A DNA stretch of 37,448 nt from Dokdonia sp. (GTDB lineage Bacteria; Bacteroidota; Bacteroidia; Flavobacteriales; Flavobacteriaceae). The notes beneath the pieces were generated by a model that was not told the DNA's origin, searched no databases, and worked only from the letters and a program-made list of their open reading frames with translations. Below are positions 1 to 37,448 of the stretch, one piece after another (positions within the stretch are counted from its first letter, which is position 1; each line of letters opens with the position of its first letter). The stretch lies in contig JAHDEV010000010.1 of the NCBI GenBank assembly GCA_020628615.1, forward strand, positions 1 through 37,448. Reading direction: 5' to 3'. A program made the position numbers and the translations under genes.

Positions 1-2221
1 GTGCATAAAGGTGTGAGTTACTTTGCTGGCTAGGAGCAAGCTCATCAAAATCAAACTTCCCGCTATATGCTACAGACGCGTCAAGCGTCCATTTATCTTT
101 TGCCCAGATTAAATGCCCATTTCCAAAGAGTGGTGCCACGTGTCTAAAAGGCACATAACTCCCATCTTCTTCTTGCTCTACACCACTCGTGTAATTAAAC
201 TGGCTTGTGAACTTTAAATGCTTTGTGAGGTTTGCATTTGCCCCTATCTCTACACCATACACCTCTGCCTTAGAAGCGTTTTGAATAGCTTGCACATTAC
301 TAGTCTCACCTTGATACTCTATTTCTGTAACACCATTAAGATTAAAATCACGGCGCACCAAGGCGTTCTCCAGCAGGGTATAATACCCGTTTACATCAAA
401 CTGTAGTACGTTAGAAAAATTAAGACGTACACCCAGCTCTCCATTATAGGCATATTCAGATTTAAGATCTGGATTAGGCACAACAACAGAGCCTGGCTCG
501 CTATCAAAAATTTTACCCACATCATCTATATTAGGCGCTCTAAAAGCTGTACCTACATTAGCCTTTACACTTACTTTTTTTGACACCTCGTGAGTCACGC
601 CAAAACTCCCAGTAAGATTACCGGTACTCAAGTCTGCGTTTTGAAAAGGAAATGCAAAAAACTCATTATTATCAGAAAAGTCGGCTGCTAGTAAGATATG
701 GTTATACCGTAATCCAGTTTGTAAATGTGTCTTATCAGAAAGCTCTATTTGTGCACTGGCATAAGCTGCTAGCGATTGCCAGGTAGAGCCATCTGGATAT
801 CTAGACGCTGTGTTTGCAATCTCACCCGTAGTTACATCTGTTACTTGACCATCTGAGTGTACTTTGTTGTGTATATACTCAAGGCCATAAAATATTTTGT
901 TCCTCTTAGTCTTAAGCTTCTTAACAAAATCTAACCCCACAGATATTGCATCTACACTCTCATCTGTCTCAAAGAAGTCTGTACCGTTAAAATCCCGGTC
1001 GTTTCTACTTTCTTTAGAGTTTTGGTATGTAAATGTACCTATCACTCTATCATAGTACTGACCATTACCTTCTTTATTAACCTGCAGGTTAGTCATAAAC
1101 CACTTTTGTGGGCCATAAAACCACTCTGCCGATCTAAATTCGCCATCACGTTTTCTCGTTAATCTATCATAACGATCATAATCTGAAGTGGCTGCATAAA
1201 TAACCCCAAGGTTAAAATCCCACTTTTCATTAGGCGTATATCTCACTTTTTGCATTAGATTAAGTGAGTTAAAAGCAGAGCCTACTTGTACCAGTGGGTC
1301 ATCATTTGTGACAGCTACATCTACCCCATCTATAGTCTGTACATATTCAGAACGCAGGTAATCATCTGGGCCGTGCTTCCCTTGTCGCTGGTTGTCATAA
1401 TCTGAGTAACTAGCACTTGTGAGGAAAGACCACTGTCTTTTACCTAGTGTAATATCAAAGTGACCCGTCTTCTCATTATTTGCCGTATTTACTCTAGCTA
1501 CAGCTGTACCTGTTACCGTAAGGTTGTCTGAAAATGATAGTTTGGGTTGTTTTGTATAAAAATTCATCACTCCACCTACAGCGTCACTACCATAAATCAC
1601 AGAACCTGGACCTAGTAATACTTCTGTGCGGTTTATAATAAAAGGATCAATAGATATCACGTTTTGCACGTTTCCTCCTCTAAATATTGCCGTGTTAAAT
1701 CTCACACCGTCTAATGTGATGAGTAGCCTATTTGTAGAGAATCCTCGTATGAGTGGACTACCTCCACCCTGCTGACTTTTTTGAACAAAAACAGACCCAC
1801 TTGTCTCTAGTAAATCTGCCGCTGTTTGCGGGTTTGCTCTTATAATATCTTTTGAGGTGAGACCTACTATTTTCTGAGGTACATTCTTTCGGCTTTGTGC
1901 AAATTTGCTTGCAGATAGCACAATTTCTGTAAGCTGGTTATCCTTTTGTTTGAGAAAAATTCGGTTAGAAAATGCTGCTATTTGTGCTTTTGTATACTGA
2001 GCGTCCTTATGTGCGACTTCTTGAAAATAAAGGGTTTCCGCTTTCGCGAAAGCGGTCACATCTGCCTTACCATCAAAATCTGTGAGTGCACTTTTACTCT
2101 TGTCATTATTAAAAATAGCAACCCCTATTATAGGCTCACGCGTGTCTACATCTAGTACTGTAATGACCTGCGAGTAAGAAGTAAAAGACAGCAGCAGAAA
2201 TAGGGATAAAAGTATGCGCAT
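1..2221 (-). CDS. TonB-dependent receptor, hemoglobin/transferrin-receptor-like (C-terminus outside window)
   Basis: Outer-membrane beta-barrel receptor that would import a bound ligand with TonB/ExbBD energy. The reading frame is open from an ATG at 2221 to the window edge (about 740 codons), so the end is missing. Seen: signal peptide at residues 1-18, a carboxypeptidase-regulatory-like domain at about 20-85, a plug at about 105-230 (DLLETSGSVFVQKSQQGGGS; VLLGPGSVIYGSDAVGG), then barrel strands with 'GTAFRAPNIDDVGKIFDSEP' and 'NPDLKSEYAYNGELG'. The plug and barrel wording resembles the heme/hemoglobin/transferrin receptor group, but ligand specificity is inference. The ATG directly follows the recO stop (TAAATG), so it is the last visible gene of the porZ-recO unit. 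Residues 57-61 (AFAKA) are encoded by a copy of the palindromic repeat at 2038-2055. Confidence 0.88.
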   Translation of the reverse strand, partial: MRILLSLFLLLSFTSYSQVITVLDVDTREPIIGVAIFNNDKSKSALTDFDGKADVTAFAKAETLYFQEVAHKDAQYTKAQIAAFSNRIFLKQKDNQLTEIVLSASKFAQSRKNVPQKIVGLTSKDIIRANPQTAADLLETSGSVFVQKSQQGGGSPLIRGFSTNRLLITLDGVRFNTAIFRGGNVQNVISIDPFIINRTEVLLGPGSVIYGSDAVGGVMNFYTKQPKLSFSDNLTVTGTAVARVNTANNEKTGHFDITLGKRQWSFLTSASYSDYDNQRQGKHGPDDYLRSEYVQTIDGVDVAVTNDDPLVQVGSAFNSLNLMQKVRYTPNEKWDFNLGVIYAATSDYDRYDRLTRKRDGEFRSAEWFYGPQKWFMTNLQVNKEGNGQYYDRVIGTFTYQNSKESRNDRDFNGTDFFETDESVDAISVGLDFVKKLKTKRNKIFYGLEYIHNKVHSDGQVTDVTTGEIANTASRYPDGSTWQSLAAYASAQIELSDKTHLQTGLRYNHILLAADFSDNNEFFAFPFQNADLSTGNLTGSFGVTHEVSKKVSVKANVGTAFRAPNIDDVGKIFDSEPGSVVVPNPDLKSEYAYNGELGVRLNFSNVLQFDVNGYYTLLENALVRRDFNLNGVTEIEYQGETSNVQAIQNASKAEVYGVEIGANANLTKHLKFTSQFNYTSGVEQEEDGSYVPFRHVAPLFGNGHLIWAKDKWTLDASVAYSGKFDFDELAPSQQSNSHLYA
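2038..2055. repeat. Palindromic repeat copy 1 (inside receptor gene)
   Basis: Perfect 18-bp inverted repeat with the core GCTTTCGCGAAAGC and CC/GG ends. It lies in frame in the regulatory-like domain of the TonB-dependent receptor, reading A-F-A-K-A. Confidence 0.9.
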
Positions 2222-2941
2222 TTAGCTAAAAATTGAGTTAAGCACCGCTAGTGAGCGAGGTTTCTTAAAACCTTGCAAATGTAACTCATAATACTGTAAC
2301 AGTATATTGAGAAAGGAGGTGCGTTGTTTTTGGTTTAGTTTGATTTGTGTAAGTGCATCAAAATTTATGCCTAAGAACCTTTTTAACAACTCAATTTCTT
2401 CTCCAGATCTACTATACAAGGTGCGCTCTGAAGACTCAAAATAACCATCTAGTAAATTAAAATACAGGTGATGTGCCTCACTATCATCTGGATAGAAGCC
2501 TAGATAGCCGCTTAACTTCACTAAAAATAGTAGATGAAAATTTGCAATATCACTGTGTAAGTCCAGCCATAAGCTTGAGGCAACCAAAAACTCAAATAGC
2601 GGTGCATTTTCTTCTTCCTCCTGCACAGAAGATCGCAGCATATCTGATATGAAAAAAACGATAGCGCTCTTTGCCACCTGCGTGTGCAGGCTGGTATAAT
2701 GAGTTATGACTTTTGCTTCTCTTATACTCTCGAGGGTACCCTTGTCTTTATGGTTTGCCTCTATCTCAAGATGCGTGAGCGGCTGAAACATTGCTACACG
2801 TAGCTTTCCTTTTTTGGATTTAAGGATATTTCTGAGCAGGTACGACTTGACACCACTGCTTTTTGTAAAAGCCTTTACAATAAGGTCTGCCTCACCATAC
2901 TTGAGCGCAGAGAATACAATAGCTTCTGTTTTTACTAGCAT
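2222..2941 (-). CDS. recO: DNA repair protein RecO
   Basis: RecO helps load RecA on SSB-coated single-stranded DNA in the RecFOR pathway and anneals complementary strands; cytoplasmic. The 239-residue length is normal. The start 'MLVKTEAIVFSALKYGEADL' is the typical RecO N-terminal OB-fold (residues 1-80), followed by the helical C-terminal domain, with 'KLSGYLGFYP' in the middle. The C-terminal zinc-finger cysteines of some RecO proteins are absent, as is usual in Bacteroidota. Its ATG overlaps the porZ stop by one base (TAATG), and its own stop abuts the receptor ATG, so all three are probably co-transcribed and translationally coupled. Confidence 0.93.
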   Translation of the reverse strand: MLVKTEAIVFSALKYGEADLIVKAFTKSSGVKSYLLRNILKSKKGKLRVAMFQPLTHLEIEANHKDKGTLESIREAKVITHYTSLHTQVAKSAIVFFISDMLRSSVQEEEENAPLFEFLVASSLWLDLHSDIANFHLLFLVKLSGYLGFYPDDSEAHHLYFNLLDGYFESSERTLYSRSGEEIELLKRFLGINFDALTQIKLNQKQRTSFLNILLQYYELHLQGFKKPRSLAVLNSIFS

Positions 2942-5220
2942 TATCGTATGATCATCACTTTTTCTATGGTAGTCTCTTGCATTTCTTCTGGAGGACCGGT
3001 AATGAGTAATAAGTATACCCCAGAAGCCACCTTATGACGGCCAAAGGCTGTTGTATCCCACTCTATGCTACCACCTGTGGTATTTTCTTCATAAACGAGG
3101 TTACCTACTAGATCTGTAATTTTTACATTAGTACGAGCGGTAAGCCCTTCTATACGTACGTTACCATTAAAGCCTGGTCTCACCGGGTTAGGATATATAA
3201 GTACATTCTCCAGATTATCTGCAGGAGCGGTAGAAGTACCATCAAAAGATACCATACCTCTTACGGTACCAAAATAAACACTACCCGTCTCTGGATCTAT
3301 CGCAACAGATTGTACCGTGTTAGACGGTAGTGGTGAGTTATCTGTAGTGAAGTGAAAAATGGTTTCTTGACCATTAGGACTCACGTAAAACACACCAGAG
3401 TCTGCAGTGGCTAGCCACTTATTATTTGCTCCATCTACAATGATATCTGTTATCACTTGGTCATTAAGCAATTCTTGAGCTAGACCATCCTCTAAAAATA
3501 TAATTGCATTTGCGCTTATCTGGGGGTTTTCAAAAATTTGTGATGGGCCAAATAGTACTCTAAGACCTAATCGTGTTCCAATCCATAAAGCCCCGTTTCT
3601 ATCTATTGCTAGCGAGCGTATATCATCTATGGGAAGGTTTGCCGCTCCATCTTCTCCGGCAAGTCTTGCAAACTCACTTGTAGCGGGATTATAGGCAATC
3701 ACACCTCTCGTATCTGTCCCAAAAAACACGACACCATCAAGACCTATTGCAAGGGCATCAAGATTTGCATCACTTCCAGCAAGTATCTCTTCTGTATTAA
3801 ATGATGAAAATTGCCCGGCTGGACTCACTCTATGTAATCCTAGTGGTGATCTTGCATTAGTCACCCAGAAATTACCCTCAGCATCATACGCTCCTCCGTT
3901 TACACGTACATCATCTGTAGTGGTTGCTACCGGAGATAGCGTACTATTATTTTCATCATATAAAATACTTGGTGTTGCATCTAGCACCTCAACTAGCCCT
4001 CCATTAAAAGAACTTGCATACAGCTGTGTAGGGTCTAAGGGGTTTACAGCAACGTGCACAAAATTTGTCGCCCCAAAAAGATCTCCAGGGTTTATAGAAC
4101 TCCACCCATCACCTTCTGTAAATTTGCTTATTCCCTGTGTTTTGAGAGGAAAAGGATTGTACGAAACATCAAAATCTCCAAAAACGGACCAAACATTTCC
4201 TGCACTAGCAGCCACATCAAAATGTTCATTTTCAAGCGGACCATTAGGCAATAATCGTATAACATCAGATATATTAGAACTAGAGAAACGAGCCACCCCA
4301 GAACCTAGCGTACCCACAAAGATTTCTCCTTGCAATGTTAAGGTAGTGGTGTATCTTGTTGTAAAACCTTCTATCGCACCATAGGTTTGTGCTAGATTTT
4401 GATTTTCATCATAGAGCAAGACGGTAGCGTTATATGTTACAGATAAGAAATCTTCATTAGGCCTAATGTCTATTACCGTCTCTGGGTATGATTCAAAAAT
4501 GCTATAATCTATCCCATTTTGAGAGATAAGAATCTGGTTATCTTCTTGTAGATAAAGATGATCATTAAAACTTACGATCTCCTGGTAAGATCCAGTACGT
4601 ATAGTCTCCCAGTTATTAAAATCTATAATATTATCGTTTGCAACAAGCGCTCTACGTACACCCCCGTCTATAGATGCGGCATAGATGTATGGCTCTTGTA
4701 TGGCTACACTACCTATATCTAGTAAGCCACCGCCATTACCTATAAAATATGAATCGTCAAACTCTAACTGACTAAGCTCAAATAAGGAAATACCAAAACT
4801 AGAGGATATATAAACAAAGCCATTATACTCTTCAAAATGATTAATGCGCTTACGGTCTGGTGGGATAGCTGGTTTATTAAAAATATCTACCACAGTAAGA
4901 ACATCTGTGCTATTACCCACTACAACATCTATAACTCCATTTTCATACCCTATAAAAAGTGTGTCAAAATTTTCACTATAATAAATAGCAGATATTACAT
5001 TACCAGAAAGACCATTTACGGTGGTTCTAGTCTCTATAGTCTCATCAAGTATGTTATATATAAAAACCGCATTTTCTGAAGCTACGTATACTCTATCATT
5101 ACCAGAGGTCATATCAGACACTCGGTTATACGAGTAATGTGCTGTCCAGTTTTCTGAAAAGTCTTGCGACATCACTGTTAGTGATGTGAGAAGAATCAAT
5201 AAGAAAAAACGCGTCTTCAC
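2941..5220 (-). CDS. porZ: PorZ-like T9SS protein (beta-propeller with C-terminal sorting domain)
   Basis: In Porphyromonas, PorZ is a cell-surface component of the T9SS attachment complex (with PorU, PorV and PorQ) and handles the sugar that is joined to secreted cargo. Seen here: signal peptide (residues 1-18, ending MSQ), an N-terminal propeller starting 'ENWTAHYSYNRVSDMTSGND', repeated blades with two-component-regulator-type wording ('DIRSLAIDRNGALWIGTRLG', 'LPSNTVQSVAIDPETGSVYF'), and a C-terminal sorting domain at about 670-759 ('NVLIYPNPVRPGFNG', 'KVASGVYLLLITG'). The 759-residue length and the recO neighbour match porZ loci of Bacteroidota as I know them. The symbol rests on this family recognition; a generic T9SS-sorted propeller protein is the alternative. 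First gene of porZ-recO-receptor. Confidence 0.78.
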   Translation of the reverse strand: MKTRFFLLILLTSLTVMSQDFSENWTAHYSYNRVSDMTSGNDRVYVASENAVFIYNILDETIETRTTVNGLSGNVISAIYYSENFDTLFIGYENGVIDVVVGNSTDVLTVVDIFNKPAIPPDRKRINHFEEYNGFVYISSSFGISLFELSQLEFDDSYFIGNGGGLLDIGSVAIQEPYIYAASIDGGVRRALVANDNIIDFNNWETIRTGSYQEIVSFNDHLYLQEDNQILISQNGIDYSIFESYPETVIDIRPNEDFLSVTYNATVLLYDENQNLAQTYGAIEGFTTRYTTTLTLQGEIFVGTLGSGVARFSSSNISDVIRLLPNGPLENEHFDVAASAGNVWSVFGDFDVSYNPFPLKTQGISKFTEGDGWSSINPGDLFGATNFVHVAVNPLDPTQLYASSFNGGLVEVLDATPSILYDENNSTLSPVATTTDDVRVNGGAYDAEGNFWVTNARSPLGLHRVSPAGQFSSFNTEEILAGSDANLDALAIGLDGVVFFGTDTRGVIAYNPATSEFARLAGEDGAANLPIDDIRSLAIDRNGALWIGTRLGLRVLFGPSQIFENPQISANAIIFLEDGLAQELLNDQVITDIIVDGANNKWLATADSGVFYVSPNGQETIFHFTTDNSPLPSNTVQSVAIDPETGSVYFGTVRGMVSFDGTSTAPADNLENVLIYPNPVRPGFNGNVRIEGLTARTNVKITDLVGNLVYEENTTGGSIEWDTTAFGRHKVASGVYLLLITGPPEEMQETTIEKVMIIR

Positions 5221-5251
5221 TACTGGTAACTGTTTATTTGTATAAAACGAT

Positions 5252-5259
5252 CAAATGTA
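5252..5259 (-). promoter_or_regulatory. Candidate -7 box upstream of porZ
   Basis: Read on the minus strand this is TACATTTG, a perfect match to the Bacteroidota -7 consensus TAnnTTTG, about 32 bases before the porZ ATG. No clear TTG is present about 20 bases further upstream, so this is a half-supported promoter. Confidence 0.45.
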
Positions 5260-5322
5260 CAATTATTGCTTTGAGCACAGAAATGGAGCGAGGTAATGTC
5301 TTTAGTTACTATGGATAGCATT

Positions 5323-5340
5323 ACGCTTTCGCGAAAGCGT
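5323..5340. repeat. Palindromic repeat copy 2
   Basis: Perfect 18-bp ACGCTTTCGCGAAAGCGT between gdhA and porZ. It lies 13 bases beyond the T-run of the gdhA terminator in the direction of gdhA transcription. Confidence 0.93.
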
Positions 5341-5353
5341 GACAACACCCCAT

Positions 5354-5384
5354 AAAAAAATCAGACAGCCTGAGCTGTCTGATT
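5354..5384 (-). terminator. Intrinsic terminator of gdhA
   Basis: On the minus strand a 10-bp perfect stem (AATCAGACAG/CTGTCTGATT, loop of 6) is followed by seven T. It lies 28 bases past the gdhA stop. Confidence 0.9.
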
Positions 5385-5411
5385 GTAATACTATATTATG
5401 TGTGTGACTTA

Positions 5412-6764
<1,353 letters not shown>

Positions 6765-6804
6765 CTATTATGACAATGCTTTAAACATTGTTCTGTTAGA
6801 GCTA

Positions 6805-6812
6805 CAAATATA
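6805..6812 (-). promoter_or_regulatory. Candidate -7 box of gdhA
   Basis: Minus-strand TATATTTG, a perfect TAnnTTTG, 50 bases before the gdhA ATG. Between it and the ATG lies a small inverted repeat, ACAATG(7)CATTGT, at 6773-6791, a possible leader hairpin or operator. No good -33 TTG is seen. Confidence 0.45.
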
Positions 6813-6962
6813 CATTATCCTTGATTTTTAGCGTGTTTTTTTTAGAATATCGCAATTAAATATATACACTTGTAAGATTATACTTACTACAAATATCAAT
6901 TTAACTTAAAAAACTCGATGTTTGACATATTTTTATATATTTGCTCACCTAATTACCTACTT

Positions 6963-7805
6963 ATGAGAGCCAAGTACCTACTGCTGGCATTATTATTTAT
7001 GGTGATAACACAGCAGAGCCTAAATGCTCAGTTTGGGTTTTCACACGAGCTTGGCGTTATAGCCGGGCCTGTTGCGTTTCAATCTGATTATGGAGAGCGC
7101 AGTAATGTTGAGACCAACCTAGGTAATGTGGGCTTTGGTGTGGGAATAGTGCATTACCTAAACTTTGCTTACCAAGCAGATTGTAACTGTTACTCAAAGT
7201 ACACCTACTTTAATGATCACTTTAAGGTACGAAACGAGATAGACTTTCATATAACAAACTTAGACAACTTTGGTCCAGAGGCGAGTGATGATGACTTTGG
7301 GGGTATGCGACTACGTGCGCATAAAGGCAGAACTCAAGTACTAGAGATAGGTTCACAACTAGAATACTTCCCTATGAGTATACGTGACTTCTCTGCTGGA
7401 GCCTATAAGTTTGCTCCATATGTAAGTGTAGGAGCTCACTTTGTTTCCTTTAATCCTAGTGCTACAACTTCACTACGCGAGGATGGTAATATATTTGGAC
7501 AAGTACTCAATCCTTTTACAACAGACCCTACAGATACGGGACCTGCTATTATAGAAGGATTTAATGTAGGTGAAGGGCAAATGGGCACAGGTATAGATAC
7601 CCGTGTGGGGGATACTTGGGCAATCACTTGGAGTGTAGGTACTCGTTACAAATTAGGTATCTTAAGTGATCTTAATATAGATTTGAGATGGCACTACTAC
7701 ACATCAAACTGGGTAGATGGACTTAATCCAGACCCAAGACCTGTAAACAGAGTAAACGACTGGATATTCTGGATGAATGTAGGGTATATTTATTACCTAG
7801 ATTAA
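6963..7805 (+). CDS. Conserved flavobacterial outer-membrane-type protein (THC0290_0291-like)
   Basis: Function unknown. I recognise the family by 'GVIAGPVAFQSDYGER' and 'CNCYSKYTYFNDHFKVRNEI', which in my memory is named THC0290_0291 and often sits beside gdhA in Flavobacteriaceae. The start is placed at the internal ATG (6963, MRAKYLLLALLF) because it gives a clean signal peptide ending in LNAQ; an upstream in-frame ATG at 6918 would add 15 residues before the signal. The mature part (about 260 residues) is rich in alternating aromatic/polar stretches and ends 'WMNVGYIYYLD', with a terminal aromatic-rich strand, consistent with a small outer-membrane beta-barrel. Some databases may carry a transferred 'glutamate dehydrogenase' label for this family; nothing in the sequence supports that. 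Diverges from gdhA. Confidence 0.8.
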   Translation: MRAKYLLLALLFMVITQQSLNAQFGFSHELGVIAGPVAFQSDYGERSNVETNLGNVGFGVGIVHYLNFAYQADCNCYSKYTYFNDHFKVRNEIDFHITNLDNFGPEASDDDFGGMRLRAHKGRTQVLEIGSQLEYFPMSIRDFSAGAYKFAPYVSVGAHFVSFNPSATTSLREDGNIFGQVLNPFTTDPTDTGPAIIEGFNVGEGQMGTGIDTRVGDTWAITWSVGTRYKLGILSDLNIDLRWHYYTSNWVDGLNPDPRPVNRVNDWIFWMNVGYIYYLD

Positions 7806-7827
7806 AATACTAATATGGTGTAGAGTT

Positions 7828-7845
7828 ACGCTTTCGCGAAAGCGG
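7828..7845. repeat. Palindromic repeat copy 3
   Basis: ACGCTTTCGCGAAAGCGG, with a perfect 16-bp inverted core at 7829-7844. It is the only hairpin in the 44-base gap between two convergent stops (7805 plus, 7850 minus), where no T-run terminator is visible. Confidence 0.92.
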
Positions 7846-7849
7846 AATA

Positions 7850-8989
7850 CTACCCAAGAGCCTGCTTAAGATCTTTTATTAAATCATCTACATCTTCTAT
7901 CCCGACACTTAGTCGTATTAATGAATCTGTTAAGCCTATTTTGAGTCTATCTTCCTTGGGTATTGCAGCGTGTGTCATTGTGGCTGGGTGACCGGCTAGA
8001 CTCTCAACCCCTCCAAGACTTTCGGCGAGCGTAAATATTTTTAAATTTTTTATAACCTTAAGTGCATCTTCTGTACTATCTCCATAGGAGGAAAATGATA
8101 ACATCCCTCCAAAATCCTTCATTTGTCTGGCAGCAATATGATGGCTAGGGTGGTCTTCAAAACCTGGCCAGTACACATTTTCTACTTTAGGGTGATTTTT
8201 GAGATAATGGGCAATTGCACACCCGTTTTGGCAATGCCTTTCCATACGCACGTGCAAGGTTTTTATACCCCGCAGCGCGAGAAAAGCGTCTTGAGGACCG
8301 CATATAGCTCCAGAAGCATTTTGAATAAAATAAAGCTTTTCTGCTAGCGTCTTTTCATTAACAATGAGCGCTCCCATTACTAGATCACTGTGGCCTCCTA
8401 TATATTTTGTAGCGCTATGCATCACAATATGCGCCCCCAGATCCAGAGGAGTCTGAAGATATGGAGTTGCAAACGTATTATCTACAGCAAGGAGTATGTT
8501 ATTTTCATTTGCAAGTTTGGCGACGGCTTGTATATCAAAAATGTTCATCATCGGGTTTGTGGGAGACTCCATCCAGATCATCTTTGTATTTTTTGTGATA
8601 CGAGTTTTGATATTTTGAATATCACTCATATTTACAAAATGGAAGGTAATACCGTAACCTTCGTAAACCTTAGTAAATAAGCGAAAAGAACCACCATAAA
8701 TATCATTTGTAGTGATAACCTCGTCACCAGGTTTAAGTAGTTTCATTACCGCATCTATCGCAGCCATACCAGAGGCAAATGCCATACCAAATGCTCCATT
8801 TTCTATACTTGCGAGAGATTGCTCAAGTGCGTGGCGTGTAGGATTCGCAGATCTGCTATAGGCATATCCCTTATGATCACCCGGTGACTCTTGAGCATAA
8901 GTAGAAGTTTGATAAATGGGAGGCATTACAGATCCATAAGCTGCATCTGGCTGCTGATTACCGTGTATGGTTTTCGTGTTAAATTTCAT
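7850..8989 (-). CDS. Cystathionine gamma-synthase / gamma-lyase (trans-sulfuration PLP enzyme)
   Basis: Cys/Met-metabolism PLP enzyme. It either makes cystathionine from an activated homoserine and cysteine (methionine route) or cleaves cystathionine to cysteine; cytoplasmic tetramer. The 379 residues are typical. Seen: 'YAYSRSANPTRHALE' (residues 42-56), 'FASGMAAIDAVM', 'ESPTNPMMNIFDI', the PLP lysine K195 in 'HSATKYIGGHSD', and 'AESLGGVESLAGHPATMTHA' near the C-terminus. These motifs do not separate synthase from lyase, so no symbol is given. Transcribed alone from a minus-strand promoter at 9010-9038, ending next to palindromic repeat copy 3. Confidence 0.92.
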   Translation of the reverse strand: MKFNTKTIHGNQQPDAAYGSVMPPIYQTSTYAQESPGDHKGYAYSRSANPTRHALEQSLASIENGAFGMAFASGMAAIDAVMKLLKPGDEVITTNDIYGGSFRLFTKVYEGYGITFHFVNMSDIQNIKTRITKNTKMIWMESPTNPMMNIFDIQAVAKLANENNILLAVDNTFATPYLQTPLDLGAHIVMHSATKYIGGHSDLVMGALIVNEKTLAEKLYFIQNASGAICGPQDAFLALRGIKTLHVRMERHCQNGCAIAHYLKNHPKVENVYWPGFEDHPSHHIAARQMKDFGGMLSFSSYGDSTEDALKVIKNLKIFTLAESLGGVESLAGHPATMTHAAIPKEDRLKIGLTDSLIRLSVGIEDVDDLIKDLKQALG

Positions 8990-9009
8990 AAGTAGATTTT
9001 TGCACCTTG

Positions 9010-9038
9010 CAAAGCTACTTAACTATAGTAAAAAACAA
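9010..9038 (-). promoter_or_regulatory. Promoter of the trans-sulfuration gene
   Basis: On the minus strand TTG (9038-9036), 18 nt, then TAGCTTTG (9017-9010), a perfect TAnnTTTG. The box ends 20 bases before the ATG at 8989, giving a short leader. Confidence 0.6.
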
Positions 9039-9245
9039 CCCTGCTGATTAGCTCAAAAAAATATTAAATCCCTAACATTTTAACACACTAACGTTTGTTA
9101 ATTGGTTTTTTGTAGGTTTTTGTCTACAAACAAGGCTAAGAATAATGCTCTTTAACGAAAAAAAATAAATTTATACTCCCATAAAATATTCTGGCTAATT
9201 AAATAACTTATATTTAACACATTAGTAACCTTAAACAACTTTAGT

Positions 9246-10493
9246 ATGAAAAAAATTACTCTTGCATTTTTAATGCTTTTTACTAGTTTATTTGCAATCG
9301 GTCAATGTGACTACACATTGGAGCTTAATGACAGTTTTGGTGACGGTTGGAATGGAAACTCCATTGATGTTATCGTAAATGGCACAATCGTTTTAGACGA
9401 CGCCACACTAGACGCTGGAAGTCAGGGATTTGAGACTTTTAGTGTTACAGATGGTGATGCTATTACCTTTACTGTAGACGACTCTGGTTCTTTTGACGGA
9501 GAAGTTTCTTATCGTATACTAAATAATGTAGACCAAGAGGTAGGAACTGGTGATCTTGTAGATGTACCAACAGAAATTACTGCAAACTGTATAGACTGTA
9601 CTCCAGGTGCCGCAATGGTAGAAGTTTTTGGGGATTGTGATAACGGTGAATTTAGCGTTATTGTAAACATTACTGATTTTGGAGATGCAACAGAATTTGT
9701 TGTAACAACAAACTATAATAGTCTATCAGAAACAATTACAGATACCGGTGCAACTTTGCTTGGGCCCTTTAATGTAAGTGAGACTGCAATAGAGGTTACT
9801 CTTACACCACAAGATGCTGATTGTGTTCTTACATATGAAAGAGAAATCCCTTGCCCACCTTCTAACGACGAATGTTCTGGAGCAAGAGGACTAGGTGATG
9901 GACAAACTACATTACAAAATATCTCAAACGCAACACCTGATACAACAGGATGTGGAGATACTGGTGGAGCTGCCGTATGGTATTTTGTTAACGATGGAGG
10001 AACAGCTACTGAGGTGACCATTTCTACTGCCGGGTCAGACTTTGACACTATCATTGCATCTATCACTGGTGATTGTGATAACCAAGTCTGTGGAGAGGTC
10101 AATGATGATGCAAATGGAACATTACAAAGTGAACTTACGTTTACAACTCCGGGAACTGGAGAAAATGTATATATTCTAGTTCTAGGTTTTGGTGGTGCTA
10201 CTGGAAACCTTCAAATTAGTGCTACTGGAGATGGTTTATTATCTACTGGAGAATCTAACCAGCTAGATGGATTTACAATGTTTCCTAATCCAGCGCAAGA
10301 TTTTCTTAACGTAAGTAATTCATCTATTATCGAAAATGTAAAAGTGTTCAATTTACTTGGTCAAAAGGTTTTAGATCAAAACCTTCAATCAACACAAAAT
10401 CAAATAAACGTTTCAGAATTAACCCCTGGCGCTTACTTAGTACAAGTAACTGCAGAAGGTCAAACAGGAACTTACAAGTTTATCAAGCAATAA
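9246..10493 (+). CDS. Secreted protein with T9SS type A sorting domain
   Basis: Predicted extracellular or cell-surface protein of 415 residues exported by Sec and then T9SS; its substrate is unknown. Signal peptide 1-20 (ending IGQ). Residues 21-115 carry 'YTLELNDSFGDGWNGNSIDV', a small beta-sandwich type common in Bacteroidota secreted proteins. A second domain at about 205-335 resembles a pre-peptidase C-terminal-like sandwich ('AAVWYFVNDGG', 'FDTIIASITGDCDNQVCGEV', 'VYILVLGFGGATGNLQI'). The C-terminal sorting domain at about 340-415 has 'LDGFTMFPNPAQDFLNVS' and ends 'GTYKFIKQ'. No enzymatic domain is visible, so a binding or adhesin role is only a guess. Acidic and cysteine-paired. Followed by a strong terminator. 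Confidence 0.85.
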   Translation: MKKITLAFLMLFTSLFAIGQCDYTLELNDSFGDGWNGNSIDVIVNGTIVLDDATLDAGSQGFETFSVTDGDAITFTVDDSGSFDGEVSYRILNNVDQEVGTGDLVDVPTEITANCIDCTPGAAMVEVFGDCDNGEFSVIVNITDFGDATEFVVTTNYNSLSETITDTGATLLGPFNVSETAIEVTLTPQDADCVLTYEREIPCPPSNDECSGARGLGDGQTTLQNISNATPDTTGCGDTGGAAVWYFVNDGGTATEVTISTAGSDFDTIIASITGDCDNQVCGEVNDDANGTLQSELTFTTPGTGENVYILVLGFGGATGNLQISATGDGLLSTGESNQLDGFTMFPNPAQDFLNVSNSSIIENVKVFNLLGQKVLDQNLQSTQNQINVSELTPGAYLVQVTAEGQTGTYKFIKQ

Positions 10494-10514
10494 GCTTTAT
10501 AAGCTAAATTTTTT

Positions 10515-10549
10515 AAAAGGCTACTCATATATATGAGTAGCCTTTTTTT
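10515..10549 (+). terminator. Intrinsic terminator (32-bp loop-less perfect palindrome)
   Basis: A 32-bp perfect palindrome, AAAAGGCTACTCATAT and its reverse complement, runs into T7. It closes the secreted-protein gene and, being symmetric with A/T runs on both sides, could also work on the other strand. Confidence 0.92.
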
Positions 10550-10577
10550 ATTGGAGCCATAACCCTACTTTTATCTA

Positions 10578-11300
10578 ATGAAAAAACATCTGGCTCCCCT
10601 GCTGCTTATTATTATTTACATAACCACTGTAAGTTGTGAGAAAGAAATTGTTTATGAAACAAACAGCACTCACTACACAACTAGTGATATAGACATATGC
10701 GCCACGCAGCCCTGTCCAGATATAGATATTGAGATTATTACCTTCACTTCACCTGAGACGGTAAAAGACTTTGCAAATAAGTGGATTCTTGACAAGACAA
10801 CTTCCACTTTGTATAATGCTTCTAATGTGCCAGACCTTAGCATAACAGATGCAATAGACCTATACATTAATGAATCTCAAATTTCATATCCCGAAACTAC
10901 TGAGCTCTCTGATGCTCACGAAATTCAAATAGAAACAGCGCTCTCATATGGGACTAATAATTTACTCTCTATTGTGCACTATACCTATCAATTTTCTGGC
11001 GGTGCTAGTGGGTATGATACAGCTAGCTATCTCAACCTAAATCCACAAAATGGAGAGCTGTTATCAAAAGAAGCACTATTTACAGAAGATTTTTACGCTT
11101 TCGCGAAAGCGTACTTCTCAAAAGAATACCCCCAGCAGGAGCATTTATTTAATGTACTCACATTTAATGAAAACCTACAAGAAGTAGGATTTACCGAAGA
11201 CGGCGTAATTCTTAATTATGCAGAGGTAGATGCATTATATACGGAGAATATGGTGGTTACTATACCTTGGAACGAAACGGAAAGTTATCTTACTTTTTAA
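10578..11300 (+). CDS. Lipoprotein with DUF3298/RsiV-like domain
   Basis: Predicted outer- or periplasm-facing lipoprotein of 240 residues. The signal 'LLLIIIYITTVSCEK' gives the lipidated cysteine at C20. The body ends in a DUF3298-type (PdaC/RsiV C-terminal) fold: 'LLSIVHYTYQFSGGASGYDT' then 'YLNLNPQNGELLSKEALF' and 'VGFTEDGVILNYAEVDAL'. In other bacteria this domain occurs in anti-sigma factor RsiV and in peptidoglycan deacetylase accessory regions; here no sigma factor or deacetylase is adjacent, so the role is unknown. Residues 174-178 (AFAKA) come from palindromic repeat copy 4. Its 3' end overlaps the convergent DinB-like gene by 11 bases. Confidence 0.78.
   Translation: MKKHLAPLLLIIIYITTVSCEKEIVYETNSTHYTTSDIDICATQPCPDIDIEIITFTSPETVKDFANKWILDKTTSTLYNASNVPDLSITDAIDLYINESQISYPETTELSDAHEIQIETALSYGTNNLLSIVHYTYQFSGGASGYDTASYLNLNPQNGELLSKEALFTEDFYAFAKAYFSKEYPQQEHLFNVLTFNENLQEVGFTEDGVILNYAEVDALYTENMVVTIPWNETESYLTF
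11095..11112. repeat. Palindromic repeat copy 4 (inside lipoprotein gene)
   Basis: Perfect 18-bp ACGCTTTCGCGAAAGCGT in the coding sequence, read in frame as A-F-A-K-A between 'TEDFY' and 'YFSKE'. Confidence 0.93.
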
Positions 11301-11754
11301 GGAGTTTTGACAACTGTATAACGCACCCTAAGTGTAAGCCTTCGTGATAATTATTAAATTCCAGCGCTTCTCCGACGTTTGTTAATGTACCTCCCGTAGT
11401 AGATAATGTGTATTCTTTAAAGTCTTTAAAAAGTCCAGCTTCATAATCTTCTTGTAATTCTGCTAGTGTTGTAAACAAGAGTGTATGCATTTGTGCCACT
11501 TCTTCTTGAGTAACTAGCCCTTCTGGTTTTGTACCTTTTCTATACCGATCGATAAATGCCATATCAAGCCTAGGTTTAAGGCCTGAGAGCCCATATGTAA
11601 GAAGTTGCTGTGTGGCGATGCTATGACCTATATTCCATATAATGTTATTATTAAAACCTTCTGGAATCGTGTTAAGTTCCTCTGTAGTATGACTTTTTAT
11701 AAAGCGTTCTAAGAGTTGTCTACTTTTAAGACAGATATCAAAAGTATAGGTCAT
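11290..11754 (-). CDS. DinB superfamily protein
   Basis: Four-helix-bundle protein of the DinB/YfiT metal-binding fold, 154 residues, probably cytoplasmic. Likely metal ligands are H44 in 'IIWNIGHSIATQQ' and H137/H141 in 'NNYHEGLHLG', the usual three-histidine pattern of this fold. Members include thiol-dependent transferases and many proteins of unknown function; nothing here fixes a substrate. Divergent from the ArsC/Spx-like gene at 11839, with an 84-base shared upstream region. No terminator of its own: its stop lies inside the convergent lipoprotein gene. Confidence 0.8.
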   Translation of the reverse strand: MTYTFDICLKSRQLLERFIKSHTTEELNTIPEGFNNNIIWNIGHSIATQQLLTYGLSGLKPRLDMAFIDRYRKGTKPEGLVTQEEVAQMHTLLFTTLAELQEDYEAGLFKDFKEYTLSTTGGTLTNVGEALEFNNYHEGLHLGCVIQLSKLLKK

Positions 11755-11838
11755 ATTGTGTAATTTTTGTCTAAAAATAATTCATTTTAGATAAGTTAGA
11801 TGGTAATTTTGTAAAGTAATTCAACAAGTCACCATATT

Positions 11839-12195
11839 TTGAAAAAAATCATACACTTAGCTACTTGCAATACTTGCCAGCGCATTATTTCTGAAATAAA
11901 CCCGTCTAGTGACGTTATATTACAAGACATTAAAACCGAACCTCTTACAGAAGAGCAAGTTGTGGCTATGAAAGAAATGAGCGGTAGTTATGAGTCGCTT
12001 TTTAGTAAACGAGCGCAACTCTACCGTAAACGTGGTCTTAACGAGCAATCTCTCTCTGAAGAAGATTTTAAAAACCTTATACTTGAACACTACACTTTTT
12101 TAAAGCGCCCGGTTATGATTGTAGATAATCAAATATTTGTAGGTAATAGCAAGAAAGTTGTTGCTGCTGCTGTTGAGGCATTTTCAAAAGCATAG
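11839..12195 (+). CDS. ArsC/Spx-family thioredoxin-fold protein
   Basis: Small (118 residues) thioredoxin-fold protein of the arsenate reductase ArsC/Spx/YffB group. 'HLATCNTCQRI' near the N-terminus holds a CxxC pair (C10, C13), as in Spx-like members, and 'FLKRPVMIVDNQIFVG' is the family's cis-proline region. True arsenate reduction cannot be claimed: the neighbours are not arsenic-resistance genes. Start is TTG: the frame has no ATG or GTG between the upstream stop at 11812 and the conserved region. A TAATTTTG box lies at 11804-11811. Six bases separate it from the EamA permease, so it heads a three-gene unit. Confidence 0.8.
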   Translation: MKKIIHLATCNTCQRIISEINPSSDVILQDIKTEPLTEEQVVAMKEMSGSYESLFSKRAQLYRKRGLNEQSLSEEDFKNLILEHYTFLKRPVMIVDNQIFVGNSKKVVAAAVEAFSKA

Positions 12196-12201
12196 TTTAT
12201 T

Positions 12202-13095
12202 ATGAGCAAGCGTCATCTCGCATTTCTTGCTGCCTTTGGCGCTAGTTTTATATATGGTGTAAATCACACGCTGGCAAAAGATCTTATGCCCACCTATATT
12301 GAGGCATATGGGTTTATTATGCTTAGAGTGTTAGGCGCAGCGATACTATTCTGGATTACAAGCTTGTTTTTACCCTCAGAAAAGATTGACCGTAAAGACT
12401 GGTGGCGCATTATACTTTGTGCTCTTTTTGGGATGACTATTAATATGCTTATGTTTTTTAAGGGGTTACAGCTGTCTACTCCTATAAACAGTAGTGTGGT
12501 CATCACCCTATCTCCAGTTATCCTTCTTATTCTATCGGCTTTATTTTTAAAAGAAAAAATCACTTGGCTCAAAGGGTCTGGTATTGCTATAGGCCTAGTA
12601 GGGGCACTTATTCTTATATTATTTGGCGCAAAAACTCAAGCTAATGCGCCCAATATACCTCTAGGTAACACGCTGTTTATAATTAATGCCATTGCCTACT
12701 CCGTCTATCTAATTTTAGTAAAACCACTCACGGCCAAATATGCCTCGGTCACACTTATGAAATGGTTTTTCTTAATAGCAGTATTTACAAACGCACCCAT
12801 TGCCTTACCTCAATTTCTCGAAGTACAGTGGTCTAGTTTACCACCTTCGGTTATAGGTGTAATGCTGTTTGTAGTAATAGGCACCACATACTTAACATAC
12901 CTATTTAATGTATTTGCCCTGCGCCAGCTCAAACCATCTACTATAGGAGCCTTTATCTATCTGCAACCACTTATCGCAACACTCGTAGCTATCATACTAG
13001 GAGCAGATTCTCTTACCACAATACGCATTATAGCGGCATCACTCATTTTCTTAGGCGTATATTTAAGTACCAAAAGAAAAAAACAAAGTGCCTAG
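12202..13095 (+). CDS. EamA/DMT-family transporter
   Basis: Inner-membrane permease of the drug/metabolite transporter superfamily, 297 residues with about ten hydrophobic segments in two EamA repeats (about residues 5-140 and 155-290). Repeat 1 ends 'ALFLKEKITWLKGSGIAIGL' and repeat 2 contains 'PLIATLVAIILGADSLT', the usual junction motif. Substrates in this family include amino acids and other metabolites; none can be assigned. Middle gene of the unit: 6 bases after the ArsC/Spx-like gene and overlapping the next gene by 8 bases, which suggests coupled translation. Confidence 0.9.
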   Translation: MSKRHLAFLAAFGASFIYGVNHTLAKDLMPTYIEAYGFIMLRVLGAAILFWITSLFLPSEKIDRKDWWRIILCALFGMTINMLMFFKGLQLSTPINSSVVITLSPVILLILSALFLKEKITWLKGSGIAIGLVGALILILFGAKTQANAPNIPLGNTLFIINAIAYSVYLILVKPLTAKYASVTLMKWFFLIAVFTNAPIALPQFLEVQWSSLPPSVIGVMLFVVIGTTYLTYLFNVFALRQLKPSTIGAFIYLQPLIATLVAIILGADSLTTIRIIAASLIFLGVYLSTKRKKQSA

Positions 13096-14218
13096 CTACA
13101 CCTGTACAACTTACAGCAGTATAAACGATATAGACGATCGAGTGTTTAAAGCGCTTGCTTGTGAAGAAACTTTCTATTTTTCAAAACCCTTTTTACAGGC
13201 ATTTGAGAGAGCAAACACGCTCATTACCTACACCTATTTAATCATCACTCTTGACAACAAGCCAGTAGCGCTTGCCATAACTCAAGCTATAGACATCTCT
13301 ATTGAGACTGCTACAGAAAAGCTTCCTCCCACCCAGCAACTAGCTCGAAGCTTACAGTGCTATTTGAGCGGTAAAAAAACGCATATACTAGTATGTGGAA
13401 ACATATTTCTGAGTGGAGCATATGGCCTCTATGTAAAAACCGGTACTGATAAAAGAAGTGTATATGATACGCTTTCGCGAAAGCTAAAAAAACTCTCCAC
13501 AACAAAAAAACCTAGTATATTTTTCTTAAAAGATTTTAATGCTACCGAAGATGCATCAGCTAGCATAGCAGAGAAAGAACACTTTCAATCTTTTACAGTA
13601 GAGCCTAATATGAGACTTGCCGTAAGGTGGCAAGATTTTGAAACCTATAAAGCCTCACTCAAATCAAAATATAGAATAAAAGTAAATCGTGCAGATACGT
13701 TAAGTAAACATCTTATTAGTACATCATTTACAGCAACACAAATAAGAGACAACATACAGAAGCTGCAAGGCCTTTATAACAACGTAGTATCTAAAGCTGT
13801 TTTTAATACTGTACCTCTTGCTATCGAGACATATGCGTTACTTAAAGAAACCTTTAAAGATCAAGTAAGGTTTACTGCTTACAGTAAAGATGGAGAACTT
13901 GTAGGATTCTCAACAGCTTTTATCGTGAGTGATGTGCTAGAAGCACATTTTATTGGGCTTGATTATGATTTTAATAAAACAGATGCCATCTACCAAAGAA
14001 TGCTTAACGATTATATAAGACAAGGCCTCTCATTAGGGGTGAAAGAAATCAACTTAGGCAGAACAGCATCTGAAATTAAAAGTACTCTAGGTGCAACGCC
14101 AGAACATCTTAGATGTTATATAAAACACCGCCGTACGGTTGCAAATATGGTATTTAAACCTTTTGTGCGTCAGATTAAAATGACAGAATACAAACAACAT
14201 ACACCATTTAAGAAATAG
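13088..14218 (+). CDS. FemAB/GNAT-like acyltransferase
   Basis: 376-residue protein with two acyltransferase-like halves, as in FemAB-type and BioF2-like GNAT proteins. The C-terminal half has 'ENDFYAYSKDGELVGF'-type organisation, seen as 'VRFTAYSKDGELVGFSTAF', then 'EAHFIGLDYDFNKTDAIYQR' and 'GVKEINLGRTASEIKSTLG', the layout of this family's acyl-CoA fold. Substrate unknown; a peptidoglycan, lipid or small-molecule amino-acylation role is inference. The start is GTG, overlapping the permease stop by 8 bases (GTGCCTAG). Residues 128-132 (TLSRK) are encoded by palindromic repeat copy 5. Last gene of the unit; no clear terminator follows. Confidence 0.72.
   Translation: MPSYTCTTYSSINDIDDRVFKALACEETFYFSKPFLQAFERANTLITYTYLIITLDNKPVALAITQAIDISIETATEKLPPTQQLARSLQCYLSGKKTHILVCGNIFLSGAYGLYVKTGTDKRSVYDTLSRKLKKLSTTKKPSIFFLKDFNATEDASASIAEKEHFQSFTVEPNMRLAVRWQDFETYKASLKSKYRIKVNRADTLSKHLISTSFTATQIRDNIQKLQGLYNNVVSKAVFNTVPLAIETYALLKETFKDQVRFTAYSKDGELVGFSTAFIVSDVLEAHFIGLDYDFNKTDAIYQRMLNDYIRQGLSLGVKEINLGRTASEIKSTLGATPEHLRCYIKHRRTVANMVFKPFVRQIKMTEYKQHTPFKK
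13469..13486. repeat. Palindromic repeat copy 5 (inside acyltransferase gene)
   Basis: Perfect 14-bp core GCTTTCGCGAAAGC at 13471-13484 with an eroded right end (CTAA instead of CGTA). Read in frame as T-L-S-R-K, a different frame from copies 1 and 4. Confidence 0.88.
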
Positions 14219-14390
14219 TAATTAGTTCAAAAAACAAATTATATAAAATTCTCTGCCATTTAATTTTCTCTCAAGATAACAAATTATGTTAAAAATTTAA
14301 CATTTAATATAGATTTTAGCCTGTATTTTATTACTCATTTTTCTAAAATGCTAGTTATATTTACAAGAACAACCTAACAATCAACATATT

Positions 14391-14759
14391 ATGAAAACAC
14401 AAGAAATCGCAAATAATTTAGTAAAGTGGTGCAATAATGGGGAGTATGATAGATGCTATAAAGAACTTTATAGCCCAAATATTGTGAGTTTAGAGCCATC
14501 GTGGGCAGAACACTCAAGGTCTGAAGGTATGGAAGCCGTAGGAAAAAAAGGAGAATGGTGGGAAAACACTTTTGATGTGCATAGCACTACCGTAAGTGAG
14601 CCTACAGTTGCAGAAAACTGGTTTTCTGTTAGATTTGATATGGACACTACTCATAAGCCTAGCGGGCAGCGCAGTAAGTCTTCAGAAATAGCAGTATATC
14701 AAGTAAAGGATGGAAAGATTGTACAAGAGCAATTCTTTTATGATATGCCAGGTCAATAG
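14391..14759 (+). CDS. SnoaL-like (NTF2-fold) protein
   Basis: 122-residue cytoplasmic protein of the SnoaL-like/NTF2 superfamily. The layout is typical: an N-terminal helix pair ('IANNLVKWCNNGEYDRCYKE'), 'LYSPNIVSLEP', then beta strands ending 'IAVYQVKDGKIVQEQFFYDM'. Proteins of this fold range from cyclases and isomerases to simple ligand binders; there is no catalytic signature I can name. No signal peptide. A TATATTTA box lies at 14356-14363, and a strong terminator follows. It stands alone, facing the thioesterase gene tail to tail. Confidence 0.8.
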   Translation: MKTQEIANNLVKWCNNGEYDRCYKELYSPNIVSLEPSWAEHSRSEGMEAVGKKGEWWENTFDVHSTTVSEPTVAENWFSVRFDMDTTHKPSGQRSKSSEIAVYQVKDGKIVQEQFFYDMPGQ

Positions 14760-14765
14760 TAATAT

Positions 14766-14804
14766 AATTATAGGAGCAGTATTGTACTGCTCCTATAATT
14801 TTTT
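14766..14804 (+). terminator. Intrinsic terminator, 16-bp stem
   Basis: Perfect 16-bp stem AATTATAGGAGCAGTA with a 3-base loop, followed by T6. It sits between the SnoaL-like stop and the convergent thioesterase stop and may serve both. Confidence 0.92.
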
Positions 14805-14806
14805 AA

Positions 14807-15283
14807 TTACTCTCTATCTCTAGGCACTTGCCCGTGAGATCTCATATCTTCTTTTGTTAAGACTTTATAGTCTGGTGTTTTTGGCGCTTTTGCAAGCATA
14901 GGCATTAATGCCTCTGGTAGGCCAGTTGTTTTACGTGTGGTAAGATCTATCCAGGCCCCTTGCATACTTCCTCTAGCCAGGTTTCTTCCTTTATAATCAT
15001 AAAAGTTATGTACAAATTTAAAGAACATACCATCCTCACTAGCTCCTCCTAACTCAAAAGTCACAGTGATAGGTCTACCCTGAAAGGCTTCTTTAAAAAA
15101 GAATATTTGCTCGTGAAAAATTACAGGACCTATATTATGTTGTACCATTTCTTTCTGGCTTAGTCCATTCTCAATCATAAAGCCCATACGGGTATGAGAC
15201 ATAAAGTTTACGTAAGCTGAGTTTGCTAGGTGACGATTTGCATCTATATCACTCCATCTTATATCAAATTCTTTTGTGTACAT
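14807..15283 (-). CDS. Acyl-CoA thioesterase (4-hydroxybenzoyl-CoA thioesterase fold)
   Basis: Single hot-dog-fold thioesterase of 158 residues that hydrolyses an acyl-CoA or acyl-ACP. The N-terminal 'FDIRWSDIDANRHLANSAYV' matches the YbgC/FcbC-type active-site stretch (D12/D14, R17, H18). 'GPVIFHEQIFFFKEAFQGRP' and 'GAWIDLTTRKTTGLP' follow the hot-dog strand order. The exact substrate is unknown. Upstream lies a perfect 12-bp palindrome at 15315-15326 that could be an operator. Convergent with the SnoaL-like gene. Confidence 0.87.
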   Translation of the reverse strand: MYTKEFDIRWSDIDANRHLANSAYVNFMSHTRMGFMIENGLSQKEMVQHNIGPVIFHEQIFFFKEAFQGRPITVTFELGGASEDGMFFKFVHNFYDYKGRNLARGSMQGAWIDLTTRKTTGLPEALMPMLAKAPKTPDYKVLTKEDMRSHGQVPRDRE

Positions 15284-15314
15284 ATATAAATTGTTCTAAT
15301 TAAATCAAGTTTGT

Positions 15315-15326
15315 GACAGTACTGTC
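15315..15326. promoter_or_regulatory. Perfect 12-bp palindrome, possible operator
   Basis: GACAGTACTGTC lies 32 bases upstream of the thioesterase ATG, in the region shared with the divergent YheT-like gene. It is unlike the dispersed repeat. A regulator-binding site is an inference from position and symmetry only. The rest of this 219-base gap holds a TAATTTTG box (15440-15447, plus strand) and a short inverted repeat GTAGTA(5)TACTAC at 15453-15469. Confidence 0.35.
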
Positions 15327-15502
15327 TTGTCGTAAAATTACAATAATCACCTCTTTGGGGTACATTAGTTTTCGATAAAAAAATCATAATAAGCTTTTAT
15401 AGAGTTACCGTACATAGGTTATAGCCTCTCATAATTATGTAATTTTGTGATAGTAGTATGTTGTACTACAAAATGTTAAATATATAAAGCTACATACCCT
15501 AA

Positions 15503-16471
15503 ATGCCCATAGTTTCATCAAGTTTTCGCGCAAGCGGACTTTTTAAAGATGCTCATTTTTCTACCATTTACTCTGCAAAAATTAGGCGCGTAAAAGGGGT
15601 TAATCAGTCTAGAGAGCGTTTTGAACTTCCCGATGGTGACTTTATAGATATAGACTGGACAAATGCTCGAAATACAAGAGAAAATAAAAAGGTGGCTGTT
15701 CTATTTCACGGCTTAGAAGGTGATGCACAGCGCCCTTATATGCTGGGCACAGCAAAGTTATTAAGCACAAATGGTTATGATGTGGCGGGTGTAAATTTAC
15801 GCGGGTGTAGTGGCGTTCAAAATAGACTCTACCGGTCTTATCATAGTGGAGAAACTGGCGATATAGCATTTATTCTGGATAGGCTTGTTGAGCGTAATTA
15901 TAAAAAAATAGGTCTCTACGGTGTGAGCTTGGGAGGTAATGCTGTTTTAAAATATCTTGGAGAGCATAAAAATATTCCTTCAGAAGTTAAAGTTGCCTCC
16001 TGCATAGGTGTACCGGCAGATTTACGTATGTCACTTGAACAATTATCAAAAAAAGAAAACATCATTTATCGTACTTCTTTTTTAGTACACTTGCGCGCAA
16101 AGTATCGAAAAAAAATGTCTCGCTTTCCCGAGAAAATGAGTAAACAATTATATAAAAAGATTAATAGTTTACAATCTTTTGATGATATATACACCGCGCC
16201 AGCTCACGGGTTTGAAGATGCACTAGATTATTATGCAAAAGCGAGTAGCGCTCAGTTTATAAAAAACATTAAAGTCCCTACTCTTATACTTAATGCAAAA
16301 AATGATAGTTTTTTACACGGTGACTGCTACCCTATAGAACAAGCAAAACAGTCTGACATCATACATTTAGAAATGCCAGATCACGGAGGGCACGTGGGCT
16401 TTTATATGAAAGGAGAGTATTACTACAATGAGCTACGCACCTTTGACTTTTTTAAAAATTATATTGAGTAA
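15503..16471 (+). CDS. YheT-family alpha/beta hydrolase
   Basis: 322-residue alpha/beta hydrolase of the YheT/EMB8 group. Seen: oxyanion region 'VLFHGLEGDAQRPYM', nucleophile elbow 'GLYGVSLGGN' (S142), acid D268 in 'LILNAKNDSF', and catalytic H297 in 'MPDHGGHVGF'. The family is usually described as an esterase/lipase-like hydrolase; the natural substrate is unknown. N-terminal 'LFKDAHFSTIYSA' is the family start, so the ATG at 15503 fits. Residues 7-12 (SFRASG) coincide with a degenerate copy of the palindromic repeat. The following azurin promoter overlaps this gene's last codons. Confidence 0.87.
   Translation: MPIVSSSFRASGLFKDAHFSTIYSAKIRRVKGVNQSRERFELPDGDFIDIDWTNARNTRENKKVAVLFHGLEGDAQRPYMLGTAKLLSTNGYDVAGVNLRGCSGVQNRLYRSYHSGETGDIAFILDRLVERNYKKIGLYGVSLGGNAVLKYLGEHKNIPSEVKVASCIGVPADLRMSLEQLSKKENIIYRTSFLVHLRAKYRKKMSRFPEKMSKQLYKKINSLQSFDDIYTAPAHGFEDALDYYAKASSAQFIKNIKVPTLILNAKNDSFLHGDCYPIEQAKQSDIIHLEMPDHGGHVGFYMKGEYYYNELRTFDFFKNYIE
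15521..15538. repeat. Palindromic repeat copy 6 (degenerate, inside yheT-like gene)
   Basis: TTTTCGCGCAAGCGG shares the centre and right arm of the repeat with three changes. Its A-to-C change in the right arm (CGCGCAAGCG) is the same as in copy 12. Read in frame as F-R-A-S, the third frame of the repeat. Confidence 0.55.
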
Positions 16472-16494
16472 AAAGCTGTTGTTGATTATCTTTA
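16464..16494 (+). promoter_or_regulatory. Promoter of the azurin gene
   Basis: TTG at 16464-16466, 20-nt spacer, TATCTTTA at 16487-16494, close to the Bacteroidota consensus. The predicted start site is about 20 bases before the ATG. The -33 box lies inside the last codons of the upstream hydrolase gene. Confidence 0.65.
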
Positions 16495-16519
16495 GAAACT
16501 TAAACTAAACTGAACTACT

Positions 16520-17026
16520 ATGAAATTTAAAGGAATTATAGCTGCTCTTGCACTTGCAGGACTTATGATAAGCTGCGGCGGCGAAGAGAAAAAAACTGAA
16601 AAAGAAACTGTTAAGATAGGGTCTAAAAAAACTACAAAAAAAGATGACGGAAAATCTGTAAATCTTGCACTTGCAGGAAATGACCTGATGAAATATGACA
16701 AGAGCGAACTTAAAGTCAAAGCTGGTCAAGAAGTGACTCTTACACTGCGTCATACAGGAAAAATTGACAAAAAAATAATGGGTCATAACTTTGTGTTGCT
16801 CAAGCCAGGAACGTCTATTCCAGAATTTTCATCAGCAGCAGCGGCGGCTGGAGAGTCTGATGACTGGATTGCAAATAAAGATCAAATCATTGCTCATACT
16901 AAGATGATAGGTGGTGGGCAGTCTACTACTGTCACTTTTACTGCGCCAGAGGCTGGAACTTATGATTTTATATGTAGCTTCCCAGGTCACTCAGGACTTA
17001 TGAAAGGAAAATTTATTGTAGAGTAA
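16520..17026 (+). CDS. Azurin-like cupredoxin lipoprotein
   Basis: Blue-copper electron carrier anchored as a lipoprotein. Lipobox 'LMISCGG' gives C19; a Lys/Thr-rich linker (about residues 21-45) precedes a cupredoxin domain. Type-1 copper ligands are visible: H89 in 'IMGHNFVLL', then C152, H157 and M161 in 'FICSFPGHSGLMKG'. 'DDWIANKDQIIAHTKMIGGG' is the characteristic azurin insertion. It probably shuttles electrons in the periplasm, for example to a terminal oxidase or peroxidase; the partner is not in the window. Monocistronic, with its own promoter and strong terminator. Confidence 0.93.
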   Translation: MKFKGIIAALALAGLMISCGGEEKKTEKETVKIGSKKTTKKDDGKSVNLALAGNDLMKYDKSELKVKAGQEVTLTLRHTGKIDKKIMGHNFVLLKPGTSIPEFSSAAAAAGESDDWIANKDQIIAHTKMIGGGQSTTVTFTAPEAGTYDFICSFPGHSGLMKGKFIVE

Positions 17027-17040
17027 TCTACACTATTATA

Positions 17041-17087
17041 AAAAGAAAAGTCCTGTAAACATATTGTTTACAGGACTTTTCTTTTTT
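17041..17087 (+). terminator. Intrinsic terminator, 20-bp stem, bidirectional
   Basis: Perfect 20-bp stem starting AAAAGAAAAGTCCTGTAAAC, 5-base loop, and T-rich tails on both strands. It lies between the convergent azurin and arfB stops and probably ends both. Confidence 0.93.
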
Positions 17088-17101
17088 CTACATCTGTTCT
17101 T

Positions 17102-17503
17102 CTAAAACTCTAGGCGTTTGCGACTTGCCTTTTTTTCTGATTGTTCCTTTTTGGCCTTAAGGCGCTTTAACTTGGCTAGTTTAGAAGGCCGCTTTTTCTT
17201 TCTCACTTTAGGTACTTGTATGGCAACCTCTAGCAAAGAGAAAAAGCGCTTTATGACATCCTCTTTATTTTTATGCTGGCTACGTGATGCTTGTGAAGCA
17301 AGCTGCAGCACCCCTTCCTTAGTGAGTCTGTGAGCAAGCTTATCAGTAAGGCGCACTATTTCCTCTTCTGTAAAGGCAAGGGTTTCTGGTAACGACCAGC
17401 TTAACTCTACTCTAGAACTTGTTTTATTTGCGTGCTGCCCTCCTGGACCACTACTTTTTGAGGCCTTAAATGATAGTTCTTGTAAGAGCTGTTCTCTATG
17501 CAC
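17102..17503 (-). CDS. arfB: Peptidyl-tRNA hydrolase ArfB (ribosome rescue)
   Basis: Rescues ribosomes stalled without a stop codon by hydrolysing peptidyl-tRNA in the A-site context. Seen: the GGQ motif at residues 21-23 in '[18 protein letters not shown]', the class-I release-factor-like catalytic domain, and a very basic C-terminal tail ('[20 protein letters not shown]') that in ArfB/YaeJ inserts into the mRNA channel. The 133-residue length is normal. The start is GTG at 17503, overlapping the last 8 bases of the DUF2256 gene (GTGCATAG), so translation is likely coupled. Third gene of the tdh-DUF2256-arfB unit. Confidence 0.92.
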
Positions 17504-17633
17504 TGTTTTTATTTCTTCGGCAGCGCTCGCTGCAATAAATGACCTCTGCCCAGTTTTTCTCCCATTTTTTACGCCAGGTAAATGGACGTTTACAAACGGG
17601 ACAATCTTTTGTGGGGAGGTCTCTCTTTTTCAC
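17496..17633 (-). CDS. DUF2256 zinc-binding mini-protein
   Basis: A 45-codon gene with a GTG start, short enough to be missed by length cut-offs. It begins [20 protein letters not shown] and contains '[19 protein letters not shown]', the classical DUF2256 pattern. Four cysteines (C11, C14, C34, C38) form a likely treble-clef or zinc-ribbon site. Function unknown. The start is 10 bases after the threonine dehydrogenase stop; the end overlaps arfB by 8 bases. The conserved 'DLPTK' directly after the start supports the GTG. Confidence 0.88.
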
Positions 17634-17643
17634 GTAAGTGTGC

Positions 17644-18594
17644 TTATTTATATCGTTCTTCTAGATTATCGAGCATTATTTTTGTGATGGCATCTAGGTC
17701 AAATTTATGCTCCCAGCCCCAATCCTTGCGCGCAACACTGTCATCTATAGACTCCGGCCACGAGTCTGCAATGGCCTGTCTAAAGTCTGGCTCATAGCTT
17801 ATCTCAAAGTTAGGTATTACCTTTTGTATACTTGCTGCAACATCTTCTGGAGCATAACTTACTCCGGCTAGGTTGTATGATGAGCGTACTTTTATATTCT
17901 TTTTAGGCGCATCCATAATGCCTATAGTTGCTCTTATGGCATCATCCATATACATCATAGGTAATATTGTTCCTTTATTGAGGAAGCTACGGTACTGGCC
18001 GTGTTTAAGAGCTCTATGATAGATGTCTACTGCATAGTCTGTCGTACCTCCTCCTGGCTCTGTAGTATAACTTATAAGCCCTGGGTAACGTATGCTACGT
18101 ACATCTACGTCATATTTATTATGATAATACTCACACCAGCGCTCTCCTGTTTGTTTTGAAATCCCGTACACGGTAGATGGCTCCATAACGGTAAGTTGTG
18201 GCGTATCTTGTGCAGGTGTAGTTTCTCCAAAAACAGCTATACTAGACGGCCAGAACACTTTTTTTATTTTTTTGTCTTTTGCTAGGTTAAGCACGTTAAA
18301 GAGAGAAGTCATATTGAGGTGCCACGCCTTTGCAGGAAAACGCTCTGCAATAGCACTAAGCATTGCTGCCATAAGGTACACGGTATCTACTTTATATCTA
18401 AAAATAACATCTTCTACAGCTGCAAGGTCTGTGGCATCAAGTAGTTCAAAGTGGCCCTCGCCCATTATATCTTCATTACCCTCGCGTATATCGCTGGCAA
18501 CTACTTTATCTGCACCAAATCTGTTTCTTAATGTAAGTGTAAGCTCAGTCCCTATCTGGCCACAGGCTCCTATTATGAGTATTCTTGATTTCAT
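17644..18594 (-). CDS. L-threonine 3-dehydrogenase, SDR (epimerase-like) type
   Basis: NAD-dependent oxidation of threonine to 2-amino-3-ketobutyrate, the first step of threonine breakdown to glycine and acetyl-CoA; cytoplasmic. 316 residues. Seen: NAD motif 'IIGACGQIG' (residues 7-15), 'SSIAVFG' with the catalytic serine region at 117-118, and Y143/K147 in 'TVYGISK'. '[20 protein letters not shown]' is typical of the bacteroidetal SDR-type TDH rather than a sugar epimerase, though an epimerase remains possible. The start is set at 18594 (MKSRILIIG). A longer in-frame start at 18636 would add 14 residues encoded by palindromic repeat copy 7 and is rejected. First gene of a unit with DUF2256 and arfB. 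Confidence 0.85.
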
Positions 18595-18612
18595 ATGTGT
18601 GTGTTTTGAAGT

Positions 18613-18630
18613 ACGCTTTCGCGAAAGCGT
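18613..18630. repeat. Palindromic repeat copy 7
   Basis: Perfect 18-bp ACGCTTTCGCGAAAGCGT in the divergent region between threonine dehydrogenase and the 18706 lipoprotein. A minus-strand TAAGTTTG box (18641-18634) lies just beyond it, which would put the repeat in the dehydrogenase leader mRNA. Confidence 0.93.
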
Positions 18631-18651
18631 AAACAAACTTAGTCATAATTA

Positions 18652-18683
18652 TTGCTCGCATATATGCATTTGCCCTACTTTTG
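18652..18683 (+). promoter_or_regulatory. Promoter of the 18706 lipoprotein gene
   Basis: TTG at 18652-18654, 21-nt spacer, TACTTTTG at 18676-18683 (perfect TAnnTTTG), 22 bases before the ATG. One of the clearest Bacteroidota promoters in the window. Confidence 0.72.
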
Positions 18684-18705
18684 TTATGTACTTAGTATTT
18701 AAATT

Positions 18706-19305
18706 ATGAGATTTTTATCTGTTGTATTATTATTTCTTTTTGTTCTTGCTATAAGTGCTTGTGACGAAAAACAAACTCCTCAAGAGGCCACCACCACAGA
18801 TAAAATAGATGCAAGAGATACTTTGTCTATTGCAAAACCTGCAAATCTAAAACCGAAAATAGGGCTCACACCACAAGCAAGAGAAGGGGTGGCAAACTGG
18901 CCTTTATACCGAGATTTATCTCTAGCCATAGAAGATTTACAGACACCTACTCTTGAAGTTTTGAAAAAGAAAATTCAAACCTTTGATAACCTTTATGAAG
19001 CAAAAGAAGAGGCAGAAGAGGCTGAGGTACAAGTAGCACCTCAAGAAATAGCATCTAATGCCATACAGGCAAGGCTTATTGCTATTGAGACCAAGGTGAA
19101 AGTTCTTAAAAATGAAGCTTCCTTAAATGAACCTAATGCTGTAACACTCTCACAACAAATAGGAGACCTCATTAATGCATATCAAGACCTCAACCTACAA
19201 CTCAATGAGGCTTTTAATACAAGCTTTGAAGATCTACTAGAAGAAATAAAGCTTGAAAAGGAACAGCCAGATGAAGAGCTAGAAGAAGAAAACGAGCCTC
19301 AATAA
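18706..19305 (+). CDS. Hypothetical lipoprotein with acidic coiled-coil
   Basis: Function unknown. 199 residues. Signal peptide with lipobox 'LAISACDEK' (C19), a Pro/Thr-rich linker, then 'REGVANWPLYRDLSLAIEDL' followed by long helical stretches (about 75-185) rich in Glu, Lys and Ala that suggest a coiled coil, and a strongly acidic tail (many E/D in the last 20 residues). No known domain recognised. The exported SnoaL-like gene starts 11 bases after its stop, so the two are probably co-transcribed from the promoter at 18652-18683. Confidence 0.7.
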   Translation: MRFLSVVLLFLFVLAISACDEKQTPQEATTTDKIDARDTLSIAKPANLKPKIGLTPQAREGVANWPLYRDLSLAIEDLQTPTLEVLKKKIQTFDNLYEAKEEAEEAEVQVAPQEIASNAIQARLIAIETKVKVLKNEASLNEPNAVTLSQQIGDLINAYQDLNLQLNEAFNTSFEDLLEEIKLEKEQPDEELEEENEPQ

Positions 19306-19316
19306 TACCAGTATCT

Positions 19317-19826
19317 ATGAAACTACAAATAATTCTTATTGCTTTTTTAAGTATGACTACTGTCTTACTTGGACAAGAAAAAAACACAACAAAAAAAACC
19401 ATAGAAGATACTCTTGATGCCTGGCATCAAGCTGCTGCTAATGCAGATTTTGAGGCCTACTTTGGTTTAATGACAGATACTGCCATTTTTATAGGTACAG
19501 ATGCAACAGAGATCTGGGATGTAGAAGCCTTTAAAAATTATTCAAAACCTCATTTTGACAAAGGTCGTGCTTGGTCATTTAAAGCCATAGATAGAAATGT
19601 GTACGTAGAGGGATTAAACCCAAGTATTGCTTGGTTTGATGAACATTTAGAAACACAAATGGGGATTTGTAGAGGCTCTGGGGTTCTAAAAAAAGTAAAC
19701 GGCAACTGGCAGGTTCACCACTATGTACTATCTATTGCAGTACCTAACGAAAATGTGTCTGAACTTACTAAAATGAAAAGTGAATGGGACAGTCTTTACA
19801 TAAAGAAGATGCGCAAAAAAGACTAA
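19317..19826 (+). CDS. Exported SnoaL-like (NTF2-fold) protein
   Basis: 169 residues. Signal peptide 1-19 ('FLSMTTVLLGQEKN'), then an NTF2-like domain: 'DTLDAWHQAAANADFEAYFG' (helices), 'LMTDTAIFIGTDATEIW', and 'GICRGSGVLKKVNGNWQVHH' followed by a final strand. This is the SnoaL_3-like arrangement often found in periplasmic Bacteroidota proteins. Ligand or reaction unknown. Second gene behind the lipoprotein. A weak A/T hairpin TTAAAAC(6)GTTTTAA at 19846-19865 with following T residues may end the unit. Confidence 0.8.
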   Translation: MKLQIILIAFLSMTTVLLGQEKNTTKKTIEDTLDAWHQAAANADFEAYFGLMTDTAIFIGTDATEIWDVEAFKNYSKPHFDKGRAWSFKAIDRNVYVEGLNPSIAWFDEHLETQMGICRGSGVLKKVNGNWQVHHYVLSIAVPNENVSELTKMKSEWDSLYIKKMRKKD

Positions 19827-19915
19827 TCAAACCACCCGTTTATTGTTAAAACCGCAGTGTTTTAATCCTTTTGCTGATATTTTTTAAGTTTTTTGGCTGT
19901 TTTATAAGTGAATAA

Positions 19916-19947
19916 TTGTGTAGAATACAATTCCTGTATTATATTTA
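19916..19947 (+). promoter_or_regulatory. Promoter of the BNR-propeller gene
   Basis: TTG at 19916-19918, 21-nt spacer, TATATTTA at 19940-19947, 18 bases before the ATG at 19966. Confidence 0.65.
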
Positions 19948-19965
19948 TCGCCTAATAAAACTACA

Positions 19966-22900
19966 ATGAAAAAACTACTACTACTAGGCTTCTGCCTAGT
20001 CACGGGAGTATCTGTCGCTCAGATAGGTACATCTGCCCCTTGGATGGAAAATTTTAACAATCCTAACCGAATTACAGAACCCACTTTTCAAGAAATCGTA
20101 AATGCTTTTGAGCTATACTGGCAAGACAAAGATGAGACCGTAAAAGGAAGCGGTTACAAACCATTTAAAAGATGGGAATCCTTTCACCAAAATTATCTTA
20201 ATGATGATGGTACCGTAATGTCTCAAAAGCAACTTTGGGATGTATGGCAAGAACTAAATAGCTCTTCACGTGCGGCACAAGCAGATGATAGCGACTGGGT
20301 AAATATAGGGCCACTTACACATACTAACACGGGCTCTTGGTCTGCAGGTCAAGGTCGTGTAAATGCGATGGCTGTAGACCCAACAAACCCTGCTGTTATT
20401 TATATAGGTGCTCCAGCTGGAGGTATCTGGAAGTCTACAGACACAGGTGCCACGTGGACACCTCTTACAGATCAATTACCACAAATAGGAGTATCTGGAA
20501 TTGCTATTGATCCTACCGATAGTGATATCATATACATTGCAACTGGTGATGATGATGCTGGTGACTCTACAAGTGTAGGTGTTATGAAATCTACAGATGG
20601 AGGTGTTACTTGGAACACCACAGGTCTTAATGAAAGTAATTCTCCTTTAACAATGAATGAGATTTACTTTGATCCTGCAGATAATAAGACACTATGGCTC
20701 GCAACTAGTGAGGGTGTATATAAAACGGTAGACAGCGGCCTCAATTGGGAAAATAAAATCACAGGTAACTTTGATGATTTAAAAGTAAAACCAGGAAGCT
20801 CTGACGTGCTATATGCAGCTACTTCAAATAGAGTTTATAGATCTCTAGATGCTGGAGAAACTTGGACAAACGTATCTGCAGGAGTCATTACTGGTGCTGC
20901 CAGACTCGTACTAGATGTCACCCCTGCAAATCCAGAAGTTCTCTATGTATTTAGATCTGATTCAAGTTTTGGTTCTGGATCAATATTTAAATCTACAGAC
21001 AGTGCAGACACATTTGTAGAGACTTTTACTGGAGGTCAAGATATTTTCCAGAGTACGCAGGCCTGGTTTGATATGGCTTTTGCAGTTTCAGACACAAATG
21101 AAGATGAAATTTATACGGGTATTCTTAACGTGTGGAAATCTACTAATGGTGGCGCAAACTTCACACAACTTAACGACTGGAGTTCCCCAAACCAAGCAGC
21201 ATATACCCACGCAGATATTCATAATTTACGCTTTATAAATGGGACTCTTTATTGCGGTAGTGATGGTGGTATTTATACATCTACAGATGGTGGCGCTAGT
21301 TTTACAAGCATTACAGATGGTCTAGCAATAGGGCAATTTTATAGAATAGACGTAGCTGCAACAGATGCCTCTCTTATTTCTGGAGGATTACAAGATAACG
21401 GAGGTTATGCCCGCCTTAATGAGCAATGGCAAAACTACTACGGAGCAGATGGAATGGAAAATGTCTTTGATCCAAATGATCCAAGTAGAGTCTACGGATT
21501 TATACAAAGTGGTGGTGGTCCATATTTTTCAAACAATGGAGGAGCATCACTAGCAGGAGCTTTCAACTCGCCAGAAACTGGTAACTGGATAACACCTCTT
21601 GCCTTTGCAAAAGACAGTAAACTATATGCAGGATATACTAGTGTATACGAGCTAGATTTTTGTTCAAATAGTTGGGTACAACGTTCGTCATCATTTGGGA
21701 CTCGTATTGACCATCTTGAAACAGATCCAAATAATGCAGAGGTAATGTATGTCGCAGTTGATAATCAACTATACAAAAGTTCTGACAGTGGCGAGAATTT
21801 TGATTTCGTGACTAATTTTTCAAATAATATATCTTCACTTGAAGTGAAATATGGAGACAGCTCGACTATCTATATAGTAACTGCTGGAACTTCAGGTAGA
21901 GTATATCAAGGCACAATTACAGGAGTAGATATTGTTGCAACTGAAATTACGGGGTCATTACCAGAAGTGCCAAAACTTGTAATTAAACACCAAAATTTGC
22001 ACTCTCAAAATCCACTTTACTTAGGTACAGCACTAGGAGTATGGAGGTATGATGATATCACAAACGATTGGGAAACCTTTGATAATGGATTACCTAACAC
22101 TGCTGTGCGTGACTTAGATATTAATGAATCAAACGGAATTCTAACTGCAGCAACCTACGGCCGTGGCATCTGGCAAACTAACATAGATACAGAGCCTATA
22201 GCGCTAGACATAGCAACGACTTCTCTTATACCTTTAGGTAATCAAGCACTCTCTTGTGAAGAAATCCCTACAGAGCTTACTCTTATAAATAGCGGTACAG
22301 ATGTGATTACAGCTGCAACTATAAACTATATGGCTGGCGGTATATCAAACACAATAGAGTGGTCTGGGTCGCTCGCATCTCAAGAGTCTACCACTGTAGA
22401 ATTACCTGTGCTGGGGCTTCCTACTGGTACTTATGAACTAGTTGCAGAGGTTATACTAGATGGTGATCAGTTAATTGATAATAATGACTCAAGAACAATT
22501 CTAGCTGTAAATGCAGTAGGTGAAGGCGATCTTATAAATGATTTTGAATCAGAAGAAGACACCCTTCTGATACTAACTGAAAACAGCAACGGAGGTAATT
22601 GTGATACATCAAGTGCTACTTGGCAAAGAGGAATCCCTACAGGCCCAGCTCTAAACCAAGCGGCATCTGGTGAGAATGTATATGCTACTAATCTAAGCGG
22701 TGATCACGGTGATAATATCAAAGAGTTTTTAACTACTAAATGTTATGATATTTCTGCACTAGACGTTCCTCAAATCTCTTTCAAGATGGCTTTTGAGCTA
22801 GAAACTGATTGGGATATAATGTATATGGAGTATACTACAGATAATGGCGTTACCTGGAATATATTAGGAACAGCAAATGATCCTAACTGGTATAACAGTG

Positions 22901-23367
22901 ACACATTACCTGGTAACAATTGTTTTAACTGTCCAGGAGCACAGTGGACAGGTGATAATGACACCTCTCTTAACGAGTATAGCTATGACCTTACAGCCTT
23001 TGCCGCAGAGACCAGTATGATCTTTAGATTTGTTTTCCACTCAGATCAGAACACTGTGAGAGAAGGAGTACTCTTAGATGATTTACATATAGGTCTTGAC
23101 CCACTTGCTATAGATGAGGTAACGGTTTCAGGGCTTAGTATACACCCAAACCCATCAAACGGTATTTTTAATATTAATTGGTCTCAAGGAACTCCGCTTA
23201 TTATAGAAGTTTATGACATCTTAGGTAAGGTGGTTGTAAAACCTATTACAACCACTGCAGGTGAGACTACCTATCCATTAGATATGAGCTCATATGCCAC
23301 CGGTTTATATTTACTAAAACTCAATACAGGCACAAAGCAAATAACCAAAAAACTGATACGCAACTAA
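19966..23367 (+). CDS. Large secreted BNR/VPS10-type propeller protein with T9SS sorting domain
   Basis: 1133-residue exported protein. Signal peptide 1-18 (ending SVAQ). Residues of about 100-740 hold many sialidase/BNR-type blades ('SAGQGRVNAMAVDPTNPAVI', 'GGIWKSTDTGATWTPLTDQL', 'GIYTSTDGGASFTSITDG'), like the VPS10/glycosyl-hydrolase-type propellers of Bacteroidota exoproteins. A CARDB-like segment follows at about 745-845, then a jelly-roll region at about 850-1045 ('SGENVYATNLSGDHGDNIKE', 'SMIFRFVFHSDQNTVREGVL'). The C-terminal sorting domain at about 1055-1133 has 'LSIHPNPSNGIFNINWSQG' and ends 'TKKLIRN'. No catalytic residues assigned; probably a surface binding or degradative accessory protein. 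Confidence 0.85.
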   Translation: MKKLLLLGFCLVTGVSVAQIGTSAPWMENFNNPNRITEPTFQEIVNAFELYWQDKDETVKGSGYKPFKRWESFHQNYLNDDGTVMSQKQLWDVWQELNSSSRAAQADDSDWVNIGPLTHTNTGSWSAGQGRVNAMAVDPTNPAVIYIGAPAGGIWKSTDTGATWTPLTDQLPQIGVSGIAIDPTDSDIIYIATGDDDAGDSTSVGVMKSTDGGVTWNTTGLNESNSPLTMNEIYFDPADNKTLWLATSEGVYKTVDSGLNWENKITGNFDDLKVKPGSSDVLYAATSNRVYRSLDAGETWTNVSAGVITGAARLVLDVTPANPEVLYVFRSDSSFGSGSIFKSTDSADTFVETFTGGQDIFQSTQAWFDMAFAVSDTNEDEIYTGILNVWKSTNGGANFTQLNDWSSPNQAAYTHADIHNLRFINGTLYCGSDGGIYTSTDGGASFTSITDGLAIGQFYRIDVAATDASLISGGLQDNGGYARLNEQWQNYYGADGMENVFDPNDPSRVYGFIQSGGGPYFSNNGGASLAGAFNSPETGNWITPLAFAKDSKLYAGYTSVYELDFCSNSWVQRSSSFGTRIDHLETDPNNAEVMYVAVDNQLYKSSDSGENFDFVTNFSNNISSLEVKYGDSSTIYIVTAGTSGRVYQGTITGVDIVATEITGSLPEVPKLVIKHQNLHSQNPLYLGTALGVWRYDDITNDWETFDNGLPNTAVRDLDINESNGILTAATYGRGIWQTNIDTEPIALDIATTSLIPLGNQALSCEEIPTELTLINSGTDVITAATINYMAGGISNTIEWSGSLASQESTTVELPVLGLPTGTYELVAEVILDGDQLIDNNDSRTILAVNAVGEGDLINDFESEEDTLLILTENSNGGNCDTSSATWQRGIPTGPALNQAASGENVYATNLSGDHGDNIKEFLTTKCYDISALDVPQISFKMAFELETDWDIMYMEYTTDNGVTWNILGTANDPNWYNSDTLPGNNCFNCPGAQWTGDNDTSLNEYSYDLTAFAAETSMIFRFVFHSDQNTVREGVLLDDLHIGLDPLAIDEVTVSGLSIHPNPSNGIFNINWSQGTPLIIEVYDILGKVVVKPITTTAGETTYPLDMSSYATGLYLLKLNTGTKQITKKLIRN

Positions 23368-23373
23368 CTAATC

Positions 23374-23402
23374 AAGCCCTCTTTAAAAGAGGGCTTTTTG
23401 TT
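23374..23402 (+). terminator. Intrinsic terminator of the BNR-propeller gene
   Basis: Stem AAGCCCTCTT/AAGAGGGCTT with a 3-base loop and a T-rich tail, 7 bases after the stop. Confidence 0.92.
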
Positions 23403-23406
23403 TTAT

Positions 23407-23414
23407 TAACTTTG
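23407..23414 (+). promoter_or_regulatory. Candidate -7 box of the M13 peptidase gene
   Basis: TAACTTTG, a perfect TAnnTTTG, 58 bases before the ATG and directly behind the upstream terminator. No clear -33 TTG at the right distance. Confidence 0.45.
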
Positions 23415-23472
23415 TAACAATCCAAAATTAATAACGTCTTATTCAAATATAATTTCAAACACTCATAACACT

Positions 23473-25533
23473 ATGAAACTTTATAAATCGGCTGCAATTG
23501 TAGCCTCTTGCGCACTTGCTATGGCAAGTTGTAAAACAGACGGCTCAAAAGATGAAGCCAAAACAGAAGAAATCCCGGGTATCGTACTTGAAAATATGGA
23601 TACCTCTGTAACTCCTAATCAAGACTTTTACAACTATGTAAACGGGTCTTGGATGAAAAACACAGAGATACCTGATGATCGTACAAGCTGGGGAGGCTTT
23701 TCTGTACTACGTAAATCTACAGATGCAGATGTTCTCGCTATACTTGACGAAGCAGAAAAAAGCGGAAAATATTCAGAAGGAACAGATCAAGCAAAAGCTC
23801 TCGCAATCTTTAATACAAAGTTAGACACGCTTGCGCGAAATGAAGCCGGATTAAAACCTTTACAACCAGCACTAGATGATATCGCTGCTGTCTCAAACCT
23901 CGCAGAGTTACAAACCGTACTTGCTACAAACCCTGCGGTATCTTCTCCATTTTTAAGTATAGGTGCTGGAGCAGATCTTAATGATAGCTCAATGAATACT
24001 GTTTATCTAGGCGCAAATGGTTTGGGACTTCCAGACCGTGACTATTACATCTTAGAAGACAGTAAGTCTAAAGAAATACGTGTAGAGTACAAAAAGCACA
24101 TTGCAAGAATGTTACAAAAGCTAGGTGACTCTGAAGCAGATGCCACAGCAGCCGCAGAAAAAATTCTTGAAATGGAAACGGCGCTTGCTATACCACGACT
24201 AGACAAGGTAGAAAGTCGCGATGCTCGTAACTTTAACAATCCACGATCTGTAGAAGAGGCAGATGCAATGCTTACATCTGTAGATCTTAAAAAGATGATA
24301 AAAGACCTAGGTATCAAAAAAGAATTTGACACCCTCACGGTAACACAGCTTAAGTATACTGCAGCCTTAGACAAGTTTTTAAATAACACATCTATTGAAG
24401 ATATAAAAACACTCGTGCGCTGGGATACTTTTAATAGTGCATCTGGTAGACTAAGCACAGATATTGAAACAGCAAACTGGGAATTTTATAGTAAATACCT
24501 AAGCGGTGCAAAAAAGCAGCGTCCAGCAGATGAGCGTGCGCTTGCCACTGTAAACGGTACCGTAGGAGAAGCTCTAGGGCAGCTATATGTAGATGCAAAG
24601 TTTCCGCCAGAGGCAAAAGCAAAGGCAGAAACAATGATTGCAAACGTGATTGATGCTTACAAAAATCGTATCCAGAATTTAGACTGGATGGGAGAAGAGA
24701 CTAAAGAAAAAGCAATCGAAAAGCTTGATAAATTCACAGTTAAAATTGCATATCCAGACAAGTGGGAAGATTACTCTACAATGGAGGTATCTGCAGATAA
24801 GACGTATTTTGAAAATATGACAGCCGTAGGTAAATGGGGGCAACTTAAAAATTATGAAGATATAGGTGAACCTGTAGATAAATCTAAGTGGGGAATGTCA
24901 CCACAAACGGTTAATGCATACTTTAACCCGCTTAACAACGAGATTGTTTTTCCAGCGGCAATATTACAGCCACCATTTTACAACTACACGGCAGATGAGG
25001 CTGTAAATTATGGAGGTATAGGTGCCGTAATAGGTCACGAGATTTCACACGCTTTTGATGATAGTGGAGCACGTTTTGATGCAGAGGGTAATCTTAAAAA
25101 CTGGTGGACAGAGTCAGACCTTGAGGCATTCACAAAACGCGGTAATGCACTTGCAGAGCAATATAGTAATGTAGAAGTACTAGACAGTGTTTTTGTAAAC
25201 GGTAAATTTACACTAGGTGAAAATATAGGTGATCTAGGAGGCGTACTGGGGGCTTATGACGGACTTCAGAAATACTATGCAGAAAATGGACGTCCAGAAA
25301 ACATAGACGGCTTTACGCCAGAACAACGTTTCTTTATGTCTTGGGCAACCGTATGGAGAACTAAGAGTCGTGATGAGGCTTTAAGAACACAAATCAAGAC
25401 AGACCCACACTCTCCAGGGATGGTGCGTGCTGTACAACCTTTACTTAATGTAGATGCTTTTTATGAAGCATTTGATATAAAAGAAGGAGATGCAAATTAC
25501 CTAGCTCCTGAAGATAGAGTGCGTATTTGGTAA
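23473..25533 (+). CDS. M13-family zinc metallopeptidase (neprilysin/PepO-like lipoprotein)
   Basis: 686-residue endopeptidase acting on oligopeptides, lipid-anchored by C19 ('CALAMASCKTDG'). N-terminal M13 domain from 'PNQDFYNYVNGSWMKNTEIP' (about residue 48); the C-terminal catalytic domain holds 'GAVIGHEISHAFDD' with zinc ligands H522 and H526 and catalytic E523, and the third ligand E583 in 'ENIGDLGG'. 'NAYFNPLNNEIVFPAAILQP' is the family's substrate-binding stretch, and the protein ends 'RVRIW', the usual M13 terminus. Complete and full length. Together with the nearby M28 peptidase and isoaspartyl peptidase it points to periplasmic or surface peptide use. Confidence 0.95.
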   Translation: MKLYKSAAIVASCALAMASCKTDGSKDEAKTEEIPGIVLENMDTSVTPNQDFYNYVNGSWMKNTEIPDDRTSWGGFSVLRKSTDADVLAILDEAEKSGKYSEGTDQAKALAIFNTKLDTLARNEAGLKPLQPALDDIAAVSNLAELQTVLATNPAVSSPFLSIGAGADLNDSSMNTVYLGANGLGLPDRDYYILEDSKSKEIRVEYKKHIARMLQKLGDSEADATAAAEKILEMETALAIPRLDKVESRDARNFNNPRSVEEADAMLTSVDLKKMIKDLGIKKEFDTLTVTQLKYTAALDKFLNNTSIEDIKTLVRWDTFNSASGRLSTDIETANWEFYSKYLSGAKKQRPADERALATVNGTVGEALGQLYVDAKFPPEAKAKAETMIANVIDAYKNRIQNLDWMGEETKEKAIEKLDKFTVKIAYPDKWEDYSTMEVSADKTYFENMTAVGKWGQLKNYEDIGEPVDKSKWGMSPQTVNAYFNPLNNEIVFPAAILQPPFYNYTADEAVNYGGIGAVIGHEISHAFDDSGARFDAEGNLKNWWTESDLEAFTKRGNALAEQYSNVEVLDSVFVNGKFTLGENIGDLGGVLGAYDGLQKYYAENGRPENIDGFTPEQRFFMSWATVWRTKSRDEALRTQIKTDPHSPGMVRAVQPLLNVDAFYEAFDIKEGDANYLAPEDRVRIW

Positions 25534-25553
25534 TACAAACGCTTTTTAAACTT

Positions 25554-25586
25554 AAAAAACCGTCTCAAATAGGGACGGTTTTTTTT
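25554..25586 (+). terminator. Intrinsic terminator, bidirectional, abutting palindromic repeat
   Basis: Stem AAAAAACCGTC/GACGGTTTTTT with a 9-base loop and T-runs on both strands, between the convergent M13 and SDR genes. Its plus-strand T-run leads directly into palindromic repeat copy 8. Confidence 0.9.
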
Positions 25587-25604
25587 ATGCTTTCGCGAAA
25601 GCGT
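25587..25604. repeat. Palindromic repeat copy 8
   Basis: ATGCTTTCGCGAAAGCGT, one change from the 18-bp consensus, starting on the base after the T-run of the M13 terminator. Confidence 0.92.
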
Positions 25605-25632
25605 ACTTAAACTACTTAATGGTTATAGCAAT

Positions 25633-26436
25633 CTATAAATCAACCTGAAACTCATAGTTCAAAACGGGTTTTACAACCACACTATTTACCTCTTTAAAAG
25701 TGGCTGTATCCTCCTCTATGTACTCTGGAGGCTCAAGGCCTAGTTCTTGTGCTTGCTGTGTATAATATGCCTTTTTTGACGGGTGGCTAGGCGCAACGGC
25801 ATTTATAATATGGCCAAAGGCGTCTTGCTTTACTATAGCCATTAAGACACCTATACAATCATCTCTATGAATCATATTTACAGGAGCCTTACCATTAGTA
25901 AGTCCCTTACGGCCTGCGAGAAACTTAACAGGATTTCTGTTCCCTCCAAAAAGCCCTCCAAAGCGTACAACTGTAGTCTTAAAAGCACTGTTGTTAAAGA
26001 AAATTTGCTCTACATCGTGTAATTGCTTGCCAGCGTTAGTCTCAGGTCTAGGCGCGATTTTTTCTGTAACTACACCCTGTGAGTCATCATATACTGAGGT
26101 ACTGCTTACTAGGATGACTTTTTCTATTTTCGACCTCTCTATTTGATGTAAAAAGTGAGCCATTTTAAGCGCATAGTTTGCTCCAGTATTTCTACGCAGC
26201 CCCGGAGGAATCATTATCATAAGCACATCGGTATCCACCAGTAAGGTGTCTACAAGTCCAGACACACCAGCCTCTGCTATAACAACAGGGTAAGCTGTAA
26301 TGCCACTTTTTGTAAGTGCTTTTGCCTTCTCTGTATCTGTGACACTACCTTTTACTTGATATCCAAAAAGTTTGAGATGAGATGCAAGCGGTTGTCCTAA
26401 CCACCCTAGTCCTGCTATTGTTATTCTTTTATTCAT
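25633..26436 (-). CDS. NAD(P)-binding SDR-family protein (YeeZ-like)
   Basis: 267-residue Rossmann-fold protein of the extended-SDR/epimerase superfamily. 'ITIAGLGWLGQPLASHL' is the nucleotide-binding GxGxxG; 'VILVSSTSVYDDSQG' and 'VVRFGGLFGGNRNPVKFLAG' follow the YeeZ-like pattern. The YxxxK pair of classical SDRs is not evident: 'SVYDD' lacks it and 'GKQLHDVEQIF' stands at the lysine region, so it may be a divergent or non-catalytic member. Start at 26436 (MNKRITIAG) directly before the Rossmann strand; an ATG at 26451 would add 5 residues. Lies 41 bases after the M28 peptidase stop, probably the same transcript. The terminator at 25554-25586 likely ends it. Confidence 0.78.
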   Translation of the reverse strand: MNKRITIAGLGWLGQPLASHLKLFGYQVKGSVTDTEKAKALTKSGITAYPVVIAEAGVSGLVDTLLVDTDVLMIMIPPGLRRNTGANYALKMAHFLHQIERSKIEKVILVSSTSVYDDSQGVVTEKIAPRPETNAGKQLHDVEQIFFNNSAFKTTVVRFGGLFGGNRNPVKFLAGRKGLTNGKAPVNMIHRDDCIGVLMAIVKQDAFGHIINAVAPSHPSKKAYYTQQAQELGLEPPEYIEEDTATFKEVNSVVVKPVLNYEFQVDL

Positions 26437-26477
26437 AGGCTTTCCCTGCATATAGGAATTATATTAAAAGGCAATTA

Positions 26478-28841
26478 TTATTCTTGTAATTGCAATGTGT
26501 CGTTTTGAGAAGTAGCAAAGGCTAGTTCATCTATGTTTATATAGCGTTCTTGTATAATTGCATCGTTTACTATAAAGGGTTTTGGCATCATTGTCTTTGG
26601 TCTTGTTGAGACAGTAAATTTAGGATGCTCGAGTAAGTCAAAAGAGTATTCTCTAAAACTTATTTTTGGATCTACTCCTGCTGGTATTGTAAAGCTAAAT
26701 TCTAGCTCTTCGCCTTCACCCATATAATAACTTAACAGCGCATTTGTCCTACGTTTTTTATATAAGGTCTCTGTGCTATCTGGCTTGTACTCCTTCTTGT
26801 TATAAGATAACATTTTAAATGGTGTGTCCTTATCTGCAAAGAGGCGTATTCTGTTAATGCGTCGCTGTGGTCTTATGCTTAGTATTACCTCTCTATTTCC
26901 ATCTATAACCTCATCCTTTTCTTTGATGATGATAGTTTCTTCAAGATCTATAACAGAGGTTTCCTTTGCATAGCTAAAAGAGGTATTGTACTTACTACCA
27001 GAAGCATTTGCTATATAATCACTAGCAGCCTTGGGTGCGTTACCTAGATAGCCTTCTACCCAACTGTCTATATAATCGTCATAAGTTACCCAGTATGCCT
27101 TTGCATCTCCCTCCTTATGATAATACAATAAACTATTAGGTTTTTGTCTCTCTTCTATATAATCAGACTTTGCGTGTGCTACTCCTAAAAATACAAACGT
27201 AAGTATTAAACCTATATAACCTAAAAAGCGCTTACTCTTATAATAGCCTATTACTGGTAATGATAAACCAAAAACTAGTACTGTAAAAAGTATAGAAATC
27301 CAGTATGCAGATGGTCCTAAACCTACAGGAAAGAATTGTACTAAAGGTGAAAAAACAAATATCCCTGGCGCTACTAAAAGCAGCATTAAAATAACGCTTG
27401 GTTTCTTTTGCTTGATCATTACAAAAAAGGCTACAAGGCCAAATAATAATGGAATAACAAAAAAGCCTGCACCTTTTAAATATACAGCAACAAGAATATT
27501 AATAATCACCCACAATGTAAGTGGTGCAACGTAGGTACTTGGGGTGTGTTCTAGCTTACATAAGCGACTATAAAAACCAAAACTAAACGCAAGAGACATT
27601 ATTACAAAAGCAATGGTATACCAGTGACCATTATATATAAACACTGGTAACATATCATTATACTGAGGGTATAATGACGGCATTAACAAAGCAAAAACTT
27701 GCAATAGCAATAATGAACAGCCTAAAGAAATAATAAGTGCTAAAAATCCTCGCCCTACAGCCCTACCACTTAATTTCTTATCTCTAAAACCTTTAAAAAG
27801 TAAGAGTATAAAAATTACGAGTGCGATGATAGACATAGGTAACACCCACGCAAAAGGATAGGATGCAAAAGTGAATAAAGGTGTATCAAAGTAAACTCGA
27901 TCTTGAGTAGACTTTATAGTAGATAAATCTACTTGAGCAAAATGCTTTATAAGCGGCAGCAAGTACTGTCCTTGATGCTCAAGTGTACGCGGGTCAAGGT
28001 TATCTACAGTATCATTTACCGTATGATAATTATAATGACTGTCTATAAAAGCAAAGAAAAAACCTGGTATATCGCCATCTTCACGCAACACTGTAGAGTC
28101 TGTATCATTAGGTAGCATTTTATATATACTATACATTAATGATGTAGCTACGGGATACTCAAGTCCAGCCTTCTCAAACTCTTTAATGAGATTTTCATTA
28201 CCCCCATTAGTCTCCACAATCATATTAGAAGGCCCAGAAGAGCCTCTAGCTTCAAAGTTTAAGGCAATACCCACGTCTTTTGCCCAAGGGTGTTCTTTTA
28301 CAAATAGCGTAGCACCGTCTAGACCTAACTCTTCAGAGTCTGTAAATAGCACGATTATATCATTTTCTGGCTCAACTCCGGCTGCTAGATAGGCTCTTAA
28401 ACTTTCTAAAACAGTCACCACTCCAGACCCCGCATCGCTCGCCCCGTGAGACTTACTATGTGGAGCACTATCATAATGCGACATTAATAATACTGCCTTA
28501 CCCGTGCCGGTTCCTTTATAACGTGCCACTATGTTTTTTGGCTTTACTAAGGTACTCGACCCCCACCAAGAGTCTAGCACATATCCCTCTTGTACAGCGG
28601 GCTCAAGACCTAATTTCTTAAGCTCATCTATAATATATCCACGCACTTCGGCGTGTGCAGGTGACCCTACATAATGTGGTTTTTGAGAGATTACTTTAAG
28701 TTGGCTCATTGCACGTTCTGTAGAGAACTCAGTAAGCGGCACATCTCCAGAAGAAGCAGTGTCTGGTATAAGCGATTTAAAACTAAACCACACTAAAAAA
28801 AGAAGTACAAAAAATGAGAAGAAATGTTTAAGGCGTTTCAT
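26478..28841 (-). CDS. M28-family zinc peptidase with multi-pass membrane domain
   Basis: 787-residue membrane aminopeptidase-like protein, similar in layout to ERMP1-type M28 proteins. One N-terminal membrane anchor (about 7-24), then the M28 domain (about 40-310), with metal ligands seen as H122 ('LLMSHYDSAPHS'), D136 ('GASDAGSG'), the E170/E171 pair ('FTDSEELGLDGA'), E197 or its neighbourhood ('LNFEARG') and H273 ('NYHTVNDTVD'). About eight to nine hydrophobic segments occupy 320-560, followed by a soluble C-terminal domain of about 220 residues. The catalytic domain probably faces the periplasm. A minus-strand TAAATTTG box lies at 28877-28870, next to palindromic repeat copy 9. Confidence 0.9.
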   Translation of the reverse strand: MKRLKHFFSFFVLLFLVWFSFKSLIPDTASSGDVPLTEFSTERAMSQLKVISQKPHYVGSPAHAEVRGYIIDELKKLGLEPAVQEGYVLDSWWGSSTLVKPKNIVARYKGTGTGKAVLLMSHYDSAPHSKSHGASDAGSGVVTVLESLRAYLAAGVEPENDIIVLFTDSEELGLDGATLFVKEHPWAKDVGIALNFEARGSSGPSNMIVETNGGNENLIKEFEKAGLEYPVATSLMYSIYKMLPNDTDSTVLREDGDIPGFFFAFIDSHYNYHTVNDTVDNLDPRTLEHQGQYLLPLIKHFAQVDLSTIKSTQDRVYFDTPLFTFASYPFAWVLPMSIIALVIFILLLFKGFRDKKLSGRAVGRGFLALIISLGCSLLLLQVFALLMPSLYPQYNDMLPVFIYNGHWYTIAFVIMSLAFSFGFYSRLCKLEHTPSTYVAPLTLWVIINILVAVYLKGAGFFVIPLLFGLVAFFVMIKQKKPSVILMLLLVAPGIFVFSPLVQFFPVGLGPSAYWISILFTVLVFGLSLPVIGYYKSKRFLGYIGLILTFVFLGVAHAKSDYIEERQKPNSLLYYHKEGDAKAYWVTYDDYIDSWVEGYLGNAPKAASDYIANASGSKYNTSFSYAKETSVIDLEETIIIKEKDEVIDGNREVILSIRPQRRINRIRLFADKDTPFKMLSYNKKEYKPDSTETLYKKRRTNALLSYYMGEGEELEFSFTIPAGVDPKISFREYSFDLLEHPKFTVSTRPKTMMPKPFIVNDAIIQERYINIDELAFATSQNDTLQLQE

Positions 28842-28869
28842 TTGCTATTGGTTTGGTGGTTGTAAAATA

Positions 28870-28877
28870 CAAATTTA
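28870..28877 (-). promoter_or_regulatory. Candidate -7 box of the M28 peptidase gene
   Basis: Minus-strand TAAATTTG, a perfect TAnnTTTG, 29 bases before the ATG. The position of the -33 box, about 20 bases upstream, is occupied by the centre of palindromic repeat copy 9 and has no TTG. Confidence 0.45.
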
Positions 28878-28889
28878 TAGGTTTGGAGT

Positions 28890-28907
28890 ACGCTTTCGCG
28901 AAAGCGT
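28890..28907. repeat. Palindromic repeat copy 9
   Basis: Perfect 18-bp ACGCTTTCGCGAAAGCGT between the divergent M28 peptidase and CBS-pair genes. Confidence 0.93.
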
Positions 28908-28962
28908 AACACAACTTATTAAATATAAATCACTAACTTTAAGACAACAAAATCAGATAGTT

Positions 28963-29427
28963 ATGGCGATTAAAAGTTTTATAGGTAAACGTGTAAAAGA
29001 CGTAAAGAGCTCCTCAACAGATATAAAAGTAAGTGATTATATGAGCCGTAAACTCATTACCTTCTCTCCAGATCAATCTGTTCTCGAGGTGATGAATAGT
29101 CTTATAAAGCATAAAATATCTGGCGGTCCCGTAGTAAATGAACAAAATGAACTGCTAGGGATAATTTCTGAGGGTGACTGTATGAAGCAAATCTCAGAGA
29201 GTAGATATTATAATATGCCTATGGATAATATGAAAGTGAGCAATCATATGGTATCTAATGTAGATACTATAGATGGTAATATGAATGTTTTTGACGCGGC
29301 AAATAAATTTCTTGAATCAAAACATAGACGCTTCCCTATAGTAGAAAATGGTAAACTAGTAGGCCAGATAAGCCAGAAAGATGTCCTTAAAGCGGCATTA
29401 GAGCTTAATGGTCAGACTTGGAAATAG
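28963..29427 (+). CDS. CBS-pair domain protein
   Basis: 154-residue cytoplasmic protein made of two CBS motifs (about 20-80 and 90-150), which normally form an adenosine-nucleotide sensor. Seen: 'VSDYMSRKLITFSPDQSVLE', 'GPVVNEQNELLGIISEGD', 'VSNHMVSNVDTIDGNMNVFD' and 'RRFPIVENGKLVGQISQKDV'. No attached effector domain, so the partner is unknown. The ATG at 28963 (MAIKSF) is chosen. The frame is open further upstream to 28759, but that extension runs through palindromic repeat copy 9 and the divergent gene's start. A TAACTTTA box lies at 28934-28941. Its stop is one base from the convergent GNAT stop. Confidence 0.9.
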   Translation: MAIKSFIGKRVKDVKSSSTDIKVSDYMSRKLITFSPDQSVLEVMNSLIKHKISGGPVVNEQNELLGIISEGDCMKQISESRYYNMPMDNMKVSNHMVSNVDTIDGNMNVFDAANKFLESKHRRFPIVENGKLVGQISQKDVLKAALELNGQTWK

Positions 29428-29428
29428 A

Positions 29429-29956
29429 TTACATTGTTTTTTCAAACCAGGCCAGCTCTATATTTTCTGGCTTGTAGATAAAATTATCTTTGCGCTCTAG
29501 TCCTATTTTTTCTAGTACGCGGCAAGAAGCGCCGTTGCCCAGCTCTGCCATACCGCACAGTTTTTTACCAGCATAGTTTTCAAAAAAGTAATCTCTAGCG
29601 GCGATAGATGACTCTGTTGCATAACCCTTGCCCCAGTATTGTGGCATAAAGCGATAACCTATGTCATAAAAATCTGTATGACCGTTCATCTCGTTTTCAA
29701 AATTCATTTTTAAGCCGGTCCACCCTATCCACTCACCTGTAGATTTTTCTATAGCAGCCCAGCGGCCTATGCCGTAAGTTTCATATTGCATACGTATGTA
29801 ATCTACATAGGCTCTTGCTTTGCCCATACAGTTTATAGGTTTGTTACCTAGATATTTATGCACAAGGGGGTCGCTATCTAAGCGATACATAGCTCCAGTA
29901 TCCTCTATGACAATCTCCCTAAGGATTAGGTTTTTAGTTTCGGCGTAGATTTTCAT
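29429..29956 (-). CDS. GNAT acetyltransferase (RimJ/RimL-like)
   Basis: 175-residue acetyl-CoA-dependent N-acetyltransferase of the Acetyltransf_3 type. 'TKNLILREIVIEDTGAMYRL' is the family start, 'GWTGLKMNFENEMNGHTDFY' and 'DIGYRFMPQYWGKGYATESS' hold the acetyl-CoA loop (QxxGxG type), and 'NGASCRVLEKIGLERKDNFI' the C-terminal helix and strand. Acceptor unknown. Third gene of a minus-strand unit; only one base (29957) separates it from the zinc-ribbon gene. Confidence 0.9.
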   Translation of the reverse strand: MKIYAETKNLILREIVIEDTGAMYRLDSDPLVHKYLGNKPINCMGKARAYVDYIRMQYETYGIGRWAAIEKSTGEWIGWTGLKMNFENEMNGHTDFYDIGYRFMPQYWGKGYATESSIAARDYFFENYAGKKLCGMAELGNGASCRVLEKIGLERKDNFIYKPENIELAWFEKTM

Positions 29957-29957
29957 A

Positions 29958-30308
29958 TTAATTCTTTCTTTTTACGAGTGCATAAAAGTCACCATCTAGC
30001 GGTAAATATCCTTGATCATATATAAAGTAATAAATAGTACCTGCTTTAGTCGTGTAGATGCTAGTGAAATAATTAAAGTCAAAACCCGCTGCGTTTAGTT
30101 TTGCCTTAGTAGTTTTTGTTTTTTCTACTGGGTTGAGTTTTTCTAATATACGGTAGTTTTTGCGCAACCGGTTATTTATGTTGCGCATCATATTTTTTGA
30201 GTCCTTGTTTTGACTATTATTATGAGAGTTGCGGCAAGATGAGCTACAGTACTTCTTATCTGCCCTACCTATAATTTTATCTCCACATTCTGGACACGCT
30301 CTATCCAT
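29958..30308 (-). CDS. Small zinc-ribbon protein of unknown function
   Basis: 116 residues. N-terminal 'DRACPECGDKIIGRADKKYC' plus SSSC forms a four-cysteine zinc site (C5, C8, C21, C25) of the treble-clef type. The middle is basic and Asn-rich ('NINNRLRKNYRILEKLN'), and the C-terminal half ('FNYFTSIYTTKAGTIYYFIY', 'LPLDGDFYALVKR') looks like a small beta domain. I know similar proteins only as uncharacterised flavobacterial ones. Nucleic-acid or ribosome binding is a guess from the basic region. One base (30309) from the isoaspartyl peptidase stop and one from the GNAT start. Confidence 0.75.
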   Translation of the reverse strand: MDRACPECGDKIIGRADKKYCSSSCRNSHNNSQNKDSKNMMRNINNRLRKNYRILEKLNPVEKTKTTKAKLNAAGFDFNYFTSIYTTKAGTIYYFIYDQGYLPLDGDFYALVKRKN

Positions 30309-30309
30309 A

Positions 30310-31380
30310 CTAGTTGTTCTTATAAATTTTTATATCTATCTCTCCAGCAGCATTCATATGTGCACGGTACATCCCTGCTGTATTAAACTCCATTGCAACA
30401 TTACCATCTCTATCTATAGATACAATTCCTCCCGTACCGCCTAGGTCTGTAAGTTTTTTCTGGATCACCTCTTCTGCAGCTTCTTGTAATGTAACTTCCT
30501 TATACTCCATAATAGCAGCAATATCGTGTGCCACCATACCACGCATAAAGAACTCTCCCCATCCAGTACTACTTACTGCACAACTGGCATTATTTGCATA
30601 CGTTCCTGCTCCTATAATAGGTGCATCTCCTATACGGTTATACCTTTTATTAGTCATCCCTCCTGTAGAGGTACCTGCTGCGAGGTTACCATACTTATCT
30701 AGTGCTGCACAACCTACAGTACCATATTTATTATCCTTTATAAAAGGATCCATAAACGTCACCTTTTTATCTAGATCGTGATCTAGTTGCGTTTTTTCTT
30801 TATCTATTATTTTCTGAAGCGATTTATACCTTCTCTCTGTATAAAAATAAGAAGGGTCTACTATCTCAAGTCCTTGCTCTGCTGCAAACTGCTCTGCTCC
30901 TTTTGCACTAAGCATCACGTGCTCAGATTTATTCATTACAGCTACTGCTAGGTCTATAGGGTTTTTTACTGTAGTTACACCAGATATGGCGCCAGCATTA
31001 AGGGTCTCACCATCCATCACACTTGCATCAAGCTCGTTTGTGCCATCGTGTGTAAATACGGCACCCTTTCCTGCGTTAAAAAGTGGGCTATCTTCCATAA
31101 TATTGATAGCTGCCGTCACCGCCTCCATACTCGTACCTCCATCTGAGAGCACCTTATGACCGGCCCTTGTAGCTTCATCAAGTTTTGCTCGATAAGCACT
31201 CTCAAGAGAGTCTGTCATATTTTTTTTAAGGATAGTACCCGCACCTCCGTGTATAACAAGACCAAATTTTTGATCTGCAGGTATAGATGATGCACTAATC
31301 TTATCTTCTTTTTCTTTAACAGGCATATCGCAAGAACATACAATTAAAGACAACAAAACAAGCGTAACTAACTTTTTCAT
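30310..31380 (-). CDS. Isoaspartyl peptidase / L-asparaginase (Ntn hydrolase, lipoprotein)
   Basis: Plant-type asparaginase of 356 residues that cleaves isoaspartyl dipeptides and, more weakly, asparagine. It is made as a precursor that cuts itself before T221 ('DNKYGTVGCAALDKYGN') to free the nucleophile. Other family marks: 'FGLVIHGGAGTILK', 'FNAGKGAVFTHDGTNELDAS', 'AAGTSTGGMTNKRYNRIGDA', 'IIGAGTYANN'. The signal 'LSLIVCSCDMP' with C17 suggests lipid anchoring, so it acts in the periplasm or on the surface, which is usual for Bacteroidota members. First gene of the unit with the zinc-ribbon and GNAT genes. Confidence 0.94.
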   Translation of the reverse strand: MKKLVTLVLLSLIVCSCDMPVKEKEDKISASSIPADQKFGLVIHGGAGTILKKNMTDSLESAYRAKLDEATRAGHKVLSDGGTSMEAVTAAINIMEDSPLFNAGKGAVFTHDGTNELDASVMDGETLNAGAISGVTTVKNPIDLAVAVMNKSEHVMLSAKGAEQFAAEQGLEIVDPSYFYTERRYKSLQKIIDKEKTQLDHDLDKKVTFMDPFIKDNKYGTVGCAALDKYGNLAAGTSTGGMTNKRYNRIGDAPIIGAGTYANNASCAVSSTGWGEFFMRGMVAHDIAAIMEYKEVTLQEAAEEVIQKKLTDLGGTGGIVSIDRDGNVAMEFNTAGMYRAHMNAAGEIDIKIYKNN

Positions 31381-31494
31381 AAGGTTTTACTTAAAATATA
31401 TAGGTCTAATATAAGGAGAAAGAAGCATTTGAACGTTCCAAAAGTGAATAATACAGATACTTCCTACTTGTAAAATTTTAAAAAAACTACATTT

Positions 31495-31540
31495 TTTGTG
31501 TATTTCATCGATTAAATACACAAAGTGCACGATTAAGTGC
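31495..31540. promoter_or_regulatory. Two tandem inverted repeats in the divergent iaaA-type/CAP region
   Basis: An 11-bp perfect inverted repeat TTTGTGTATTT(8)AAATACACAAA (31495-31524) is followed by GCAC(6)GTGC (31527-31540). They lie 42 bases or more upstream of the CAP gene and about 115 bases upstream of the isoaspartyl peptidase gene. This could be an operator pair or a leader hairpin; no T-run follows, so a terminator is unlikely. Confidence 0.45.
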
Positions 31541-31582
31541 GAAAAGTTTTTATCTTGCAGTCATAACTCATAACCCCAAATT

Positions 31583-32080
31583 ATGAAACTGATTAACCAA
31601 AGTCTCTGCTTAATTGCAGCAATGCTACTTATCTGCTCTTGCAGTACCGATCCAATTAATGAGTCAGAAGAACTCACAACAAACCTTGAAGCACCAATCG
31701 AGGTTGAAAACGACACCGAACTAGCTCTAGAAGTGCTAGCTGTCTTAAACGCACATAGGGCAACTTTAGGCCTTAATGAGTTGCAATGGCATAACTACTC
31801 TGAAGATCTTGCCTTAGGTCACTCTAATTATATGGTAATACAGAGCGAGCCTAGTCACGATAATTTTTATGCACGTTCGGCGAGTTTACAAGAAAATGGC
31901 GCTCACATTGTAAGTGAAAATGTCGCTTATGGATATATGGATGCAGAGTCTGTAGTACAAGGTTGGTTAGGAAGTCCATCACATAAACAAGCACTAGAAG
32001 GTGACTACACACATACAGGTATAGGTATCGTAAAGAATGAAATGGGTGTGCCATATTACACACAACTCTTCTTTAGATAA
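31583..32080 (+). CDS. CAP-domain (SCP/PR-1-like) lipoprotein
   Basis: 165-residue lipoprotein; the signal 'AMLLICSCSTDP' gives the lipidated cysteine at about C20. The rest is a compact CAP/SCP domain: 'VLNAHRATLGLNELQWHNYS' (residues 52-71), 'LALGHSNYMVIQSEPSHDNF' with the first conserved His, 'VSENVAYGYMDAESVVQGWL' (the ENVA/G-W motif) and 'SPSHKQALEGDYTHTGIGIV' with the second His. The family's molecular role in bacteria is largely unknown. Possibly regulated through the inverted repeats at 31495-31540. Followed by a strong terminator and palindromic repeat copy 10. Confidence 0.9.
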   Translation: MKLINQSLCLIAAMLLICSCSTDPINESEELTTNLEAPIEVENDTELALEVLAVLNAHRATLGLNELQWHNYSEDLALGHSNYMVIQSEPSHDNFYARSASLQENGAHIVSENVAYGYMDAESVVQGWLGSPSHKQALEGDYTHTGIGIVKNEMGVPYYTQLFFR

Positions 32081-32108
32081 CCAGAAAATCCCCAAATCTT
32101 TTGATTAT

Positions 32109-32146
32109 CATCCCCACCTGCTATAGTAGGTGGGGATGTTTTTTTT
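32109..32146 (+). terminator. Intrinsic terminator of the CAP gene, abutting palindromic repeat
   Basis: 11-bp stem CATCCCCACCT/AGGTGGGGATG, 8-base loop, then T8. The T-run ends on the base before palindromic repeat copy 10. Confidence 0.93.
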
Positions 32147-32164
32147 ACGCTTTCGCGAAAGCGT
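32147..32164. repeat. Palindromic repeat copy 10
   Basis: Perfect 18-bp ACGCTTTCGCGAAAGCGT starting immediately after the T-run of the CAP terminator and 40 bases before the dioxygenase ATG. A TACTTTTA box (32176-32183) lies 12 bases downstream. Confidence 0.93.
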
Positions 32165-32204
32165 ACTACTTTTTGTACTTTTATAGTAAACAAATAAGAC
32201 ATAT

Positions 32205-32741
32205 ATGGCCATAGCACCTCCCTTTAATTTAAATAAATGGATAGAAGAAAATAGAGATCTTCTTAAACCACCCGTAGGTAATAAAAATCTTTACAAAGAC
32301 GCTGGTGACTATATCGTAATGATTGTGGGTGGGCCTAATGCAAGAAAAGACTATCACTATAACGAGACCGAAGAACTCTTTTTTCAACTAGAAGGGCACA
32401 TTGAGGTGCACGTACAAGACGAAGGTGTAAAACGCACGATGAAGTTAGGTCCTGGTGATATGTACTTACACCCAGCTGGAGTACCACACTCACCGGTGCG
32501 CCACGACAACTCAATAGGACTCGTAGTAGAACGTAAAAGACTAGACCTAAAAGGAACAGACGGTCTTTTATGGTACTGCGATAATTGTAATAACAAACTA
32601 CACGAGGTATACTTTAAACTTCACGATGTAGAAAAAGACTTCCAGTCACATTTTAAGAACTTCTATAATAGTGAGGAGCTTAGAACCTGCAACAACTGCG
32701 GTACGGTGATGGAAGTAGATGAACGTTTTACAGCAGATTGA
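32205..32741 (+). CDS. 3-hydroxyanthranilate 3,4-dioxygenase
   Basis: Opens the ring of 3-hydroxyanthranilate with O2 to give 2-amino-3-carboxymuconate semialdehyde (kynurenine branch of tryptophan breakdown, or quinolinate for NAD). 178-residue cupin. Iron ligands H51 and E57 ('ARKDYHYNETEELFFQ') and H95 ('PAGVPHSPVRH'), with substrate arginines R47 and R99, lie at the positions known for the bacterial enzyme. Bacterial-type C-terminal rubredoxin-like site: C125/C128 ('WYCDNCNN') and C162/C165 ('RTCNNCGT'). No other kynurenine gene is next to it; the following ALDH has its own promoter. A hairpin with a T-tail follows. Confidence 0.96.
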   Translation: MAIAPPFNLNKWIEENRDLLKPPVGNKNLYKDAGDYIVMIVGGPNARKDYHYNETEELFFQLEGHIEVHVQDEGVKRTMKLGPGDMYLHPAGVPHSPVRHDNSIGLVVERKRLDLKGTDGLLWYCDNCNNKLHEVYFKLHDVEKDFQSHFKNFYNSEELRTCNNCGTVMEVDERFTAD

Positions 32742-32763
32742 TAAAAAAACAGAATAATTTTTA

Positions 32764-32791
32764 GGGTGTATTTAATTATACACCCTTTTTT
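32764..32791 (+). terminator. Intrinsic terminator of the dioxygenase gene
   Basis: Stem GGGTGTAT/ATACACCC with a 6-base loop, then T6. Confidence 0.88.
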
Positions 32792-32817
32792 ATGGAAACC
32801 TTTGAATTATTCTTAGA

Positions 32818-32849
32818 TTTGACTCACATAGACATCTCACATATATTTG
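32818..32849 (+). promoter_or_regulatory. Promoter of the ALDH7 gene
   Basis: TTTG at 32818-32821, 20-nt spacer, TATATTTG at 32842-32849: both boxes match the Bacteroidota consensus exactly. It would give a leader of about 70 bases. Confidence 0.78.
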
Positions 32850-32926
32850 AGAAGTATAAATAGATATTAACCCTTGAGTAAGGCAACTTTACTGGTTTTC
32901 TTATCTCAGTTATTCATAAAAAAACG

Positions 32927-34480
32927 ATGAGCACAGTAGCAAAAGATTTTGGAATGGACGAAGCGATGAAAATCCTCGGACTTTCTGCCATAAATGAAGG
33001 AACCTCAACGGGTCAAAAAAACTTTGGTAACGGTGAGATTATTGAATCACACTCACCAGTAGATGGTCAACTTATAGGTAAAGTAAAAGCCACTACAAAA
33101 GAAGATTATGAGACCGTAATGAGCGCAGCTACAGCCGCGTTTAAAGATTTTAGAACAATGCCCGCTCCTGCTCGTGGAGAACTTGTACGCCAGTTTGGTA
33201 ACAAGCTACGTGAGGTAAAAGAGCCGCTAGGAAAGCTCGTTTCTTACGAGATGGGTAAATCATATCAAGAAGGTCTAGGTGAAGTACAAGAGATGATAGA
33301 CATCTGTGACTTTGCAGTGGGGCTCTCACGACAGTTACACGGTCTTACAATGCACTCAGAAAGACCAGGCCACAGAATGTATGAGCAATACCACCCACTA
33401 GGAGTGGTAGGTATTATATCTGCCTTTAACTTTCCTGTAGCAGTATGGGCTTGGAACACGGCGCTTGCTTGGGTATGTGGTGATGTATGTGTATGGAAAC
33501 CATCAGAAAAAACACCGCTTTGTGGTGTTGCTTGTCAAAACATCATTGCAGAAGTTCTTAAGGCAAATGATATGCCAGAGGGTATCTCTTGTCTTATAAA
33601 TGGTGATTACAAAGTAGGCGAAATGATGACTACAGATAAGCGTGTACCATTAATATCTGCTACGGGATCTACTCGTATGGGTAAAATAGTATCTGCTACG
33701 GTAGGTGAGCGCCTAGGTAAATCATTACTTGAGCTAGGTGGTAACAATGCTATTATCGTTACTCCAGATGCAGATATTAAAATGACCGTAATAGGTGCTG
33801 TTTTTGGTGCGGTAGGTACTGCAGGACAAAGATGTACATCTACACGCCGTCTTATCATACACGAGAGTGTATATGACCAGGTAAAAGATGCTATTGTAAA
33901 AGCATACGGCCAACTACGTATAGGTAACCCACTAGATGAAAATAACCACGTAGGACCACTCATAGATACAGACGCTGTTGCAAACTATAACAAAGCCTTA
34001 GAGCGTGTGGTTGCAGAAGGTGGTAACATCATTGTAGAAGGTGGTGTTCTTACAGGTAAAGGTTATGAGAGTGGTTGCTATGTAAAACCAGCAATAGCAG
34101 AAGCTAGTAATGAGTATGAGATTGTACAGCACGAGACATTTGCCCCTGTTTTATACTTATTAAAATACACAGGTGACGTGGTAGACGCCCTAGAGTTACA
34201 AAATGGCGTAGCACAAGGTCTATCTTCTGCAATTATGACTAATAACTTACGTGAGGCAGAGCGTTTCTTGAGCGCGGCAGGATCAGACTGTGGTATTGCA
34301 AATGTAAATATAGGTACCTCTGGTGCAGAGATAGGTGGAGCCTTTGGAGGTGAGAAAGATACTGGTGGAGGACGCGAGTCTGGATCTGATGCCTGGAAGG
34401 TATATATGAGAAGACAAACTAACACTATAAACTATACCACAGAGCTTCCGCTGGCGCAGGGTATCAAGTTTGATTTATAG
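32927..34480 (+). CDS. Aldehyde dehydrogenase, ALDH7/antiquitin type
   Basis: NAD-dependent aldehyde dehydrogenase of 517 residues, most like the ALDH7 (antiquitin) group that oxidises alpha-aminoadipic semialdehyde/piperideine-6-carboxylate in lysine breakdown. Seen: 'VVGIISAFNFPVAVWAWNTA', general base E269 in 'LLELGGNNAIIV', nucleophile C303 in 'AGQRCTSTRR', and ALDH7-specific 'GEVQEMIDICDFAVGLSRQL', 'AEIGGAFGGEKDTGGGRESG' and C-terminal 'INYTTELPLAQGIKFDL'. Because the neighbour is 3-hydroxyanthranilate dioxygenase, a 2-aminomuconate semialdehyde role could be imagined, but the motifs favour ALDH7. Own promoter and terminator. Confidence 0.92.
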   Translation: MSTVAKDFGMDEAMKILGLSAINEGTSTGQKNFGNGEIIESHSPVDGQLIGKVKATTKEDYETVMSAATAAFKDFRTMPAPARGELVRQFGNKLREVKEPLGKLVSYEMGKSYQEGLGEVQEMIDICDFAVGLSRQLHGLTMHSERPGHRMYEQYHPLGVVGIISAFNFPVAVWAWNTALAWVCGDVCVWKPSEKTPLCGVACQNIIAEVLKANDMPEGISCLINGDYKVGEMMTTDKRVPLISATGSTRMGKIVSATVGERLGKSLLELGGNNAIIVTPDADIKMTVIGAVFGAVGTAGQRCTSTRRLIIHESVYDQVKDAIVKAYGQLRIGNPLDENNHVGPLIDTDAVANYNKALERVVAEGGNIIVEGGVLTGKGYESGCYVKPAIAEASNEYEIVQHETFAPVLYLLKYTGDVVDALELQNGVAQGLSSAIMTNNLREAERFLSAAGSDCGIANVNIGTSGAEIGGAFGGEKDTGGGRESGSDAWKVYMRRQTNTINYTTELPLAQGIKFDL

Positions 34481-34501
34481 ACTAAACACTATTAATAGTA
34501 C

Positions 34502-34535
34502 TAAAAACCGTTTCTTACATAGAAGCGGTTTTTTT
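34502..34535 (+). terminator. Intrinsic terminator of the ALDH7 gene, abutting palindromic repeat
   Basis: Stem AAAAACCG.TTCT/AGAAGCGGTTTTT (one mismatch or bulge), short loop, then T7. The T-run leads directly into palindromic repeat copy 11. Confidence 0.88.
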
Positions 34536-34553
34536 ATGCTTTCGCGAAAGCGT
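34536..34553. repeat. Palindromic repeat copy 11
   Basis: ATGCTTTCGCGAAAGCGT, the same single change as copy 8, directly behind the ALDH7 terminator T-run. Confidence 0.92.
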
Positions 34554-34605
34554 CACCCCGCACAAATAAGTTATCTTTCTAGCACATTAAGAACGAGATT
34601 ATTTT

Positions 34606-35772
34606 TTGAAGCCTGCACCACACATCTTACCTACCATTGTTTTTGCACAGTTTTGTGGTACGTCGTTATGGTTTTCGGGTAATGCGGTGATGCCTGGGCT
34701 CATAAGTGATTTTTATCTTAATCAAAATGCCGTAGCACATCTTACAACTGCTGTACAGCTAGGGTTTATAGTAGGTACGCTTCTATTTGCCATTTTTGCC
34801 ATTGCAGACAGATTTTCTCCTTCTAGAGTATTTCTAGTTTGTGCGACCACGGGCGCTTTGTTTAACCTTGCTATGATTTGGCAGGGTAACACGCTCTCTA
34901 CACTGCTCTTATTGCGATTTCTCACCGGTTTTTTTCTAGCTGGAATATATCCCGTAGGGATGAAAATAGCAGCAGATTATTTTGACAAAGGACTGGGTCG
35001 CTCGCTGGGATATCTAGTAGGTGCTCTTGTGCTAGGTACAGCATTTCCCCATTTACTAGGTGATTTATTAGCTAGTGTCTCTTGGCAAACCGTGATGATT
35101 ATTACCTCTTGTGCCGCAGTGTTTGGTGGGGTTTTATTACAGTTGCTAGTGCCAGACGGACCATACAGAAGGGCCGGAGGCACCTTAAGCTTTAAACAAC
35201 TAAAGGATATATTTAAAGACTCTAATTTTAATAAGGCCGCACTAGGATACATAGGTCATATGTGGGAATTATACACCTTCTGGACGCTCGTGCCTGCCAT
35301 ACTAATAGCCTATGTAAAACAGCATCCAGACACAAGCCTATCTGTAAGCTTATATTCGTTTATAATTATAGGTTCAGGCTCCATTGCTTGTATAGCGGGT
35401 GGCTATCTATCACAAAAGGTAGGAGTTCAAAAAATGGCAAAACGCTTCTTACTCTTGTCTGGTATGTGCTGCCTTATAGCGCCGTTGTTATTGAGCACAG
35501 CATATTACCTAGCTGTCATTGTGTTTCTCATTTTTTGGGGTATGGTCGTCATTGCAGACTCCCCACTCTTTTCTACACTCGTAGCCCAGCGAGCCGCACC
35601 CGCTGTAAAAGGTACTGCCTTAACTATTGTAAATTGTCTAGGGTTTGCCATTACAATTATTAGTATACAGGCACTTGTATTACTACAGTCTTTTGTGCCG
35701 CTTATGTATGTCTTACCACTTCTCGCTATAGGTCCTGTTTTTGGGCTGCTCGCTATGAGAAAGCAAAAATGA
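34606..35772 (+). CDS. MFS transporter
   Basis: 388-residue major-facilitator permease with about 12 hydrophobic segments. 'FAIADRFSPSRVFLVCATTG' is the loop 2-3 signature region and 'LLRFLTGFFLAGIYPVGMKI' the TM4 region typical of the superfamily. Substrate unknown. The start is TTG at 34606: the frame has a stop at 34588 and no ATG or GTG before TM1 ('ILPTIVFAQFCGTSLWFSG'). The next in-frame ATG (in 'NAVMPGL') would delete TM1. Monocistronic; palindromic repeat copy 11 lies 53 bases upstream and copy 12 starts 10 bases after the stop. Confidence 0.9.
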   Translation: MKPAPHILPTIVFAQFCGTSLWFSGNAVMPGLISDFYLNQNAVAHLTTAVQLGFIVGTLLFAIFAIADRFSPSRVFLVCATTGALFNLAMIWQGNTLSTLLLLRFLTGFFLAGIYPVGMKIAADYFDKGLGRSLGYLVGALVLGTAFPHLLGDLLASVSWQTVMIITSCAAVFGGVLLQLLVPDGPYRRAGGTLSFKQLKDIFKDSNFNKAALGYIGHMWELYTFWTLVPAILIAYVKQHPDTSLSVSLYSFIIIGSGSIACIAGGYLSQKVGVQKMAKRFLLLSGMCCLIAPLLLSTAYYLAVIVFLIFWGMVVIADSPLFSTLVAQRAAPAVKGTALTIVNCLGFAITIISIQALVLLQSFVPLMYVLPLLAIGPVFGLLAMRKQK

Positions 35773-35781
35773 TTTTCTTTT

Positions 35782-35799
35782 ACGCTTTCGCGCAAGCGT
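35782..35799. repeat. Palindromic repeat copy 12 (variant)
   Basis: ACGCTTTCGCGCAAGCGT: one A-to-C change in the right arm, shared with copy 6. It lies 10 bases after the MFS stop. Confidence 0.88.
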
Positions 35800-35887
35800 A
35801 ATCTCATCCTACTGCAATTTTATTAAGATAAAGGCTTGCCACTTGCAACCTTTGACGTTATCTTTTTGTAAACATTTGAAAATCAAC

Positions 35888-35911
35888 AAAACACACTAAA
35901 CAATGTGTTTT
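35888..35911 (+). terminator. Weak hairpin downstream of the MFS gene
   Basis: Stem AAAACACA/TGTGTTTT with an 8-base loop, about 115 bases after the MFS stop. A/T-rich and without a long T-run, so terminator function is doubtful. Apart from this hairpin, repeat copy 12 and a TAACTTTA box (36022-36029), I see nothing in the 287-base gap 35773-36059. Confidence 0.3.
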
Positions 35912-36059
35912 ACAAGGGTTGAACTCTCAAAAAACGCTCGATAAACCCAGCAAAACACCCGAGGAAATACATAAATTACTAAGAATCAATACATATAATA
36001 CAGATATGTTAAAATTTTAACTAACTTTAAGTCACACGAACCATTTAAAACAAACTAAT

Positions 36060-37010
36060 ATGAGTAAGAAATCAGGATACCTACTAGGTATGCTACTTAC
36101 GATTGTCATTTGTATGATTCTGGCTTGGATTTTTTGTTGTGGAGCCGGCGCAAGCGCTGCTTCTACCACAGTTGAGCAAGAAACAACAGTAGATGATCAA
36201 AACGCAGTAGCTGCTCCCGCGGCTGCCACCTCAATGGGCTTCAATCTGAGAGGTACAGACGGAAACTTTGCTTTTACAAGCAATGATAATTTTAACTTCA
36301 AAAGTTCAGACTTTGCTATTCTTACACCTGTGGCTACAGATGTCAACAATGGTATTGCAAAGCTTAAAGGCTATTTTGATGCAGAAGGTAATGCAAACCA
36401 ACGTGTTAATGTTACTGGATATTATGACAGCGACGAGGTAAATAACTCTGCTTACGAAAACCTAGGTCTTGCACGTGCTACCGCTGTAAAGAACTATTTT
36501 GTGCAGCAAGGAATCTCTTCAAACCATATAAACACCTATGGCGAGCTAAGAGAAGAACTAGTTCCAGATGGAGATATTTATAGAGGACCTGTTTCATACA
36601 ATCTCTACGCACAAGCCGCCGAAGATGAGGCCAAAGCGCAAGAAGACCTTGCAAATATGGCCGCAGCTATTAAGGCAGACCCACTAGTGATATACTTTGA
36701 CTACTCAGAGGCTTCTGTAAACCTCAACGCGCAACAGCGTAAAAAACTAGGAGACATCACACGTTACCTAGACAAGGTAGAAGGATCTAGCATTACGGTA
36801 GAGGGACACACAGACAGTCAAGGTAGTATGGCTACAAATGACAGACTAGGACTTGAGCGTGCAGAATTTGGCAAGCAATACCTTCAAAACAATGGGATTG
36901 CAGGTGCAAAAATCAAAACCGTTACAAAGGGAGAACGTAACCCTATTGCAACAAATGATACAGAAGAAGGCCGCGCTCAAAACAGACGCGCCGTTATAAC
37001 TATAAACTAA
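36060..37010 (+). CDS. OmpA-family protein with two OmpA-like domains
   Basis: 316 residues. One N-terminal membrane segment (about 8-30, 'LLGMLLTIVICMILAWIFCC') acts as an uncleaved anchor or signal. It is followed by an Ala/Thr linker, a first degenerate OmpA-like region (about 60-185: 'VNVTGYYDSDEVNNSAYENL', 'GLARATAVKNYFVQQGISSN') and a canonical C-terminal OmpA domain (about 205-316: 'VIYFDYSEASVNLNAQQRKK', 'VEGHTDSQGSMATNDRLGLE', 'GERNPIATNDTEEGRAQNRR'). The C-terminal domain should bind peptidoglycan. The tandem arrangement with an inner-membrane-like anchor recalls MotB-type stators, but there is no ion-channel Asp motif. The next gene starts 20 bases downstream, so they are probably one operon. 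Confidence 0.88.
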   Translation: MSKKSGYLLGMLLTIVICMILAWIFCCGAGASAASTTVEQETTVDDQNAVAAPAAATSMGFNLRGTDGNFAFTSNDNFNFKSSDFAILTPVATDVNNGIAKLKGYFDAEGNANQRVNVTGYYDSDEVNNSAYENLGLARATAVKNYFVQQGISSNHINTYGELREELVPDGDIYRGPVSYNLYAQAAEDEAKAQEDLANMAAAIKADPLVIYFDYSEASVNLNAQQRKKLGDITRYLDKVEGSSITVEGHTDSQGSMATNDRLGLERAEFGKQYLQNNGIAGAKIKTVTKGERNPIATNDTEEGRAQNRRAVITIN

Positions 37011-37030
37011 CACATTAAAAAAATATACAT

Positions 37031-37448
37031 ATGGATTTTTCAAATATAGCTTGCTGGATCTGGCCACTTATAGCCGGAGTAGTATGCGGAATTTTAGGTT
37101 ACTTACTAGGTAGACTCTTTGGTAGTTCTAAAGAAGAAACAACAACTCACGATACCTATGATTACAAAGCAGATCTTGACGCTTGTAGAAAGAAGACAGC
37201 CTCACTAGAGGCAGATCTTGAGGCGTGTAGAACAAAGCTTAAGGCTACGCCTCCACCAGCGGCTCCAGCAGCAGCTAGTACTACCGCAAGTATGGCAAGC
37301 TCATTTGCCGCTGGGGCAGCAACAACCGAGACAGTTATTTCAAACACAAATACGAGTGCGCCATCACCGTCTATAGGTATCATAGGCGTACCATTTGATG
37401 CTGCAGCGGCAAAAGGTGTGTATGGTAAGAAAAGAATAAAAGAAGACG
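37031..37448 (+). CDS. Membrane-anchored coiled-coil protein (3' end outside window)
   Basis: Open from the ATG at 37031 to the window edge (139 complete codons). Seen: a hydrophobic segment at about 8-28 ('CWIWPLIAGVVCGILGYLLG'), a short heptad-like repeat with two near-identical units ('YKADLDACRKK' and 'LEADLEACRTK'), an Ala/Pro/Thr-rich linker, and 'GIIGVPFDAAAAKGVYGKKR' at the cut end. In related flavobacterial proteins I recall, this last stretch precedes a helix-hairpin-helix-like domain, but that part is not visible here. Probably a partner of the OmpA-family protein upstream; function unknown. Confidence 0.75.
   Translation, partial: MDFSNIACWIWPLIAGVVCGILGYLLGRLFGSSKEETTTHDTYDYKADLDACRKKTASLEADLEACRTKLKATPPPAAPAAASTTASMASSFAAGAATTETVISNTNTSAPSPSIGIIGVPFDAAAAKGVYGKKRIKED

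What the first reader, a model, noticed from the sequence alone, without database searches (positions are those of the whole stretch)
2038..35799. Highly iterated palindrome ACGCTTTCGCGAAAGCGT, 12 copies in 37 kb
Copies at 2038, 5323, 7828, 11095, 13469, 15521 (degenerate), 18613, 25587, 28890, 32147, 34536 and 35782. Five are perfect 18-bp matches and most others keep a perfect 14- to 16-bp core; flanks often extend the symmetry to TA...TA. A random 14-mer is not expected even once in this length. Spacing is about one per 3 kb, with eight in the small intergenic fraction. This resembles iterated palindromes such as cyanobacterial HIP1 or uptake/architecture motifs, but I know of no described function for this one. 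Two copies (15521, 35782) share the same A-to-C arm change, which suggests descent or copying rather than independent origin. The centre TCGCGA could also be a methyltransferase or nucleoid-protein target.
Basis: partly seen in the sequence, partly recalled or inferred. Interest (0 to 1): 0.78.

Follow-up and report, generated by a model that had tools for sequence, protein, structure and literature searches.

The report
Evenly spaced palindromic DNA uptake tag
Bacteria of the genus Dokdonia and some relatives carry hundreds of copies of one palindromic DNA word spaced like marks on a ruler, and its pattern closely resembles the 'self' tags that certain other bacteria use when they take up DNA from their surroundings.

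Summary
The window has ten exact copies of GCTTTCGCGAAAGC plus two degenerate ones; its genome, a Dokdonia (Flavobacteriaceae), has 737. All 18 genomes of the genus searched carry 369-905. Nonlabens and one more genus also iterate it; elsewhere only stray or clustered copies were seen.

It is a DNA-level unit of about 52 bp. The 14-bp core is under purifying selection, also at silent codon positions; it sits in TAC...GTA with C-poor 5' and G-poor 3' flanks. It is indifferent to gene orientation, occurs in all reading frames, and is spaced far more evenly than chance (about one per 3.3 kb). It is nearly missing from strain-specific DNA, present in some phages, and absent from two related phages of a Nonlabens relative.

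This resembles the published profile of DNA uptake sequences (DUS/USS), which are not palindromes. Dokdonia has comEC and a gene pair like one essential for transformation in Riemerella. Best explanation: a palindromic uptake signal (0.60). Main rival: an intracellular chromosome-organising site (0.24). Uptake was not shown and no reader was found. Terminator and REP/RAYT readings are rejected; HIP1-like methylation and mobile copying are disfavoured.

The parts
2038..2055 (.). Palindrome copy, exact 14-mer core (CC...GG arms), inside the - strand gene that begins at 2221 and runs to the window's left edge (AFAKA frame)
   Evidence: exact in 13 of 14 aligned Dokdonia orthologues
5323..5340 (.). 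Palindrome copy, exact 18-mer, between porZ-like gene and glutamate dehydrogenase gene
7828..7845 (.). Palindrome copy, exact 14-mer core, between convergent genes
11095..11112 (.). Palindrome copy, exact 18-mer, inside ORF 10578-11300 (AFAKA frame)
13469..13486 (.). Palindrome copy, exact 14-mer core, inside ORF 13088-14218 (TLSRK frame)
15521..15536 (.). Degenerate copy (2 mismatches in the 14-mer) near the start of ORF 15503-16471
18613..18630 (.). Palindrome copy, exact 18-mer, between divergent genes
25587..25604 (.). Palindrome copy, exact 14-mer core, between convergent genes
28890..28907 (.). Palindrome copy, exact 18-mer, between divergent genes
32147..32164 (.). Palindrome copy, exact 18-mer, between co-directional genes
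34536..34553 (.). Palindrome copy, exact 14-mer core, between co-directional genes
35782..35799 (.). Copy with 1 mismatch in the 14-mer, just after the stop codon of ORF 34606-35772

Best explanation
The palindrome is the uptake (self-recognition) sequence of a natural-transformation system. A surface receptor made for it, probably a symmetric dimer because the site is palindromic and about 52 bp long, binds double-stranded DNA that carries it and passes that DNA to the competence machine; the DNA then recombines. DNA with the site is taken up more often than DNA without, so copies spread and are kept by biased uptake, one per roughly 3 kb being enough for fragments of a few kb. Shown here: the site, its flanks, its selection, spacing, core-genome bias, phage pattern, and the presence of comEC and of a barrel/DUF5689 gene pair like the one essential for transformation in Riemerella (literature). 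Inferred: that Dokdonia is competent, that the palindrome raises uptake, and which protein reads it.
For: (1) Even spacing: coefficient of variation 0.49-0.59 in six 200-kb segments, some orthologous to each other; intergenic-weighted nulls give 1.03 and 1.13 for the two segments so tested, with none of 1000 runs as low in either; 0 of 2000 homogeneous-null runs as low in each of the four others. Even spacing is reported for uptake sequences (Karlin, cited in PMC1939737, passages read). (2) Copies inside genes (126 of 308) in all three frames, about tenfold denser between genes, densities alike in convergent, divergent and co-directional gaps. (3) Purifying selection: 47 of 50 and 42 of 46 alignable sites kept where average identity predicts 49% and 23%; silent positions 47 of 48 kept against 1671 of 3267 elsewhere in the gene stretch. 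(4) Core bias: 198 sites in 735 kb shared with the sister species, 1 in 50 kb unshared (13.4 expected, Poisson P 2e-5); H. influenzae uptake sequences are denser in core genes (PMC6776037, passages). (5) Chosen phage records carry several copies, two of them with an integrase or transposase gene, with similar though weaker flanks; phages P12024S and P12024L of a Nonlabens relative have no copy with 2 or fewer mismatches. Pasteurellaceae prophages accumulate USS and large, likely lytic phages are USS-poor. (6) ComEC domain in 18 of 18 genomes searched; CarboxypepD_reg protein plus DUF5689 protein side by side in Dokdonia, as in the Riemerella pair essential for transformation (PMC8459023, passages); R. 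columbina was competed only by its own DNA at equal dose (PMC7965970, section 16).
Against: No uptake or binding was measured. Known uptake sequences are not palindromes and have shorter cores (PMC1939737; PMC3630211). The competence genes tested are not specific: DUF5689 homologue in 27 of 28 family genomes, ComEC in the 6 non-iterating genomes searched and in 10 of 14 control genomes including E. coli; no reader limited to the motif-bearing genera was found. One phage site persists at 66-68% nucleotide identity, which could mean direct use by the phage. 13 of 14 aligned orthologues keep one intragenic site exactly, more positional stability than drive alone requires. Accessory-DNA depletion fits any slowly accumulating motif. 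Density 20-120 bp upstream of starts is about three quarters of that 20-120 bp after stops (1.31 vs 1.76 per kb), so an intracellular binder that disturbs promoters is not excluded.
Confidence: 0.6

Rival explanations
1. Binding site of an intracellular chromosome-organising protein (nucleoid, loop, insulator or strong gyrase-type site). A dimer reads the palindrome and the C-poor/G-poor flanks; one site per about 3 kb sets a ruler along the chromosome, and selection keeps each interval filled.
For: Even spacing and repulsion of near neighbours; 93 extended sites in the chromosome of G016, the 85 listed ones spread along it (binned); strong conservation in and out of genes; flank consensus with G/T at -11, -14, -17 as for a large protein footprint; phage records also carry it; somewhat lower density upstream of starts than after stops.
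Against: Strain-specific DNA nearly lacks it (1 in 50 kb) although an architecture would have to span it; larger genomes do not have more copies (905 in 3.3 Mb, 903 in 5.5 Mb); divergent gaps are not avoided; no reader gene found.
Confidence: 0.24
2. Recombination or self-mark site of the Chi type: the DSB-resection enzyme changes mode at the site, protecting self DNA; the G/T-rich 5' flank would favour RecA loading.
For: G/T-rich, C-poor sequence on the 5' side of the site on both strands; about one per 3-4 kb; phage records carry it.
Against: Known Chi sites are 5-8 nt, non-palindromic and strand-biased (recalled); half-sites are not enriched; most genera of the family lack the motif. Resection enzymes were not searched.
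Confidence: 0.07
3. HIP1-like site created or kept through a DNA methyltransferase that recognises the TCGCGA centre.
For: Perfect palindrome, iterated, lineage-specific like HIP1 and alternate HIPs (PMC4390886, outline and passages).
Against: TCGCGA and half-sites outside the palindrome not above Markov expectation; unit far longer than a methyltransferase site. No methyltransferase search was made.
Confidence: 0.04
4. Mobile or copying palindrome (REP with RAYT transposase, or transposition of a small element), or bidirectional transcription terminator.
For: Hundreds of copies, enriched between genes; dense within 20 bp after stop codons, 4.9 per kb.
Against: No Y1_Tnp (RAYT) match in 14 of 18 Dokdonia genomes; eight of the nine sites present in one species of a pair only differ by base changes in place, one region is rebuilt; nearly absent from strain-specific DNA. 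Terminator: 3' flank is A/C-rich not T-rich, and density is alike in divergent, convergent and co-directional gaps.
Confidence: 0.05

Closest known systems
Uptake signal sequences (USS) of Pasteurellaceae and DNA uptake sequences (DUS) of Neisseriaceae
   Same: Over a thousand copies per genome there, hundreds here; evenly spaced, in and out of genes, more in non-coding than expected, no orientation bias, short core plus flank contribution, denser in core genes, accumulated in prophages of the host group, poor in large likely lytic phages (PMC1939737, PMC7811141, PMC6776037, passages read).
   Different: Here the core is a perfect 14-bp palindrome within a symmetric unit of about 52 bp; known ones have 9-12 bp cores and are not palindromes. 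Phylum Bacteroidota, where the transformation genes found in Riemerella include surface proteins unlike known ones (PMC8459023). Uptake not shown.
HIP1 (GCGATCGC) of cyanobacteria
   Same: Highly iterated lineage-specific palindrome with palindromic extensions (PMC4390886).
   Different: HIP1 is 8 bp (to about 10) and linked to methyltransferases; here 14 bp plus flanks and no enrichment of the inner hexamer.
REP sequences with RAYT transposases
   Same: Hundreds of hairpin-capable palindromes, many between genes (recalled for REP).
   Different: No RAYT match in 14 of 18 carriers, no insertion signature, many copies in coding frames.
parS / Noc binding sites
   Same: Perfect palindromes of about 14-16 bp with a TTTC...GAAA core (recalled).
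   Different: Tens of copies at most and clustered by region (recalled); here hundreds, evenly spread.

Membership tests
DNA uptake sequence (DUS/USS) | DNA carrying it is bound or taken up preferentially by competent cells | not testable with these tools
   Needs an uptake assay; no report on Dokdonia competence was seen in the lists (one search showed 15 of 1,209 papers)
DNA uptake sequence (DUS/USS) | Strong genomic over-representation | tested here: met
   737 in 2.7 Mb; Markov expectation 4e-5 in the 37-kb window
DNA uptake sequence (DUS/USS) | Even spacing | tested here: met
DNA uptake sequence (DUS/USS) | Found in coding and non-coding DNA, denser in non-coding, no orientation bias | tested here: met
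   126 of 308 inside genes; intergenic gap classes alike
DNA uptake sequence (DUS/USS) | Denser in core than in accessory DNA | tested here: met
   198 sites in 735 kb shared, 1 in 50 kb unshared
DNA uptake sequence (DUS/USS) | Accumulated in temperate phages of the hosts, not in lytic ones | tested here: inconclusive
   18 of 20 chosen phage records hold 2-8 sites, but they were picked by having a hit, their hosts are unknown and only two show an integrase or transposase; two closely related phages of a Nonlabens relative have none, their life style recalled
DNA uptake sequence (DUS/USS) | Non-palindromic core of 9-12 bp | tested here: not met
   Perfect 14-bp palindrome, half-sites not enriched
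DNA uptake sequence (DUS/USS) | Host has competence machinery | tested here: inconclusive
   ComEC domain and barrel/DUF5689 pair present, but both also in genomes without the motif and ComEC in E. coli; dprA, comF and type IV pili not searched
HIP1 / HIP | Iterated 8-bp palindrome tied to a methyltransferase for its inner sequence | tested here: inconclusive
   Inner hexamer not enriched outside the palindrome; methyltransferases not searched
REP/RAYT | RAYT (Y1_Tnp) gene in the carrier genome | tested here: not met
   No match in 14 of 18 Dokdonia genomes
Intrinsic terminator | T-tract 3' of the hairpin and location at gene 3' ends | tested here: not met
   3' flank A/C-rich; similar density in divergent gaps
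Chi site | Changes activity of the resection nuclease | not testable with these tools
   -
parS / nucleoid-protein site | Bound by a defined intracellular protein | not testable with these tools
   ParB-like or other reader families were not searched either

The most novel reading that the evidence does not exclude
The first DNA uptake sequence of the phylum Bacteroidota, and a palindromic one: a self mark read symmetrically through about 52 bp by the flavobacterial transformation machine (outer-membrane barrel plus DUF5689 surface protein) rather than by a type IV pilin, evolved independently of DUS and USS.
Probability: 0.45. Interest if true: 0.87.

Novelty: new variant of a known kind. Interest (0 to 1): 0.8.

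Why it matters
A 2013 paper calls Neisseria and Pasteurellaceae unique in requiring short uptake sequences (PMC3630211, passage). A third, palindromic case in Flavobacteriaceae would show that uptake specificity evolved again in a system with other surface proteins, would give a ready handle to find the receptor and to transform these bacteria, and would mark who exchanges DNA with whom: the same tag labels islands and a prophage-like region found in other genera. Either way several hundred conserved 52-bp sites per genome have no function in print that our searches showed.

Tried and rejected
Terminator: rejected by flank composition and gap classes. REP/RAYT: rejected. Hairpin extended by the flanks: beyond the first few positions mirrored bases are no more complementary than with shuffled partners (position 2 exceeds every shuffle). 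Reading-frame artefact behind the 3-bp spacing of flank peaks: the peaks stay at 106 sites with no open frame of 60 codons, and stops there are not avoided. Hypervariable flanks: suggested by one site (window 5325, W against G002) but not general; flank identity at kept sites is close to background, at most a few per cent lower. Copying of the shared A-to-C change: no support. Other iterated words in related genera: in 11 usable samples (ten of 20 kb, one of 10 kb; four more were masked) no repeated palindrome; non-palindromic repeats were a local array (L342) and 12-mers three times in L341 and L352; of six further pieces L146 had a 14-mer and L147 a 12-mer three times. Motif outside the family: of 198 genomes sampled over the phylum 13 have the 14-mer and none but the window's own more than 4 (Nonlabens and g210 not in that sample). 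Literature: the 14-mer is in no paper of the held library; TTTCGCGAAA is in 10 papers, none about a bacterial repeat by title and abstract start; five papers hold Dokdonia and palindromic, not opened; HIP and uptake searches listed nothing on this motif (some lists capped). Papers: PMC4390886 outline and passages; PMC7965970 passages and section 16; PMC8459023, PMC3630211, PMC1939737, PMC7811141, PMC6776037 passages only. The phage accessions were recalled and confirmed by the records. That those phages are lytic, and the features of Chi, parS, Noc and REP, are recalled. Not done: dprA, comF, methyltransferase, ParB and resection-enzyme searches, a phylogeny of the carriers, any structure prediction. 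On checking, the odds of uptake were lowered from 0.62 to 0.60 and of the intracellular rival raised from 0.22 to 0.24, because the promoter-side density is lower than first written and ComEC also rings in E. coli.
Full report
CHECK. Eleven 18-mer matches with up to three mismatches were found, none of 100 shuffles reaching that, and ten exact plus two degenerate 14-mers. A Markov-2 model expects 4e-5 exact 14-mers in the window. The window is one contig (C234) of a 2.72-Mb, 252-contig, 77% complete genome that holds 737 exact 14-mers and none of the mirror-read control.

WHO HAS IT. Of 59 genomes searched (the window's own and 58 relatives), 20 have the 14-mer: all 18 of the window's genus (369-905 copies each), one of another genus with 578 (G027) and one with 6 in a single contig (G029); 39 have none. 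With the 18-mer, 16 of 397 family genomes match: the two genus members in that sample (247 and 202), three of genus g11 (23-112), G230 of genus g210 (13), and ten with 1-3. Contig lengths identify G011 with D. sinensis and G010 with D. pacifica; a site at the same place (2552 on the second contig) ties G027 to an uncultured Nonlabens. Over the phylum, 13 of 198 sampled genomes have the 14-mer and only the window's own has more than four. A blind k-mer search recovers the palindrome in four of five Nonlabens and g210 pieces and no repeated palindrome in 11 usable pieces of other genera. How the three carrier genera are related was not tested.

ANATOMY. Over 307 distinct sites from 1.25 Mb the core GCTTTCGCGAAAGC lies in TAC...GTA, and beyond it the 5' flank is short of C (0.02-0.09 from -11 to -25 except 0.15 at -15, against 0.19 in the background) and the 3' flank short of G; the signal fades past -26, so the unit is about 52 bp. 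About 0.8 Mb of that set was fetched because it holds the 18-mer. G or T is favoured at -11, -14 and -17. This holds for 106 sites with no open frame of 60 codons, in Nonlabens, in the 46% GC genome G230, where G often replaces T and C is less depleted, and at 29 distinct phage sites, where C is also less depleted. It is alike in convergent, divergent and co-directional gaps and inside genes of either strand, so it is a property of the DNA and not of transcripts. Perfect copies far outnumber one-mismatch copies (308 to 40; 203 to 36 in Dokdonia, 66 to 7 in Nonlabens, 23 to 5 in G230). Outside the palindrome, half-sites and TCGCGA are at the maximal-order Markov expectation and mostly below the base-composition one, so the full palindrome is the unit.

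PLACEMENT. In 1.25 Mb, 126 of 308 copies lie inside called genes, 171 between genes and 11 could not be classed; in the pieces not chosen by the motif 45 of 110 are inside. Density is 1.36 per kb in convergent, 1.16 in co-directional and 1.23 in divergent gaps against about 0.12 in genes (from; own gene caller, so approximate). In genes the frames read AFAKA 68, TLSRK-type 35 and RFRES-type 23 times, spread along the protein. Sites avoid the last 20 bp before starts (0.33 per kb), are dense in the 20 bp after stops (4.93), and run at 1.31 per kb 20-120 bp upstream of starts against 1.76 at the same distance after stops. Spacing is strikingly even: coefficient of variation 0.49-0.59 in six 200-kb segments (copies with at most one mismatch; two pairs of segments are orthologous), against 1.03 and 1.13 for intergenic-weighted random placement in the two segments where gene calls were held, none of 1000 runs being as low in either, and 0 of 2000 homogeneous random runs as low in each of the four others. 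Of 93 extended 22-mer sites in the G016 chromosome the 85 listed are spread along it.

EVOLUTION. Between G002 and G016 (about 95% identical) 58 sites in G002 gave 50 alignable and 47 kept, and 54 in G016 gave 49 and 47; between G007 and G005 (about 90%) 49 gave 46 and 42, and 43 gave 43 and 43 (kept means an exact core in the aligned stretch). Expectation from average identity is 49% and 23%. Flank identity at kept sites is close to background. The site at window 2040 is exact in 13 of 14 aligned orthologues; its third codon positions are kept 47 of 48 times in the 12 more distant species, against 1671 of 3267 elsewhere in that gene stretch. Other window sites turn over. The five sites present in only one of G002 and G016 differ by one core base each; of four absent from G005, three show base changes in place (one, one and three) and one a rebuilt region. 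DNA shared with the sister species holds 198 sites in 735 kb, unshared DNA 1 in 50 kb, where 13.4 are expected.

MOBILE DNA. Of the ten genomes with stray copies, five have two or more exact cores in the 12-20 kb looked at, as has G029. They include a prophage-like region in G116 and G091, 88% identical over 15.6 kb with all four sites in it kept; its phage nature rests on gene layout and on a weak terminase match for one of nine proteins tested. Others are efflux and copper-oxidase islands. Eighteen hold 2-8 sites with at most one mismatch in 12-40 kb and two hold one; several are near-duplicates. Of ten proteins tested from them, one record has a Mu-type portal/F protein and a terminase, one a transposase and one an integrase; relatives include flavophages. 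Projected between related phages 17 of 28 sites are kept against 3.0 expected, though these comparisons overlap, and at 64-66% identity most are lost. Phages P12024S and P12024L, close relatives from a host named Persicivirga, organism name Nonlabens phage, have no copy with two or fewer mismatches in 35.7 and 30.0 kb; neither has Peternella_1 of Winogradskyella, the nearest annotated relative of one carrier, in 37.5 kb.

INTERPRETATION. Even spacing, coding and non-coding presence, no orientation bias and core-genome bias, with copies in prophages but few in likely lytic phages, is the profile reported for uptake sequences (PMC1939737; PMC6776037; passages read). Some Flavobacteriaceae are competent: Riemerella needs ComEC, DprA, ComF, RecA and four proteins of its own, two of them a predicted operon of a CarboxypepD_reg outer-membrane protein and a DUF5689 surface protein (PMC8459023), and R. 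columbina was competed only by its own DNA at equal dose (PMC7965970 section 16; that paper lists frequent words up to 10 bp, all A/T-rich, as putative uptake sequences and leaves their function open). Dokdonia has a gene pair with the same domains and order, next to an endonuclease/exonuclease-family gene (L364; no direct comparison with the Riemerella proteins was made), and comEC. These genes are also in genera without the motif, and ComEC rings in 10 of 14 control genomes, so they show capacity at most. I commit to a palindromic uptake signal at 0.60; an intracellular chromosome-organising site is next at 0.24.

LIMITS.

Noticed in passing
L364:8162-13561: The barrel/DUF5689 pair of Dokdonia has a divergent neighbour of the Exo_endo_phos_3 family; a secreted nuclease beside a DNA-uptake operon would make sense.
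   Followed up: partly
L143:1-20000, L151:1-18000, L150:5689-11660: A prophage-like region shared by three genera without the iterated palindrome, carrying five and four exact copies in two of them and one in the third.
   Followed up: partly
L152, L154, L153: RND efflux and multicopper-oxidase islands with exact palindrome copies in genomes without the iterated motif: the tag may mark DNA transferred from Dokdonia/Nonlabens-like donors.
   Followed up: partly
L155-L158, L353-L355 (G230): A 46% GC genome of a third genus iterates the same core with weaker flanks and relatively more imperfect copies; the motif may be decaying or a looser dialect there.
   Followed up: partly
window 5323-5340: Against the 95%-identical G002 the immediate flanks of this one site look replaced while core and outer sequence stay, unlike other sites.
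   Followed up: partly
G200:C1:311231-326922: Four exact palindromes within 16 kb of a family genome that otherwise has none, another likely transferred island.
   Followed up: no
window 2941-5220: porZ-like gene of the type IX secretion system (T9SS_PorZ, E 3e-217), and T9SS-sorted proteins at 9246-10493 and 19966-23367.
   Followed up: no
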